Shown one piece after another: positions 1 through 64,000 of a DNA stretch of 64,000 nucleotides. The notes beneath the pieces are model-generated. The model had not been told where the DNA came from. It saw only the letters and a program-made list of their open reading frames with translations, and made no database searches. The stretch is from NCBI GenBank assembly GCA_964036295.1, contig OZ038466.1, positions 14,976,001-15,040,000 on the forward strand, given 5' to 3'. Each line of letters opens with the position of its first letter. Position 1 is the stretch's first letter. The stretch is from Plumapathes pennacea. Its lineage: Eukaryota; Cnidaria; Anthozoa; Antipatharia; Myriopathidae. A program made the translations under genes and the position numbers.

Positions 1-3000
1 ACACCCTCCCTCCAAAAACAATTTATTGCATGGCATACCTGCAAACAGAAATTTCCCTCCAGTGTGACGATTTGCTCATTTGAGATATTATCAGGAAGGC
101 ATGGCCTGTCTATTTCTTGCATATCTGCTAGCAACCACTGACCAAGGCCAAACTGACCTAGCTGATGTGAGGACAAGAGCCAGACAGAACAAGACTAAAA
201 TGTCAGCAGTTCTTTCTGTACTGTACTGTACGTTATACTGTAAACAAAAAACAACTGTGAAATCAGACGAAGAAAAAGTTCCAAGCCTATGATAAATGGG
301 ATCATCAAAAGTGCATGACACCTGGTGATAGATGTCTATTAAATTCCTCGTTCTACTATTAAACACTGCAGCGTAATTGCGACTGAAGCCTTCCAAAATT
401 GGTGCGTGCATTTGAACTGGCCGTCAAAGTGATTTGATTTGACGGTGGTGGGGGGGTGTCGACATGTTTTAAATTTTTCCAGCTAGTATTTACCTGCGCT
501 ATTAAATTCATATAAAAGAGAAAAACAGCATCTTTAAAAATGGTGCCCTCTCCCTAGCCTGCGTGCAAACGTTCTATATCCCCGCTATAAAGTCTTCACG
601 TCGGCCATTTTGAAAGCTTCATCGTTGGTGTCGTGGCCAACACGTCCTCCTCGTAAAAAACCCCATGGAGACAATTCACAAACACGCTGGGATTAGCCGC
701 ATGAGACAATTCAAAGCACCTAAACCCGCCTGGGTGGAATTGTGGGATAAAGTTATCTGCTTCATCAAAATGGCCGCCTCTCGTGGCATGCAAGCGTTTT
801 CTAGATTTATCAACAGACGCTGTTGCCGATCGCTACAACCTTATCGAGAGTAGAAAAGAAGTCCAGGAAAGAATCTCATAACAGATGCGACGATGATGGT
901 AGCGCAACTTCTTCGGGTAAGGCGGTCAAACGACTTGTAAATGCTCGTTTGTAGCAGTAGGCCACTGCGTCATGTAGGCTGGATATCTCTTGAGAACGCT
1001 TGCCTTTCACGTTCGATGTGCGACAAGAGCGCGAGAGCTACAGTGTGACATAAACATAACTAGGTAAGAAAATATTTTATGCTAATATGTCACACTGTGA
1101 CTTTTTTGTCATTTATGCTTATGCTTCCATTTATGCTTATGTTTTTGTTGTACATGTAAACTAGTCCTATCAGCTCACAAATAGCTACATGTTGCTGTTT
1201 CCATCAGATGCTACTTTTTTTATTTTTTAATGTCATTCATTGACGCATTACCCTTATTTTTCTCTTTTCTGAAGATCTTTTGGATGAAGCTTTGGAGTCC
1301 TGTGTTGACATGAGTGGCAATGACAAATAAAACGTTGTTCCTGGAATTCCAGAATGTCAGCATTGTGAAATAACTGGGACAACTGCCAAGAGGAATATTG
1401 CTTCCAAACATGATTAAAATGAAATGAGAATGAAGAACTTATCTGAACTCTGTAAAAATCTTAGGCTTTTGTGCAAAATAGGACTGCACTTTATTTGTTT
1501 GTACATTGACTCAGTATGAAAGGAAAATTTAGACTTGCCTTGTATTAAGTGGGTGCTGTAATGCCTGACTCACAAAAGGTCAAATTGAGGTTTAAGTTTT
1601 CATAATTTTTCACATTTGTTTATACAAGGCTGGCATCGAATTTAAATTAAAAGAACGACATAACAGAATGACTACCTTATTACCTATGGTGGTGGGAATA
1701 TTCTATCTTATCCTTAAATGCTAAGATTTTGTATTGGTTTTGACTTTGTTTTAAGTACATTCATGTTTCTGATCCTGTGTTCCATTTCTGGATGACTTTC
1801 GAAAACCAAAATAAAGCAGTTATGCATAAGAAACACTTTCGGCCAACCGAAAGCCAAGGAAATCGCGTTTAGTTTTACTCTAAAGAAGAAATCAGTCAAC
1901 AGTGGGCATGAAAATATCGCAATCTGGTTTTTCTATTTCCATTTAAAAGAAAGGGTGTGTTAGTCATGCAGTGCCGAGGTACTGTAACAGATCTTTATCG
2001 CGGTAATGATAGCTTATGTAAAACTTGGAACAAAGATGAAATTATGACACACAGCTGGAAAGAGCATATTTACTCAATTCAGACTCATAAACTAAAATGT
2101 TGCAAAGCACCACTAAAGTTTCAAGCTGCAGTTTCTAGTTACGTTTTATGCCATTTGTCGGAAAAACGAAGAAAACCTAAATGTTTATAGCTGCGCGCAA
2201 AGTGAATCAAAAGTTTGTCAAAGATCAAAAAGTGGATAACAGATATTAAGCGCATGTTACTAGAGAGTATAAGCTCCTTGGTGTGCGTGGATCGCACACC
2301 TCCGAGGCAAAAAAAAATTACTACACAGTGCACTGCAAAGACTGTAAACTTCCTAAATGAAACAAAATGCTATAAAATGAATCTAGTATCAAAGTGAGTT
2401 TAACAGATGAAAGAAGCGATCTCATCGAAAAGGAGAAGGAATATATAAAATGGGGCGCCGGTTTTGATACAAAAACTTTAGCTACCCCAAATCCGAAGTT
2501 TTTCGTGTAAAATATTGTGGGCGCGGCTTGCACCTACAAATGTATCTAGAGGGTGATACATGTCGCACTGCTCAACCAAACGTTTTTAATATTTGCTTGC
2601 TGTGTATGCCACTATAATTTCAAAGGATGAGATATCAATTGGGCGACGGAGATATTTGTAAAATTCGAGTGGAATGGTAGCTCACCTTTCTTTTTTTCAT
2701 TTATAGATCGATCAAAAACAGGTTTTTCACCGCCTTGCCGAAGATGCATGCGCTAATACAGCGTCGGTGAAAGTCAAAGGACAAGCGACAGAGATATTTG
2801 TTAAATTCGAGTGTAATGATGCTGGAGTTGATCAAGCATTGCGTTTCTTGGAGTACGGCTTAGTCACAGCCACGACAATTTTTCCCCAACCCCCACCCCC
2901 TCACAAACCAAATATGACGGCATATTTAACCCTCGTTCATGTCGTGCTAGGAAGAGTTTGGACAATCCTGAAATGATTTACGGTATGTACATTTCTCATA

Positions 3001-4720
3001 CGATATACGTCAGGCCAATATAGCGTTTGTAACTACCTGATTATATAGTCTCATAAATTGTTGGTATTTCCTTTCGATGGGGTGGGGTGAGGACTGACGG
3101 TGCCAAATTGTCGATTTTGCTCGAAAAAGGGATGAAATGCCTTTTCTTCAGACGCTACAGTGTACAAAACACGGAAAGAACCGCATAGTACGTAGAAAAT
3201 GGATTTGAGTGTTGTATGCGAAATAATCGTTTTTTTGCAATGAACCGGGTGAAACTCTTTGAGTTGAGACGCTACAGTGCAGGAAATAAAGACAAATGCG
3301 CATAAAAATTAAAAAGAAGGCGATATAGCAGCAGTTATAGAAAATAATCACGTTTCTTGCTTTGAACCAGATGAAATTTCCTGCTATTTCCTGCTATTAC
3401 GTACATTGACCGAAGCACGGGCAAAATCGCATTAAACGTTGAAATGATCAATTAGAGTCTGAATTGGCGGGTAGGAAGCTTTCAGAGAGTTTGAGGAAAT
3501 TACTTTGGTCCTCAGCATTTATACCATACGCTAGGAGGCTAGACTCCATTGAGTATTCTCGTAATGTAGATTTGGAATGCTTATGGATGTGTAGGGGTTT
3601 CCTACTCTCGGTCCCTCTGGCACAGTTTATAGCCACCGGGTATGTGCTTTACTATAATAAACATAAATAATCAGTCAGAAAACTGCAGCTTTTGTAAATC
3701 TTTTTGCTTTAAACCTATTGATATCACCAAAAAAATAAGGAATTATTTTGACCACTTCTTGCAAATAGTAGGTTGACCAACCGGCGACATAAACGTGGCT
3801 AGGGGTTGTCGGTGTAATATTGTCACTAGGCGTAACCTTTTTATACGCAAAATTCTTCAAGAACAATCTTGCTCTAAAGACATCCAGAGCGATCACACCT
3901 TTGAGTTCCTGTAAGCATTTATTAAGCATTAATTGTACTGAAGTTATCAGGTTCAAGATTTCCGAGGGCTTGAATTTTGAGTTTGGGTACAGTTTTTCAA
4001 TTCATTAACGGTAACCGATGCCGGATTACCGGCTTACGACTGATTGAAGGAAATTGGCCCAAAACAAGTAGTGTCGGGGACTGGGGCTCACGAATTTATA
4101 ATTAGTTTAAGTTTATCGGTGATTTAAGAATGTTAATAGTGATAACTAATGATCAATAGCCAATAAGAAAGCAAGAGATGTAGCAGTAAGGCATCTATAA
4201 CCACGAGGTTAGACGGAACAGTGCGCGACAGAGAAGTGAGCGAGCGAGTGATTTGTATACGTGTGGTCGAAGTCCAAGTGATTAAAGTGATTAAAGTTTT
4301 ATGGAAATTAGCGTTTGGGAGGCGAACAATCAACCTCCGAGCTTACGATGGTGAGAATCCAATAAAACTAAGTCACTAAAACCAAGGCTATAGCAAACAA
4401 ATCTGACTTCCCCTCAAATATATATCAACCAAATGCCACTTGCGAGGTTGCAAAAAACTATCAAAACGGCGCAAGGTGTCAAGCAATGTGTTTTGGGATG
4501 TGGGGATCTTCAATTCTTACTGGCAGTGAAGCATCTACCTTAACATCCACAGAACCTTCCAGCATATTTGCGGCTTCTGTTGCGGACAAAAAGCGGATTT
4601 GAAGGTTGCTCCGCGCGTAGTCATAGACAACATTCTCCAACCTTTGCAATTTCGCATAAGGTACTCCCAAGAAGCTGACAGAGCTACTTTCCACAGGCAT
4701 GAAACATTTTAACAGCCACG
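1..4720. other. Host intergenic/repeat DNA without a supportable gene
   Basis: Both strands carry only short open frames of 60-110 codons with no recognisable domain, frequent overlap on opposite strands and no consistent codon pattern. A 73-codon minus-strand frame at 4479-4700 is the most protein-like, but I cannot assign it to a family. The region holds small imperfect repeats: two copies of a ~115-bp unit around 3150-3376 that both start with AGACGCTACAGTG, and a short repeat at about 2645-2680 and 2784-2825. A segment at about 1405-1560 recurs inverted at about 28025-28165. I read the stretch as old repeat-derived host DNA. Confidence 0.5.
1405..1560 (+). repeat. Dispersed repeat, inverted partner at ~28025-28165
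   Basis: The segment containing GTGCAAAATAGGACTGCAC, then a (A/T)-rich stretch, then TGTACATTGACTCAGT is found in reverse complement near 28025-28165, with substitutions and small gaps. The two copies are 26 kb apart. The family is not identified; the partner lies about 260 bp beyond a Merlin-type transposase fragment, so a non-autonomous DNA transposon is possible. Confidence 0.5.
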
Positions 4721-5370
4721 CTTAATCCAGCCTTCGCTTCACTACTTATGTGTTTCCTTTTATTAACTCAATACGTTTCTTCTATCAGGCTTTCGAGTAT
4801 TCGTGCTCTGTAACAAATATAAAATTGAAAGCGAGGAATGTCATACAAAAGATGTTTTACAATATTATTGCGGTTTTGTTCACAGTGTGTTTAGTCCATT
4901 TGTGACTACAAACTCAATCCTCAGAATTATTTCGGTGTATTTTTCATTTCTGGTATTTAATGGCCATTGCGAAACAAAGGCTACATGATCGAATGAAAGA
5001 AACACTTCAACAGGCAATGTACGATACGCAGAAGAACTTTATGAGGCAACAGATGTCATGTACAGAGTAAAGCATAAAGCGTCATTGTTTTACGGCTAAA
5101 GCTCACCGTAGCTTTGGTTTCTGTTTTCGCCCTGTTATCTTCCCAAAAGTATTTCGTGTCGCCACAGAAAGTATCGTCGGGACTAAATACTTATCGGCGA
5201 CATAGATATTTGCAATCCTCCAGCGGTATCCATCAAACAATTGTTTACGGCTATTCTCAAAGCTTCCGCGCTGAACGCGAGCCAAAATCTTTTCCTAAAA
5301 TCCAGTTTATCCGTGCACATTCCACAGAGCCAAATGGCGTTGAGTTTGGATGGGATGCAGTTAACTTTTT
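4721..5370 (+). repeat. Host repeat family R, copy A (empty-site paralog of element 1 target)
   Basis: About 640 bp, followed directly by a second tandem copy that starts at 5371; a third copy is at 30237-30785. The copies share long near-identical stretches, for example the segment reading MAIAKQRLHDRMKET. In copy A the small frame stops after MSCTE, whereas copy C keeps it open for 77 codons. Copy A carries the uninterrupted sequence GTTTACGGCTATTCTCAAAG (about 5244-5263), the pre-insertion form of the site in copy B occupied by element 1. Confidence 0.75.
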
Positions 5371-5866
5371 CGCTTCACTACTTATGTGTTTTCTTTTATT
5401 AACTTAATACGTTTTTCCCATCAGGCTTTCGAGTATCCGTGTTCTGCAACAAATATAAAATTGAAAGCGAGGAATGTCACACGAGAGATGTTTACAATAT
5501 CATTGCGGTTTTGTTCACAGTGTGTTCAGTCCATTTGTGACTGCAAACTCAATCCTCAGAATTATTTCGGTGTATTTTTCATTTCTGGTATTTAATGAAC
5601 ATTGCGAAACAAAGACTACATGATCGAATGAAAGAAACACTTTAACAGGCAATGTACGATACGCAGAAGAATTTTATGAGGCAACAGATGTCATGTACAG
5701 AGTAAAGCATAAAGCGTCATTGTTTTACGGCTAAAGCTCACCGTGCCTTTGGTTTCTGTTTTCGCCCTGTTACCTTCCCAAAAGTATTTTGTGTCGCCAC
5801 AGAAAGTATCGTCGGGACTAAATATTCATCGGCGACAGCGGTATCCATCAAATATTTGTTTACGGC
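5371..5866 (+). repeat. Host repeat family R, copy B (left part)
   Basis: Tandem duplicate of copy A, identical in layout but cut at TTTACGGC by element 1. The missing right part (starting ACGGCCATTCTCAAAG) resumes at 18845 and runs to about 18967, where it loses similarity to copy A. The break and resumption define the insertion point of element 1 precisely. Confidence 0.8.
5862..5866. repeat. Left target-site duplication of element 1 (ACGGC)
   Basis: ACGGC precedes the AGTAGTAG terminus and is repeated at 18845-18849 after the inverted terminus. If the last T of the right TIR is counted as target the duplication is TACGGC (6 bp, the usual Polinton length), so the exact length is ambiguous by one base. 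Confidence 0.75.
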
Positions 5867-6177
5867 AGTAGTAGTAAAGTAAGGCTTCTAGCTCACACTT
5901 CATCCCACCTCACCTCACCTCATGGTGTGTAGTAAAATAAATTGATTTTAATAAAATGACTTAAGGACTCGATAGGTAAGTTAAAAGTATGTCTACCTTA
6001 AGCGAGCTAAGAAAAGGAATTGCAAAGGAGGTGGATATTAAGGGCAGATGGAAGATGAACAAGACAGATCTTTTGGAGGCAATTTCAAGAGCGCAAAGTC
6101 AAGGAAAGATTGATAAGCCGAGGCCAAGGCCAGTACCTAAGCCGAGGACTATTTTTCCTGAAGGAGTTAGGCCCATT
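5867..6177 (+). repeat. Element 1 left terminal inverted repeat
   Basis: Matches the reverse complement of 18534-18844 with a handful of substitutions and no net length change: the ATG lies 122 bases inside both ends. The TIR includes a CACCTCACCTCACC stretch, ~120 bp of presumptive promoter, the start codon and the first 63 codons of an open frame. Similarity ends abruptly within codon 63, where the left and right genes become unrelated. Confidence 0.9.
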
Positions 6178-6906
6178 AGGAGAAAAGAATATAAGCGTTG
6201 TGAACATGGAAGGATTAAGTATGATTGTAAAGATTGTGGCAGATCAGCAATTTGCGAACACAATAATTATAGGAGGGTTTGTAAAAAATGTGGCGGTTCA
6301 TTGATTTGTGAACATAATAGAAAGAGATATGTTTGTAAAGATTGTGGCGGTTTAGGAATTTGTGAACATCGTAGAAGAAAATATTTGTGTAAAGATTGTA
6401 AAGGGAAGGGTATTTGTGAACATAATAGAAGAAGATACTTTTGCAAGGATTGCAATGGAAAGGGCATTTGCGAACACAATGTAGTAAGATATTTATGTAG
6501 AGATTGTAAAGGAAAAGGAATTTGTGAACACAACATAGCAAGACATGATTGTAGAGATTGTCATGGAAAAGTTATTTGTGTACATAATAGAAGAAAGTAT
6601 TTATGTAAAGATTGTAACGGGAAAGGCATTTGTAAACATAATAAGGAAAAATAGTTGTGTAGAGATTGTGCAGGAAAAGGCATTTGTAAACATAATGAAA
6701 GAAAATATTATTGTTGGGATTGTAATGGAAAAGGTATTTGTGAACATGGAAGGAGAAAGTATGCTTGTATGGATTGTAAAGACTATAACGGGTCAATAAT
6801 TTGTTAACAAAATAGGCGAAGATATTATTGTAAGGAATGTAAGGGAAAAGGTATTTCTGAACACAATGAGAGAAGAAATGAGTGTGAAAAATGTAAGGCT
6901 AAATAA
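5989..6906 (+). pseudogene. SAP-like domain fused to a zinc-knuckle repeat array (broken)
   Basis: The first ~63 residues are encoded in the TIR and contain a SAP/Rho-N-like helix pair (LSELRKGIAKE, KTDLLEAI) followed by a Pro/Arg/Lys-rich linker. From about residue 68 a repeat of 18 residues begins, pattern ICEHNRRRYxCKDCxGKG, each unit supplying Cys and His ligands of a small zinc knuckle. About eleven to twelve units can be followed. A TAG at 6652-6654 ends the open frame after 221 codons, and a TAA at 6805-6807 interrupts it again, yet the repeats continue in the same frame to the final TAA at 6904-6906. Similar CEH/CKDC repeats occur in some giant-virus and algal proteins; DNA or RNA binding is an inference. 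The N-terminus equals that of the PolB gene at the other end, so this is a TIR-made chimera. Confidence 0.75.
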
Positions 6907-7190
6907 TTTATAACGATTTTGTTACGAATTGAAAATCACTTAAGATTTTGTAAATACATAACAAAAAGAATAAAAATGGGAGATTTGAAAACTGAAAACT
7001 TAAGATTTACTGATTTTGAGACGAAGAAGAACAAGAAAGGTGAAAAATTTTTGTTGTTGAAAAAACCAGACGCGTCGGGTAAATAAATAAGGATTTTGTA
7101 ACTTTAGTGTGTTTCTTAACGAAACCATCACCAAACAGATCCACCGACAACTAAAGCGATTGAAGCCAATCTTTCTTCTGCTAGCCACTT
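6907..7190. other. Intergenic gap in element 1
   Basis: AT-rich spacer between the zinc-knuckle array and the convergent minus-strand gene. I see no open frame of note and no clear hairpin. Confidence 0.4.
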
Positions 7191-7709
7191 TTAAGCCTGT
7201 TTAGAAGTCGTAAAAGTGAGTGTTTCATTCATGAAAACATTTTTCATTTTCGCAACAAAGAACTTTTCAGGCGTGACGTAAAGTTTCAAATCTGTCGGAA
7301 CTGGTTTAGTGGAATGATTGAAAGGAGTGGGATGGAGGCTATAAGTTTCCGTAGTCAATAATAATGAGAATGGAAATAAAACTCTTCTTCCCAAATCTTC
7401 TTTCAAGTCTTCTGAAAATCTTTCTGGGTTCACTAAAACGTTTACATCGGCCCAGATGTCTCTTGTGACTCCAGGCCCATTAGCAGTATCTTTCCATGAT
7501 GTAATAAATTTTCCGACTGCGTCATATTCGTAAAATTTTTCACCTTTCGCGTCAGGGAAATGTTTCTTGAACATATCATAAGCCTTTTTCTTTTTCATGA
7601 GCCACTCTTGCATGTTTACTTTTGGAAACATTTTATGAAAAATGGCAGATTCATCTGAACTTACTGCTCTTAGTTTATCTCTTTCGCTGAGTATTGCTTT
7701 CTTGCTCAT
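7191..7709 (-). CDS. Unrecognised Polinton protein, 172 aa
   Basis: Intact frame from ATG (MSKKAILSERD) to stop. Charged, mostly soluble, with no membrane segment or motif I recognise. It is the last gene of the minus-strand morphogenesis cluster of element 1. A perfect hairpin (7710-7733) abuts its start codon. Position next to capsid-associated genes suggests a virion or host-interaction role, but this is only inference. Confidence 0.55.
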   Translation of the reverse strand: MSKKAILSERDKLRAVSSDESAIFHKMFPKVNMQEWLMKKKKAYDMFKKHFPDAKGEKFYEYDAVGKFITSWKDTANGPGVTRDIWADVNVLVNPERFSEDLKEDLGRRVLFPFSLLLTTETYSLHPTPFNHSTKPVPTDLKLYVTPEKFFVAKMKNVFMNETLTFTTSKQA

Positions 7710-7733
7710 GTTTCGTATTTTTTAATACGAAAC
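7710..7733. terminator. Intergenic hairpin, 10-bp stem
   Basis: GTTTCGTATT, loop TTTT, AATACGAAAC: perfect palindrome immediately upstream of the ATG at 7709 and downstream of the preceding minus-strand gene. Its position at a gene junction suggests an mRNA 3'-end or processing signal for the upstream gene. Confidence 0.6.
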
Positions 7734-7799
7734 AATAAACTTTTAAATAATATTTTCATATACTGATGGAGCGCTTGGTTCCAGTCTTTGGTTTATATC

Positions 7800-8465
7800 T
7801 CGAGTTCTAATGCTAATGTTTATGTTAATATCTAACTTATCTAATAAGTCTTCAAAAGTTCTTTTGTCGATGTTCAAGAAGTTTTCGATTGTTGAAGGCG
7901 TTTCAAAAGTTCTTCTGTCAAATCTCTTATGCTTTGCGATCTTTTTAGCGTTCCTTCCTTTTTTGGAACTTTAAGAATTTCGTTTCTTTGTGATTCATAA
8001 TTATTTCGTTCGTCATTCACTTTCCTAAACTCTTCCTAAGAGACTTTTTCATCTGAAAGTGCTTTATTAACCATTTCATGAATGCTGCTAATTTTTGATT
8101 GACCAAGCGATATTAGTTTTTCGTAAATCGTTAATTTTCTTATAGCTTCCTTGTCAAGAGCGATAGTCACGAGAGATGTTGCTCCTAAGAGCGCGCCGAC
8201 TCCGATGAGAGGTGCACCAACAATAACACCAAAACCAGTCCCTGAAACGCCAGCTCCAGATACTGATAAAACTTAAGCGCCAGCCGATGAAAATATGTTT
8301 ACTGTTCTAAGTCTAGAATGTTTTTTTAATTTTTCGCTTCTCTTCTTGGTATCACTTTCCAAGTTTTCCTTCATTGTTTCGAGAATTCTTGAGCGAAAGC
8401 GTTAGAGTCCGTTGGAATATCAGGGTACAATTTTTCTTTGAGAATACCTTCACTCATTTTGTTAA
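7800..8465 (-). pseudogene. Small membrane protein of the cnidarian Polinton type (broken)
   Basis: Reading the minus strand from about 8460, a start MSEGILKEKLYPDIP is followed by frameshifts and stops; a glycine-rich hydrophobic stretch (GFGVIVGAPLIGVGALLGAT) is then followed by a helical segment containing KISSIHEMVNKALSDEKVS and EEFRKV. This hydrophobic hairpin plus a '...sKAL.D..iS..EF' helix is a layout I recall from many cnidarian Polinton proteins; the 172-aa protein at 55717-56235 of element 2 has the same plan. At least one frameshift and two in-frame stops break it. Role unknown, possibly a virion membrane or lysis protein. Confidence 0.55.
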
Positions 8466-8488
8466 AGTTCACTTTATACTCTCTTAAA

Positions 8489-8891
8489 TTAATTCTCGGT
8501 GTGATGAATGATAACTTGGATGAATGATTCCTTTTTATCATCGTTCGATAAGCTTTTATCTCTTAGAAAGAAAATTTCTATAAGGAATTCATCTATTTTC
8601 GATGGATTTATTGGAATCATTCTGACGGATTTGTCGTTTTTAATTAGCAACATGGTTGTCGTTTGTCTAACTATTTCAAGGGTACCGTCAAAATCAATTC
8701 TCTTGATGTTTGTGATGTTAAATCTGTCGTCTATCAAACCACATCTTATTGCCATGGCTGAGTTAATGTAAGAGAAATCACAAAAGAACTCAATAAACTT
8801 TGCTCCTCAAAAATTTTTAGCAAGTATTACTTTGGATTTAACACCATCATCATTTTTGATGGCTCTTCCTACTAACTCCAGGAGGTTTTAA
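8489..8891 (-). pseudogene. Unrecognised element-1 protein (broken)
   Basis: The open part from ATG at 8755 gives 88 codons (MAIRCGLIDDRFNIT). The same frame continues upstream to about 8891 as plausible protein (LLELVGRAIKND...) but is cut by a TGA, so the ATG at 8753-8755 is probably internal to an older, longer gene. Beta-rich sequence with no recognised motif. Confidence 0.45.
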
Positions 8892-8924
8892 TTTCAATAA
8901 AAAATGTCTGATACATATTTACAT

Positions 8925-9842
8925 TTATTTTTTCTTATTCTTAAATTGTTCAATGACAAAAGTTACGACGAGAAGAATCAATAACCAAGCGTGTTTCGAT
9001 AGAAAACCGATAGCTTCTTCAGCGGCCTTAAACAAAAAGCTAACTATTGCTCCAACCATTCCAGGAAGAATCCCAGCCCACTTTTTTCCAATCTCTTTAA
9101 GTCCATCTCCAGGACCTTTTGCAACCTTTGATAAACCTGCTTTGAGATTTGATACGATAACTCCAATTATAGTTCCTACAGCTGCTAAAACACCAACGAC
9201 TGACAAGCCATATTTTTTAAAGATTGCCTTAACTCGATCTTTCAAAGACATTCTTTCTTCGATAATTTCGTTTACTCGCTCTATCTCTTGATCCTGTAGA
9301 GATAGTTCTTCTATCTCTTCATCAATTCTTTCTTTCGCGGATCCAGAGGTTTCCGGTCTTCGTTCTCTAAGACTCTTAATTTTTTCCTGAACTTCTGATC
9401 TCATTAGTTCATTGTCTTTGATGACTTTTTCTGTAGGTGGGCCGAGACTATTCTTTATCGTTTTTGGAAGTTTCTCATTCAACTCTCCATTGCGCCCAAA
9501 TAGACTATGATACTTTCCAGTTAATCTATTAAGTTTTACGACAACGTCACCATAGTCACCCAATTTAGCCGTGAATGGGGATGTTTTTGGGTTGAACCTA
9601 GGAAACTTGGCTTTAACCCTATCCCAAGCTTCGTCACGTCCTCTTTCCTTTGGTATTAATGGATCTGTTTCTGAATCACCACCAAATGATGTTTCTTCAG
9701 TATCGTGAGTATCATGACGATGAAAAGGATTCAAAGGTGTTTCGTGAGAACTAGTTGGTCTCATTGGAATTTCTTCACCATCCCCATCTCCGTCATGTGT
9801 ACTAGGATCAAAAGGATTTTCATCTGGATCTATTTCTGCCAT
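8925..9842 (-). CDS. Polinton/adintovirus virion-associated membrane protein, 305 aa
   Basis: Intact frame. Residues 1-75 are acidic and Pro/Gly/His-rich, with NPFDPSTHDGD and NPFHRHDTHD. Residues ~90-205 are charged helices, and the last 100 residues carry three hydrophobic segments: GLSVVGVLAAVGTIIGVIVS, a KKWAGILPGMVGAIVSFLFK segment and HAWLLILLVVTFVIEQF. This C-terminal plan (KYG... IGKK..LPG..G.IVSFLFK.A..AIGFL..H.WLLIL) is one I recall from proteins common to cnidarian and fish Polintons. It is one of the few undamaged genes of the element. Probable membrane protein of the virion or infected cell; biochemical role unknown. Confidence 0.7.
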   Translation of the reverse strand: MAEIDPDENPFDPSTHDGDGDGEEIPMRPTSSHETPLNPFHRHDTHDTEETSFGGDSETDPLIPKERGRDEAWDRVKAKFPRFNPKTSPFTAKLGDYGDVVVKLNRLTGKYHSLFGRNGELNEKLPKTIKNSLGPPTEKVIKDNELMRSEVQEKIKSLRERRPETSGSAKERIDEEIEELSLQDQEIERVNEIIEERMSLKDRVKAIFKKYGLSVVGVLAAVGTIIGVIVSNLKAGLSKVAKGPGDGLKEIGKKWAGILPGMVGAIVSFLFKAAEEAIGFLSKHAWLLILLVVTFVIEQFKNKKK

Positions 9843-9872
9843 TTTCGTATGATTTTAGTCATCATACGAAAA
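9842..9872. terminator. Intergenic hairpin, 12-bp stem
   Basis: TTTTCGTATGAT, loop TTTAGTC, ATCATACGAAAA: a perfect 12-bp stem overlapping the first base of the ATG at 9842 and lying at the 3' end of the upstream minus-strand gene. It resembles the hairpin at 7710-7733 in placement and partly in sequence (TTCGTAT). Confidence 0.65.
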
Positions 9873-10289
9873 CATTAAGTCAATATATTTTTGAGACGCC
9901 ATAAGTCAAACCAGCTACAGTTAATACTGTGAATATCATCTCTCCATTCTTTTGGTCTTTGCTTGGTGAATAATAATCATTGAAATTAGGTTATCTTAAA
10001 TTTTCATCCGGATGAGTTTCAGTATAGGCCTTTAATGCCTCATCTGCGCTTTTAAAATTATACGAAGCGTTTTCTTTGTCTTTTTCTTGTTGTTCTCTCC
10101 AAAGTTCTATTTTTCTCATTTTTTCTTCCAATTGTTGTAATCTTTTTCGTATTTCTCAATAGCCAAATCGTGCCTCTTTCTTTCTTCGTCTTGATCATTG
10201 CCTGACAAAAACTTTGCCAAGTAACTGCCGCCAATTAACGTACCTGCGTTTAATATCGCACCAATAGCTACGGTTAAAAATGTTGCCAT
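9873..10289 (-). pseudogene. Polinton accessory protein with RHDLA motif (broken)
   Basis: Starts at the ATG at 10289 with MATFLTVAIGAILNAG, a hydrophobic N-terminus, then ERKRHDLAIEKYEKDYNNWKKK and a stop. A second frame continues with IELWREQQEKDKENASYNFKSADEALKAY, and a third carries SKDQKNGE followed by a hydrophobic tail. The order (hydrophobic start, RHDLAlEq, coiled coil, PSeaQKNGEl, C-terminal hydrophobic helix) is that of a small protein I recall as very common in cnidarian Polintons. At least two frameshifts inactivate it. Function not known. Confidence 0.6.
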
Positions 10290-10318
10290 TCTTTTTAGAA
10301 TGGTAACTTTAACTCCTT

Positions 10319-10505
10319 ATATCAATAATCCAGCGGTGAAACCAAAAAATGTCATTGCAATGCCTGATATGTCATAAGTATTAGTATTCTCTATTATGAC
10401 CCCACTCAAATCCTTCATTGGTATCTGGTTTGTATTCAATAAATCAATAAGGCTTTTTCCAAGCAAAAACCCACATACTGTTGCACCTATGAGATCTTCA
10501 GTTTT
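10319..10505 (-). pseudogene. Remnant of a small membrane protein
   Basis: A frame without a usable start reads GATVCGFLLGKSLIDLLN ... MTFFGFTAGLLI and stops. Two hydrophobic stretches suggest a small membrane protein like its neighbours. Upstream stops leave no ATG, so I treat it as a remnant. Confidence 0.35.
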
Positions 10506-10522
10506 TAATTATTTTCATTTTC

Positions 10523-10738
10523 TTAAGTCGGAATAATTTTTTGATCTATGTAATCTCTCGCGTAGATGGCTCCAATCATAACTCCTGTCCACTCAACCGC
10601 ATTCATCAAACTCGAGGAAGGATCTGAAGTTACTGCCTTTCTTAAAGCTTTCTTCACAGCATAACCAATTCCTGCTGAAATTGCAACCAGAGCAACCGCC
10701 TCTTTTGCATTACTAACAAGTTTACTGTCACTACTCAT
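10523..10738 (-). CDS. Small membrane protein, 71 aa
   Basis: The frame opens at 10780, but the ATG at 10738 (MSSDSKLVSNAKEAV) gives a product typical of the short single-helix proteins in adintovirus clusters. Residues ~15-35 (AVALVAISAGIGYAVKKAL) form a hydrophobic helix followed by basic residues. A second weakly hydrophobic stretch (WTGVMIGAIYA) follows. Role unknown; probably virion membrane or minor capsid. Confidence 0.5.
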   Translation of the reverse strand: MSSDSKLVSNAKEAVALVAISAGIGYAVKKALRKAVTSDPSSSLMNAVEWTGVMIGAIYARDYIDQKIIPT

Positions 10739-10783
10739 TTTGAAATACGATGTGTTAATCTTTAAATCATTCCATATCAATAT

Positions 10784-11173
10784 TTGTTTGATCCTCTTGT
10801 TTTGGTTTTGGCTTCTCGACTGGAGTTACTTGATTAGTCTCAACAGGCCTTTTTACAGCCATTTCATGTTTAGCATCTACGGCGGTTTTCGGTGGGTAAA
10901 AAATCTGTAACCATGATATATCACTAAACAAGAACTTCGGCTGTCATTTGTAATCCATTAGTCACGTCTAAAAAACTCAAAGGGTTAACACTTTCTTTAT
11001 CCTTATCCTGACTCTTTTTTAACGCCTCTCTTGCTTCCTTGTTCTTTTTAGCCAAGGCTTTACCAGCGGCGACTTTCTTTGGATCTTTTTTCTTCTCAGG
11101 TTTATTTTCGAGATCGGTTGGGGACACTTGTTATTTGATCTTTATTTTCTGAATTATTTGTTGATTCTGACAT
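10784..11173 (-). pseudogene. Basic AAGK-type virion protein (broken)
   Basis: An ATG at 11173 begins MSESTNNSENKDQIT, then the frame shifts. The next frame contains KKDPKKVAAGKALAKKNKEA and stops at 10924, and the same frame then continues with FYPPKTAVDAKHEMAV to about 10784. The 'DP.+VAAGK.LAe.N+..re' segment is a signature I recall from a small Polinton protein usually followed by a membrane helix, which is lost here. Two breaks. Confidence 0.55.
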
Positions 11174-11206
11174 TATTTATGTAATCGCTAGCAAATTCTT
11201 AAATCA

Positions 11207-11234
11207 TGTTAGCAGTTTCAACAAAATGCTAACA
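11207..11234. terminator. Intergenic hairpin, 8-bp stem
   Basis: TGTTAGCA ... TGCTAACA with a 12-base loop, just downstream of the minus-strand gene ending at 11250. Fits the pattern of hairpins at gene junctions in this element. Confidence 0.45.
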
Positions 11235-11249
11235 AAAACGAATTACACT

Positions 11250-11816
11250 TTATTTTTTCTCATCTTCAACATTTGTTGTTGACTCATCTTTTGTAAATAC
11301 AACAAGTTTTGCAATATCCAAGCTAACTTTCAGAGAAGCTACGACGTCTCCATATTCCTCAGAAACATTTGATACATACCTACCAAATCTTCTTCCTAAT
11401 TGTTTATTATTCAACAAATCTTTCTTCAAAGACTCTTCGTCGTCAAAAGTAAGTAAATACGAAAGTCCCTTAACAATTCCTTCAACAGCTATTCCCATTC
11501 CATCTTTCATTAACTCTTGTCCGGATTTTTCTTCATAAACTTTCAATAAACATTCCAAATCAGAATCCTTTATCTTTCTAATATCAACTGCACTTATGTT
11601 TTCTCCTACATATTTTTCCAAACCAACCGTCATGGCAACTGACGCAAGAATATCTTTTTTCCTTGATATTTCACTTCGTACCTCTGGATCTATTTCAGCT
11701 TCCTTTTGTGATTCTTTCTTTTTACTTTGTCTTGGTTTTCTTTTTACCTTATGTTTTCGTTCTTCTTTCGTTTCGTTATCTTCAAGATTAACGTAATCGT
11801 TTACAGTTTCTGACAA
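11250..11816 (-). pseudogene. Adintovirus conserved protein, 188 codons, start codon lost
   Basis: Open frame of 188 codons with a Lys/Arg-rich N-terminus (residues ~18-40), then helical segments including LGLEKYVGEN-like and LLKVYEEKSGQELMKDGMG. The layout (basic N-tail, 'l..lY..yE...G..M...lG', then a second helical block) matches a conserved Polinton protein of unknown function. The frame starts with TTG at 11814-11816 immediately after an in-frame stop, and there is no nearby ATG, so the original ATG was probably lost. A hairpin (11808-11829) spans this start. Confidence 0.5.
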
Positions 11817-11829
11817 TTATTTGTCAGAA
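11808..11829. terminator. Intergenic hairpin, 9-bp stem over a start codon
   Basis: TTCTGACAA, loop TTAT, TTGTCAGAA. It lies between the ATPase remnant (ends 11837) and the 188-codon frame whose start it covers. Confidence 0.5.
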
Positions 11830-11836
11830 CAAAATC

Positions 11837-12380
11837 TTAAGTTGTTTGTGGAATTTCAATATGATATGAAAATGGATGGCGAAGAGAAAAACAAATCCTC
11901 GAGTGTTTTTCATTTTTTAGTATTTCACAAATAGTTTTCTTTTCATTATCATCAATTTCAGAGCCAAACTTTTTGAAAAGTAAATCTGTTCCATCAGATT
12001 CTGCATTATGAAATGCAATAACAAAACCAAGATTTTCTCTGAATGGTTTTGCAATACTAGTCAATTGTTGAGTTAAAACCCAAACAGAAATTCCAATATG
12101 TCGTCCACTAAAAGCGAGATCGATGAGTTTACTGCTTCTATCTACTGCTAATATCTTCAGATTTACTCGCGTTTGGCATCATAACGAAAAAGCATTCGTC
12201 AAGATTAGCAAACCCCTCATAAGTTTTGTTAGTGACGAACGTTCGGCAAATCAAGACGATAAAGTCAAAGACATGTCTAGAAGAACCTCTCAAAGGATCA
12301 ACCAAGTATTGTGTTTTTCCGCAATTAGTCGGTCCAGTAATCAAACAATGAAATGGTACTTTTGATTTCATATTTTCCAT
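11837..12380 (-). pseudogene. FtsK/HerA-type genome-packaging ATPase (broken)
   Basis: The ATG at 12380 opens a frame with Walker A GPTNCGKT at residues ~16-23 and downstream helices, ending at 12138. A second frame, readable from about 12135, carries LIDLAFSGRHIGISVWVLTQQ, a hallmark of Polinton packaging ATPases, and continues to 11837. The Walker B aspartates expected just before that segment are not found in any frame, so a small deletion accompanies the frameshift. In intact relatives this enzyme pumps DNA into capsids. The neighbouring MCP fits. Confidence 0.8.
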
Positions 12381-12395
12381 TTTGGATATGAAATC
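12364..12395. terminator. Intergenic hairpin, 10-bp stem
   Basis: GATTTCATAT, 12-base loop, ATATGAAATC: a perfect stem that spans the ATPase start codon and lies just downstream of the MCP gene. Confidence 0.55.
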
Positions 12396-12409
12396 ATATA
12401 TTTTTAAGT

Positions 12410-13667
12410 CTAGGAATCTAAAGAGGATGGTTGAGTTCTCACGTCTTTTACTATTCCATCACTAACAAAAACTGCTGCATCAGATACAACAAAGACGTGA
12501 CAATCAACGGTTACGCCTAAAATACCGGCTAAGTCAACAACTAATCTAACGCCATCATGTGATCTTCCTACCACAATTCCATCACCATGAAGGTTATTAT
12601 CTGGTGTTGATCTTAAATCAACCCACAAAGCAAATTTGTCGTTATGAAAGTCTATTTCCTTGAAATGATTCTCAACATAATGATTCTCAACATAATCAAA
12701 CCTTTTCAAAATCATTGGCCAAACATCCTCTCGTAAAATTCCATCTGAAAATAACTTGTGTGGAACACCATTGATAGATACTTTAACAGAATTAACGAGA
12801 GGATTAACAAACTCCTCGGCGTCCCTCTCACCTGAATCAAATTCCTTCAAAAAGAACAGCATGATTCCTTTCATACAACTTCTTGGTGTAGTTATATGAA
12901 GATTAATAGTAGATCCAGAATTAATGTTAATCTTTGATAGTCTTTTGAAATAATGAACATCCTCATAATAGAAAGTTCTTCCGTTTTGATAAGCGTTGCT
13001 AGCAATTGTGGCTAAATTTTCGTCTTCAATAGTTGCATATTCCAATTGTATTTCTTTCAATTCATAAGCATGTCCTTTTGTATTTTCTGACGTTATTACT
13101 ATCGCAGAAACTGGAGGTAGTGTTATCTCAAATTTCAATTCTGATTTCAACCCACTTTGATGATAAACACCGTGATCATCTAAAACTGGATGAGATAAAG
13201 GAATGTGATATCTATTATCATAAGTAATGCTCGTTTGTTTCATGATCTTTGAATCACCAGATCCTTTCGCCATAGCCTTTCTTTTATCTTCACTCATTAC
13301 TCCTCTTTTTACATCTTCCTCACACATTAGCATGTCATGGTACCCATGAAAAATGTCATATCTGTCTGTGTCACAAAGAGTTTTTCCACCAAATGTAATT
13401 TTCATGTGCTTTACTAAGTTTCTTGATACATTTTGAACAAGACGGTTATCAGCATCCCCTTTTTCTACATCAATCTTGAACCTCAAAAAACAGGCTTTTA
13501 GGAACAAATACCATATTTTTATTTAACTTTGGCACGTCAACATAAATCGTTTCCCTTGACTTAGCAGATGATGGTGTGAAAGTTGTTCTATGAATTGTTC
13601 TCTCTGCTTTCATTGCCCTCGACAATTTCGGTTTTCTAGTTGGATTAAGTGTTTCTGCAACTGACAT
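12410..13667 (-). pseudogene. Double jelly-roll major capsid protein (frameshifted)
   Basis: N-terminal part from ATG at 13667 (MSVAETLNPTRKP) runs in one frame to about 13470 and includes VPKLNKNMVFVPKSL; the rest continues in another frame from about 13507 to 12410 with VQNVSRNLVKHMKITFGGK and TTPRSCMKGIMLFFL. The '..VPKL....VP.sl.L.F....' opening and 'vqNv.r.LV..l.i.fgGk' strand match the adintovirus/Polinton MCP. The break lies at about 13490. The protein is close to the short end for the family (about 410 residues in total). It forms the hexameric capsomers in relatives. Its MCP type differs from the two capsid paralogs in element 2. Confidence 0.78.
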
Positions 13668-13696
13668 ATTTTAAAGTCACAAAACTAAATCTTTAA

Positions 13697-14599
13697 ATGA
13701 AAAAGTTGGAAAAGATTTATCACTCTTCAAAAGGATATTGGAAGGGTTTATCCGCAATTAAAAAACTTTCTTTAGAAGCTGGAGTTACTAATGAAGAAGC
13801 TAAAAAGTGGTTATTAAAACAGGCGCTTTGGCAAATTTATCTTCCACCACCAAATTATGTTCCAAGACCACATTGGATTATTTTCTGAACCAAACGAAAT
13901 TCATCAAGCAGATCTCTTATTTCTTCCACACGACAAAGTTGGAAGAAAACCTCTGTCAAACGCTTTCAAGAAAATTTACTCAAGAAAGTTAAAATGGCCA
14001 AAAACTTTGATTGTTGATCCAGGAAGAGAGTTTATGGGATCTACAACGGTTCTTATGAATGAAAAGAAAGTAGTTATCAAACGATCAGAAACTGCTAATC
14101 ACAGAGCACAAGCATTCGTCGAGAGAGCGAACAAAACATTGGGAGAGAAAATATTCAGTCAACAACACGCTGACGAAATGTTAACCGAAGGCAGATCAAC
14201 AAAGTGGGTGAATAGATTACCAAATATCGTGGGAAATATCAACAACAATGTCACTCGACTGACTGGTAAGAAAGCAGTTAATGCTTATCGTGAGAAAAAT
14301 GATAAACAAAAAGTTAAGAATTATTCACGACCTGTTGGGTTAATGAAAAAAAGCTTGATCCCGGTGAAAAAGTTAGATATTTACTTTCTCCTGGTGAGGA
14401 AGAAGGAGGAAGTGCGAGAAGAGCTACTGATCCCATATGGAGTACGAAAGTGTTTGAGTTGAAAAAATCCATAATATCTAAAAATCAACCAGTTTTGTAT
14501 TATTTAGTTGATGGGCCAAAAAGAGGATTCGTCAGAGAAGAATTACAAATTGTGCCAGAAGATACAGAATTACCGCCAAAATTCGTATTGAGACAATAA
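13697..14599 (+). pseudogene. Polinton integrase (broken, three frames)
   Basis: Frame one (13697 to ~13860) gives the N-terminal helical domain (MKKLEKIYHSSKGYWKGL). Frame two (~13860-14462) gives the DDE core: EIHQADLLFLPHD (first Asp), LIVDPGREFMG (second Asp) and AFVERANKTLGE (Glu). Between PHDKVGRK and NAFKKIY about 35 residues usually present in the fold are missing. Frame three (~14390-14599) holds the C-terminal SH3-like part (GPKRGFVREELQIVPED). Intact relatives insert the element with 6-bp duplications. It is divergently placed to the MCP with a ~30-bp gap. Confidence 0.82.
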
Positions 14600-14767
14600 A
14601 TATATTTCACCAGCTTTTTGCTAAATTTTTAAAATAAACTTACTTCTTTTTTTGCAATCTTATACTTTGTCGCCAAACTTTTCATCACCAATTTTTTATC
14701 AAATGTTTCATAATCAACTTTTTCATTAACCTTTTCATCTATTTCTTCATCAACTTTTTCATTTATT
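14600..14767. other. Convergent spacer between integrase and PolB remnants
   Basis: AT-rich. On the minus strand it reads as a low-complexity Asn/Glu/Lys/Val repeat out of frame with the PolB end; I do not regard it as a gene. Confidence 0.4.
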
Positions 14768-17700
14768 TCATTTATTTTTGTAATGACCAAGAACTAAAGT
14801 TTCTATCCCGTTTGGTAATATGTGCCTCTTATCATCATCGGCAGAAAGTGCAATTTTATTAACTCTTTGGGAAAATAAATTATGATTGTAAGAACGTATT
14901 CTACCCATCTCTCTCATTTGCTGTTTTCTTGAAAATAGCACTTCTTTCATATGATTCATTCCAATTGTTTTCTTGACTACTTCCTTATTAACTCCTTTAC
15001 ACTTGATATGGTCTTTCAATGACTCAAAATTCTGTAAAGATATTCCTATACAACTTTGCTCTCAAACCAACAAACTCAGAAATTTCAACACCATTCGTCT
15101 CATCCTTAAACATTCCGAAAACTTTTTTGTTCAAACCAAATGGAATACCACTCGAATGATCTTTTGGAATCTCACTAGTATCAAAATGCGTTTTCACGTC
15201 GGGCGTAATATCTTTATAGAAATCCTCTGTTTCAATTTCATAAGTAAGTGAATCTGTGTCGGTGAATAGAAGCCTTGCTTGTTCGCCGTATTTTTTCTTG
15301 ATATAACCATAGTGAAAATTGTACATGATCAATTTACTAAGGTCAAGAATGGCCATTCCAAGGTAAATGGGCTTATTATAATAAGTCTTAGTTTTCCCCA
15401 TGTGAACAGCTACCAAGTTTTCACTAAACACTTTCCTGCCTCGATAATTTGACTTTTTAACTAATCCAGAAAATTGTGATTCATTAGTTATAAGTTTAAT
15501 ATTTACTCGATTTCTAATATTTTCCATCGGTTTTCCAAAAGGAGAATTATTCATAAGTTTATAAAAGTTTTTCTCAAACTTAGTCTTCCCAGCCATTCTC
15601 ATCTTCGTATTAAATGAGATGTAATCTTTCATAAAATCTTTTTCATCAAAGGTAATCATTCTGTGAATCTTTCTTACCTTCAATCCCATCTTCACGTAGT
15701 ATTTCAATAATTCATGATGTAGTACATATTTCTCCTTGTCGTAAAAAGTGGAAACTAACTTTTCCACTTTGTTAATTTTTCTCCTCTCCGGTGCTAATGG
15801 ATAATCATTATGAAGATCATGTAACTATTTTGGGTATACCAAGTCAACCTCAAGAATTGATGGTGGTATTTTCTTTAAAGATTTACCTTTTCGAATAATA
15901 TTGTTCAACTCATCTAGTAATCCATTAGGTGCCCATTTAAAGTTTGAATAAGGCATCTTTTTCGACATGGCTAATTCATAAATATTATTCGCATCCAAGT
16001 ATTTAATAAACTTATCTTTCGAATTCTTGTCATGGTGATTCATGTATTTGTTATTCGCCTTCGAATACCTTCCAGTAATCATTGATACTCCACCTCTTCC
16101 TCTCTCAAACATCATAAACATATCATAATCTTTTAGTAATTCTGGTTCGGCGGAAGTCATCTTGAAAAACGCATCCCAAGTTAACCCAGGAGACGTGAAA
16201 TAATGGGCCGGATCAAGACCATAAGCTTTCAAACAAACGCCTCTGAATTTTTCAAACACGTCAGCTAGTAATAAAACATCAGTTTGTAAATAGAGATCAT
16301 GATACTCTCTAAAATTTTTCATATTGAAAGTTTTCCAAACATTTTTTGAGTGTTCATAATATTCTCTCGAAATATCTTTTTCACTGAATATTGAATAAAA
16401 CATCTCAATTGGAGGCAACTCTTTTTCTTTGAATCTTTCGAAAGAGTTAAAATAACCGTAAGGAAATACACCTTTCCTTTTTAAAAGATTCAACTTTTCG
16501 TCTTTAAAAAATTGTGATGTTATTTTAAAATCTTCATCTTCAAGTGTCTCAACCATTTTGTCTAGACTACTCAATAAAAATTTATAACTATCAATAAACC
16601 TTGCTTGCATATTTATTGGCCTCATTTCTACTGAACCATCAACATTTATCATTGGTTTTTACAAATTTAGTGAAAGAAATATATTTCTCTTCATTAAGTG
16701 GAATACAATTGACTCTCTCTCCATCTTTTGCTAATTCTTTTATAAACAAGTGTGCATCATAATTTTTTAGATTGTGAAAAATTATAGGAACTGAATTTTG
16801 TGTTCTGACTTTCAAATTACATTTAGAATGCGCTGCTCCTCTAAACTTTCCTGTCAAATGACAATGATCTCTAACTTTATTCTTTGTTAAACTCGTGTTA
16901 TCAAATTCGCCCTCTGAACCTTCACAAATATGAAAAACATTTTGAGAATGATACAATTCTTTTTCTTTCTCACCAAAAAGCATCTTCTTTGGGTTTTTCA
17001 AATATTTTTCATCTCTCTTATCTCATCATCAATCATAGAATTAAACTTTTCAACAATATTTTTAGATTCTTGTTTTGAGTAAACTACTTGTTTTGGTTTC
17101 ATAAGACTTTCATCAAAACAAACAATCGTGTATGAAAATCCACTAGAAATATGTTCTTAAATGTTTGTAGTAAAAGATTTCTTATCTAATTTTGATTTTG
17201 ACGTCTCATCTTTATTTTTCATTCCAAGTTTTAACAATCTTTGTTTTGTTTCTTTACTCATCTTAGAATCATCGTCTACGATCATTTTGTTAATAGTTAA
17301 TATTTGTTAATAATGTTAAATCAGCATAAATTACAAAAGGAACTTTTAATTTCTTATAATGGTTCTTAAACTTACAAACATTTTCATAAGTTGGCATTAT
17401 GGCCGCTGATCCTTCATTGAAAAACAAACAGTCTTATTTTCTTCGAAATATTTATCATAAAAATGATTGAAACAATTCCTACAAACATTCACCTTATTTT
17501 TGTTTTTCGTATATTGACTTTTCAATGATCTTGACAATGAATTTATAACACAATAATGTCCTTCATGAAGTAACAAATCTATTACTTTATCGACGGGTTC
17601 TTCGGGTGGAAAAAATCCTCCCCTCTTTCGTTGACAATCATCATATCCAACTATACAAATCTTATGACCTGGATTATGTTTCTCAAAAATCGATGGCCCT

Positions 17701-18722
17701 TTCTTAATATCGACAGGAAAAGTAATGCCCTCCCAATCGAAATATTTAACTTTCTCTCTCAACGTTAAATCTATCCTTTCTGATTTTTTTCCTTTGGGTT
17801 AAGTGACCTTAAAATAGACCACTTAAAACAATCATCATCATTATTTTTCATGTTAATTACTGCCTTCTTTTAATTATCCTTTCAGGAAGATCTTTGTATG
17901 TTTCCCCAGATATTGGTGTAAAATCATCAACTTCAATAGTTAAATATATATTCAACTTTTCCAAAAACCCAACCAGATCCAAGATTAACAAATTCCTCTG
18001 ATTTTCCCAACAAAGATTGTGAAATTATCTCGTAAAATTCCTCAATATCAGTGCTTTCATAAATTTCCTTAATTTCACTTTTATGATGATAAATCGATTC
18101 TTCTAAAAACTTTTGATCTTTAAACATCTTATAGGCACATGACAACACAAACCTAACCTTTAATAGTTTTCTCAATCCTTGAATTTTTTCAATTATCCTT
18201 CGTTTATTTTCTTTACAAAATTATGGAATATCCATATGTTTGCTTGCCCCTAATCATAATATTTTTAATCTTCCCTCTAAAATACTCTTTCACTTCTGAC
18301 CCTGGTTGTTTTTCTTGTTCATTAGACTTTGGCTTTGCTGATAATTCTTCTGTCTTAACATAACTTAATAACTTCTTTGCCCTATCCTTAACTTTGCCTT
18401 CTGGAATTATATTAATAAGTCCTTAATCAACTCTCCTTAAATTCTTTACAAACCAATCCAACCAACTTTCTTCTTTTCTTGGTTTTGGTATTGGTTCATC
18501 AATCTCATTAAATAAAATATTTCTAGCCTTAGGAATGGGCCTAACTCCTTCAGGAAAAATAGTCCTCGGCTTAGGTACTGGCCTTGGCCTCGGCTTATCA
18601 ATCTTTCCTTGACTTTGCGCTCTTGAAATTGCCTCCAAAAGATCTGTCTTGTTCATCTTCCATCTGCCCTTAATATCCAACTCCTTTGCAATTCCTTTTC
18701 TTAGCTCGTTTAAGGTAGACAT
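14768..18722 (-). pseudogene. Protein-primed DNA polymerase B (broken)
   Basis: Family-B polymerase of the Polinton type read in pieces. 18722-18423: SAP-like domain and Pro/Arg linker, ending WLDWFVKNLRRVD. 18175-17933: GSGWVFGKVEYI. 17762-17397: FDWEGITFPVDIKKGPSIFEKHNPG. 17001-16639: VRDHCHLTGKFRGAAHSKCNL and FHNLKNYDAHLFIKEL. 16652-15825: LYLQTDVLLLADVFEKFR, LDPAHYFTSPGLTWDAF and LDANNIYELAMSKKMPYSNF (motif A). 15767-15024: MNNSPFGKPMENIRNR (motif B) and LLFTDTDSLTYEI (motif C). 15019-14768: C-terminal tail, DDKRHILPNGIETLVLGHY. Gaps at 17002-17396, 17763-17932 and 18176-18422 are decayed. The start lies in the right TIR, so the TIR promoter drove it. Multiple stops and shifts make it inactive. 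Confidence 0.88.
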
Positions 18723-18844
18723 ACTTTTAACTTACCTATCGAGTCCTTAAGTCATTTTATTAAAATCAATTTATTTTACTACACACCATGAGGTGAGGTG
18801 AGGTGGGGTGGGGTGTGAGCTAGAAGCCTTACTTTGCTACTACT
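18534..18844 (-). repeat. Element 1 right terminal inverted repeat
   Basis: Inverted partner of 5867-6177; differs by a few substitutions, including CCCAC versus TTCAT in the outer third and codon changes S/N and V/L. It carries the promoter and first 63 codons of PolB. Confidence 0.9.
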
Positions 18845-18967
18845 ACGGCCATTCTCAAAGCTTCCGCGGTGAACGCGAGCCAAAATCGTTCACGAAAATC
18901 CAGTTTATCCGTGCATATTCCACAGAGCCAAATGGTGTTGAATTTGGATGGGATGCAGTTAACTTTT
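18845..18967 (+). repeat. Host repeat family R, copy B (right part)
   Basis: Starts with the second ACGGC target duplication and continues CATTCTCAAAGCTTCCGCGG, as in copies A and C; similarity stops near 18967. Confidence 0.75.
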
Positions 18968-19329
18968 ACACACAAGTAACGAGCAATTCACTGGCCACAT
19001 TTCGAGTTCTTTAGCGAAGTCAATTACGTCATCTCCCAGCACGTGATAATATGAACCAATCACCGTGTGCCCATTCTCGACCGACAAAAAGGAAAAACAT
19101 AAATAAAAATTTGCGTTTTTAAGCTCGCTTGGGCCCCAGGCCCCTGCGAGCAAAAAGCCAGGGTGGTTGTGAACAAGTTGAACTGGTCGGCAAGTGGTCT
19201 GTAACGTGGTCAGTAACGTGGTCGGTAAGCAATCGGTATGTGGCCGGTAAGATTTATGTGCTCGGTAAGTGGTCGGTAGAGTGAAACGTTTGGTCGGTAA
19301 GTGGTCGTTAGCGTTTTTCATCTCGGATA
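18968..19329. other. Host spacer
   Basis: Contains a short GGTCGGTAAGTGGTCGGTA-like degenerate tandem repeat (about 19180-19300). No gene seen. Confidence 0.4.
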
Positions 19330-19800
19330 ACGTTTATTTGAAACGCTAAATGAATTATTCAATCTGAATATTCAAAGGAAATCTAAAACAAAGCGTACTG
19401 TTTACAACTTCAAGAAAGCAAATTGGCCTGGCCTAAGAGAACTGCTCGAGCACACCCCCTGGGACATGTGCTTTGTTCCTAACGATGTCGACGAGTCGCT
19501 TAGTATTTGGTGTGACTTGTTTATCTCAGCTGTAAATGAGCATGTTCCAAAATGTACAAAGAGGTATGTGGGCGATCATCCCTGGATTGACGCAGAGCTT
19601 TTGATGCTCATCAAAAAGAAAAACAGTCAAAGAAAGAAAGCACTAAAGTCGAAATCTCCTATTGACTTTGAGAAATACAAACTACTCAGGCGGAAGACCA
19701 AGCAAATGATCTCAAAGAAAAAGAAAGACCAAGCTAACAAACTAAGAGATTCTGTGATAGAAAACCCAAAGCGTTTTGGGTCGTTTATAAAAACTTCGAC
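19330..19800 (+). pseudogene. LINE fragment (linker between endonuclease and RT)
   Basis: A frame reads YNFKKANWPGLRELLEHTPW, then PKCTKRYVGDHPWIDAELL and a Lys-rich helix ending NPKRFGSFIK. This is the segment between endonuclease and reverse transcriptase of CR1/L2-type LINEs. Both neighbouring domains are missing; it is cut by the microsatellite and the opposite-strand LINE that follow. Confidence 0.65.

Positions 19801-19880
<80 letters not shown>
19801..19880. repeat. (AAT)n microsatellite
   Basis: About 80 bp of uninterrupted AAT repeats. It abuts the 3' end of the minus-strand LINE and is probably its 3' tail. Confidence 0.9.
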
Positions 19881-19882
<2 letters not shown>

Positions 19883-22517
19883 TTATTTATGTGTCGAGAT
19901 TCGTATAATTGAAGGAAACATTCCTTCTACTAATTGGGGACACCTAGTTAAAATACCAATTCAAGTAGTATGAAGTATGAAATCTAAGACCTAAACCTAG
20001 GGTTCACACACCTAGCTAAATTTACTAAGTCTAAAATCCTATCTATGTATGACTACATTTTAAATATAAAAAAAAACTTGCAACTATATATGTCGTTGTA
20101 GTATATCTACGTCGAACTTAGAGTGCAGTTCGTGCATATGTCCTTTAGCAGTTGTGCTAGGTCTAGTTCCCTTACTCGATTTCGAAAGTTTTTAATTGTT
20201 GGGATTGTTCTGAGAGACGCACTTAGCTTGGACCACAGCAGGGGTCACAAGTACCGAATGCTATGTTTTCCGTAACGAACGGTGTCGTATCGTGGGATGA
20301 CGAAATCAGCGTTCCTTAAATTGTATTGATTGTTGGGGCGTTTGAACAAGTCCTGAATGTATGCGGGGCACAGGTTGTTCTTGACTTTGAACATAATGAT
20401 GGTAATATCTTGTAGCCTTCTGTTCTCCAGGGTGGTAGACCAGCAATCTTCAGGAGTACATTGTAGTCCTTGTCCTTGTTTCGGTATATGGCCCGTAGAG
20501 CTCTCTCTTGTATCCTTTCTATCTTTCTAGTGTCGGATGCCTGGCAAAAGTGCCACACGGTGTGGAAGTAGGTGAGGTGTGGTAGAACTGCAGCTTTATA
20601 TAGCTGCAATTTAGCCTAGGTAGGAATCGTGTTTTGTAAACGCGTTAGGATGCCGACTTGCCTACTTCCTCTCCGGCATACATCAGCAATATGGGTCTTG
20701 AAGCGCTAAGAGTTTTAGTTCGTCAGAGTTCTTCACGTTTTGGCCTATTATTGTCACGTTTATATGCTTGTTACTGTTTGTAGGCCCCAGTGCCAATGCT
20801 TGGTATTTGTCGAAATTTCCTGTGAGTTGGTTTTCTTGGTACCATCGTGATATCATATCGCCATCGCTGTTTATTGTTGTTTCGGCCTCTTTTAGCGTGT
20901 CTTTGACCGTGTTGGTGGTCCTCGGCATACATTGTGAGGTCTGAGCTCCTTGTCTTGTAAGACTAATCCTTTTGGAAAATGTTCCATAGCAAAGGGCCAA
21001 ATGGCGAGCCTTGGGGACATCCTCTGTGCACCTCCGTCCAGTTGCTGGTTACAGGTCCAATCTTGACTCTGGCATAGCGACTTTTGAAGTATAATCTCAT
21101 GAGACTCAGCGCTTTCTCTGAAAATCCGTAAGCCCCTAACTTGCTAATTAGCAATGGTTGGTGGAGTGAATCAAAGGCCTTGCTCATATCGCAGGATAAG
21201 ACGCCGACATATTTTCTGCTATCCAGTGCTAGCTTCCAATTTTCCACAAGTTTCAATACGTTTGTTTCGCAACTGTGATGCGAACGATAGGCAGTGAGGT
21301 TTTGGCTCAGATGTGCGTCGAGATGTTTAGTGACTTGGGTACTAAGGAGTTTTTCAAATACCTTGTCAACTGTTGTTAGGACTGTTATTGGCCTGTAATT
21401 TTTGTCGATCAAGTGGTTGTCTCGCTTAAAGACAGGCGTCCAGTCACCTTTCTTCTAGTCCGAGGGCCAGAAACATTCTCTTATGCTTTGCATTGTATAT
21501 CTTGGTCAGTGGTGGGGCAAGTTCTTTTGCTGCAACTTGGAGGATCTTGGCATGGAGTCGATCGTGTCCCATGCTTTTGTGTGGATTCAGTCTCTTAAGC
21601 GCATCAGCAACGTCTGCCGTTGCTAGTTCCTTGAAGTCGAAACCGTTGTCTCTGTTGCTGTAATTGAGTTGTATGTCTCTTCTGCTTTCATGATGTCTGT
21701 AGTTAGCATCGTTATGACTTTTTGTACTCAGTCCACCAACATCATTTGCTATATTTGCGAAGTAGTTGGCAAAATGTTCAGCAATTTTCCTCTGATCTTT
21801 CACCACTGTACCATTTATGTTGAGATTGATCGTGTTGTCGTCATCTGTGTTTTTCTTTGCGTTCAGGAAAGGCTTGAATGTATTGTAGAACTCCCTTGGA
21901 TTTGTCTTGAGCGCGTCCGCTTTCTTTTCCCAGTATTGTTTAATTGCTTTCCTTCTCAGTCTGGTAGCCTCATTTCTCCACTTGTTCTTTAGTTTTCGAT
22001 TTTCCTCTGATCTGTCCTTCTCAAACCGTTTGGTAAATTTACGCTTAGCTCGTATGGCGTTTTTCCATTGTGTGTTCATGTATGGTGCATCTTTGGCCCT
22101 GACCCTCATTTTCTTCCAAGGAGCATGATGGTCTAATATGGTGTTCAGTAGGCAGTTCCAATAATGGTATCGGTCATCTATTGAGTCGAACATGTCTCCA
22201 ACGTGCCAGGGAGCTAACTGTAAGTCCTTCTTTAATTCATCCATGTTAGTGTTCTTGTAGTTTCTGTAATTTATAATTCTGCTTCTGCCTCTCGTAGCTT
22301 TGAATTTCACGATGCTGTAGACTAGCCTGTGATCACTCAGAGCAGGGTTGTAGACACTACTCTTGTTGGTATATTGGTGAGTATTACATCCAGCAGGGTA
22401 CTGGAGTGCGAGGTTATCCTTGTTGGTTCTGTTATGAGACATTGCAGTTCATGTGTGTCTTCTAAGTCAATCAACATCTTTCCTTCCCTGCTGTCAGACT
22501 CTAGCCTGTTTAGATTG
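19881..22517 (-). pseudogene. CR1/L2-like LINE, endonuclease and reverse transcriptase (broken)
   Basis: On the minus strand from 22517: end of the endonuclease (GKMLIDLEDTHELQCLI, then HSSTLLDVILTN), a frameshift into 22442-21444 with DHRLVYSIVKF and the linker, then RT at 21412-20963 (NYRPITVLTTVDKVFEKLL, LSCDMSKAFDSLHQPLL, GCPQGSPFGPLLWN), and the thumb/C-terminus at 20609-20316 (YKAAVLPHLTYFHTVWHFC). Several frameshifts separate the parts. The catalytic YxDD reads YAED in the frame after the GCPQGS motif, so the enzyme is inactive. Likely an old insertion tailed by the (AAT)n repeat. Confidence 0.82.
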
Positions 22518-22975
22518 AGAACACACGAGTGACCACGAGTGACGAGAAATCTTTCCGTTTTTTTTTATCCGGACTTCCATGGCAAGAGGACCAGAAGTGC
22601 ATTTTTTTTTTTGACATCTCGGCAGCCTTATCTCTGCGATCAGCCAATCATATGTAGGTTCCCACGCCATGTGAATTTAGTGAGCAATTCCCAGGACTTA
22701 ATTAAAAGAGCCAAATCTGTCCGGTAGTGTCACGTTGTCTACAGCCGACGCTGACACGTGATTCGTCACGCAAGAGACATATTTGTGTGTACTTTACGCC
22801 TTGTGGTCGGCGTTTTCTTCAAAGTGTTTGTTTTTAAAATGACGCTAGTGAAATTTTTACACTTTATCATGGGTGCATGATATTTAAAATGACAATAAAA
22901 TGACGTTACAGTCACGTGAGGAGCTTATTTTGACTCGTAGTCATTCGTCTTCACTCGTGGTCACTCGTGTGTTCT
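22518..22975. mobile_element. MITE with 25-bp inverted termini, inserted in the LINE
   Basis: Starts AGAACACACGAGTGACCACG and ends with its exact reverse complement; the termini are perfect over 25 bp (22518-22542 and 22951-22975) and contain a CACGAGTGAC tandem. About 458 bp, with no coding content. It separates the LINE N-terminal ORF from the endonuclease remnant. No clear target duplication was found, so the superfamily is not assigned. Confidence 0.65.
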
Positions 22976-23285
22976 TTTAGTCACTATCGTACGGGGTGCT
23001 TGGTTTCACCTGCTTTAGCATTGTTTTGCCTAGTTGCGTACAGATGGCGTGGCACAGTTCACCGCAGTCCGTGCGCATGAATCTACGATGGTTCCGAGCG
23101 ACTGTACCTTCACATCTGGCACATTTCGGTGCTTGGGGGTATTTTCGCTTCTGCTTTCTGTTTCCGTTTGTCGCACTTGGCTCTGGGTTTTCTGATATAT
23201 CTCCCGACAGGAGTGTTAGCTGCTTGGTGCCTGTGTTGTTAGCATAGTATTGGATTCGACTTTTGGGCCATTTTATTTTCCTCAT
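22976..23285 (-). pseudogene. LINE N-terminal ORF with a degenerate 2A-like motif
   Basis: 102 codons: basic start, then LTLLSGDISENPEPS, then a Cys/His cluster (CARCEGTVARNHRRFMRTDCGELCHAIC) like the PHD-type fingers at the start of CR1/L2 ORFs. The GDISENPEP segment matches the position of 2A-like ribosome-skipping motifs (consensus DxExNPGP) known from some non-LTR elements, but the critical NPGP is NPEP here. The endonuclease start that should follow is missing. Confidence 0.65.
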
Positions 23286-23330
23286 ATTGTGTTTGTTTTC
23301 GACTTTTGTTTAACGACGAAGTGTTCTTGT

Positions 23331-23823
23331 GTTGGTTGGTCCTGTGGGAATTTTAGCATCACCGATATGCAAATGTCGGTTGAAACGCAACTTTTATAAA
23401 ATCCAATGATAAGAAATTTGCGGGCGTAGTCAGGCGATGTCGAATTATCTCCAGGTACGTTAGATAGACCGTACGTGTCTTGATGCCGACCACTAGAGGC
23501 AGTTTAGTTCGATATGGATTGACCATAACGTTGATGGGCCGTGGCTCTTGGCATCCACACTTCTTGTAAGAATTCTTGTAAGAATTTCAAGGCACTACAC
23601 CCATCCTTTGAACAGACTTCCTGTTCTTGGTCATTGTAACTCCCGAAAAACCAATTTTGTCTCATGTAAGGCCCAGAGACTAAGACAAAAACGAGCGTAG
23701 TACGGAGCAACCGAAACGCAGCCATCTTTCTCTGAGGTACCCAGGGAAATACTTATCACGTAGCTAAAGGTTCAGAAAAACCTCTTACAAAAGATGCCGA
23801 CTCACTCTCGATAAAAAGTGCGT
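23331..23823. other. Host spacer
   Basis: A minus-strand frame at 23504-23725 begins with a signal-peptide-like hydrophobic stretch (LLRTTLVFVLVSGPY) but has no recognisable domain. I do not call a gene. Confidence 0.3.
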
Positions 23824-23827
23824 TTAA

Positions 23828-25334
23828 GGTATCAGGATACCCTCCGGACTTTGCCAGATTCGAAAAATGTTTTTTGGCTTAACGAAATTATTACATGTTT
23901 TACCTTGTGTTTCTGAAAACGAAATTTGGATACCTATTTTTTTCCTCGAGATATTTAAACGAAGGAGTTTTATATTTCTCTTTCTCGCCGGAAGCTACCT
24001 GTCAACAGATCGTTAGTATCTCCCGTAACTGCACAGCATGCGGCTTGCGCGTCAGTCATGCAAAACAATAAAGTACAAATTTTAGCCGCGCGACGGATAA
24101 CGCATGACTAACAGCAGATCTGCAAGAATATCGAAATGCCGTAAGAAATATTTCCCTGTATGCCTTTGTGAACGCTTTCTTACGTTTAGAACGAGTTTGT
24201 CGTTTGCTTGAACTCATTCCGAATTCCAACTGTGGCTGCAAAAGGTTGAATTGGTGTTGAGTGGTGAGTGCAACTGTGAAGCGAAAATAGATGTTGCGAA
24301 AGTTACCCGAACGAAGCGTTGATGGCCGTAGTTACAGAGGCGTAGCTACCATATACGCACGTACGCACGGGCGTACAGCTAAAATCTGAGAATTTTTTTA
24401 ATCTGACAAAAATATAATTTTCTATTGCTTGAAGACGTTTTGATCATTAAATTGGCTGATTTGAATTGATTTCATATATATATTTTTTGTATTATAGTGT
24501 ACATTACGCAAAAAAACGCGTCACGTATCTCCCTCAGTGTCAGCCCCACCTGACGCTAGGTAATCTTTAACTGTGAAGGAGAGGTTATCAAAATAGTCCC
24601 TTTGTGCGTACAGTTACAAAATTGCTAGCTACGCCCTTGAGTTATACACGGCGGTCTTCTGTGCTGCGTGTTTCAATTACCGACAAGATGCCTGGAAATC
24701 CTCTATGCGAAAGCACTAACTGCGGTGTTTTGACAGATTGCTGACAGATGAGGCGATTATGTAAACAGGTTTCCGGCTCCCTGGTCAGAATCTTTAAATG
24801 TTTTTCTCGGTGTTTTCAAAACGCGGAAAAGTGTTTCTTTCGGAAACCTGCATTTCAATGAATTTTAATCGATTGGCTTGAAACTTGGCAAATATGTGAA
24901 TCAATATCAAAGCTACAAAAAGGTGTCTCCGATTTTAATTCTTTTTTTTTGTTCGGAAGATATGTCCGCTTTTGTCTTGCGCGTAGCTAGAAATATGATC
25001 GGCCAACTTTAAAAGTCAATAACTTTGTATATGAACAAGATATCAAAATTCGGAGACACCTTTTTTTCTTCATTGTGTCAACATTAGGCTGAAACAATAA
25101 ATAATCAAATCGGGTAAAATCTGATTGACATTAGGCTTTTTGAATGAGGCAAGGTCAAAATTCACTCGGAAGCTGATAACTTTCTTTCTTTAGCAAATTC
25201 AAAAATATAAAGCTTTACCCTAAATCTATGATTGTTGAGCTTTCAGAAAATATATACTTTATTATTAGTTAAATGTAACGCTAGCGCGAAAAATGGGTTT
25301 GAACGCATGTCGTTCACGAGGGTATCCTAATACC
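23828..25334. mobile_element. TTAA-flanked non-autonomous DNA transposon, ~1.5 kb
   Basis: TTAA (23824-23827) is followed by GGTATCAGGATACCCTC; the right end is GAGGGTATCCTAATACC followed by TTAA (25335-25338). TIR of 17 bp with one mismatch and TTAA duplication point to a Kolobok- or piggyBac-like family. No transposase frame. Internally a ~155-bp inverted repeat, from AAGGTGTCTCCGA at ~24919 to TCGGAGACACCTT at ~25055, can form a long hairpin. Confidence 0.65.
24335..24639. mobile_element. Nested hAT-like MITE
   Basis: Left end CAGAGGCGTAGCTA, right end TAGCTACGCCCTTG: inverted termini of the CAGRGGCGTAGC type common in animal hAT elements. The flanks share AGTTA (5 bp), shorter than the 8-bp duplication typical of hAT, so the superfamily is tentative. 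About 305 bp, non-coding. Confidence 0.45.
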
Positions 25335-25338
25335 TTAA

Positions 25339-25438
25339 GTGAACACCGTTTATAACATACATATCCTAGACAATTCTTACAGTGCAATATACTGGACTCT
25401 ATGCTGTAAGAGGTAGTTTTGTTTCGGTTAAATAAATA
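25339..25438. other. Short spacer between transposon and LINE
   Basis: No feature seen. Confidence 0.3.
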
Positions 25439-27412
25439 ATGATAAAAATAAACCAGAAGCTCATTTTTCTCAGAGACGGCCAATCATTTGTAACGGACAG
25501 TGCGGGAAAGGCCAATCTCTTAAACAACTTTTTAAACTCAGTATTTAATCCGCCTGACTCACATCCACCTGATGATCCTACAACTCCAGTCCGAGGACAT
25601 TTTGAACATATTTCTGAGATCCAAATGACAGTGGCTGAAGTAGCCAAAGTACTACGCAACTTGGACCCAAATAGGCGTGTGGGCCCGATGGCATTCCGAG
25701 CAGACTTCTGCTAAAAGTCGCGGATGAAATCGTTCCCTCATTGTGCAGACTATTCAATCTGTCTTTTTCCCTTGGGGTCATGCCTGCAAATTGGAAACTC
25801 GCCAACACCACAGCTGTTTTCAAGAAGGATGATCCAACAATCTCGTCTAATTACAGGCCTATCTCCCTGCTTAGCACAATATCCAAGGTACTAGAACGAG
25901 GAGTTTTTAATCGGTGCTATCAACATCTTTCACCCCTGTTCTACCAGCTACAACACGGCTTCCTCAAAGGTAGATCGACAGTAACGCAACTTCTAGAGGT
26001 CTACAACGGCATATTAGACTCTGTTGCACGTGGAAAAGAGGTTGATGCTATCTACCTTGACCTGTCAAAAGCCTTTGACAAGGTATCACGCAATTTGCTG
26101 CTGCTTAAGCTTGAACGATACGGCATCAGCGGACCACTCCTATCGTGGATTCACAGCTACCTTACTGACAGAAAACAGAGAGTTGTGCTAGAAGGCTCCT
26201 TCTCAGATTGGCTGCCCGTGACGTCCGGCGTGCCACAGGGGTCAATTCTTGGCCCGCTCATGCTCCTTGTTTACGTAAACGACGCTCCGGAATACATCAG
26301 ATTCAACTCAACCATCGCCCTCTTTGCAGATGATTCCAAATTATATCGAGCTATGGTCCTGCCAGGCGACGGCAGCCTTCTCCAAAAGGACCTAGACTGT
26401 CTCCATAACTGGAGTCAAGACTGGACTATGGAATTCAATCCATCTAAATGCAAGGTGATGCCTATCTCCAAAAAGAAGAGTCCATGTGAAACTAGGAGAA
26501 ACTACAGTCTTGGCAGTCGGCCGCTTGAGTGTGTATCTTCCGTTACTGACCTTAGTATTACTGTGTCAAATGACCTCTCATGGGCAAAACACATTGAAGA
26601 CACCGTTGCGAACGCCAATAAGACTGTTGGCCTCCTTAAAAGAGTTTGCTGGGACCTGGCTGACCCCATCACCAGAAAACGTTTGTATTGTGCTATAGTG
26701 CGACCCAAACTTGAATACGCCAGCAGCCTATGGTCACCATATAGTGTAAAATATCGCAAACTAATTGAAGATGTTCAGCGAAGGGCCACCAAATTTATAT
26801 TGAACTATGCTCAGGACATGACACTGATAGACTAATTAATCTAAATTTACTCCCTTTAGAATTTCGTAGGGAAATCTCAGATCTGATACTCTTTTCTAAA
26901 TCTAGAACCGGCCTAATATCTACTGACGTTAGAAATTACTTGTGTACTTTCCAACCTAGACACCAAACCCGAAACTATGAACCAAATAACTATAACTTAA
27001 TCCTCAAACATAAACAAGACTATTACAGGAAATCATATTTTATTGGGTCTGCCGAACTGTGGAACACTCTGCCGTCTATTACTAAGTCTTGCAACTCACC
27101 GCCTATATTCAAATCTAGCCTTCTTAATATATATGCCTCAAAACGAGTAGCTTACAGTCCTCCAGGCTAGTGTAAATCTGCTTCTTTCTACTTAATTATT
27201 AGTGTAAATACCATTATAGTTTTTCTTATTCTATTTTAGTATATAGGGGTTAAGTTGCAATTGGGACGCAAGTTCTGTTTTTTCCCCAGTCACACCCTTA
27301 ATTTCTTTGTTCCATGTGCTTGTAAACTGTGTGCCTTTATACGTTATTCTACTTGTAATTTGTAAAAGGTGGCAAATTCATTAAACTAAACTAAACTAAA
27401 CTAAAACTAAAC
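25439..27412 (+). pseudogene. 5'-truncated CR1/L2-like LINE reverse transcriptase
   Basis: Begins inside the linker/RT region (VTDSAGKANLLNNFLNSVF), shifts frame near 25700, then gives a long RT frame at 25741-26835: SNYRPISLLSTISKVLERGV, YLDLSKAFDKVSRNLL, GVPQGSILGPLMLLVYVND and the catalytic ALFADDSKLY. After a break near 26830 the C-terminal part continues to 27170 (YYRKSYFIGSAELWNTLP). The 3' end finishes with an AAACT-type simple repeat at about 27385-27412. No endonuclease. The RT domain itself is intact and has FADD, so it is younger than the LINE at 19881-22517. Confidence 0.82.
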
Positions 27413-27464
27413 TTTTATTAATGTGGTGGCTCTTAAAAGAGCCGTTGTTTTGAGTGGCAGGCCA

Positions 27465-27764
27465 TTAGTAGCCCGCGGCGATGTCTTGGATGATTGCAAG
27501 GAGACAGTCGGCTTGGCTGAATTGCCGTTTCCACATGAACTCGTCAAGGTACTCTGGGATGTGAACGTAGTGAGTGCCGTTCATCCGCTTCAGCTTTCGC
27601 TTCACAGCACTCCAGAGGCATTCGACCAGGTTGGTATGCACACCTGTGAAAGAGTCAACGAAGTTTTCAGAGTGGTTCAGGTGAAGGTATCCCCCCGCAT
27701 TACTATGTGTACAGAAAGGCACTATAACTGGCAGTTTCTCTTTCATTTTCTGTAGAGGGCACAA
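27465..27764 (-). pseudogene. Merlin/ISXO2-like (IS1595 family) transposase fragment
   Basis: C-terminal half of a DDE transposase: YLHLNHSENFVDSFTGVHTN then VECLWSAVKRKLKRMNG and YLDEFMWKRQF. The 'NHS..FVD..TG.HTN.vE..W...K' block is the signature of ISXO2-like transposases, the Merlin superfamily in animals. The N-terminal zinc ribbon and first catalytic Asp are not found. It begins close to the 3' end of the preceding LINE. Confidence 0.75.
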
Positions 27765-29262
27765 CAGCAGAGATCAATAACAAAGTTGTTCCACTATCAC
27801 TGGTCTTGTCATCAAAGGGCATCGTCTTCAAGGGCAGAGAGGAACTCCTCTAGGTTGTAGGAACTCGCTTCACCATTCAGAACATCCATTCTTTTGGATT
27901 CTACAATGTACCTCCCACTTGTGACCTACAAAGAGGAAGGTTAGAACATATCCCACAACTTTTTTTTGGTAAATATACGCACAGTGTTCAGGCAGTAAAC
28001 TGTTTGCAAAAAGCATCGGCATGACAGCACCCACTTAGAATACAAGGCAAATCTAGTTTTTTTCTCCCACACTGAGTCAGTGTACAAACAAATAAAGTAG
28101 TCCTATTTTGCACAAAAGCCTGAAATTCTTACAGGGTTCAGACAAGTTCGTCATTCTCATTTATACACCAAGTAGCTATAAGTAGCCATAAGTATTAGCC
28201 ATCAGTCCAAATTTCCCAATTTTGCAAGGCAACCAAAAATTGCACCCTATTCAAGACACTAATGCAAAATAATTCCACTTAATTTTCCTTAGGCAACAGA
28301 GCCGTCTGCATTTACGCGGCAATACACATCAGGTACAAAACTCCTTGTAACAAATACGTCTTGTCAAATGCTATCATATCGACAAAGCAATGGCAAAATA
28401 AACATTATGTGGAAAGGTTGATTACAAATCATTCAATGTAATCACAATTCTTGTTACGCAGGGCAAGAGTTCAAGCCAAAGTAGGAGTTTAAGTTAGTTG
28501 AGTGTGGGAGTTAAGTTCCCTGTTTAAGACACGAAAATGTAAAATCATATACCTTGTTTAAAACGGAGGACCCTGAAAACTATACCCTATCCAGCAGAAC
28601 ATCCCTATAGGAAATATAGGGGATAGCCCTCCCTCCCCCCTCCCCCCCAGCCAGTTGCCAAGTTTTACTGACAAGCCCTGTCAATAAATAAAGATAAACT
28701 AAATAATTTAGTTTATTTTTATCTACTTACCTTTATTTAACAAATACAATAATCATTCTATTTAACATATGTATGTGAGACTATTTTGTTTTTACATACC
28801 AAGGTTTCCTTTCTCTGTCGCTTGCAGCATATTGGGTTGGCTTTTGTGATTAATATCAAGGTCTTCTCAACCTGTGCAGTAAATCTAGAGCAACAAATGA
28901 TACTACTGTAGCTCTACATGTACCAGTGTTGGCACTAGATGCTTCATGGACACATTAATATTACCATGATGGATCAAGTGACATATAATCCTCCTTGTTT
29001 GCTGCAAACATGTTATTATAATAGAATTTATATTATTATAGTAATGGATCTGTACTATTCTGAAGAGTAGCAAACAGTTTTAAAACCCTGATTTAATAGG
29101 AACCTACTTAAGAACCAAAACAGCCTGATTTAATTCCACTAAACACCCGATATATAAGAACCTATTTAGGCTGACTTGTATGAAATGTAGCGGGTGTTTA
29201 CTGTAATGCTAAATATTTTTCCCACGCCCTGCGTGGGTACTAATCTGAACACATATCGTTTT
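27765..29262. other. Host spacer/repeat DNA
   Basis: Contains the inverted partner of the 1405-1560 repeat (about 28025-28165) and a C-rich tract near 28630. No gene seen. Confidence 0.4.
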
Positions 29263-29286
29263 TGAATGTCGTTCACGAGGCGACCT

Positions 29287-29420
29287 CCCCGCGCAGCAGG
29301 GTTTGCTGGGAAGAACCTCGGAACAGAATCACGTCACCGCGCAGCGGGGTTTGCCAGGAATAAGACATCGGAACGGAATCACGTCCACGCGCAGCGGAGA
29401 TTGCTGGGTAAAACCTTCAA
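29287..29420. repeat. Three tandem ~50-bp repeats
   Basis: Units begin CGCGCAGCRGGGTTTGC and carry CGGAACRGAATCACGTC; the third copy is diverged and partial. Open frames across them are by-products of the repeat. Confidence 0.6.
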
Positions 29421-30236
29421 CCTCGTTCCCAGGCTCTTCCCTCTCTCGGCCCAACACGTTGGCTTTTTTGCGATTTGAATGTTGTTCACGGAGCGACCTA
29501 CCACCCGCACCTCAGGGTCTTTTGGGAGTCTGTCGCGAAGCAACAGACCACACTTCATTCACCGAACTGAAACTGGGAAAGTACTGTACTAACACGATGG
29601 CCTTCAAAGGCGCTGACAAGACAAGCGAACAACGGTACACCGAGAAACAGGACAAAAAATCCGATGGGAGAAACACTAGCGGTTGATTTATAGCTGAGAT
29701 AATCGGTCGACCGTTCACAGCTGACTCGCATTTACCTTCTTAGATCGAACTTTTACTAGAAATACGATAATCGCAGATACCCCCTCACTCTGCCATTGAT
29801 GGGACTTTTACTTTGGTAACTCCTAACAAGAGTAGCCTGCTTTGTTTTACCGAAATGTTGACTCAATCTTTTCTTCGAACTCAAGTGCTATACGCGCAAA
29901 GGAAGGAGAACTAGACTGGCATTGCCAGTGAGCTTGCGGCGTGAGTTGCGTCGAGACCAGAATATACTAAAATGCATACGTAGGGACAAGAGTGGAACTC
30001 ACAAGAGAGACTTCCAGTTTCTCACCAGAAAAATATCACAGAGTTATAGGGAACTTGGCTGTTGACACCTTGCTCAAATGAAACCTGATTAAAGTATAAC
30101 TTATCATTACAACACTCATACACTTGCTTCTTAAAGGTTGAGCGACCCTGCATTTTGAGAATGCGTGACATATCTTTTTATGCACAATTGATTTTTGACA
30201 GTTTGACTTCGACTCTTATTTCTAACGAGAGGCCAC
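29421..30236. other. Host spacer
   Basis: No supportable gene; one short repeat of the TGTCGTTCACGAGGCGACC motif of 29270 recurs at about 29478. Confidence 0.35.
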
Positions 30237-30785
30237 GATTAATCCAGCCTTCGCTTCAATACTTTTGTGTTTTCTTTTATTAACTAAATAAGTTTCTTCT
30301 ATCAGGCTTTCGAGTTTTCGTGTTCTGTAACAAGCGAGGAATGTAACACGACACTTGCTCACGTCAATATTATTGCGGTTTTGTTCACAGTGTGTTCGGT
30401 CATTTGTGAACTGCAAACCCAATGCTCAGGACTATTTCGGTGTATTTTTCATATCTGGTATACAATGACCATTGCGAAACAAAGGCTACATGATCGAATG
30501 AAAGAAACATTTCAACAGGCAATGTACGATAAGCAGAAGAATGTTATGAGGCAACAGATGTCATGTACAGAGTATAGCACAAATGCCATTGTTTTGCGGC
30601 TAAAGCTCATCATAGCTTTGGTTTCCGTTTTCGGCCTGTTATCTTCCCAGAAGTATTTCGTGCCGACACAGAAAGTTTCGTCGGGACTAAATATTTAGCG
30701 GCAACAGAGAAATTTGCAATCCCCCAGCGGTATCCATCAAACATTTGTTTACGGCTATTCTCAAAGCTTCCGCGGCGAACTTAAA
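30237..30785 (+). repeat. Host repeat family R, copy C
   Basis: Third copy of the repeat at 4721-5370, more diverged, with the intact site GTTTACGGCTATTCTCAAAG corresponding to the element 1 insertion point. Includes the open 77-codon frame at 30465-30698. Confidence 0.75.
30465..30698 (+). CDS. Small ORF in repeat R, 77 aa, one possible membrane helix
   Basis: ATG gives MTIAKQRLHDRMKETF, a Gln/Met-rich helix, then a hydrophobic stretch (LRLKLIIALVSVFGLLSS). The same frame is closed by a stop after 34-36 codons in copies A and B, so either only this copy is functional or the frame is chance. No family recognised. Confidence 0.25.
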   Translation: MTIAKQRLHDRMKETFQQAMYDKQKNVMRQQMSCTEYSTNAIVLRLKLIIALVSVFGLLSSQKYFVPTQKVSSGLNI

Positions 30786-31207
30786 GGCCAATTCACACTG
30801 GATCGGTCGGCACGTCAAATTAATTCATACAGTCTGCCAAGCACGTTCTCAAAATTTAATACTCAAAGTTTGAAGTTGGTCGGCCGTCGTAGTACGGGAA
30901 AAAAGGAACACTGATTTTCCAATTTTGAATTCATAGGCAGTACAATTAAATAGGCTTCCTGTGCGATTTGTTTTTACTCTGGAGTGCATGCACCAGACTC
31001 AGGCATGCATATTTAATAGGCTCGAATTGTTTTGTATGTGAACCCACTCAAAACAGCAAGATTCTCCCAGAATCAAAGCAAAACTTGAACAGTTTACTTC
31101 AAATTATACACGGGCTTCAGACCCAGTAATACTTCTAAGGGCTTGTGAACGATTCTCGCTGCAATCACCGCGTGTCAGATTACAGAAAAATAAGACATCT
31201 GACTAAA

Positions 31208-31735
31208 TCATTCAAGACTCCAAGTTCCGATTGCTCTGAGCGAATACGGTAGCCGAGACTGGCGACAGAAGCGGAGTAAAACAATACTTCGAGGGAAAAT
31301 GATCAGCATACAGATTTTAATACATTCTTGGAGAAATCGAGTTACAAGCAATACGGGATAGAATATATTTGTCACGGTGATTGTTCGATTTCCACTGACT
31401 AACCTTTGTTGCTTGTCATTAAATAAATAACTGAGTTTAACACAAAACGGCGTCTGAAGCTCCCGATTTGCTTTCAAGCGCTGTTCTCTTTGCGGAGTTG
31501 TCTGTGTTACCCGCTTCTCTTCATGACGCTTTCGATCGGCATTCATGCGCGGTTTTCTTTTCGGAGTCGTTTCTTCGGCACGCTTTTGTTTAACATGCTG
31601 TCGTCTTTTCTCTAGACGTATTTGGCGCTGTTCGATCGTTTCACGATTCCGCCTTGCCCGTGCCTGTTCCCTTCTCTTTTGAAGACGAGCTTCGCGAGAC
31701 TGTTCTGTTTCAAGTTTTCCAGTTTTCAAATTCAT
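31208..31735 (-). CDS. Protein with STPR-like 23-residue repeats
   Basis: ATG at 31735 (MNLKTGKLETEQ). Residues ~12-105 hold about four Arg/Gln/Glu-rich units of roughly 23 residues (EQSREARLQKRREQARARRN, then EQRQIRLEKRRQHVKQKRA). These resemble the STPR domain (score-and-three peptide repeat, a DNA-binding module first named in silkworm FMBP-1) found in many metazoan, often transposon-linked, ORFs. The C-terminal ~70 residues are not recognised. A Helitron array starts 0.5 kb away, and STPR-type segments also occur in Helitron-associated ORFs as I recall; the link is inference. Confidence 0.45.
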   Translation of the reverse strand: MNLKTGKLETEQSREARLQKRREQARARRNRETIEQRQIRLEKRRQHVKQKRAEETTPKRKPRMNADRKRHEEKRVTQTTPQREQRLKANRELQTPFCVKLSYLFNDKQQRLVSGNRTITVTNIFYPVLLVTRFLQECIKICMLIIFPRSIVLLRFCRQSRLPYSLRAIGTWSLE

Positions 31736-31828
31736 TTTCGTGAAAGCAGTAACGTACAATTGTTGCTTCGTTCAAATCATTTTTTGAAGCTATTTGCAAT
31801 ATGTAAATAGCTTCTATGTCGGTGTTTG

Positions 31829-32182
31829 GCCTTTTCACCACCGTTCGAATAGCACGAGAAACAGGTTTGTTCGGCTGGAGTGTGTTACGTTACGAAACTA
31901 TTATAACGAGTCAAAATCTGGTTTACCTCGCATGATATGCTTGTTGACACATGATTTCATGACCAGATCGACTGTGGTTTGTCTGAGTTGTTTGTTTACA
32001 AAAATTGTCTCCAGCGGGTTTTGTCGCTAATGAAAAATTGACTGAAAAGTCGACAGGAAATTTTACTGTGAATCTACTTCACCACCGTTCGAAGAGCACG
32101 AGAAACAGGTTTCTTTGGCTGGAGTGTGTTACGTTAATACGAAACTACTATAATGAGTCAAGGTCTGGCTTACCTCGCAGAA
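31829..32182. repeat. Direct repeat of ~105 bp
   Basis: TTCACCACCGTTCGAA ... TTACCTCGCA occurs at about 31829-31935 and again at about 32077-32180 with several substitutions. No coding content recognised. Confidence 0.6.
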
Positions 32183-32253
32183 ATTTACAGAACGACTTGA
32201 AATATTTTGGCAAGCTATACTTTCCTCCTTTTATGTCCATCAGCTCAAAATAA

Positions 32254-32880
32254 TCTCTATATAATAATACGCTAAGCAACCGCTGACCGCGGCTCATGTG
32301 TGTGTGTGTGTGTGTGTGTGTAACAAATTGATATAATTTCGATTGGTGACGTAACAAATTAAACCAGTAATTAGATAATGCGTGGTTTGAATTTCTGACG
32401 CCACAGTAATGCTCGCGTACGATCGTTAGTCAGAATTACTGTATCGCCAATTCGAACTGAATCGCCGGGAAAAGCAAGCCAGAAATCTTCTCGACCGTTG
32501 CCTTTCCGAGGACGCGAATACTGAAGGTGAGAATTCCGTCTTAGTGTAGAAATAGAATTTCAGCTATCAGGTGTCTGGATAAGGGGCTGATGCTGCCGCA
32601 TGTTCGAAAAACGGGAACTAGATTTTGATGTCGGACGATCGGTGGTTCGACGAGTCGAGTGTGATCGAGTGGTACATGCACTGCAGGGACGTTTGTACTT
32701 TGACGCGGTAAACTACGTTTGAGATGCTCGAAATTGAATTCAAAAAGGAGAAAAGAAGGAAAAGAATTTCGAAAAACGGGGAGTGGTACAGTCGAGTGGT
32801 TATGTACTACAGAGAGAGATTTTGATGTTAGGGTTAGAAAAAAGAAATCCAATCCCCGTATTTTACGGGGGTCCCGCTAG
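32254..32880 (+). mobile_element. Helitron-like non-autonomous element, copy 1
   Basis: 5' end TCTCTATATAATAATACGC, a (GT)n core, and 3' end with the stem CCCCGTATTTTACGGGG followed by GTCCCGCTAG. A 5' TC, a 3' hairpin about ten bases before CTAG, no inverted termini and a following T are the classic Helitron signature. No Rep/helicase gene. Confidence 0.75.
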
Positions 32881-32883
32881 TCT

Positions 32884-32924
32884 TCTCTATATAATAATAC
32901 GCTTAGCAACCGCTAACCGCGGCT

Positions 32925-32959
<35 letters not shown>

Positions 32960-33671
32960 CAAATTGATATAATTTTGATTGGTGACGTAACAAATTAAAC
33001 CGGTAATTAGATAATGCGTGGTTTGAATCTCTGACGCAACCAATGCTCGCGTACGATCGTTAGTCATAATTACTGTATCGTCAATTCGAATTGAATCGCC
33101 GGGAAAAGCAGGCCAGAAATCTTCTCGACCGCTGCCTTTCAACCAAGCCCACGGGACGCGATTACTGAAGGTGAGAGTTCCATTTGAGTTAAGAAGAAGA
33201 ATTTCAGAGTGTCAACTGACTGGATGGCGGGGTGATGCTGCCGCATGTTCGAGAAACGGGAAGATTTGGATGTCGGACGATCGGTGGTACGACGAGTCGA
33301 GTACGGTCGAGTGGTACATGCGCTACAGGGACGTATGTATTTTGACGCGGTAAACTGCGTTTGAGATGCTCGAAATTGAATTCAAAAAGGAGAAAAGAAA
33401 GAAAGAGTTTCTAAAAACGGGGAGCTTTTGGTGTCGATTGATCGGCAATTCACTGAGTGGTCGAGTGCTACAGAAAGAGTTTGATGTCGATCAGTCGGTG
33501 GTTTGACGAGTCGAATACGGTTGAATGGTAAATGCTCAAAGAGGTTTGTACTTGAACACAGTGTAGTGCGTTCGAGATGCTCAAAATGGAATTCAAACAG
33601 GAAAAAAAAGGACAGAAAAAATATTAGGAAAAAAGAAATTCGATCCCCGTATTTTACGGGGGTCCCGCTAG
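32884..33671 (+). mobile_element. Helitron-like element, copy 2
   Basis: Begins TCTCTATATAATAATACGC three bases after copy 1 ends and finishes CCCCGTATTTTACGGGG + GTCCCGCTAG. Same orientation as copy 1, so the copies are head-to-tail. On the minus strand it keeps an open frame (FSNRVPWAWLKGSGRED region) also seen in other copies. Confidence 0.78.
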
Positions 33672-33673
33672 TA

Positions 33674-33716
33674 TCTCTATATAATAATACGCTTAGCAAC
33701 CGCTGACCGCGGCTCA

Positions 33717-33747
<31 letters not shown>

Positions 33748-34451
33748 GTGTGTAACAAATTGATAATTTCGATTGGTGACGCAACAAATTAAACCGGTAA
33801 TTAGATAATGTCGTGGTTTGAATTTCTGACGCTCGCGTATGATTGTTAGTCATAATTACGATGTTGTCAATTCGAATTGAATCGCCGGCACAAGCAAGCC
33901 AGAAATTTTCTCGACCGTTGCCTTTCAACCAAGCCCACGGGACGCGATTACTGAAGGTGAGAGTTCCGTTTGAGTTAAGAAGAAAAATTTCAGGTGTCTG
34001 GATGGCGGGGTGATGCAGCCGCATGTTCGAAAAACGGGAAGATTTTGATGTTGGACGATTGGTGGTTCGACGAGTCGAGTATGGTCGAGTGGTACATGCA
34101 ACTACAGGGACGTATGTACTTTGACGCGGGAGACTGTTTGAGATGCTCGAAATTTAATTCAAAAAGGAGAAGAGAAAGAAAAGAATTTCGAAAAACGGGA
34201 ATATTTTGATGGCGATCGATCGGCAATTCACCGAGTGGTACATGTACTACAGAGAGATTTTGATGTCAATCAATCGGTGGTTCGACGAGTCGAGTACGGT
34301 TGAGTGGTAAAAGCACTACAGAAGTTTGTACTTGGACACTGCAAACTGCGTTCGAGATGCTCAAAATGGAATTCAAAACGGAAAAAAAAAGACAGAAAAA
34401 ATATTAGGAAAAAAGAAATCCGATCCCCGTATTTTACGGGGGTCCCGCTAG
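33674..34451 (+). mobile_element. Helitron-like element, copy 3
   Basis: Starts TCTCTATATAATAATACGC two bases after copy 2; ends with the same hairpin and CTAG. Contains (GT)n at about 33718-33753. Confidence 0.78.
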
Positions 34452-35015
34452 TAAATATAATAATACGCTAAGCAACCGCTGACCGCGGCTCATGTGTGTG
34501 TGTGTGTGTGTGTGTAACAAATTGATAATTTCGATTGGTGACGTTAATAAATTAAACCGGTAATTAGATAATGTGTGGTTTAAATTTCTGACGCAACAGT
34601 AATGCTCGCGTACGATCGTTAGCCATAATTACCATACCATCAATTCGAACTGAATCGCCGGGAAAAGCAAGCCAGAAATCTTCTCGACCGTTGCCTTTCA
34701 ACCAAACCCACGGGACGCGATTACTGAAGGTGAGAATCCCATTTGAGTTTAGAAAGAGAATTTCAGTGTGTCAAGTGACTGGATGTCGGGCTGATGCTGC
34801 GGAGTGTTTGAAAAAACGGGAAGATTTTGATGTCGGACAATCGGTGGTTCGACGAGTCGAAAACGGTTGAGTGGTAAATGCTCAAAGAGGTTTGTACTTT
34901 GGACACAGTATAGCGCGTTCGAGATGCTCAAAATAGAATTCAAAACTGAAAAAAAAGACAAAAAATATTAGGAAAAAAGAATTCCGATTCCCGTATTTTA
35001 CGGGAGTCCCGCTAG
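34452..35015 (+). mobile_element. Helitron-like element, copy 4 (5' end degraded)
   Basis: Directly follows copy 3's CTAG; the TCTC terminus is lost (TAAATATAATAATACGC). The 3' hairpin is CCCGTATTTTACGGG with GTCCCGCTAG, ending at 35015. Confidence 0.7.
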
Positions 35016-35202
35016 TGTATAATAATACTTGTAAAACAAGGACTTCATACAAAACATTTCACATTGATTGAAACTACAGTGACAGACATTGACGCTCAAT
35101 AACTCAGAGGATAAATTCCTCTTGAGAGAGGTACGTAGTATTACAAAAGTACAGCAGGCGCAAACTAAATCTTATGTGCAGGTAGAAAAGTTGTGGAACA
35201 GT

Positions 35203-35421
35203 CTAAAAGTAGCAATTTGAAAGCGTGGTCCATTTATTTTCGTGGGCATTATTTCTGACGACGATTTCTTTTTCTGATTGAATCTTGTTTTGAAGTAGTG
35301 CGAGGAAAACGTTTATGTTCAATAGTTCAGACTTGATTCGCGCAAGGTGTATGTAATATTTCGCTATCAGCAGGAAGTGGTTAAACGCGTAATAGTGTGG
35401 GTATTCTGGCTTGTAGCCGTA
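35203..35421 (-). pseudogene. LINE C-terminal fragment, left half of a split copy
   Basis: Minus-strand frame reads YAFNHFLLIAKYYIHLARIK then an acidic/Asn tail ending KWTTL, like the C-terminus of RT ORFs just after the zf-RVT zinc cluster. It is cut at GCCGTA by element 2; the upstream half is at 61677-61850. Confidence 0.6.
35416..35421. repeat. Left target-site duplication of element 2 (GCCGTA)
   Basis: Perfect 6-bp match to 61677-61682, the length typical of Polinton integrases. Confidence 0.92.
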
Positions 35422-35515
35422 AGTAGTATAGAGGGGCGGGTTTGGATGACAGGCATTTTTAAAAATCGTTGAAAATCTTTTTGGATGGCAATGGATGGAA
35501 TTGATGGCAATTGAA

Positions 35516-35566
35516 AAGCCATTGAAAAAAAGAGGCTTAAAAGAAAGCCAGTGAAAGAGAAACGTG
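35516..35566 (+). promoter_or_regulatory. TIR leader module, copy 1
   Basis: GCCATTGAAAA ... GAGGCTTAAAAG ... AAGCCAGTGAAAGAGAAACG directly before the ATG at 35567; recurs at 35952-36003 before ATG 36004 and inverted in the right TIR. The PolB start at 60506 shares AAAAGCCAG. Likely a promoter/leader of the non-structural genes; inferred from repetition and position. Confidence 0.6.
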
Positions 35567-35887
35567 ATGAATCCTGAATCAGAAAAAAGTTTGAAGAAAA
35601 GAGATGGTCCCACAAAAGAAAAAAAAGTAATAGATTTTTTTGATAAGAGCAAAAAACGCTGGTTGAAAGAACAATTAAGTGAATTAGAGAGTCGGGGATC
35701 ACCAGAATGGGCGTTGAAGGGATTTAGAAGAGATATAAAAAGGATAGAGGAAGAAGAACAGAGGGAAATAAATGAATTACACAAGAAAATGATGGATGCA
35801 TGGGAAAAGTTAAATGATGAAAGTACTGAGGAGCAACGGGAGATGGTTTATCATTTGAGAGTTAAACTTGAGCATTTAATGGAGTAG
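35567..35887 (+). CDS. TIR-encoded charged protein, 106 aa (left copy)
   Basis: The ATG at 35567 (MNPESEKSLKKRDG) follows the leader module. Highly charged and helical throughout, with a coiled-coil-like C-terminal half (EEEQREINELHKKMMDAWEK). No family recognised. It lies wholly within the TIR, so an identical copy is at 61211-61531. The N-terminus MNPESEK resembles the starts of the next two genes (MNTESER, MNSESEQ), suggesting a duplicated family. Confidence 0.75.
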   Translation: MNPESEKSLKKRDGPTKEKKVIDFFDKSKKRWLKEQLSELESRGSPEWALKGFRRDIKRIEEEEQREINELHKKMMDAWEKLNDESTEEQREMVYHLRVKLEHLME

Positions 35888-35916
35888 GGACACTTGTGTA
35901 TTATTAAAGGAGTTAA

Positions 35917-35944
35917 GTTTTTAAATTGTTTTGAATTTAAAAAC
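35917..35944. terminator. Gene-end hairpin, 11-bp stem
   Basis: GTTTTTAAATT, loop GTTTTG, AATTTAAAAAC: perfect stem 30 bases after the TIR gene's stop. Confidence 0.8.
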
Positions 35945-35951
35945 AAAGAGT

Positions 35952-36003
35952 GCCATTGAAAAAAGAAGAGGCTTAAAAGGAAAGCCAGTGAAAGAGAAAC
36001 GTG
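35952..36003 (+). promoter_or_regulatory. TIR leader module, copy 2
   Basis: Near-exact repeat of 35516-35566, placed directly upstream of the ATG at 36004. Confidence 0.6.
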
Positions 36004-36393
36004 ATGAACACAGAATCAGAAAGAATGTTGTTGAATTTTGAGAAAAGTTTGAAATGGATGCAAGAAGAGTTGAAGAAAAGAAATCTTCCCTTGAAGTTGC
36101 ATTACGATTTTGTGTTTGATGGAGAAAAGGAAAGGAGGAGAGAGACGATGGAAGGATTGGAGGGGAGAGTGAAAGAGTTGGAAGAAGAAAATGAAGAGAT
36201 GAAGAAGTTGATTGAGGAGGAAGTTGAGGAATGGAGGATGTCGTTAGAGAAGTCGGAGAGAAGAGTGGACGAATTATCGATTATGTTGGATGAGCTTGGA
36301 GATGACTATCCTATCTCAGACTCTTTAGATGAGTCTGATTTGGAAGAAGGAGATGGAATGCCTTCAACGGATGAGGAGGAGGAAGAAGATTAA
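36004..36393 (+). CDS. Coiled-coil protein, 129 aa, left-arm family
   Basis: Starts MNTESERMLLNFEKSL. Residues 1-40 match the next gene (LLNFEKxxKxMQEELKKRxLP), so the two are paralogs. The middle is a long Glu/Lys coiled coil (~45-90); the C-terminus is very acidic (SDLEEGDGMPSTDEEEEED). No known domain. An acidic tail suggests binding to a basic partner, but this is inference. Its ATG coincides with the inner edge of the TIR. Confidence 0.7.
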   Translation: MNTESERMLLNFEKSLKWMQEELKKRNLPLKLHYDFVFDGEKERRRETMEGLEGRVKELEEENEEMKKLIEEEVEEWRMSLEKSERRVDELSIMLDELGDDYPISDSLDESDLEEGDGMPSTDEEEEED

Positions 36394-36411
36394 ACTTTTA
36401 TTTCTACATTG

Positions 36412-36438
36412 TTTTTAATTTAGAAATAATTTAAAAAG
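36412..36438. terminator. Gene-end hairpin (imperfect)
   Basis: TTTTTAATTT and AATTTAAAAA pair over seven bases plus a mismatch. It lies 20 bases after a stop codon. Confidence 0.5.
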
Positions 36439-36463
36439 AAGAAGAGAGGTGTTGAAGAAAGAC

Positions 36464-37030
36464 ATGAATTCTGAATCAGAGCAAATGTTGTTGAATTTTG
36501 AGAAAGTGATTAAAGGCATGCAAGAGGAGCTTAAGAAGCGACGGTTGCCAGTCACACTTCTCTTTGACTTTGTTTTTTGTGAAGAAGGTTTGAAAGGAGA
36601 TGAGACGATGAAAAGTTTAAGACAAGAGGTGATGAAGTTGAGGGAGATGGTGAAGGAAATGGAAGCGATGAAGAAAGAGTTGAGAGATTTGAGATGGAGT
36701 GGGGGTGGAGGTCTGCTTGAGATCATCAGAAGGAAGAGTTCAACGAATGAGAGGGAGTTGATGGAAGAGAAAGTGAATCGTTTGAAGATGGAGTTGAAGG
36801 AATCAGAAGAAACATGCAAAGTGTTTGAGGAAAGAATTATGAAGTTTGAAAAGTACAAAGAGAAATGTCAAGAGGCAGGTCAAAAGATGCTTGAGAAATT
36901 TGCAGTGGTGGAGGCTTGGGTGTGCAGGCAATGGGATGAGGGAAGAATGAGTCGAGAAATGTGGCATGCGTATTGCACATGTGATTATGCAGCGTATCGA
37001 TTGAGTTATTTTGATGAAGAGGATGAATGA
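36464..37030 (+). CDS. Coiled-coil protein, 188 aa, left-arm family
   Basis: ATG at 36464 (MNSESEQMLLNFEKVI) chosen over an upstream GTG because it aligns with the start of the paralog at 36004. Residues 1-40 are the family N-domain, ~50-150 coiled coil, and the last ~35 residues are less charged with aromatic and Cys residues (MWHAYCTCDYAAYRLSYFDEE). No known function. Confidence 0.72.
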   Translation: MNSESEQMLLNFEKVIKGMQEELKKRRLPVTLLFDFVFCEEGLKGDETMKSLRQEVMKLREMVKEMEAMKKELRDLRWSGGGGLLEIIRRKSSTNERELMEEKVNRLKMELKESEETCKVFEERIMKFEKYKEKCQEAGQKMLEKFAVVEAWVCRQWDEGRMSREMWHAYCTCDYAAYRLSYFDEEDE

Positions 37031-37069
37031 ATGTTTATTTAATTTAAAAACAAAAGTCATTTCTTTGAA

Positions 37070-37342
37070 ATGGAAGAAGAAACGATTGAAAGTTTGAAAA
37101 AGACATTGGAAGAGAAGGAAGAAGAGTTGGATGAAGCAAAAAGGGATGCCAAATTTTACCGAGTATTTTATGAAGCGTGGCTTCAAGACGACAAGAAATG
37201 TGAAGCTTATGAGGAGATGATGAGGGTGGAGAAAGCCATTACAAATATGTATTATCATGAACGAGAGATGAAGGCTAAAGAATGTGAAAAGTTGAAAAGT
37301 CAAGTGTTGAAATTGACTCAGGAGGGAAGAATTAAAAGATAA
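37070..37342 (+). CDS. Coiled-coil protein, 90 aa
   Basis: MEEETIESLKKTLEEKEEEL opens a helical protein with an aromatic patch (FYRVFYEAWLQDD) at residues ~30-45. Not recognised. Another member of the left-arm helical gene group. Confidence 0.6.
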   Translation: MEEETIESLKKTLEEKEEELDEAKRDAKFYRVFYEAWLQDDKKCEAYEEMMRVEKAITNMYYHEREMKAKECEKLKSQVLKLTQEGRIKR

Positions 37343-37464
37343 AGAGAGTGCTTTGAAAAGGTATCAGCATGATATTTTGAAATGAGACGTTGTTGAAGGT
37401 GATTCGAACAATTTTTGATGGGGTGGAATAAAGATTTAAGAGTTGATCATGATTGAAATTGAAG

Positions 37465-37757
37465 ATGAAAGACTTTTTGGATCGATTGAAACGTGAATTG
37501 GAAGATGCGGAAGAGACCGTGAAGTGTTTGAAGTCGAGACTCAAGTTTTGATGGAAGTGGAAGAGGAGTTTGAGTTGAGAAGTCGATTGGATGCCTGTGA
37601 AAGGGAGAATGAAGAGATAAAATTGGAATTGGATCATTTGAGATGGGAATGTTGTGACTTGGAAGAAAAAGTAAGAAAGTGTGAGATTGTGCGTGATCGA
37701 AAATCGGAAAAAATTGAGGAATTGGAAGAGGAATTGGAAGAGTTGAAGGGACGTTGA
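37465..37757 (+). CDS. Small coiled-coil ORF pair (28 + 68 aa)
   Basis: The ATG at 37465 gives a 28-codon frame (MKDFLDRLKRELEDAEETVK) whose TGA overlaps the ATG of the next frame at 37551 (MEVEEEFELRSRLDACEREN), ending at 37757. Both halves are coiled coil, so this is either one gene broken by a frameshift or a stop-start overlapping pair (TGATG). Followed by the longest hairpin of the element. Confidence 0.45.
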
Positions 37758-37763
37758 GTGTTC

Positions 37764-37799
37764 TTATTTTTAAATTTAAAGAAACAAATTTAAAAATAA
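37764..37799. terminator. Gene-end hairpin, 14-bp stem
   Basis: TTATTTTTAAATTT, loop AAAGAAAC, AAATTTAAAAATAA: perfect 14-bp stem between stop 37757 and ATG 37807. Confidence 0.85.
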
Positions 37800-37806
37800 A
37801 AGTGAT

Positions 37807-38106
37807 ATGGGAAACGTATGGCAAAAAGTGACACGGATGGTGGAGTCTTGGTTGGGATGGACTTCTCATCGTGAAATATGTGAAGGATTTCAATTGTTGG
37901 AGACCTCATTGAAGCGTGAAATGGAAAAACAACGAAAAGCCTATGAACGTGTGAGTGTTTGGCTGGATGAATCCGAAGAAGCTCGAAAGAATGAATTAGA
38001 TAATTTTTTTCAAAGAAGTGCTCAAGCACGACGACAAGAAATAGCTGCCAGACGTGCCATGCTTCCCAAATTAAATCTGTCTCAATGTCAACCTGTGGGA
38101 TTTTGA
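37807..38106 (+). CDS. Unrecognised helical protein, 99 aa
   Basis: Starts MGNVWQKVTRMVESWLGW, an amphipathic, Trp-rich N-terminus that could contact membranes; Gly2 is present but the rest fits the myristoylation consensus poorly. The remainder is a basic helix (RRQEIAARRAMLPK). No known family. Confidence 0.6.
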   Translation: MGNVWQKVTRMVESWLGWTSHREICEGFQLLETSLKREMEKQRKAYERVSVWLDESEEARKNELDNFFQRSAQARRQEIAARRAMLPKLNLSQCQPVGF

Positions 38107-38116
38107 AATAAAAGAG

Positions 38117-38392
38117 ATGACGTCCAAAGAATTAGCAGAACGAGTACGCGATGAAAAGAAACGACGAAACGCTGAAGATGCATTGATGAAAAAATTGGTG
38201 GGATGGGGTGGAATGACTGTGGAAGTGACTCCAGTGGTAGAACACTATCAAACCTTGTATTTGGGTCTGGTGATGCCTCACGGATGTCATCCCATGAAAC
38301 GGAGTGCGTTGCTTCAAGCGTTGAATTGGATTTGGGAAGAACGGGATGCTCTTGAACAAAAGTTAAAAAAGTTGGAAACGTGTGACAAGTGA
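38117..38392 (+). CDS. Unrecognised protein, 91 aa
   Basis: MTSKELAERVRDEKKRRNAE, then VGWGGMTVEVTPVVEHYQTL, then a C-terminal helix. Only ten bases separate it from the preceding gene, so both are probably on one transcript. No family recognised. Confidence 0.6.
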   Translation: MTSKELAERVRDEKKRRNAEDALMKKLVGWGGMTVEVTPVVEHYQTLYLGLVMPHGCHPMKRSALLQALNWIWEERDALEQKLKKLETCDK

Positions 38393-38421
38393 CTTTTTAA
38401 ATTGTTTTAAAATTTAAAAAG
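38393..38421. terminator. Gene-end hairpin, 11-bp stem
   Basis: CTTTTTAAATT, loop GTTTTAA, AATTTAAAAAG, starting directly after the stop codon. Confidence 0.82.
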
Positions 38422-38441
38422 AAGGAGAAGAGAGAGAGAGG

Positions 38442-39071
38442 ATGACAAAAGCGATGACAACATTTCATTTTGGACCCATGCGAAGTGGGAAAACATGGGC
38501 TCTGATTGAAAAAGTACGACGAGAGGGTCGTGAGAATTGCTGTGTGATGAAACCCAGGTTTGAATGGGATTGGCAAGGGGAACAAATAGTGTCAAGAGGA
38601 CATCCCACGAAGTTGGAAGCAGATTTTTTATTGGATGGTGACAATGTTCATTTTTTAGAAATTCAACAAAAGATAGTGTGTGTAGATGAATGTCAATTTT
38701 TGACAGAGAAACAATGTGAAAAATTATTAAATTTGAAAGATCCAGTCAAAGAAGTGCATTTTTTTGGATTGTATTGGGGAAGACCCTTTGTTCGGTTTCC
38801 AGCATCGGTTCATCTTGTCAGTGAATGCAACGAGAGAAGAAGTTATGAATCCTTATGTGAATTTTGTCCACAAAAATCAAAATATTCATTTCAATTTGTA
38901 GAGTGTGAAGGGGTGGCTATTCCATTGTCTTGCGATCGAGGCATTATTCAAGGGCATGAGAATGCTTATTTTACAAGTTGTTGTGTGAAGTGTATTCAAG
39001 AATTAAAACGTGAAGTTCGTGGACTATCACGAAAATTTCAATCCAAAAGAAATAAAACTTCAATGATTTAA
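38442..39071 (+). CDS. Thymidine kinase (type II)
   Basis: 209 aa. P-loop GPMRSGKT at residues 11-18, Walker-B-like VDECQF at 81-86, a GLYWGRPFVRFP segment at the position of the family's 'GLd.dFr..pF', and a zinc site from C139/C142 and C180 or C181/C184, with an ENAYFTSCCVKC end like the family's 'e.Y...Cr.C'. It phosphorylates thymidine, supplying dTTP for replication in resting cells; common in poxviruses and other large DNA viruses but not part of the Polinton core set known to me. Intact, in the left non-structural block. ATG chosen is the first in frame after a purine-rich leader. Confidence 0.85.
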   Translation: MTKAMTTFHFGPMRSGKTWALIEKVRREGRENCCVMKPRFEWDWQGEQIVSRGHPTKLEADFLLDGDNVHFLEIQQKIVCVDECQFLTEKQCEKLLNLKDPVKEVHFFGLYWGRPFVRFPASVHLVSECNERRSYESLCEFCPQKSKYSFQFVECEGVAIPLSCDRGIIQGHENAYFTSCCVKCIQELKREVRGLSRKFQSKRNKTSMI

Positions 39072-39110
39072 AAAGATTTAAGAGTTGAGAAGTCTTGAAG
39101 ATTAAGAGAG

Positions 39111-40049
39111 ATGAAAAGTGAGAAAACGTCTGTGAAACCCATCAAGATGGTGGTGGTGAAGAAACCACGTTTGTTTCGTGAAGTTCATAAAATTCGAACA
39201 TGGGATAAATTTCGAGGAAATTTGGTGAAGGATTGGGTGTTTAAAAATAGTTTGAAACCCAGAGAGAACGCTGTGACATGCCGAAAAGGAAAAGATGGTG
39301 AAATTTATCGTGTGGTGGAAAAAAAGAAGGAACCTTGTTTTGAATGGTTTAGTGTCATTCATCTTTTGACTCCATTGCCCAACAGTGAATACGATGCATG
39401 TTGTGTTCTTGATTTGGAACGTCGATTGAAGAGTCATCGATTGAGAATTTGCAAAGAAGACACACAAAGTCACAAAGTAAGTGATATGGAATTAGAGTTT
39501 GATTTGTTCTTCACAATTTTGAAGACGATGCGAGAAGGTGATACGCTGCCACCTTCCTTGGAATGTTTGGAATTGGTCATGGGTCAAATTGCAAAGGTGA
39601 TTCGTGGTCCGGTGAAAGGTCGAAAGAAATTTAAGGATTCTGATTGGAAATGTTTTGAAGATATTATTTACAATAAAGCTCGTTTTTCGAGATGGGTGAA
39701 AGCACGATACTTGGAAGAAAGATTGCGATTTGAGATGGAGACTCCCAAAGAGATACAACAATGGACACGTTACATGTCCAAGTTTTTGCGTGACATGGTG
39801 TTCTTCATAAGACATGAAGGTGTTGTGAGAAAATTGTATGAAGTCAATGCGGATGAGGATTGGAGGTTGATGCGAGATCTGAGACCACGTTCTGCACTTC
39901 CCTTTGTGGAAAGTGGTGATGAGGAGGAAGAAGTGGATTCAAACAATGAAGGTGACTTTTTGGAAGTGAATTATGAATTGACTCCCATGGAGGAGAATGT
40001 ATCTGAGGCAGCGGAAGTGCATCAAGAAGTACCATCTTATTTTTCTTGA
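39111..40049 (+). CDS. Unrecognised protein, 312 aa
   Basis: Basic N-terminus (MKSEKTSVKPIKMVVVKKPR), a mixed central region with EWFSVIHLLTPLPNSEYDAC, helical second half, and an acidic tail (GDEEEEVDSNNEGDF). No catalytic motif seen. Largest unknown of the left block. Confidence 0.65.
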   Translation: MKSEKTSVKPIKMVVVKKPRLFREVHKIRTWDKFRGNLVKDWVFKNSLKPRENAVTCRKGKDGEIYRVVEKKKEPCFEWFSVIHLLTPLPNSEYDACCVLDLERRLKSHRLRICKEDTQSHKVSDMELEFDLFFTILKTMREGDTLPPSLECLELVMGQIAKVIRGPVKGRKKFKDSDWKCFEDIIYNKARFSRWVKARYLEERLRFEMETPKEIQQWTRYMSKFLRDMVFFIRHEGVVRKLYEVNADEDWRLMRDLRPRSALPFVESGDEEEEVDSNNEGDFLEVNYELTPMEENVSEAAEVHQEVPSYFS

Positions 40050-40064
40050 AGAAAAGTCATAGAT

Positions 40065-40091
40065 TTTTGAAATTAGTTGAATTTCAAAAAC
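40065..40091. terminator. Gene-end hairpin with compensatory change
   Basis: TTTTTGAAATT, loop AGTTG, AATTTCAAAAA: the G in the left arm, relative to the usual TTTTTAAATT, is matched by C in the right arm, keeping an 11-bp stem. Confidence 0.82.
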
Positions 40092-40122
40092 ACACTTAAG
40101 GGCTTTTGAGGATGAGATCATC

Positions 40123-40821
40123 ATGGTGGAACTTGAAAAGCGTGTCAATGCAGTGTTGTCCAGTTTTGACTCAACGTTTTTATCAGAAACAAAGGATCAA
40201 CAGTTGTGTCGTGATTTGTTTGTCATGTTGAAAAGACGTGATCAAGTATCCAAATTTGATTTTTATCAAATTCTTCTTAAGTTAAGATTTTGTATTGAAG
40301 AATATATGGGTGACCACGTGAAGCAATTTTTCATTTTGGGTTATTTGGATGATGATGATCTTGATGACCAACGTCGTTTTCGTCTTATTCAAAGAGAGTG
40401 TCGAAAGAGGCGTTTCATTGAAGGGGCTGATTTGCAACACACCATGGATGAAGACTTTTGTTCCGCAAGGTTATTTGCGGAACCATGGCATGGGAACATG
40501 ATTGATGCTGTCTTTAGAAAGGAAATTGGTAATTTTCAACAATTATGCGTAGCCATTCGAGATGATGAGGAAGTGTTTGATTGTTTCATGGAACTTTGTA
40601 AAGCATTTGGTCATCTTAAGGAAAGGATGTGGAGTGATGACATGAAAATTTCAACAAATGGTTGGGATGATGGAGACATTTTTTACGAAAGTTTAGGTTG
40701 TCTCAAAAGAGACATGGAAGAAAAACGATTTAAAGAAATCCATGATTTGATTCAAGAAGAATGTCAAATCCAAAAACCCAAATTGAAATGTCTCAAATTG
40801 ACTGTGAAAAAATCCAATTGA
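40123..40821 (+). CDS. Unrecognised protein, 232 aa
   Basis: Starts MVELEKRVNAVLSSFDSTFL; helical, Asp-rich patches (DDDDLDDQRRF), Cys scattered. No family recognised. Its 3' end overlaps the start of the next frame. Confidence 0.62.
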   Translation: MVELEKRVNAVLSSFDSTFLSETKDQQLCRDLFVMLKRRDQVSKFDFYQILLKLRFCIEEYMGDHVKQFFILGYLDDDDLDDQRRFRLIQRECRKRRFIEGADLQHTMDEDFCSARLFAEPWHGNMIDAVFRKEIGNFQQLCVAIRDDEEVFDCFMELCKAFGHLKERMWSDDMKISTNGWDDGDIFYESLGCLKRDMEEKRFKEIHDLIQEECQIQKPKLKCLKLTVKKSN

Positions 40822-41376
40822 CCAAATTAACATCTCCAGAAGGTGAGTTTCAATGGAGGAAAGCCACATTAAAATACGATGGAAATCCATTCATTGTAAA
40901 ATCATCCACAAGTCGATCCACCCATGGGATTCAACGTTTTTCAAGGCTCCAAGATGGCTATGTATATTTGTATGAGTCCCGACAATGACAACAACATGTC
41001 TTTGGTAAATGATCGCTTGAGAGAGGTGGAGAAGAAAGTACGTCAATGCGTGTCCAAGCAATTGGGAATCAAATGCAAAGATCATGTCAAATTATTGAGG
41101 AAGGGAAACGAGGATGACTCTTTGTCTATTTATTGTGATTTGAGAGAGAATGTGACATGTTTGAGAGTGGAAGAGGATGACTTGAAGACAAAGAAACAAT
41201 GGGAACATGTGATGGATCAACATCTGGTGCTTGAAAAATTTACATTGGTTTTGAATCATGTGTCTCTTTCCAAAGGAAATCCACCCGTGATCAAAGCCAC
41301 GTTGGGAGTAGCACTTGTGAAGCCCATTGTAAGCACAGATTTCGAAAATGAGTTTCAAGAATTGGAGGAAGATTGA
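40788..41376 (+). CDS. Possible ssDNA-binding-type protein, split over two frames
   Basis: A first frame (ATG 40761 or 40788) reads to 40988 and includes KATLKYDGNPFIVKSS. A second frame, from about 40924, runs to 41376 and includes MAMYICMSPDNDNN and LVLNHVSLSKGNPP. Both look protein-like up to and from about 40920 respectively, and the frames differ by +1, so this is probably one gene with a break or recoding site there. The 'f.v.s....' plus beta-rich C-terminal layout reminds me of large-DNA-virus ssDNA-binding proteins, but this is weak. Confidence 0.4.
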
Positions 41377-41386
41377 TCACGTTTTT

Positions 41387-41422
41387 GTTTTTAAATTTAA
41401 CTTTAAAAAAAATTTTAAAAAC
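41387..41422. terminator. Gene-end hairpin (one bulge)
   Basis: GTTTTTAAATTT and AAATTTTAAAAAC pair with a one-base offset, ten bases after the stop at 41376. Confidence 0.65.
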
Positions 41423-41437
41423 ATACAAGTGAGAGGA

Positions 41438-42106
41438 ATGGAACAAAACGAAGTGATGGATCAATTAGCAGCGTTGGAAAAATTGCAAAGTCAATTTGCG
41501 GAAGACAGTGATGAACTCATGTATTATAAAATGGACTTGGCTGAGTGTCAACACAAATACGATGACTTTCAAAAAGATTTGGTTTCAAAAATCAAGAAAT
41601 ATAAATTGGATCCTCATTTGATGGAATGTCCAGAATGTTCCACAGTGAATTCATTTGAAACAGATGAAGAATTTTCTGTTTGTGTGGAATGTTGTTCTAT
41701 GACACCTTTGCGTTTGAGACGAGATCCACCCAATCCCATTGAAACGTATCAAGAGAAACGTCTGAAAACCTTGAAGAAGAAATTTGATCTTTTCCTGGAT
41801 CGAGTGTCTGTTCAAGAAAGACGATTTCTTTTGGAAGATTTTGTAGAAATTCAAACTCAAGTGATTCGACGAGGGGATAAAGGACCTAAAGATGTCATGA
41901 TTTTAATTTTTTCTGTGGTCAAGCATGGCAAAGACTTGAGTCTTGAAACCAGACAACATTTGAGATTGCCCAAGAATGATGTGGATATAAAGCAGGACTT
42001 GGTCACGTGCATGCGATTTGCAGATTCCAAAGGACAAGTGAACAAATCTCAAGTGATTGATTTGATCATGACTTTGAAACGTGAAAAGTTGGAACGACTC
42101 TTGTAA
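41438..42106 (+). CDS. Zinc-ribbon protein, possible viral late transcription factor
   Basis: ATG at 41438 (MEQNEVMDQLAALEK) is taken rather than an upstream one at 41348 because the upstream stretch overlaps the previous gene and crosses its hairpin. 222 aa: N-terminal coiled coil, zinc ribbon C64-x2-C67 ... C82-x2-C85 (MECPECSTV, VCVECCSMT), and a C-terminal helical domain. Ribbon plus helical domain is the plan of poxvirus VLTF3-like and TFIIB-like factors; the match is by layout only. Confidence 0.5.
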   Translation: MEQNEVMDQLAALEKLQSQFAEDSDELMYYKMDLAECQHKYDDFQKDLVSKIKKYKLDPHLMECPECSTVNSFETDEEFSVCVECCSMTPLRLRRDPPNPIETYQEKRLKTLKKKFDLFLDRVSVQERRFLLEDFVEIQTQVIRRGDKGPKDVMILIFSVVKHGKDLSLETRQHLRLPKNDVDIKQDLVTCMRFADSKGQVNKSQVIDLIMTLKREKLERLL

Positions 42107-42139
42107 AGTTTTTAAATTTTTATTTTAAATTTAAAAACT
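42107..42139. terminator. Convergent-junction hairpin, 13-bp stem
   Basis: AGTTTTTAAATTT, loop TTATTTT, AAATTTAAAAACT: perfect, between the last left-block gene and the converging integrase gene; by symmetry it could end transcripts from both sides. Confidence 0.85.
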
Positions 42140-42157
42140 AACAGGAAATGATGTTGT

Positions 42158-43063
42158 TTACGAAACGATCCAATCACTGAGTTTGGATTGTTTAGAGACT
42201 TGAGGAATTGTCTTGGGGGTCTGTTTTTTGGTTTGATATCGCTTTCGTCCTTTTTCTTTCTCTTTTTCTTTCATTTGAAGACCTTTTTGAGCATCCAATC
42301 GTGTTCTTCGTTTGGTGGATTGAGAGTGTTTCAAAGTGACTTGTGACTGGACTTTTTGTAATTCTTGTTCATAAAAGGTTCCCGTCAAAGGATATCCCTT
42401 CAAGTCTTTCAAATGAAACACAGGAGGTTGACTCCATTGAATTCTTGAGATTTGAAATAGTTCTTGAGTCCAATTAGGAGTATACCCTTTGGAAAAACGC
42501 CATTTAATTTGTGGAATGCGAACATAATCTCCCACGTTCAATTTCAAGTCTTTATACGTGGGCATGCGTTGTGTCTTTAATTTGAGTTGGGTTTCATTGG
42601 ATTTTTTGGAAGCTTCCACAGGAGTCATCCCCAGAGTAGAATGCGTGGTGTGGTTGTACTTGTCCACCACTTGTTGAATGTCATCAATCCATCGATTCTT
42701 TTCTGGATCCATTTCTAAGACCATTTTGTTTTTGATGGTTCGTATCCATCGTTCAATGAGAGCTCCTTTGATTCCTGTGTGTGTGGTATACCATTGAAAA
42801 TGTTTTTGAATCTCTCTGTTTTTGAATTCAGCTCCTTCATCTGTCCATAATTTGTCAGGTTTTCGTCCAGAGGCTTTTATAACATGTTTCAAAGCTTTCA
42901 ACACTTGAGGACCTGTTTTGTCTTTGAGTGGCACGACCCAACCAAATCGAGAAAACACATCCATGATCATGAGAAGATATCGAAATCCATTGTTGTTGGA
43001 TGGACCAAAATCTTTCATGTCCGCCAAGTCAGCAGTCCAAATTTGATCCACACCTGTACTCAA
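42158..43063 (-). CDS. Polinton integrase (retroviral type)
   Basis: DDE core: first Asp in DQIWTADLADM, second in LWTDEGAEFKN, Glu in KGALIERWIRTIKNKM, with NGFRYLLMIMDVFSRFGWVV between. C-terminal SH3-like segment (LNVGDYVRIPQIKWRF, GTFYEQELQKV) and a basic tail. The second-Asp to Glu spacing is 28 residues, about six shorter than in relatives I recall. The frame's own first ATG-like start (GTG/ATG near MSTGVDQ) is just before the core; the usual N-terminal segment (ELHKP...) lies in the upstream PLA2 frame, -1 relative to this one. Performs insertion with 6-bp duplication. Confidence 0.85.
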   Translation of the reverse strand: MSTGVDQIWTADLADMKDFGPSNNNGFRYLLMIMDVFSRFGWVVPLKDKTGPQVLKALKHVIKASGRKPDKLWTDEGAEFKNREIQKHFQWYTTHTGIKGALIERWIRTIKNKMVLEMDPEKNRWIDDIQQVVDKYNHTTHSTLGMTPVEASKKSNETQLKLKTQRMPTYKDLKLNVGDYVRIPQIKWRFSKGYTPNWTQELFQISRIQWSQPPVFHLKDLKGYPLTGTFYEQELQKVQSQVTLKHSQSTKRRTRLDAQKGLQMKEKEKEKGRKRYQTKKQTPKTIPQVSKQSKLSDWIVS

Positions 43064-43560
43064 AATTTGACGACGCGGCGCGATTTTTTTTTTACTGGTT
43101 TATGAAGTTCAAGGGCCACCATTTTTTCTGCTGGAGTTAATCCCATGCCCAACTTTTGTTTCAAGTTAATGATATTTCTAGCAGCTGTATGTCCCCATTG
43201 TTTTTCCTTCCAGGGAATGACGTCCAAATCTCGAACCATTTTTCGATCAGCACGATTTTTACATTTGGTTTTGTCTTTTTGTTTCTTAAACTTTCGTTCA
43301 CAAATGGTGTAATCCACATCATGTTGTGCTGCCACCGCATCGGTTCGTCCAGTGGGTTTTTGGTGAAATTTTGTGATGTTTCCCTCCTCATCGTGTTCCA
43401 ATTGTTGTTCCAAGGGATTGTAAGGTCCTGTAAAACGATGTCCAGGAAGGGTGAATCCACGTTTGGGTCGTGGAAGTTTTCCAATGACAGAGTGAATATC
43501 CAAACCACCTCCTTTTTTATCGTAAATATTTCTCCATCCAATATCAATCATGGTTTCCAT
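43060..43560 (-). CDS. Phospholipase A2-like domain protein
   Basis: 166 aa. Calcium-loop region LPGHRFTGPYNPLEQQL (38-54), catalytic H80-D81 in AVAAQHDVDYTICE, and ADRKMVRD (~104-111): the arrangement of the parvovirus-type/Polinton PLA2. Such domains help virions leave endosomes in parvoviruses; in Polintons the role is inferred. After GMGLTPAEKM the frame runs into ALELHKPVKKK, which is the typical start of Polinton integrases, and stops just past a run of ten A. The integrase continues in the -1 frame, with four bases of overlap. Confidence 0.75.
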   Translation of the reverse strand: METMIDIGWRNIYDKKGGGLDIHSVIGKLPRPKRGFTLPGHRFTGPYNPLEQQLEHDEEGNITKFHQKPTGRTDAVAAQHDVDYTICERKFKKQKDKTKCKNRADRKMVRDLDVIPWKEKQWGHTAARNIINLKQKLGMGLTPAEKMVALELHKPVKKKSRRVVKF

Positions 43561-43576
43561 CTTGTTGAGGTTTATT

Positions 43577-43993
43577 TCATGTGGGACACTTTTTCTTTTT
43601 CTTTTTTCCAGTTAATTTTCCCATCACCCATTGACCACCTTTTTCTGCACCTTTCTTTGCAGCGAACTTGGCTCCAGATTTAAGTAGTTTTGGACCATAT
43701 CTTTTAGCACTTGATTTAGCAAATTTAAAAGCTTCATCTGCAAAACCTTCACCATGTTGTTGAGGTTGAACTCGTCTTAATCTGGGAGCTCTTCGAGACA
43801 TTGGAAGAGATTCTCCCGCAAAGAACGCCCCCTCTCCAGATTGTTGTGATTTGACAAATTGTGATTTTTTTCTTCCACAGGAGGCACACACAGCTGAAGC
43901 TCTTTTGCGACCATTTCTTGCAGTATGTAGTTGTCTTGTTCCTGGTTTATCATCTGTATATTTTTTCTCTGTGACGCAATAAAGACCACTCAT
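43577..43993 (-). CDS. Small zinc/basic virion protein, DUF5679-like
   Basis: 138 aa. N-terminus MSGLYCVTEKKYTDDK then ARNGRKRASAVCASCGRKKS resembles the short zinc-binding domain ('YCvkCk...kNGR....G.C..CG.k...F') of Polinton virion proteins; the second Cys of the first pair is not conserved. The C-terminus is an amphipathic basic helix (KSSAKRYGPKLLKSGAKFAA), as in membrane-active or core proteins. ACAATAAAAC precedes the ATG. Confidence 0.65.
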   Translation of the reverse strand: MSGLYCVTEKKYTDDKPGTRQLHTARNGRKRASAVCASCGRKKSQFVKSQQSGEGAFFAGESLPMSRRAPRLRRVQPQQHGEGFADEAFKFAKSSAKRYGPKLLKSGAKFAAKKGAEKGGQWVMGKLTGKKKKKKCPT

Positions 43994-44010
43994 GTTTTAT
44001 TGTATGTTTT

Positions 44011-44259
44011 TTACAACTTTCTCAAATATTTTGGAAGCGGTGTGTTATCAACAACTCCTTTGACAGCTTGTTTGGCTAACAATCGACCTGCGGTTCCAAA
44101 ACTAGGTGCAGGACCAGAAAGAAACATGGACATGACTTCTGCAATGTCATCGATTTTTCGACGTTTATATCTTCGTACAGCACCACCTGTTTTCTTTCTT
44201 TGTTGTGTCTTTGGTTTTGCCTTTGTTGATTTTCGTTTCTTTGCTTTTTGTTGAGTCAT
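44011..44259 (-). CDS. Highly basic core-like protein, 82 aa
   Basis: Lys/Arg-rich N-terminal half (MTQQKAKKRKSTKAKPKTQQ), then AVRRYKRRKIDDIAEVM and a short hydrophobic C-terminus ending PLPKYLRKL. Composition suggests DNA condensation, like adenovirus core proteins. Position between protease and zinc protein supports a virion role. Confidence 0.6.
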   Translation of the reverse strand: MTQQKAKKRKSTKAKPKTQQRKKTGGAVRRYKRRKIDDIAEVMSMFLSGPAPSFGTAGRLLAKQAVKGVVDNTPLPKYLRKL

Positions 44260-44264
44260 TTATC

Positions 44265-44678
44265 TTAAAGTGATTCAAAATAGTGTTGAATAAAGTCTTC
44301 GTTTTTTTCCAAGTGTTTTTCATCAAAGGGTTTCAATAACTGTTCATAACTTTGACCTTTTTGACGTTCATTGAGAAAGTAAAGACAATACCATCCACAA
44401 CGAACACTGGTCAAAGTTTGAAGTTGAAAAGGATTCATTCGTCCCTGTTTTCCCATGGACATTTCTTTCCATTCTTCAGGTGGTGGTACTCCATACGAGT
44501 CAAAATAATCAAACTTATCACGACGTGTTTTCCAACAACACACCCAATGAGTACCAGGACCAGCGTCATCGTCCATGTTGATGATGCAAGGAGAATGATG
44601 GTCACGAATGATATGCTCTCTGGAAAAAATACCTTTGAGTGGAATGTTTAACTCACGACACCATGCTTCAAGATCCAT
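44265..44678 (-). CDS. Adenain-like maturation cysteine protease
   Basis: 137 aa from ATG at 44678 (MDLEAWCRELNIPLKGIFSR). Catalytic His44 in GTHWVCCW, Asp60 in KFDYFDSYG, Cys98 in SVRCGWYCLYFL, with FQLQ before it providing the likely oxyanion Gln. This is the compact C5-type protease of adenoviruses, Polintons and virophages that cleaves capsid precursors. A perfect GATCTTTAAAGATC palindrome lies upstream (44692-44705); the AATAAA-like box of the other virion genes is absent. Confidence 0.88.
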   Translation of the reverse strand: MDLEAWCRELNIPLKGIFSREHIIRDHHSPCIINMDDDAGPGTHWVCCWKTRRDKFDYFDSYGVPPPEEWKEMSMGKQGRMNPFQLQTLTSVRCGWYCLYFLNERQKGQSYEQLLKPFDEKHLEKNEDFIQHYFESL

Positions 44679-44704
44679 TGTGGACAAGGCTTGATCTTTA
44701 AAGA

Positions 44705-45295
44705 TCAGGCGTTTTTTTTTTTCGACTTTGCCAAATGATTGATGATGGGCACCATCATATGGAGTGCTTGTCCCATAGTAATGTTTTTTGCCACGTTGGC
44801 CATATCTGAAGAAAGTCCTTCTCCCAAGGCACTTTTACTCACCCCTTTGGAAGCTACATTGGCCAAGAGTCCCAACATACCATGAGTAGCTTTGTTGGCT
44901 TGATGCCAAGCTTGTCTTGTACTTTTTATGGTACGATAGCGTCTGAAATCCATGGGTTGTGAACTTGAATCAACACCCAAAAATCCTCCCAAATGTGATG
45001 GATCCTTCCAACTTCCAATGAAGGGTGGCGGTCTTGTAAGTGCTGTTGCTTTTGGAGTGACCCCTCCACCCACCAGTTGTTTTAAAGCTTTTTGTGTTAA
45101 TCGAACCGCTGTTCCTTTTCCAAGATTAGCATTTTTTGAAATTTTATTCAGTGTCGCATTAGCAAGTTCGAGTGAAAAATCACCTCCAAATTGTTTTGGA
45201 TGAACAACCACTTTTAATCCCTTCAAGCCTTGCATGGCAGCTTTTTCAATTTTCATCATTTGACTTCTTGTAGGCATAAAATTAAGTTGTGGCAT
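44705..45295 (-). CDS. Polinton virion-associated protein, 196 aa
   Basis: N-terminal half has the repeated-beta type seen in a conserved Polinton protein (ATLNKISKNANLGKGTAVRL, LTQKALKQLVGGG), then GGFLG, and a C-terminal helical, Ala/Gly-rich part. No enzyme motif. Sits between MCP and protease, as in related elements; possibly a minor capsid or pVI-like protein. Confidence 0.6.
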   Translation of the reverse strand: MPQLNFMPTRSQMMKIEKAAMQGLKGLKVVVHPKQFGGDFSLELANATLNKISKNANLGKGTAVRLTQKALKQLVGGGVTPKATALTRPPPFIGSWKDPSHLGGFLGVDSSSQPMDFRRYRTIKSTRQAWHQANKATHGMLGLLANVASKGVSKSALGEGLSSDMANVAKNITMGQALHMMVPIINHLAKSKKKNA

Positions 45296-45323
45296 TTTTT
45301 TTATTTAGAGGTTAAACTTTTTT

Positions 45324-46562
45324 TTAATCATCACTTCTTTTCATGATGAGACGATCCCCTGACTTCTCAATAGATGCTTTGGCTTTGCTCAGCAACCCGA
45401 TGAAAGGTGTTTTCATTTCATTACCCTTATAATCAATCTTTAGTCTCAGGGTTTCACCCGATGTAGGAGACATATCCTTGACATGACTCATGTCCAATAA
45501 CGCAAAAGGGTACGCAGTCTTCCAAGAATCGAGGTCGAATGAGACACCAGAACTACTCCAATAATTCTTTCGATGATCAAAATTAACGACATCTGAAAAG
45601 GCAATGTTGTGATCATCTTCTTTATACCCATCACGATCAGGAAAGAAATATTTTTGATTTCCATAAGTGGCCAGAATGGTTGGCAAATAACCTTCACCAA
45701 AAAGTTTGGGCTCAAAACGTGTGATGATAGTTTTTAAAGTTTCAACATGAAAGTAAAACAGGTATTTTGGATTTGTATCTTCAATGGTAAAATGTCTTGT
45801 CTTGACTGTTCGCCTTTCATAGTCCCAAAGAGATTCTTCCAAAAATTCAATGGTTTTTTCAGCCACAAATGACTTCATCAGTTGTTCACTGACAGAAGGT
45901 TTCAGCACCACCCAAGGAAGACACAGTTGAATTTGTTCCACTTTCAAAATAGTGTCATCTGCTTTGCAAAAAAGAACTTGAACATCATCGTGAAGGGTCA
46001 CTTCCAATCGTAATTGCAACGGAGGAAGAATGGTTTCTTCCAACGCTTGAAAAAAGAACCAATGATTGAGTGGAATGCGAAGTGTCCTGAATCCTGTGAA
46101 AGATCTATTCTTGTACCCATCATTGTTGTTTTCATCAGCTGTTAACCCCTTATTGTCCAAGAACATGAGTTCATTGGATTTGATGGTTTCATTGTAACTT
46201 TGTCCATTTTCTAAAATATTTTTAAAAATGGTGATGGGTGTCACATCACTGATGGAATAAATCACATTGGACCCACACGTCAAACGCAATCCTTTGATCA
46301 ATGAAAAGGTACCCGACACCAAAGCAGCCGCATTGTCTGCTGCATTGGCGGTGTTATCAGCTTTTGTCACCATTCTCACATTGACACTCAAATAACCATT
46401 GTACCAATCCAAAACATCATAGGTGTTTGGCACGTCAAATGCAATGGGATCTTTTCGATTTTGACGTGAATCGTTGGGAATAATTTGTGAGATCCATGAA
46501 GGTTTGGAGGGAATGACCAATCGTTTTATCGAGTTGATATGTTCGTCACGATTAAATTTCAT
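45324..46562 (-). CDS. Double jelly-roll major capsid protein, paralog 1
   Basis: 412 aa. VLDWYNGYLSVNVRMV, then ALVSGTFSLIKGLRLTCGSN and IPLNHWFFFQALEETILPPL: these match the capsid family of many cnidarian Polinton-like elements ('.DWYnayf.v', 'ngs.SLI..l.v..ag', 'IPLnr..ffe.Led..L.P.qL'). C-terminus KSGDRLIMKRSDD. It aligns along its length with the next gene, with conserved block order. Longer than the MCP of element 1 and of a different lineage. Confidence 0.75.
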   Translation of the reverse strand: MKFNRDEHINSIKRLVIPSKPSWISQIIPNDSRQNRKDPIAFDVPNTYDVLDWYNGYLSVNVRMVTKADNTANAADNAAALVSGTFSLIKGLRLTCGSNVIYSISDVTPITIFKNILENGQSYNETIKSNELMFLDNKGLTADENNNDGYKNRSFTGFRTLRIPLNHWFFFQALEETILPPLQLRLEVTLHDDVQVLFCKADDTILKVEQIQLCLPWVVLKPSVSEQLMKSFVAEKTIEFLEESLWDYERRTVKTRHFTIEDTNPKYLFYFHVETLKTIITRFEPKLFGEGYLPTILATYGNQKYFFPDRDGYKEDDHNIAFSDVVNFDHRKNYWSSSGVSFDLDSWKTAYPFALLDMSHVKDMSPTSGETLRLKIDYKGNEMKTPFIGLLSKAKASIEKSGDRLIMKRSDD

Positions 46563-46615
46563 TTATTTTAAATGAAATTTCCATCAATAAAAAGTTTTTT
46601 TAACGATCCAAATTC

Positions 46616-47935
46616 TTAACCAAGTCGTGTCACCACCATTCTTCCACCAGAACTTTCAACTCGAAGTTGTACTTCTTCAATGAGACCCACACTCATGGTC
46701 GTGGCATCATTGGCCTGATCCGCAGATGCATATTTCAATTGGGCCACCATCCATTGTGTGTCCACAGGTTGCAAACGTTCTTGTCTTGTGAAATCAAAGT
46801 GGAGAAACGTAAAATCTTCAAGCCATTGTTTGTACGTCAAACGCACGCCTGAAGAGGCTGTTTTATTTAAACGTCTGGCATACTCCACCACATCGGTCCA
46901 AATCATTTGTGGATCTTCATTGTTGTATCCCTCAGAATCAGGAGAATAAATATTTCCTGCATACGTCATTTTGGCTTCAAGAAAATTGACAACCCCTCCA
47001 CCATTTTTTGGCACATTGAACACTTGGAATTTATAGCCTGGAATGGTGGCCATATTGTCTCTGGCATCTCCTGTTTGATTCGTTTGAGACATGAACACAA
47101 ACACGTGTCTGGGATTGACAGATCCATTGGTGACATTTCGAGTAACACTCAACGTTTGACCCAATGGATACGTGATCAATCGTTCTTGTGTAAATGTAAT
47201 TTCACGTGGCATTAACAGGGCTTTGACCATGTCCACATCTTTCAAAGGTTTGAAGGTGAGCCTTGGCACAATCAATTGAACATCTTCAATCAAGAATTGT
47301 CCGTTGGCTACTTTCAAGACACATTGCGCGTTATCATGAAATCGTATTCGAATGTTGAGTGAGGTGGGAGGCAACAATGTGTTGGAAAGGGATGAAAAAA
47401 ATCCATAATTATTCAGTGGAATCATGAGAGTTTCTCTTCCTCGTATCAATCGTTTTTGCATTCCTGTGTTCCCAGCCACCGCTTGCATGTTGCCAGTATC
47501 CAAGAAAAACTTTTCTCTTGAACCCACAGTGTCCGCAAACGAATTTCCCATTTCTAAACATTTTTTGATGAACAAAAGTGGATTGGAATTTTCTTCTTTG
47601 TCATACAACGTTTGTTTACCACTTTCTACCTTTAATTCACGAATCAATGAAAAGGTGCCTGGAAACAAGGCTACATAATCGTTGGCTCCCAAGGCTGTTC
47701 CATCATCTCTCTTCTTGGTAAACACTTTCACTTGAAAATAAGCTTCGTACCAATCGTAATACTTATCACGATTGTTAATGGAAAATGTAATTTGTCTATT
47801 TTTTCTGGAGGGTGGATCTGCATTGTTGGCAGAGGTTTCAGGCTCAAAGGTTGTTTGAGGAATAATTTTTTCTCGATACACAGATTCCACATCATCGAAT
47901 CGATCAAACGTGAAGACATTGTTTTCAGCTGCCAT
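46616..47935 (-). CDS. Double jelly-roll major capsid protein, paralog 2
   Basis: 439 aa. Matching blocks: YYDWYEAYFQVKVFTK, ALFPGTFSLIRELKVESGKQ, MIPLNNYGFFSSLSNTLLPP, LNIRIRFHDNAQ, and the end SSGGRMVVTRLG. Clearly a paralog of 45324-46562 with moderate identity. Two adjacent capsid paralogs could form mixed capsomers or separate positions in the shell; this is inference. AATAAAATAAA precedes the ATG. Confidence 0.75.
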   Translation of the reverse strand: MAAENNVFTFDRFDDVESVYREKIIPQTTFEPETSANNADPPSRKNRQITFSINNRDKYYDWYEAYFQVKVFTKKRDDGTALGANDYVALFPGTFSLIRELKVESGKQTLYDKEENSNPLLFIKKCLEMGNSFADTVGSREKFFLDTGNMQAVAGNTGMQKRLIRGRETLMIPLNNYGFFSSLSNTLLPPTSLNIRIRFHDNAQCVLKVANGQFLIEDVQLIVPRLTFKPLKDVDMVKALLMPREITFTQERLITYPLGQTLSVTRNVTNGSVNPRHVFVFMSQTNQTGDARDNMATIPGYKFQVFNVPKNGGGVVNFLEAKMTYAGNIYSPDSEGYNNEDPQMIWTDVVEYARRLNKTASSGVRLTYKQWLEDFTFLHFDFTRQERLQPVDTQWMVAQLKYASADQANDATTMSVGLIEEVQLRVESSGGRMVVTRLG

Positions 47936-47936
47936 T

Positions 47937-48215
47937 TTATTTTATTGAAAAATCTTTTAATTTTATTGTTTCGTTGTCATCACCAAACTTTAATTTTTGA
48001 AGTTGCTGAGACACACGATCTTCCAAGACGCTCCACACTTTGTCAGGCTTAAATTCATCGTGAAGTGTTGTCTCAGGAGGGGACACTCTTTGTTGTTTTT
48101 GAATCAGGGCCACCTTTTCATGGACCTTGGCACTTGTCAGATTTTGTTCATTGGGATCACGGAACACAACATGGGTCTTTTTTCGACCTGGTTCTTGATG
48201 ATTCATGAAAGACAT
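47937..48215 (-). CDS. Unrecognised small virion-block protein, 92 aa
   Basis: MSFMNHQEPGRKKTHVVFRD; hydrophilic, no membrane segment. Lies between penton and MCP genes with minimal spacing, so probably a structural or assembly protein. Confidence 0.55.
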   Translation of the reverse strand: MSFMNHQEPGRKKTHVVFRDPNEQNLTSAKVHEKVALIQKQQRVSPPETTLHDEFKPDKVWSVLEDRVSQQLQKLKFGDDNETIKLKDFSIK

Positions 48216-48232
48216 TGTTTTTTTATTAAAAG

Positions 48233-49039
48233 TTATTGATGAATTCTTCCCAACATCAAAGTCAACTTGACGTTCACATCCCCCAAAAAGTGAAGAGGTT
48301 GATCCATTTCATCTACCACACGAATATGAATTTCACTGATGGTTCTATCTCGAATTTTATGCCATCGTGGCGTTTCACGAAGATAATGAAAATCACGAGC
48401 TCGTTTTAACTCACCCACGTTGAAAGAAAAGATGGCGTTGGAGATGAAAGACACCACGGAAAGTTCCTCCAGTAAATCACACGTCACGTACACAGTGTCA
48501 ATACTCCTTGTGATGTTGGGAATGGTATCACCTTCATGGGTTCCTTCATCCAACACAGTATTACCTTCATTGAATCCAATCAAATGTCGAAAATTACCCT
48601 CTGTCATGTCCACTTCACACCCTTTGGCAATTTCTACCACGCAAATAAATCGTGAATAGTCAAACTCCACGTGAAATCCTTTGATGCTTTTTCCATTTTC
48701 ATCTTTCAAATCTCCAATTTCTTGATTGATGGTTTGTTCAATGTATTCATACGTGTAAGACCCTTCAGGAATTTGAAATTCCACTGGAGCTTTATCTCCA
48801 GGTTTTTTTATTTTTATTTTGTCATTATTATAACTAGGTGAAATATTGGACCAAGTGTAAGCCGCTGAAAAATCCATGACAGTCAAGTAATAATCATAAT
48901 TTTTTTCCAAAATGATGGGAGGTTGTGGTTTAATCACAAAGTCAGCGGATGTTTGATTTTGACTTGTGTTTTTTTGGGTTTTGGCATAACTGGATTGCAA
49001 ATCCAGAACAGTTACTATTTTCATGGAATTGAACATCAT
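48233..49039 (-). CDS. Penton / minor capsid protein
   Basis: 268 aa. DFVIKPQPPIILEKNYDYYL, then NISPSYNNDKIKI, IPEGSYTYEYIEQTI, RHLIGFNEG and a C-terminal DRTISEIHIRVVDEMDQPL. This follows the Polinton penton plan ('f.i.p.ppi.L...y.v.l', 'I.ipeGsY...di...I', '.llGf', 'i..i.irv.De.g'), a single jelly-roll that forms the vertices. The ATG at 49039 or 49036 is preceded by AATAAAG. Confidence 0.78.
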   Translation of the reverse strand: MMFNSMKIVTVLDLQSSYAKTQKNTSQNQTSADFVIKPQPPIILEKNYDYYLTVMDFSAAYTWSNISPSYNNDKIKIKKPGDKAPVEFQIPEGSYTYEYIEQTINQEIGDLKDENGKSIKGFHVEFDYSRFICVVEIAKGCEVDMTEGNFRHLIGFNEGNTVLDEGTHEGDTIPNITRSIDTVYVTCDLLEELSVVSFISNAIFSFNVGELKRARDFHYLRETPRWHKIRDRTISEIHIRVVDEMDQPLHFLGDVNVKLTLMLGRIHQ

Positions 49040-49051
49040 CTTTATTCTTTT

Positions 49052-50074
49052 TCAAATCACAATTCCATATCTATTTTTTAACTTCCAACGAATCTTGGCC
49101 AATTCCTGTTTGATGACTTTGTCTTTGTTGCCATCTGCAATGGATTTTTTGAAATAATTTCCCATGGAAATCATGTAAGGCACATCGTCTGCAGAACCTC
49201 CACGTTGTCCCTTGGAAGACAACACACTTTGAATGAAATTAAGTTCAGCCAACAAATCAAGACTGGTATTTCCAGCCTTGATGGATCCCTGCAACACTTT
49301 GACACGATTCATCAATTGTTTCAACATGGCTGGAGTAATGCGGGTTGTCATCAATCCAGATCCCTTTTTCGGAGATTCTGGAAGAGGACACTCTTCTTCT
49401 TCTTCAGGTGACGCAAGTGATGCTTTTGCCTTACTTTTTTTATACGTGTCTGTTATCTTTTTTTGTGGTCCTTTTTCCACCATCATTTCTTTATAAATTT
49501 GAAATGGAGTTTTCACTTTATCACCTTTTTGTGAATTGTACCTATCCACCAATTCTTTTGCAAGGCCAAATGTCTTGGCTTCTTTTACATACATTTTGGA
49601 GTCATCTAAACCTTCCACAGTCAAAAGAGCCTTTGTCTTTTTCGTGGGAATGGGTGCTTCCGCTTCAGCACCTTCAGGTTCTGGTTGTGCTTTCACCTTT
49701 TCTGGAATAGGGGGTGGTTCTGCTGAACCTTCAGCCCCTTGCAAGTCGGGTACATTTACTGGGTCGGGTTGATTGTTTTCATTTTTGTCTTGATCTGGTG
49801 GCCCAAGCATCACAGGATATAAACCTTGATCCATTGGATTTAAACCCATATCTCGCACTTGTTCACGAAATTCTCGTTTCTTTTCCCATTTATCAGCTGA
49901 CGTTTTCAACTCATCAATTTTTTGAGCAAAGGGTTTGGAAATAAAACTTAATTCACTGACGGTCGCTTGATTTTTAAAATAAGCTTCTTTATCTAAATTC
50001 CTCATCAATTTTCGCATTTGGGCCACCTCTTGTCTTGATTTGGCTTTTTGCATGATTCTTTGAACAGTTGGCAT
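49052..50074 (-). CDS. Virion-associated protein, 340 aa
   Basis: ATG at 50074 (MPTVQRIMQKAKSRQEV) is preferred over the longer frame, which crosses the divergent promoter. Helical N-terminus, a Pro/Glu-rich disordered centre (PPPIPEKVKAQPEPEGAEAE) and a C-terminal domain with RITPAMLKQLMNRVKVLQGS and GGSADDVPYMISMGNYFK. GGSADDVPY resembles a protease-processing-type Gly motif but I cannot confirm it. First gene of the minus-strand virion block. Confidence 0.6.
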   Translation of the reverse strand: MPTVQRIMQKAKSRQEVAQMRKLMRNLDKEAYFKNQATVSELSFISKPFAQKIDELKTSADKWEKKREFREQVRDMGLNPMDQGLYPVMLGPPDQDKNENNQPDPVNVPDLQGAEGSAEPPPIPEKVKAQPEPEGAEAEAPIPTKKTKALLTVEGLDDSKMYVKEAKTFGLAKELVDRYNSQKGDKVKTPFQIYKEMMVEKGPQKKITDTYKKSKAKASLASPEEEEECPLPESPKKGSGLMTTRITPAMLKQLMNRVKVLQGSIKAGNTSLDLLAELNFIQSVLSSKGQRGGSADDVPYMISMGNYFKKSIADGNKDKVIKQELAKIRWKLKNRYGIVI

Positions 50075-50107
50075 TTTTATTTTACACGAAATAAAAATAG
50101 ACTCATC
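50075..50107. promoter_or_regulatory. Divergent promoter between virion protein and ATPase
   Basis: 33 bp serve two start codons pointing apart. It carries GTAAAATAAAA toward the minus gene and CGAAATAAAAATAG toward the plus gene. Because no gene ends here, the AATAAA boxes cannot be polyadenylation signals of a preceding gene, which supports a promoter role for this motif. Confidence 0.65.
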
Positions 50108-50821
50108 ATGACAAGACATAATGAAGACGTTGAGTTTAGAGCCATGATTCAACACTTGGGAAAAATGAATGAAACTCCCTTCAAGACACGCCATCCACTC
50201 ATGCCCAAAGAAACATTTCGTATGTTGATTGTAGGACCCTCTGGAAGTGGAAAATCGTATGCTTTAGTCAAAATGTTATTGGAAATGTTATCTTTTGATA
50301 AAATTTATCTTTTTTCCACCAACCTGGAACAACCTGCTTATGCAGCCCTTGAACAATTCTTGGGAAAATTAGTCAAGAGACCCTTGACCCAAAGTCAACA
50401 AAAAACTTTAGGAAAAAACAAATTGGAATTGAGTGACATCTTTGAAAAAAGTGACACCCCTTTTCCTGTGACAGACATGCCAGAGGACAAATCCCAAAAA
50501 ATTGTCATTTTTGATGATATTGTTTGGGATCATAAGTTAGATCCTATTCTAAAACAATACTTCATGGGATCACGTCATAAAAATTGTTCCTGTATTTTTT
50601 TGTCACAATCTTTTTTCGAAGTGCATACACGAATACGACGAAATACCACCCATGCTTTGGTCTTCAAACATGTGGATACTCAAAATGAAAAAGATCTGGC
50701 ACGTAAACTGGGTGTTCCTATTGAAGTATTGCAAAAAGCCTTTGAGAAAGATTATGATTTTGCCTTCATCGACATGAAAGGAAGAAAATTTACCAAAGGA
50801 TTTACAGGCCAACCTTTATAA
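50108..50821 (+). CDS. FtsK/HerA-type genome-packaging ATPase
   Basis: 237 aa from ATG 50108 ([15 protein letters not shown]). Walker A GPSGSGKS (43-50), Walker B KIVIFDDI (132-139), then [20 protein letters not shown], where the polar SQS is the family's sensor region, and [11 protein letters not shown]. Typical A32-like Polinton ATPase that drives DNA into the capsid. Intact, unlike the copy in element 1. Confidence 0.9.
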
Positions 50822-50826
50822 TAAAC

Positions 50827-52692
50827 ATGGGATATCAAGATGGAAGTGATTCTTTGCTTGACGACAACACAAGAAATAATAAAAATAAACGCTCACCCAC
50901 GACTGGAGGAACACGAGGTCCAAGAGGTCCACAAGGTAACACAGGCCCCAGGGGTCCTGAAGGTCCATTGGGCCCACCAGGACCCAAAGGGAACCCAGGC
51001 CCTAAAGGAGATCAAGGCAACATGGGCCCCAAAGGCAATACAGGACCCAAAGGATCCAAAGGCGAACCAGGAATTCAAGGAGCCGTAGGACCGCGAGGAG
51101 CAACAGGACCTCGAGGATCGAAAGGAGACACAGGCAATGAAGGACCTATGGGCCTCAAAGGACCTCAAGGAAACAAAGGGGATGTGGGACCTCGAGGCAA
51201 TCAAGGACCTGCTGGTTCCGATGGTGTCACAGAACAAAAAGTGAAAGATTTAATTGAAAAATGGGCACCAGGATCCACCCAAAACACATTTGATTACATC
51301 ATGAGAGTTGCTGATTGGATGGCCATTACTTCTATTTCCAATAAAGATGTCAACTTTCACATTGCCAAAGAGGTGGCGGCCACCATTTCCTCTGCACCCA
51401 TTCAAATTTGGAAATGGAATATGACGCGACATACAGATATTTTGACAGGTGAATTTTATTATTGGACTGAAATTTCTGTGGATTTGCCCATGTCCAAAGT
51501 TCCCAATGACACGTATTCTTTGATGTGTCGATTTCTCATGGGAATAGGAAATTATGAAAGAAATGACAATAAAACATACGTGGAATTAGGACAAAAAACA
51601 GATGTCACCCATCATTCTGACGATCAAGGAGCTCTTGTTTGGGGTCGTGATTCACTTTTAGCCCACATGGTTTTCACGAAAAGCATCAACACCAATTCTG
51701 ACGGGTCTGTGCCACGACTTAGTCTTTCATTTCGTGTCACTCTGTCAGGTGGAGCCATCCCTTTGGTGCTTCCTGTCAGAGCTTTGCTATGGGGATCCCG
51801 AGGAAAACAGGCTGTTCCCACTTTTATTCATGATAAACCTTTTGTGGATACCCCCCAAGAGATTTCATTTAACAAAAATATTAATGTTCACACTCATCAA
51901 ATTCTCAAAACAACCGATGCATCCCTGGATTGGTCGCAACAACCACCCAGCAATCTCAACGAACAAGTCCCCAACTTGGAGATGATTCAAGATTATCTGA
52001 GTGGCTCTTGGTATCGTCAACATGTGTTACTCAACCAAACCTTGGACATGAAATCTCCTCACGACCTTCTTCGCGACACCGAAGTCATTGATTGGGATCA
52101 ACACCAAAATATGGATGCCCTGAATCGAAAAATTTTTAACTTTGAAATGATTCAAGATTATTTGAATGGAAGACTGAGACATCGTCTTTTGTCTTTTTGG
52201 GGTCATTTTAAAAGTTCCAACACCATTGTCTCTGATGATTCCATGCATTATTTTCGTAATTCTGTCAGTGCATTTCATCAAAATGGACGTAATCCTTTTT
52301 GGATTACCTCTCATAACGCGGGTGCCATCAGACTGGACAGGAACAAAACAAGGATTGATTTGAGTTATTATGAATTTGATTATCCACACACATCGTTATG
52401 TCGTGTAGAATTTTATTTGGTGCCTGGAAAACCAGGAGACAGATCTCCAAGAACCCAAAAAATCACCTGTGAAGTGGTGATGGAAGTCGATCCTGACACA
52501 TCTGCCAACAATAGAGTCATGTTGAGTCATGCCATTGTGGTAGACGATGGAGCACAACCCAGTGAACGCTCTGATATGATCTGGCTAAAATCAGGGTGTT
52601 CTTTTTTGATTCGTACCTTACCTGAAAAAATCAATGGACACTTTCTCAAATATGAATTGGTCATGAAACTTGAAATTTTGCAACATCAATAA
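50827..52692 (+). CDS. Collagen-like fibre protein, 621 aa
   Basis: N-terminus [13 protein letters not shown], then 36 uninterrupted Gly-X-Y triplets (residues ~28-136; e.g. [19 protein letters not shown]), a short linker ([12 protein letters not shown]), a beta-rich head domain, a shaft with two related units ([11 protein letters not shown] and [11 protein letters not shown]), and a second head-like domain. Collagen plus shaft plus globular ends is expected of a trimeric receptor-binding fibre. It starts five bases after the ATPase stop, sharing the plus-strand late block. AATAAAC precedes the ATG. Confidence 0.75.
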
Positions 52693-52704
52693 ATAAAAAC
52701 AACC

Positions 52705-54711
52705 ATGGGCTATGGAGATGGAAGTGATACGCATATTGGAGGGTCAGGTGATGACTCAGGCGCACCTGATATTGGAAAAACAGTAAGAGGACCAAGAGGA
52801 CTCCCTGGAAGAGCACCCACACAAAATGAAATTAAATTAGCGGTCAAAGAATTAGCAGATAAAGATTTTCTTCTTCAACATGAGTTTGACACCATCAAGA
52901 TGAAAAATTTATTGGATTTCATGAATGTCGACACAGTTCTTGACTCCATTTCATCACCCACGTCACTTTTAAATAATCCCCCTGTGTTCGTGCAATGGAA
53001 TGCCTCCACCAACAAACTCAACAAACGAGCCCTGCAATTAACCGCCAACGAAATTCAAAAAGATGGAAAACATACGTTTCAATACACCTTTTCCATTCCA
53101 ACCAATGAACAATGTAAATTCACTGGAATCATGTCCATCGTCCTCAATGTGTATTTCAGCGATCTGAAAGACCATTTTGATTCTAGTGTTGAATTACAAT
53201 CTTCACCATCTCTTGTGAAACAACCTGGTGATAGTCTTCACGTGAGCGAAGATCAAAATAAAATCGTTAAAAAAATTGTTGTGAAAAAAACAAGTGAGGA
53301 AGATACATTTTTATTTCGTGTTTTTGCATCGTTTGACACATCTCAATCCAACCCACTCCCTTGTTACATTCAAATGTACGGATTCGAAGGTCGTTACGAT
53401 CAAGACGATGGCATTCCTCAAGAAATGGACGATCAACTTTTCTCCATCAACCACGTCACGATGCCAAGAACGTCGTTTCATATGGCTGGTCATTCCATCC
53501 GAGGCATTGGCCCCAACATGGAAGATGTGGTGGTGGGTTCAGCCATGAAACAATATATTTTCGATTCCCTGTACCTTGGAATGAATGATCAACAAAACGT
53601 TCTTCCACTTCAATTAACACTTCCAAAGGGAACATTAGGCACTATTAATATTTTGACTGAAATTTCATTCACGATGAAAGACCCCACGTTAAAAAATCTC
53701 TTTGAAAACAACACCATGTCACCCTTCAAGTTGACCTTTCATAATGATGACCCAAATAAAATCAAAAGCATCAAACTTAACGCAGATAAACCTTACACTC
53801 TGACTTTACTTGAGACTCCAATCGTACCCATTGCTGGGTTCACAAAAATCATCTTCTCAGCAAGGGGAAAAAATAAACAGCTTGAAACTGTTGAGTATGT
53901 GAAGAGAATTCATTCCTGGGGTCTTGGAGATGTTGAAGAACAAATCACTTTTAATGAAAGCATGACATCTGGAAGTATTTTCAATGTTAAGTTTACCACA
54001 ATAAGAAACCTTTCAATTGATGTTGTGTATTCATTTGAGCTCAAATTACAAAGCTACCCGGGTGACCTAGTCACGAAAGAACTCTTGACTCATAGCATCA
54101 AAACCGCTATTGATCCACTTGTGAAAGATATCAACAATCACGTTCAGGTTCAAAAAGAGGTTGACATGAACACAAAAAACATTACAAACCTTGGAAGTGA
54201 AAAAATCAATCTTTACAAATGTGTGGAATACACTACAAAGCGTTCCATTCGTCTCGACAAAAACGTCAATTCATGCCCTTTCATCATAAGAATACCAAAA
54301 GGAACACGATTTCGCAACTCTCCCATCACCATAAACACGTGCCTCTTATCACAACGACACATTAATCGTTTCAACATCAACACTTTAAACTTTTTTCCAT
54401 TTACCACTCCCCTATCATCACCTACATCTCCAACGTCAACAATCCTATTCAAACTCCATTGGAATGAAGTATATTCATTAAAACTAACCAATTACACAAC
54501 AGGTATCTCTCCTGGAGTCACTCTCACAACAACATTCCCGGTAGGTGTCACATTCAACACAGACATGAAACTTGGAGACATTGCAGAATTTTCACCCTCA
54601 CGTATGCTCAACGGAAATATTGAAAACGTTTTCACTTCATCCAATTATGCACTCAATCTTACTGTTGACTTTGACTTTCACTTTGAACTTTCAATAAAAA
54701 ACAAAGAATAA
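52705..54711 (+). CDS. Second fibre-like protein, 668 aa
   Basis: Starts MGYGDGSDTHIGGSGDDSG, sharing MGYxDGSD with the collagen-like fibre, and keeps a vestigial collagen stretch (GPRGLPG). The rest is beta-rich with a shaft-like turn (VDMNTKNITNLGSEKINLY) before a C-terminal domain. The shared N-terminus probably docks both proteins to the same capsid site. Intact. Receptor binding is inferred. Confidence 0.65.
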   Translation: MGYGDGSDTHIGGSGDDSGAPDIGKTVRGPRGLPGRAPTQNEIKLAVKELADKDFLLQHEFDTIKMKNLLDFMNVDTVLDSISSPTSLLNNPPVFVQWNASTNKLNKRALQLTANEIQKDGKHTFQYTFSIPTNEQCKFTGIMSIVLNVYFSDLKDHFDSSVELQSSPSLVKQPGDSLHVSEDQNKIVKKIVVKKTSEEDTFLFRVFASFDTSQSNPLPCYIQMYGFEGRYDQDDGIPQEMDDQLFSINHVTMPRTSFHMAGHSIRGIGPNMEDVVVGSAMKQYIFDSLYLGMNDQQNVLPLQLTLPKGTLGTINILTEISFTMKDPTLKNLFENNTMSPFKLTFHNDDPNKIKSIKLNADKPYTLTLLETPIVPIAGFTKIIFSARGKNKQLETVEYVKRIHSWGLGDVEEQITFNESMTSGSIFNVKFTTIRNLSIDVVYSFELKLQSYPGDLVTKELLTHSIKTAIDPLVKDINNHVQVQKEVDMNTKNITNLGSEKINLYKCVEYTTKRSIRLDKNVNSCPFIIRIPKGTRFRNSPITINTCLLSQRHINRFNINTLNFFPFTTPLSSPTSPTSTILFKLHWNEVYSLKLTNYTTGISPGVTLTTTFPVGVTFNTDMKLGDIAEFSPSRMLNGNIENVFTSSNYALNLTVDFDFHFELSIKNKE

Positions 54712-54716
54712 AATAA

Positions 54717-55163
54717 ATGGCACGACCTTACAGACGTGATAAACATTTGGCTTACAACAACGAAAGCACCCATGGTATGGAGATCAATAAAGATCGTGAT
54801 TGGGTTGCCCTCAAAAGACGCATCACATACTTGGGAGAACCCGCACATGAATGGGATGCCACCACCAAATTTTACGTCGATTCTCAAGTTCAAAATTGTC
54901 TCAACCTGGATCCCCCCAAAAATAAGTTCGACGTGGGTGGTAATCCTCTCACAGGGCTTCCCAGTCCCCTCGTGGACACAGACGCTGTTTCACTCAAATA
55001 TTTTCAAGATTTTGCACTCACTCAAGACACTCTCAACAAAACATTAGATGATTTTGCCACCATCAAATATGTGGATGATGAACTTCAAAAATTAGCTGCC
55101 TCCGATCAAAAAGATCAATCCCAACAAAATCCACAAGTCGATCTCAGTCTCTTTTACACCTGA
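54717..55163 (+). CDS. Fibre shaft protein, 148 aa (N-terminal part of a split gene)
   Basis: MARPYRRDKHLAYNNESTHG, then a tail-fibre-type repeat (FDVGGNPLTGLPSPLVDTDA), which resembles the phage-like '...ItgLp.P..dtDAv...Yvd' unit. The frame stops at 55163, and the next frame (to 55695) continues as plausible fibre without its own ATG, so the two are probably one gene with a break near 55150. Confidence 0.6.
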   Translation: MARPYRRDKHLAYNNESTHGMEINKDRDWVALKRRITYLGEPAHEWDATTKFYVDSQVQNCLNLDPPKNKFDVGGNPLTGLPSPLVDTDAVSLKYFQDFALTQDTLNKTLDDFATIKYVDDELQKLAASDQKDQSQQNPQVDLSLFYT

Positions 55164-55695
55164 TGAAGTAGACATTCATCTTTTGAGTTTGAAAGACGAC
55201 CTGGAGACTGAAGACAATGCACTAGACACAAAAATCAATCAAATCACATCTCAATTGGATGCCAAGATCACCCAGTCCAAACAAGTGGACCATTTCATTG
55301 GAGAATGTCATCACAACAATGAAAAAGATGTGGAATTTCCCAGACCCAATGATTCTCCCAAACCCATCATGGCAGGACACTTTTCTGTCTCTTCTGATCG
55401 AAAAACACTCACCATTCATAATGCTGGTGTGTGGGAAATCACTTTTCTCGATCAAATCAATGAACGGCAATTTAGACGTGCGGAAATGATCGTCACCCAT
55501 GCAGACGTCACCACCAATAAAAATTCATTCTTTGAAAAAATTTACAAGACGGAAACATGGGAAACCTTCTATTTTTCAAGAATCATTCCTTTGAAAGCCA
55601 ATGCCACCATTCAAATCCATTTTGAAGGAAAAAAAAGCACTGATGGATTCGATGGAACGGATTATTCCAAAATTATTATTAAACGTTACTTGTGA
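55150..55695 (+). pseudogene. Fibre head, continuation in another frame
   Basis: Open from about 55096 to 55695 but with no ATG near its start. Sequence: coiled coil (LKDDLETEDNALDTKINQIT), then a beta-rich domain (AGHFSVSSDRKTLTIHNAGV and an Ig/TNF-like strand pattern). The +1 frame relation to 54717-55163 points to a one-base change or recoding. Not joined here. Confidence 0.55.
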
Positions 55696-55716
55696 AGTTT
55701 CACCTCAAATAAAACA

Positions 55717-56235
55717 ATGACCAAAGATCCAAACATCACACATCCTCGTGAATTCAACAATTTCTCCAAAGACTTGGACCCTGAAACCAAACGCAAATTG
55801 ATCAGCATGTATGGAAAGATGCACAAAGGGTGGTGGACCGCCATGAAAGCTCGAAAAGATTACAAGAAAAAACAAATGGCCCATTCCATTTTTGGATTGA
55901 TCGTGGGCGCTGCAGGCACAGGAGCCACCCTTCAATTGGGTCCTCTGGGAACACCCATCTTGGCAGTGGCTTTGGGCATTGGTGTCTTGTTTGCCAAATG
56001 CAATTGGGGTGAAAAAATCAAAGCCACTCAAAAGGCGGAAAAAGATTATCAAAATAAAATGTTAGAAATTAAAAAATTGGGACAAACTGGAGAACGATTG
56101 AATGAATCTGTCTTCTTTGCTGTCATGGAAGAATTTGAAAAGTTGGAAACAGATCGTCTGCCTGATTTGAGCAAGAAAATCAAACAATACAACAAAAAGT
56201 TTGTCATGAATCCACCACCACCTATGGAACTCTGA
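55717..56235 (+). CDS. Membrane protein with glycine-rich hydrophobic hairpin, 172 aa
   Basis: Residues ~52-94 (MAHSIFGLIVGAAGTGATLQ... TPILAVALGIGVLF) form two adjacent hydrophobic helices; the rest is charged helices, ending PPPPMEL. Same plan as the broken gene at 7800-8465 in element 1. Last gene of the fibre block. Possible virion membrane, egress or lysis role. AAATAAAAC precedes the ATG. Confidence 0.6.
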   Translation: MTKDPNITHPREFNNFSKDLDPETKRKLISMYGKMHKGWWTAMKARKDYKKKQMAHSIFGLIVGAAGTGATLQLGPLGTPILAVALGIGVLFAKCNWGEKIKATQKAEKDYQNKMLEIKKLGQTGERLNESVFFAVMEEFEKLETDRLPDLSKKIKQYNKKFVMNPPPPMEL

Positions 56236-56264
56236 ATTTTGTTTTTATTCATCAAAAACAAAAT
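56236..56264. terminator. Convergent-junction hairpin, 11-bp stem
   Basis: ATTTTGTTTTT, loop ATTCATC, AAAAACAAAAT: perfect stem immediately after the 172-aa gene and before the convergent PolB tail. Sequence differs from the AAATTT-type hairpins, but position and pairing are the same. Confidence 0.82.
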
Positions 56265-56280
56265 CACGAAAAGCATCCGT

Positions 56281-56544
56281 CTAATCTTCACCTTCAGTCA
56301 CTAATTCAAATCTCCTCTTCATCAACCAATCTTCATACTCTTTCTTCAACCTTTCATCCTCTTCGCGAATTTTGATTCGTGAATGCCCCCAAGCCAAAGA
56401 ATCATCTTGACCCTCACACACAAATCTTTTGTCTTCTGCTGACGATAAACACTTTAAATCTCGTGCAATCGTTTGATTTTGATGTTTCCACGATCGAATT
56501 TTTCGCGTCTCTTTCCGCACTTCCACAACATCTCCCATCAACAC
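56281..56544 (-). CDS. C-terminal tail of PolB in a shifted frame, 87 aa
   Basis: Continues the polymerase: LKCLSSAEDKRFVCEGQDDS followed by LAWGHSRIKI is the family's end ('...Ls..DDKR.i..dg...La.GH'). It is in the -1 frame relative to the main PolB frame, which stops near 56565 after an A/G run. The ATG at 56544 (MLMGDVVEV) is probably internal. See findings. Confidence 0.65.
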   Translation of the reverse strand: MLMGDVVEVRKETRKIRSWKHQNQTIARDLKCLSSAEDKRFVCEGQDDSLAWGHSRIKIREEDERLKKEYEDWLMKRRFELVTEGED

Positions 56545-56564
56545 TTCATCAAATTCTTGAAATT

Positions 56565-59500
56565 TTAACCCTTTTTTGGTTTTTTATCAACGCCTTTAGC
56601 TGTCACGGATTCTTTTTCAGACTCAAGAACAACACAGTATTTTTTGGCACATAATCCAACAAATTTCACAATAGGATCTTGTGGATACTCATTCTTCATT
56701 TTTCCCACAACCCCTTCATTCTCATCAGAATAATAAGGATCCATTTTGTCCAAATTGGAACAATCCATGTATTCCTTCAATTCTTCCTTGGTAAAATAAT
56801 CCAACACGTTTCCTTCTTTCTTAAATGCCAAATACAAAGAATCAGTGTCTGTTCCACACAATCGAATCTTGTCTCCAAACTTTCGTTTCAAAAAATAATA
56901 AAACCGGTACAAAATTAACTTGGAAATCTCCAAAATGATCGCTCCAATGTAAATGGGTTTATTAAACACTTGACTTGCTTTCTTCATGTGAACCATGGCC
57001 AACTTCTGGGTCAAAGGATTCGTTCTTAAATAACCATTTTGACGTGTCAATTCCAAATGCTTCTCTGAATCAGACACCAACTTTGAATTGGAATATTTTC
57101 GAACATTCTCACACGTTTTTCCATAGGGTGCATTCACAGACAACTTATAAAAATTGGATAAATTAATATCATTGTCCCTCTTGGCAATCTTCCTCTTGGC
57201 AATAGACCGTGACGAATACTTTTGAAAAATAGGTTCCATCTTGAACTTTCGACCTCTTTTGATTGTGTCAATCTTAACACCCAACTCTTCATAAAATTTC
57301 AACAAACGAAAATAACAAATATAACTTTCACGTCTTTCCAAGTGACACACCAACTTTTGATTGCATCCATCGGGTGGAATCAAAGGTTCGGGTGCTGGTG
57401 GAAAATCGTTAAAAAAGTCTTCAAGTTTCTGGGGAAAGGATAAGTCCACTTCCAAGGAACACCCCCACGTTTCTCGTCCCTCGGGTTGATCACAATAACG
57501 TCTCCAATCGTTTAATTCCTCAGGCGTCATTTCCTGTCCATCCTCCACTGGAAGAGATTGTTGCATACAAAAACCACCATACGATGAATTCACATCAAAA
57601 CACACAATGGATTTCACTCCTTTCTCACCCACCACAGCTTTCCTCAACGATATTTGAGCCACGCCACCACGTTTATGATTTTCCCAAAAATCCAAAGACG
57701 TTTGATCTTGAATGTATCCCAACTCTTGACCTGGTTTCATCATCAACAACGTGGCATCCCAAAACAATCCTGGACCTGTCACGTAATGAGCTGGATCCAA
57801 TTTAAAATGTTCTTTCGCCATATTTCGAAATTCTTCAAACACAGACGCTAATCCAATCACATCCACTTTCAAATACGTCATCAAATACTCTCCCATATTT
57901 CGACATTGGAGAACTCGTTCAAATTTCAAGCATGATTCCACATAACTTTCCAATGACACAGGTTCTCCCCCTAATTTGGACTCAAATTGTTCATGATCAG
58001 GAAAATTCACCTCATTTAATTTCTCCAAAGAATCCAACCATTCATAAGGAAACACTTGTTTCTCTAAAAAGAATCTAACATCTTTTCCAAAATGTTTTTT
58101 CATCAACTTGGGAATTTTCTTCACAACATCACTGGGTTTCTTTCGACCTGTCAATGCCAACAAATTATCTTCTAACTTACCACCTTGAAATTTCAACGTA
58201 TCACCGAATACTATTTTTACCATGTCATCAGATTTCAACTCCACTTTGTACGTCACATTTTTATATTGTTGATCATTCGTGGGAAGACAATTCAACTCCA
58301 ATGCACCTCTTTCAGCCAGTCGTCTCACGATGGGATGTGAATCATAACCAGCACCATTATGTGCATACACCACCACTTCCTTCTTCACTCGACGATTCAA
58401 ATTACATGACGCGTGAGCAGCTCCCATGAACTTGTTCGTAAAATGACAATGATCACGCACTTTCTTTTTTCCTTTGGCTTTCTTGGTTTCTCCTTTGTTA
58501 AACGCCCTCCATTCTTCCTCTGTGAACACCACAAACGCTTTCCCACAAATCCAGTATTTCTTTTGACTTTGAAATTGTTGTTCCTCTACATCACTCAAAT
58601 CTGGATCTGGATAATCATGTGACTTTTGAAAAAAATCCTCCACAACGTCTTCAATGGCTTCAAAAAATAAATCCAGTAACTCACCCTCGTTTTGATTCAT
58701 GGTTCTCAACGCTGATCGATACTCATACGTTATTCCTTGAATTCGTGACACGGGTAACAATCCCCATGCACACACCTCATGCTCTGTCTCAATGATCGTT
58801 TGATCACTTGATCTCAAATCACATTTTGTTTGCAAACACTCAAAATCATAATACATCACCAACGGAAGATCATGCTTTCGACTCCAATTCATAAACTTTA
58901 ATTTTTGTCGTGGATTCTTAAACCTTGAAATCGTTGTGTCGTTTTTTGGACACGTCGTCAAATGATCGTCCAGCAAAGATTGTGTTCCAAAATACGAAAA
59001 ATCTCGTTTACAAATATATTTCTTGTCATTATTTTTTGATAATTGAGATCCCACATACCTTGACATGTCCCACACCAACACAGCATGTTTTTGATCACCT
59101 TGTCTCAACACATGTATCACCACAACATCCTCATTGGTCCACTTTCGTGATGACGTTTCTTCAAAATGATCTGATAAAATCATGACACTTCCTTGTCTTG
59201 GTTCATTACACATTCTTTGACATTCACATGCTGTCGAACACTCACAAGAACACTCACATTTGCAGTCACACCAACAATGTTTCTTCACGTCATACCCCAT
59301 GAAACAATCACACTCTTTTCCACAGTGACATCGACACTCTCGTCGATGAGGCTCCTCTCCTGACGCAATGAACGAAGTCATCACAATGGGTGGAATGGAA
59401 GGATTTTGTCGTCGCAACCTCTCCACATCTTCTTTGCTCATGGGAAACTTCACTCCATTCAAATCCCATTGACCAACCAACTCTCGCATCCTTCTTGTCA

Positions 59501-60506
59501 CTCGTTCAGCCTTGGAATCTTGTGTCTTCCAAATTCCACGACCATCTTTTTCTGCCAACTTGTGTTGAGCCAAACACCACAACACACATTTTTCATCTTT
59601 CGACTTCATATTCACACAAGCTCTCTTTCTCATCAACACTTTAGGCGATCTCAACCAACTTCCCGTCTTCGTTTTGGTCATGTTTACACGAGTCACTTGA
59701 AACTCAAATTCTTTAAAATAATTGATTTTAAAACCCGATCCTGACACAGAAGCACCTTCTAATTCAGGATTAAACGCAAACAACGATCCACTCAACTCCT
59801 TTTGAATTTCAGATAACACAGGCCCTAATTCTTTCACATTTCGAACATTGTATTGCTTTGTATAATGTTTGTAATCAAAAAACACTGATTTTCCTCCTCC
59901 TTCTTTGGATTCTTTTTCATAATTCACCACCAAGTCCACTCTCAGCTTAATTGAATTCCCTGATGAAAAAAAGTCTTCCCTTTTGATCACACTTCGCAAT
60001 TTAGGTTTCAAGGACAATAATACCTCTGCAGGATTCTTTTGTTGATCCTTTTCTGGTAATTTCACTGAAAAATTAAACGCTAATAACTCCTCTCCATTGG
60101 CCTTGAATCTTTTTTCCTTTGACGTTGCAGGACCTAATTTCAACTTCTTTCCTTTCATGCTCTTCAACGTTTTTTCAATCGCTTCTTGCTTCATTGCTTT
60201 CTCAATGGATGTGGGTTTCTTGGCCTTTTTCGTTCTTCTTTCCACCACTTTTGGTTTTTCAATGGGTTTGACCTTCTTCGTCTTTCTTTTCACCACCACT
60301 TTTGGTTTTTCAATGGTCTTAGCCTTTTCCAATTCACTCCTCAATCTTTTTATTTCTTCCTTGTCCTTTTTCTCTCGACTTCTGTATAATTTCTCGCGTT
60401 CTTTTAACTTCTCTTCCATTCTCCTTTCCCTTCGACTCCCTTCTTCCATCACCCGACTCATTGTTTCAATTGCTTTCAAATATCGTTCTTCTTTTGATTC
60501 TTTCAT
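56565..60506 (-). CDS. Protein-primed DNA polymerase B, 1313 aa
   Basis: Domains in order: charged coiled coil (1-70); duplicated IEKPKVVVKRKTKK-type basic repeat (~68-100); an unassigned N-terminal domain; a striking Cys cluster (~389-430, about 18 Cys, e.g. CDCKCECSCECSTACECQRM); exonuclease (YYDFECLQ at ~552, VRDHCHFTNKFMGAAHASCN, HNGAGYDSH, YLKVDVIGLASVFEEF); polymerase motif A (FDVNSSYGGFCM at ~970), B (KLSVNAPYGKTCENVR) and C (CGTDTDSLYLAF at ~1220). Replicates the element from protein-primed termini, as in adenovirus-type systems. Longer than usual because of the N-terminal additions. Frame ends early at KKPKKG; the tail is at 56281-56544. Confidence 0.88.
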   Translation of the reverse strand: MKESKEERYLKAIETMSRVMEEGSRRERRMEEKLKEREKLYRSREKKDKEEIKRLRSELEKAKTIEKPKVVVKRKTKKVKPIEKPKVVERRTKKAKKPTSIEKAMKQEAIEKTLKSMKGKKLKLGPATSKEKRFKANGEELLAFNFSVKLPEKDQQKNPAEVLLSLKPKLRSVIKREDFFSSGNSIKLRVDLVVNYEKESKEGGGKSVFFDYKHYTKQYNVRNVKELGPVLSEIQKELSGSLFAFNPELEGASVSGSGFKINYFKEFEFQVTRVNMTKTKTGSWLRSPKVLMRKRACVNMKSKDEKCVLWCLAQHKLAEKDGRGIWKTQDSKAERVTRRMRELVGQWDLNGVKFPMSKEDVERLRRQNPSIPPIVMTSFIASGEEPHRRECRCHCGKECDCFMGYDVKKHCWCDCKCECSCECSTACECQRMCNEPRQGSVMILSDHFEETSSRKWTNEDVVVIHVLRQGDQKHAVLVWDMSRYVGSQLSKNNDKKYICKRDFSYFGTQSLLDDHLTTCPKNDTTISRFKNPRQKLKFMNWSRKHDLPLVMYYDFECLQTKCDLRSSDQTIIETEHEVCAWGLLPVSRIQGITYEYRSALRTMNQNEGELLDLFFEAIEDVVEDFFQKSHDYPDPDLSDVEEQQFQSQKKYWICGKAFVVFTEEEWRAFNKGETKKAKGKKKVRDHCHFTNKFMGAAHASCNLNRRVKKEVVVYAHNGAGYDSHPIVRRLAERGALELNCLPTNDQQYKNVTYKVELKSDDMVKIVFGDTLKFQGGKLEDNLLALTGRKKPSDVVKKIPKLMKKHFGKDVRFFLEKQVFPYEWLDSLEKLNEVNFPDHEQFESKLGGEPVSLESYVESCLKFERVLQCRNMGEYLMTYLKVDVIGLASVFEEFRNMAKEHFKLDPAHYVTGPGLFWDATLLMMKPGQELGYIQDQTSLDFWENHKRGGVAQISLRKAVVGEKGVKSIVCFDVNSSYGGFCMQQSLPVEDGQEMTPEELNDWRRYCDQPEGRETWGCSLEVDLSFPQKLEDFFNDFPPAPEPLIPPDGCNQKLVCHLERRESYICYFRLLKFYEELGVKIDTIKRGRKFKMEPIFQKYSSRSIAKRKIAKRDNDINLSNFYKLSVNAPYGKTCENVRKYSNSKLVSDSEKHLELTRQNGYLRTNPLTQKLAMVHMKKASQVFNKPIYIGAIILEISKLILYRFYYFLKRKFGDKIRLCGTDTDSLYLAFKKEGNVLDYFTKEELKEYMDCSNLDKMDPYYSDENEGVVGKMKNEYPQDPIVKFVGLCAKKYCVVLESEKESVTAKGVDKKPKKG

Positions 60507-60559
60507 CGTTCTTTATTTTGCTGGCTTTTCTCTTAAATCACTTTTCAATGGCATTCTTT

Positions 60560-60587
60560 GTTTTTAAATCCAAAACAATTTAAAAAC
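60560..60587. terminator. Gene-end hairpin, 10-bp stem
   Basis: GTTTTTAAAT, loop CCAAAACA, ATTTAAAAAC, between the 165-aa gene's end (60597) and PolB's start (60506), on the minus-strand block. Confidence 0.8.
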
Positions 60588-60596
60588 TTAACGCCT

Positions 60597-61094
60597 TTAA
60601 TAATACATAAATGGCTCATGACGACGACTCAAGACCTTTAATAACTCATACACCGCCACATTTATCCATAGCACGCTCATTGGCATACTCCCCGGAAACC
60701 CTGGTATGGCATCCTTAACGTCACCATCCCCTTTATGTTTCCACGCCGTCTCAAAATCTTTTTCAATGGACACACTACACTTTGACACTTGTTGAAATCG
60801 ATCCAGAACCTCTCTCCACCAACCCTCCCTCCAATCATTCATTAATCCATCACATAACTCATTTACACACATCACCACCTCGTGTGGAACCTTTATCGTT
60901 TCATTCTCAATTGCTCTCATCATTGACTTAAACTTATAATCTAATGTCAACGCAGTCACGTCAACCCTTGCAATATCTCTGAATCTTTTCATAAGTTTTA
61001 ATCTCTCTTTGAAAAAATTATCCATCTTTCTCTTCATTACCAATTTATAAGTCGCTTCGTCAACAACAAGTGTCTCTTCATCGTATTCATTCAT
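60597..61094 (-). CDS. Unrecognised protein, 165 aa
   Basis: ATG at 61094 (MNEYDEETLVVDEATYKLVM) begins exactly where the right TIR ends, so the TIR supplies its leader. Helical; VVMCVNELCDGLMNDWREGW and a C-terminus MPMSVLWINVAVYELLKVLS. No family recognised. Occupies the place taken by the coiled-coil gene (36004) at the other end. Confidence 0.6.
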   Translation of the reverse strand: MNEYDEETLVVDEATYKLVMKRKMDNFFKERLKLMKRFRDIARVDVTALTLDYKFKSMMRAIENETIKVPHEVVMCVNELCDGLMNDWREGWWREVLDRFQQVSKCSVSIEKDFETAWKHKGDGDVKDAIPGFPGSMPMSVLWINVAVYELLKVLSRRHEPFMYY

Positions 61095-61153
61095 CACGTT
61101 TCTCTTTCACTGGCTTTCCTTTTAAGCCTCTTCTTTTTTCAATGGCACTCTTT

Positions 61154-61181
61154 GTTTTTAAATTCAAAACAATTTAAAAAC
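61154..61181. terminator. Gene-end hairpin in right TIR
   Basis: GTTTTTAAATT, loop CAAAAC, AATTTAAAAAC: mirror of 35917-35944. Confidence 0.8.
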
Positions 61182-61210
61182 TTAACTCCTTTAATAATAC
61201 ACAAGTGTCC

Positions 61211-61531
61211 CTACTCCATTAAATGCTCAAGTTTAACTCTCAAATGATAAACCATCTCCCGTTGCTCCTCAGTACTTTCATCATTTAACTTTTCCCATGC
61301 ATCCATCATTTTCTTGTGTAATTCATTTATTTCCCTCTGTTCTTCTTCCTCTATCCTTTTTATATCTCTTCTAAATCCCTTCAACGCCCATTCTGGTGAT
61401 CCCCGACTCTCTAATTCACTTAATTGTTCTTTCAACCAGCGTTTTTTGCTCTTATCAAAAAAATCTATTACTTTTTTTTCTTTTGTGGGACCATCTCTTT
61501 TCTTCAAACTTTTTTCTGATTCAGGATTCAT
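61211..61531 (-). CDS. TIR-encoded charged protein, 106 aa (right copy)
   Basis: Identical in sequence to the product of 35567-35887; transcribed inward from the right terminus. Two identical copies double the gene dose or simply reflect TIR homogenisation. Confidence 0.75.
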   Translation of the reverse strand: MNPESEKSLKKRDGPTKEKKVIDFFDKSKKRWLKEQLSELESRGSPEWALKGFRRDIKRIEEEEQREINELHKKMMDAWEKLNDESTEEQREMVYHLRVKLEHLME

Positions 61532-61676
61532 CACGTTTCTCTTTCACTGGCTTTCTTTTAAGCCTCTTTTTTTCAATGGCTTTTCAATTGCCATCAATTC
61601 CATCCATTGCCATCCAAAAAGATTTTCAACGATTTTTAAAAATGCCTGTCATCCAAACCCGCCCCTCTATACTACT

Positions 61677-61682
61677 GCCGTA
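61677..61682. repeat. Right target-site duplication of element 2 (GCCGTA)
   Basis: Perfect copy of 35416-35421. Confidence 0.92.
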
Positions 61683-61850
61683 AAGTATTTTATTTCGGTT
61701 TGGGTTCATGTTCTCCAATCGCTTTTTGTTCCACCATTGGATAACTAGTTTCCATAACGCACTGACTTTGCAGCAGTCGTAGAAAATATGTGAAATTGTT
61801 TCATTCCGGCTCTCACAACCCTCACAATTGTGTGAGGTTTTGATTTTCAT
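61677..61850 (-). pseudogene. LINE zf-RVT fragment, right half of the split copy
   Basis: Minus-strand frame from 61850: HNCEGCESRNETISHIFYDC then LWKLVIQWWNKKR. The 'C..C....Et..HiFydC..v..lW' block is the zinc-binding region found near the end of LINE RT ORFs. Its continuation is on the other side of element 2 at 35421-35203. Confidence 0.65.
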
Positions 61851-62035
61851 TTTGGAGAGCAGCTATTTGCTAGTTGATGATAGTCTATGATAGGTAGTTC
61901 GTGTTACAACGGGGCACGAACTATCATCGAATATTATCACCGTTTGATCGGGGTTTTACACTATGTTCTACTATGCCAGCTACGTACTATGCATGACCAA
62001 ACACAAATGCACAAACATGACAGTTTATTATATAA
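61851..62035. other. Host spacer
   Basis: Contains an imperfect hairpin (GATAGGTAGTTCGTG / CACGAACTATCATC, about 61889-61936). No gene. Confidence 0.4.
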
Positions 62036-62651
62036 CTAGCGGGACCCCCGTAAAATACGGGGATTGGATTTCTTTTTTCTAACCCTAACATCAAAATCTC
62101 TCTGTAGTACATAACCACTCGACTGTACCACTCCCCGTTTTTCGAAATTCTTTTCCTTCTTTTCTCCTTTTTGAATTCAATTTCGAGCATCTCAAACGTA
62201 GTTTACCGCGTCAAAGTACAAACGTCCCTGCAGTGCATGTACCACTCGATCACACTCGACTCGTCGAACCACCGATCGTCCGACATCAAAATCTAGTTCC
62301 CGTTTTTCGAACATGCGGCAGCATCAGCCCCTTATCCAGACACCTGATAGCTGAAATTCTATTTCTACACTAAGACGGAATTCTCACCTTCAGTATTCGC
62401 GTCCTCGGAAAGGCTACGATCGAGAAGATTTCTGGCTTACTTTTGGCGGCGATTCAGTTCGAATTGACGATAAGGTAATTATGACTAACGACTACGCGAG
62501 CATTGGTTGCGTCAGAAATTCAAACCACGACATTATCTAATTACCGGTTTAATTTGTTACGTCACCAATCGAAATTATATCAATTTGTTACACACACACA
62601 CACACACATGAGCCGCGGTCAGCGGTTGCTAAGCGTATTATTATATAGAGA
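62036..62651 (-). mobile_element. Helitron-like element, minus strand
   Basis: Reverse orientation: CTAG at 62036-62039, then the hairpin GACCCCCGTAAAATACGGGG, (AC)n core, and the 5' end TCTC terminus at 62651. Very close to copy 1 (32254-32880). Confidence 0.75.
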
Positions 62652-63052
62652 CTAGCAGGACCCCCGTAAAATACGGAGATCGGGTGATCGAATTTCTTTT
62701 TTCCTAATATTTTTTGTCTTTTTTTTCCTTTTTGAATTCCATTTTGAGCATCTCAAACTCAATTTCAACCGTATTCGACTGTTTACCGCGTCAAAATACA
62801 TACGTCCCTGTAGCGCATGTACCACTCGACCGTACTCGACTCGTCGTACCACCGATCGTCCGACATCCAAATCTTCCCGTTTTTCGAACATGCGGCAGCA
62901 TCACCCCGCCATCCAGTCACTTGACACTCTGAAATTCTTCTTCTTAACTCAAATGGAACTCTCACCTTCAGTAATCGCGTCCCGTGGGCTTGGTTGAAAG
63001 GCAGCGGTCGAGAAGATTTCTGGCCTGCTTTTCCCGGCGATTCAATTCGAAA
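62652..63052 (-). mobile_element. Helitron-like element, minus strand, 5' part missing
   Basis: CTAG at 62652 abuts the previous element's 5' end, so these two are head-to-tail. It is cut at 63052 by the plus-strand copy that begins at 63053; its (GT)n core and 5' terminus are absent. Confidence 0.68.
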
Positions 63053-63093
63053 TCTCTATATAATAATACGCTTAGCAACCGCTGACCGCAGCT

Positions 63094-63140
<47 letters not shown>

Positions 63141-64000
63141 CAAATTGATATAATTTCGATTGGTGACGTAACAAATTAAACCGATAATTAGATAATGCGT
63201 GGTTTGAATTTCTGACGCAACAAATGCTCGCGTACGATCGTTAGTCATAATCACTGTATCGTCAATTTGAATTGAATCGCCGGGAAAAGCAGGCCAGAAA
63301 TCTTCTCGACCGCTGCCTTTCAACCAAGCCCACGGGACGCGATTACTGAAGGTGAGAATTCCGTTTGAGTTTAGAAAAAAAATTTCAGCTGTCAGGATGT
63401 CGGGCTGATGGTGCCGCATGTTCGAAAAACGGGAAGGTTTTGTCGGTCGATCGGTGGTTCGATGAGTCGAGTATGTGACGCGGTAGACTGCGTTTGAGAT
63501 GCTCAAATTGAACTCAAAAAGGAGAAAAGAAGGAAAAGAATTTCGAAAAACGGGGAGATTTTGTAATTTCGATTTGTGACGCAACAAATTAAACCGGTAA
63601 TTAGATAATGTCGTGGTTTGAATTTCTGACGCCACGTTAATGCTCGCGCAGTTGTTAGTCATAATTACCATACCGTCAATTCGAACTGAATCGCCGGGAA
63701 AAGCAAGCCAGAAATCTCTCAACAAAGCCCACGGGACGCGATTATTGAAGGTGAGAATTCCGTTTGAGTTTAGAAAAAGAATTTCAGAGTGTCAAGTGAC
63801 TGGATGTCGGGCTGATGCTGCGGCATGTTCGAAAAACGGGGAGATTTTGATGTCGGACAATCGCTGGTTCGACGAGTCGAGTATGATCGAGTGGTACATG
63901 CACTACAGGGACGTTTGTATTTTGACGCGGTAAACTGCGTTTGAGATGCTCGAAATTGAATTCAAAAAGGAGTAAAGAAAGAAAAGAATTTCGAAAAACG
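63053..64000 (+). mobile_element. Helitron-like element, plus strand, runs off the window
   Basis: Starts TCTCTATATAATAATACGC, long (GT)n at about 63098-63138, and an internal partial duplication starting near 63562 (GATTTGTGACGCAACAAATT). No 3' end inside the window. Confidence 0.7.

Follow-up and report, generated by a model that had tools for sequence, protein, structure and literature searches.

Whether Polintons mark the ends of their mRNAs with hairpins is a question raised by a 64,000-nt window of Plumapathes pennacea DNA (the whole stretch analyzed: assembly GCA_964036295.1, contig OZ038466.1, positions 14,976,001-15,040,000, forward strand), in which palindromes follow many stop codons of one mobile element, here called element 2. 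Polintons are regarded as a link between virophages, giant viruses and cytoplasmic linear plasmids, and mRNA-end hairpins have been shown or inferred in all three groups, as cited below. Among the matches listed in literature searches on Polintons, virophages/Mavirus and adintovirus, we found no report of gene-end hairpins in Polintons.

Gene content and hairpin sites of element 2

Element 2 is a Polinton. It has the Polinton/Maverick marks of terminal inverted repeats (TIRs; 35422-36008 and 61090-61676, 587 nt and 100% complementary, with a gene and a gene-end hairpin inside the left copy), an rve integrase (42158-43018, minus strand; PF00665), a DNA polymerase B (56565-60506, minus strand; PF03175) and an A32-type packaging ATPase (50108-50821, plus strand; PF04665, carried by its database matches), the last of which fixes the divergent junction. 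It also carries genes for a thymidine kinase (38442-39071, plus strand; PF00265) and a collagen-repeat fibre protein (50827-52692, plus strand; PF01391). Pfam matched no capsid or maturation protease in element 2, and two paralogous proteins of 412 and 439 amino acids are candidates for these functions, the larger with no clear match among solved structures. The Pfam scan covered 31 of the 33 gene models (leaving out 37551-37757 and the ATPase gene), and recognized no RNase III, poly(A) polymerase, capping enzyme or RNA polymerase among them. A gene for a 222-amino-acid protein (41438-42106, plus strand) is kept in three relatives of element 2 present in the same genome (E3, E4 and E5), and encodes a possible TFIIB-like zinc ribbon on a weak match below cut-off. 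The zinc-ribbon matches of this protein are weak, it had no homologs at E 1e-3 and its single-sequence structure model was poor (mean pLDDT 42.7), so the idea that it is a late factor was set aside.

The original prediction listed ten hairpins after stop codons, most with perfect stems of 10-14 bp and loops of 5-8 nt. Every site exists, eight stems fit that description, and two boundaries needed correcting. On the plus strand, hairpins lie at 35917-35944 (TIR copy 1; 11 bp, 6-nt loop, 29 nt past the stop of 35567-35887), 37764-37799 (14 bp, 8-nt loop, 6 nt past the stop at 37757), 38393-38421 (11 bp, 7-nt loop, immediately past the stop at 38392) and 40064-40090 (11 bp including a G:C pair, 5-nt loop). 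The stem given as 36412-36438 is present, but is better read as 36398-36429 (plus strand; 13 positions with one mismatch, which is also found in E4, and 4 nt past the stop), and that given as 41387-41422 really spans 41386-41423 (plus strand), with a 12-nt loop and a single mismatch among its 13 positions. Minus-strand hairpins occupy 60560-60587 (10 bp, 8-nt loop, 9 nt past the stop at 60597) and 61154-61181 (TIR copy 2, with the same sequence as 35917-35944). As predicted, each convergent junction of element 2 also has a hairpin, at 42107-42139 (13 bp, directly past the plus-strand stop at 42106 and 18 nt past the minus-strand stop at 42158) and 56236-56264 (11 bp, ATTTTGTTTTT / AAAAACAAAAT). 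Gene-end stems begin from -7 to +29 nt relative to the stop, and their arms are T-rich on the 5' side and A-rich on the 3' side. Because the hairpins at 35917 and 61154 are one TIR sequence and that at 60560 sits within a 72-nt, 93% copy of the same TIR stretch, about eight of the ten are independent.

The packed late blocks of element 2 hold no gene-end hairpins, and the expectation that none would lie between the packed virion and fibre genes nearly holds. The exception is a 27-nt palindrome between two virion genes (46554-46580, minus strand; 12 bp, 3-nt loop), which overlaps the ATG at 46562, is invariant, loop included, across all four elements, and is probably linked to a gene start rather than a gene end. 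The palindrome at the divergent junction (50073-50098, between the starts at 50072 on the minus and 50108 on the plus strand) also looks start-linked; it contains two back-to-back AATAAA boxes and is not kept in E3-E5.

Excess over chance and pairing in related elements

We scored stems in the 60-nt flank downstream of each gene, counting G:U as a mismatch, with a threshold score of at least 10 that was picked after viewing the window and left unchanged when E3-E5 were tested later. Shuffled flanks, the control proposed with the original prediction, gave far fewer such stems: 13 of the 33 downstream flanks of element 2 reached threshold, against a mean of 0.21 (maximum 3) in 300 dinucleotide-preserving shuffles and 0.22 (maximum 3) in 200 further ones. 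These 13 represent 10 gene-end places, because each of the two convergent hairpins is scored for the gene on either side and the TIR sequence is scored twice; the 46554 palindrome enters once. Stems followed 8/28 gene ends in E3 (shuffle mean 0.155), 9/25 in E4 (0.19) and 3/11 in E5 (0.14), with a maximum of 2 in 200 shuffles for each, the gene lists of these elements coming from orthology and ORF maps that omit genes cut at piece edges or not recognized. AT content was 81% at hairpin ends and 67% at other ends, a composition that the shuffles preserved. Upstream flanks of element 2 reached threshold in 6 of 33 cases, four being hairpins shared with the end of the preceding tandem gene and two the divergent palindrome. 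Across E2-E5, a stem was present at 33 of 97 gene ends and none at threshold at the other 64, so the hairpins are not a feature of every gene. This coverage of about a third is unlike that in Mimivirus, where, to our knowledge, nearly all genes obey a "stringent" hairpin rule.

Six of the seven convergent junctions in E2-E5 scored at least 10, and the seventh (in E5, matching 42107) scored 9 with one broken pair and is apparently a decayed form. A stem was found at one of four divergent junctions, that of element 2 alone.

At matching gene ends, either the stem was kept with its loop changed or a different, still-paired stem stood in its place, bearing out the prediction that pairing is kept while sequence varies. 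The 42107 junction has the same stem with an altered loop in E3 and E4 (the E5 form being below threshold), the 56236 stem is identical in E3 and E4 with a different loop, and the ends orthologous to the 40924 end (hairpin 41386-41423) are paired in E3, E4 and E5. After the orthologue of the gene that precedes 38393-38421 (the 38117 end), E3 has a different paired stem; no thymidine kinase match was found in the E3 pieces, and therefore this is not a strictly matching junction. Two-sided changes that keep pairing numbered one at the 37551 end (E2/E3; stem trimmed), three at the 38117 end (E2/E3), four of 12 at the 40924 end (E3/E5) and, with one broken pair, five of 11 at the 41438 end (E2/E5). 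There were none at three of the seven compared ends (36004, 39111 and 55717), nor at the 41438 end among E2, E3 and E4; the stem registers of this comparison were set by hand. Some of these "compensatory" differences may reflect replacement of whole hairpins, because some hairpins within an element are copies of each other, as in E3, where two loops recur (ccaaaca twice and tttttt twice).

Within the genome searched, the three exact stem classes scanned for were found only in this family of elements: the 290 Mb gave at least 8, 3 and 2 occurrences, all in E2-E4 (reversed-pattern control, 0). The 56236 stem occurred at at least three places. Separately, one stem of score 10 lies within a coding region of E3 (L017:6110-6135).

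Candidate roles of the hairpins

We propose, with a probability of roughly 70%, that these hairpins mark mRNA 3' ends in the same manner as those of giant viruses and Sputnik. They would fix the 3' ends of element transcripts, and would stand at the ends of transcription units, after early-type genes of each arm and at both convergent junctions, where the late blocks end. The active form would be folded RNA rather than a DNA palindrome, and the transcript would be cut or ended at the hairpin and probably then polyadenylated, by a host factor or an unrecognized factor of the element. In several tandem early genes the 3' arm AATTTAAAAAC, 24-34 nt ahead of the next ATG, may also serve as a TATA-like promoter box.

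Palindromes at unit ends could instead act as DNA, each a symmetric site bound by a dimeric terminator, insulator or transcription factor, and such sites would fit the convergent junctions. The stems are almost perfect Watson-Crick palindromes; the aligned ones show no G:U pair, and G:U counts as a mismatch in the score, so they do not tell an RNA hairpin from a DNA site. We nevertheless consider a DNA site unlikely, as the half-sites of a dimer should be conserved in sequence, yet those observed include GTTTTTAAATT, TTTTTTGAAAT, ATTTTGTTTTT, TTATTTCTACATT and TATGTTAAAATA, and loop length varies from 3 to 12.

Slightly less probable again is a linear poly(A) signal for Pol II, read by ordinary host machinery, in which a U-rich element upstream and an A-rich one downstream are complementary by accident. 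The base bias of the two arms suits such a signal, and a yeast study reports that short inverted repeats correlate with the polyadenylation signal (PMC6420913). However, dinucleotide shuffles of the same flanks did not produce such stems, pairing survives the two-sided differences, and AATAAA between the stop and +60 was rarer at hairpin ends (6/33) than at other ends (28/64), these counts being descriptive since the motifs YTTAARRG and AATAAA were picked after sequence inspection. AATAAA lay within 20 nt of the start in 30 of 48 late genes (often at -6 to -13) and in 8 of 49 early ones, with classes assigned by position and orthology rather than expression; of 20-nt windows drawn at random from element 2, 1.6-1.8% contained it. 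As a candidate poly(A) signal of the packed late genes it is weakened, because it is close to late ATGs and is also found at divergent junctions, which have no gene ends.

It is very improbable that the palindromes are promoter or leader elements of the gene that follows: many do lie 6-72 nt ahead of the next ATG where genes are in tandem, AATTTAAAAAC, as the 3' arm, falls at -24 to -34 of several early ATGs, and the 46554 and 50073 palindromes appear start-linked, but stems occur at only one of the four divergent junctions, and a promoter role, rejected as the main function of the tandem hairpins, cannot explain the convergent ones because no gene starts there.

Relation to known hairpin systems and to other elements

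A hairpin rule of mRNA 3' ends is described for Mimivirus/Megavirus, Pithovirus and Marseilleviridae (PMC4402537, PMC5413956, PMC8557863). As in those viruses, element 2 has an AT-rich stem shortly past the stop, beyond chance, in which pairing is kept and sequence is free, and which goes with the preceding stop irrespective of which way the next gene runs. Mimiviruses encode a hairpin-cutting RNase III and a poly(A) polymerase and Marseilleviridae an RNase III homologue, none of which was recognized in the 31 scanned models of element 2; giant-virus 3' ends are also mapped, whereas those of element 2 are predicted from DNA sequence.

Small elements with a hairpin signal at their gene ends include the virophage Sputnik, with 16 such genes (PMC6723459), and transpovirons, whose genes are flanked by terminator hairpins (PMC7031253). 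Both are taken to use the machinery of their mimivirus helper, whereas element 2 is without a known helper and has start motifs of its own for early and for late genes. Linear plasmids of the yeast cytoplasm (pGKL/VLE) likewise have stem-loops close to stops (median 26 nt, -7.5 kcal/mol), which mutation and rescue tied to 3' ends (PMC6211774). These plasmids encode their own RNA polymerase, for which element 2 has no Pfam match in the 31 models, and their 3' ends are T-rich and without poly(A), whereas a T-run is absent after seven of the eight independent element-2 stems (three Ts follow 36398, read by eye).

We regard it as possible, though only tentatively, that this Polinton lineage has its own transcription punctuation, in which a TATA-like box would lie about 30 nt before early genes and AATAAA 6-13 nt before late genes, and hairpins read by an unrecognized factor would replace the poly(A) signal. 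Polintons of nuclear genomes without a known giant-virus helper would then share the hairpin rule of giant viruses and virophages, and would perhaps be its source. Paired hairpins that persist in a family of Polintons allow a test of whether this mode of 3'-end formation is ancestral, was taken over from a helper virus or arose anew, and those of element 2 supply exact sites at which to seek 3' ends.

In element 1, which shares the window, stems were found in 2/12 downstream and 2/12 upstream flanks at a laxer threshold. Exact-stem and 21-nt motif searches of viral contigs gave three contigs, none matching element-2 proteins, with two of the matches inside ORFs. PolB and ATPase searches of viral contigs yielded one useful contig, although one PolB search gave none; L006, found with the ATPase (GC 61%, 24% identity), was left unused. 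E3-E5 carry such stems, but in the useful contig, the distant Polinton-like L005 found with PolB, 0/9 gene ends reached threshold within 60 nt (best score, 9). In L005, an 11-bp stem (1916-1943) begins 37 nt past a stop and overlaps the next ATG, a 12-bp stem occupies a divergent junction (7773-7799), and a different motif is repeated after several stops.

Gene-end hairpins of element 2

Element 2 is a Polinton, carrying an rve integrase, DNA polymerase B, an A32-type ATPase, a PLA2-like domain, thymidine kinase (TK) and a collagen-repeat fibre gene. Its terminal inverted repeats (TIRs; 35422-36008 and 61090-61676) are 587 nt long and 100% identical, which suggests a recent insertion. Among the 120 best database matches listed for the element's polymerase core, which include several Porites coral proteins, identity reaches no more than 37%.

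The original prediction placed ten hairpins with mostly perfect stems at gene ends of this element. All ten were present, eight of them with perfect stems, and two coordinates shifted slightly, to 36398-36429 and 41386-41423. About eight are independent, because the TIR sequence accounts for two of the ten and another copies part of that sequence at 93%. We scored stems (matches minus twice the mismatches, with G:U as a mismatch, loops of 3-12 nt and a threshold of at least 10) in the 60-nt flanks of all 33 gene models. Thirteen of the 33 downstream flanks reached the threshold. They represent 10 gene-end places: the TIR sequence enters the tally two times, every convergent hairpin is scored with the gene on either side, and one entry is a start-linked palindrome at 46554. 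In 300 dinucleotide-preserving shuffles of the same flanks, the number of such stems averaged 0.21 and never exceeded 3. Six of the 33 upstream flanks also reached the threshold, four in common with the end of the preceding tandem gene and two at a divergent palindrome. The RNA stability predicted for eight hairpins is modest (37 C: -4.6 to -8.3 kcal/mol; 15 C: -9.1 to -13.9 kcal/mol). Outside elements 1 and 2, the window also holds a histone 3' UTR stem-loop (RF00032; 27406-27448, minus strand).

Conservation of pairing among related elements

We searched the genome (290 Mb in 24 contigs, the window lying on C5) for exact stems, the place counts being lower bounds. The commonest stem occurred in at least 8 places: element 2 and its relative E3 have three each, the E3 stems lying on C5 at 41-49 kb before the window start, and E4, on C7, has two. 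The reversed control had no match. The stem at 56236 was found in at least 3 places, one in each of these elements, and a third stem class in at least 2, in E3 and E4. No exact stem was found in the rest of the host genome, so these stems are a feature of these elements. A fourth element, E5 (on C4), diverged and frameshifted, was located by its copy of the palindrome at 46554. Matching proteins are about 50-100% (E3), 29-94% (E4) and 27-69% (E5) identical to those of element 2.

In the relatives, stems stood at 8/28 gene ends in E3, 9/25 in E4 and 3/11 in E5, where shuffles averaged 0.155, 0.19 and 0.14, respectively, and reached no more than 2 in any element. Convergent hairpins were again scored for both genes, and the E4 count takes in that element's version of the start-linked palindrome. 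Gene-end stems began at -7 to +29 nt from the stop codon; one further stem, of score 10, lies within a coding region of E3 (L017:6110-6135). AT content over 40 nt was 81% at hairpin ends and 67% at other ends, a composition that the shuffles preserve. Six of the seven convergent junctions had stems of at least 10, and the seventh, in E5, scored 9. Among nucleotide-supply genes, element 2, E4 and E5 carry a thymidine kinase, while a ribonucleotide reductase large-chain domain (L018:7290-8756; PF02867, E 4.6e-163) is encoded in E3.

It had also been predicted that pairing is kept while sequence changes, and the comparisons agree: loops differ, and some ends show two-sided changes. At the convergent junction at 42107, element 2 and E3 share the stem AGTTTTTAAATTT, which is one pair shorter in E4; the loops are ttatttt, ttgattc and gaacaa, respectively. 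Three elements retain the stem ATTTTGTTTTT at 56236, with loops attcatc, tcact and ctttaatc. Two-sided changes were counted in stem registers set by hand. The end of the 40924 ortholog, which has a stem in all four elements, differs between E5 and E3 at 4 of 12 pairs, each on both sides, and at the E5 convergent junction five pairs are changed on both sides and one is broken. Element 2 and E3 have different stems at the 38117 gene end, with three two-sided differences, at a junction that is not strictly the same in both, because the E3 pieces yielded no TK gene. No two-sided changes were seen at the 36004, 39111 and 55717 ends, or at the 41438 end among element 2, E3 and E4. Stems with other letters stand at the TK end in E5 (absent in element 2 and E4), at the fibre gene end in E5 (absent in element 2, E3 and E4) and at the 40123 ortholog end in E4 (absent in element 2). 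As near-copy hairpins occur inside one element, hairpin-for-hairpin replacement may account for part of the letter changes; by either route, pairing is maintained.

Proposed role in transcript 3' end formation

The gene-end hairpin most likely forms in the transcript and fixes the position of its 3' end. The transcript could be cut in the hairpin and extended with poly(A), as described for mimiviruses, where an RNase III makes the cut and the virus's own poly(A) polymerase adds the tail (PMC4402537), or the stem-loop could end it without a tail, as described for yeast linear plasmids (PMC6211774). Hairpin 3' ends are likewise described for Marseilleviridae, with one 3' end mapped (PMC5413956), and a hairpin signal at 16 genes for Sputnik (PMC6723459); where a Medusavirus study enumerates viruses that have hairpins of this kind, Polintons go unnamed (PMC8557863). 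Whereas mimiviruses are described as encoding both RNase III and poly(A) polymerase, scans of 31 of the 33 element 2 gene models and of twelve relatives' ORFs recognised neither of these, nor any capping enzyme or RNA polymerase; among the relatives' ORFs, E4 gave one weak, below-cut-off nucleotidyltransferase-like match (DUF2204). The hairpin might be read by a host factor, an unrecognised protein or a helper virus; the last, as with Sputnik, is possible, with nothing in support here.

Gene starts and other elements

The 27-nt palindrome at 46554-46580 (also L031, L032, L033 and L034) shows no change in stem or loop among four elements, between which the adjoining proteins are 33-96% identical, and the ATG of a virion gene lies inside its 3' arm, read on that gene's strand; we therefore treated it as start-linked. 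A search of the 290 Mb allowing up to 2 mismatches found four places, all exact. A palindrome was found at one of four divergent junctions, that of element 2, where two AATAAA boxes stand back to back to form it; in the relatives AATAAA recurs without the palindrome (scores 6, 7 and 6), the minus-strand side in E4 being without a clear box.

AATAAA lay within 20 nt before the ATG of 30/48 late (virion) genes, often at -6 to -13, and of 8/49 early genes (1.6-1.8% of random 20-nt windows of element 2), and YTTAARRG within 50 nt before 13/49 early ATGs, often at -27 to -34, and 0/48 late ones; as both motifs were picked by eye, these counts are descriptive and no proof. AATAAA also stood between the stop and +60 at 6/33 hairpin ends and 28/64 other ends. 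It precedes late ATGs in element 2 (42158-56235) and its relatives, and is found at divergent junctions as well. We regard it not as a poly(A) signal but as a candidate motif for late starts. In our reading, early genes would have TATA-like starts and late genes AATAAA-linked starts, with hairpins closing the units; the commonest stem may also supply, with part of its 3' arm, the TATA-like box of the next early gene. A 222-aa protein (41438-42106), kept in four elements and adjoining the convergent hairpin, has a possible, below-cut-off TFIIB-like zinc ribbon and is an unproven candidate transcription factor.

In L005, a Polinton-like metagenome contig and the only distant comparison, 0/9 gene ends reached the threshold (best score 9), and stems touched ATGs at one tandem and one divergent junction. 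In element 1 (5867-18844), a second, decayed element with 311-nt TIRs of 98% identity, 2/12 downstream and 2/12 upstream flanks scored at least 9 (shuffles averaged 0.07 and 0.145, with maxima of 2 and 3). Gene-end hairpins are thus, until others are examined, a trait of one Polinton family in one genome. Two perfect hairpins of element 1 (7709-7734 and 9842-9872), with arms containing TTTCGTAT, lie directly 5' of ATGs at compact tandem junctions. In L005, a 16-31 nt motif (TATAGC..GCGTATA, ACACTCCGTTATA; at 1888, 2325, 4227-4320 and 12754-12850) is repeated after several stops and is possibly a different gene-end mark.
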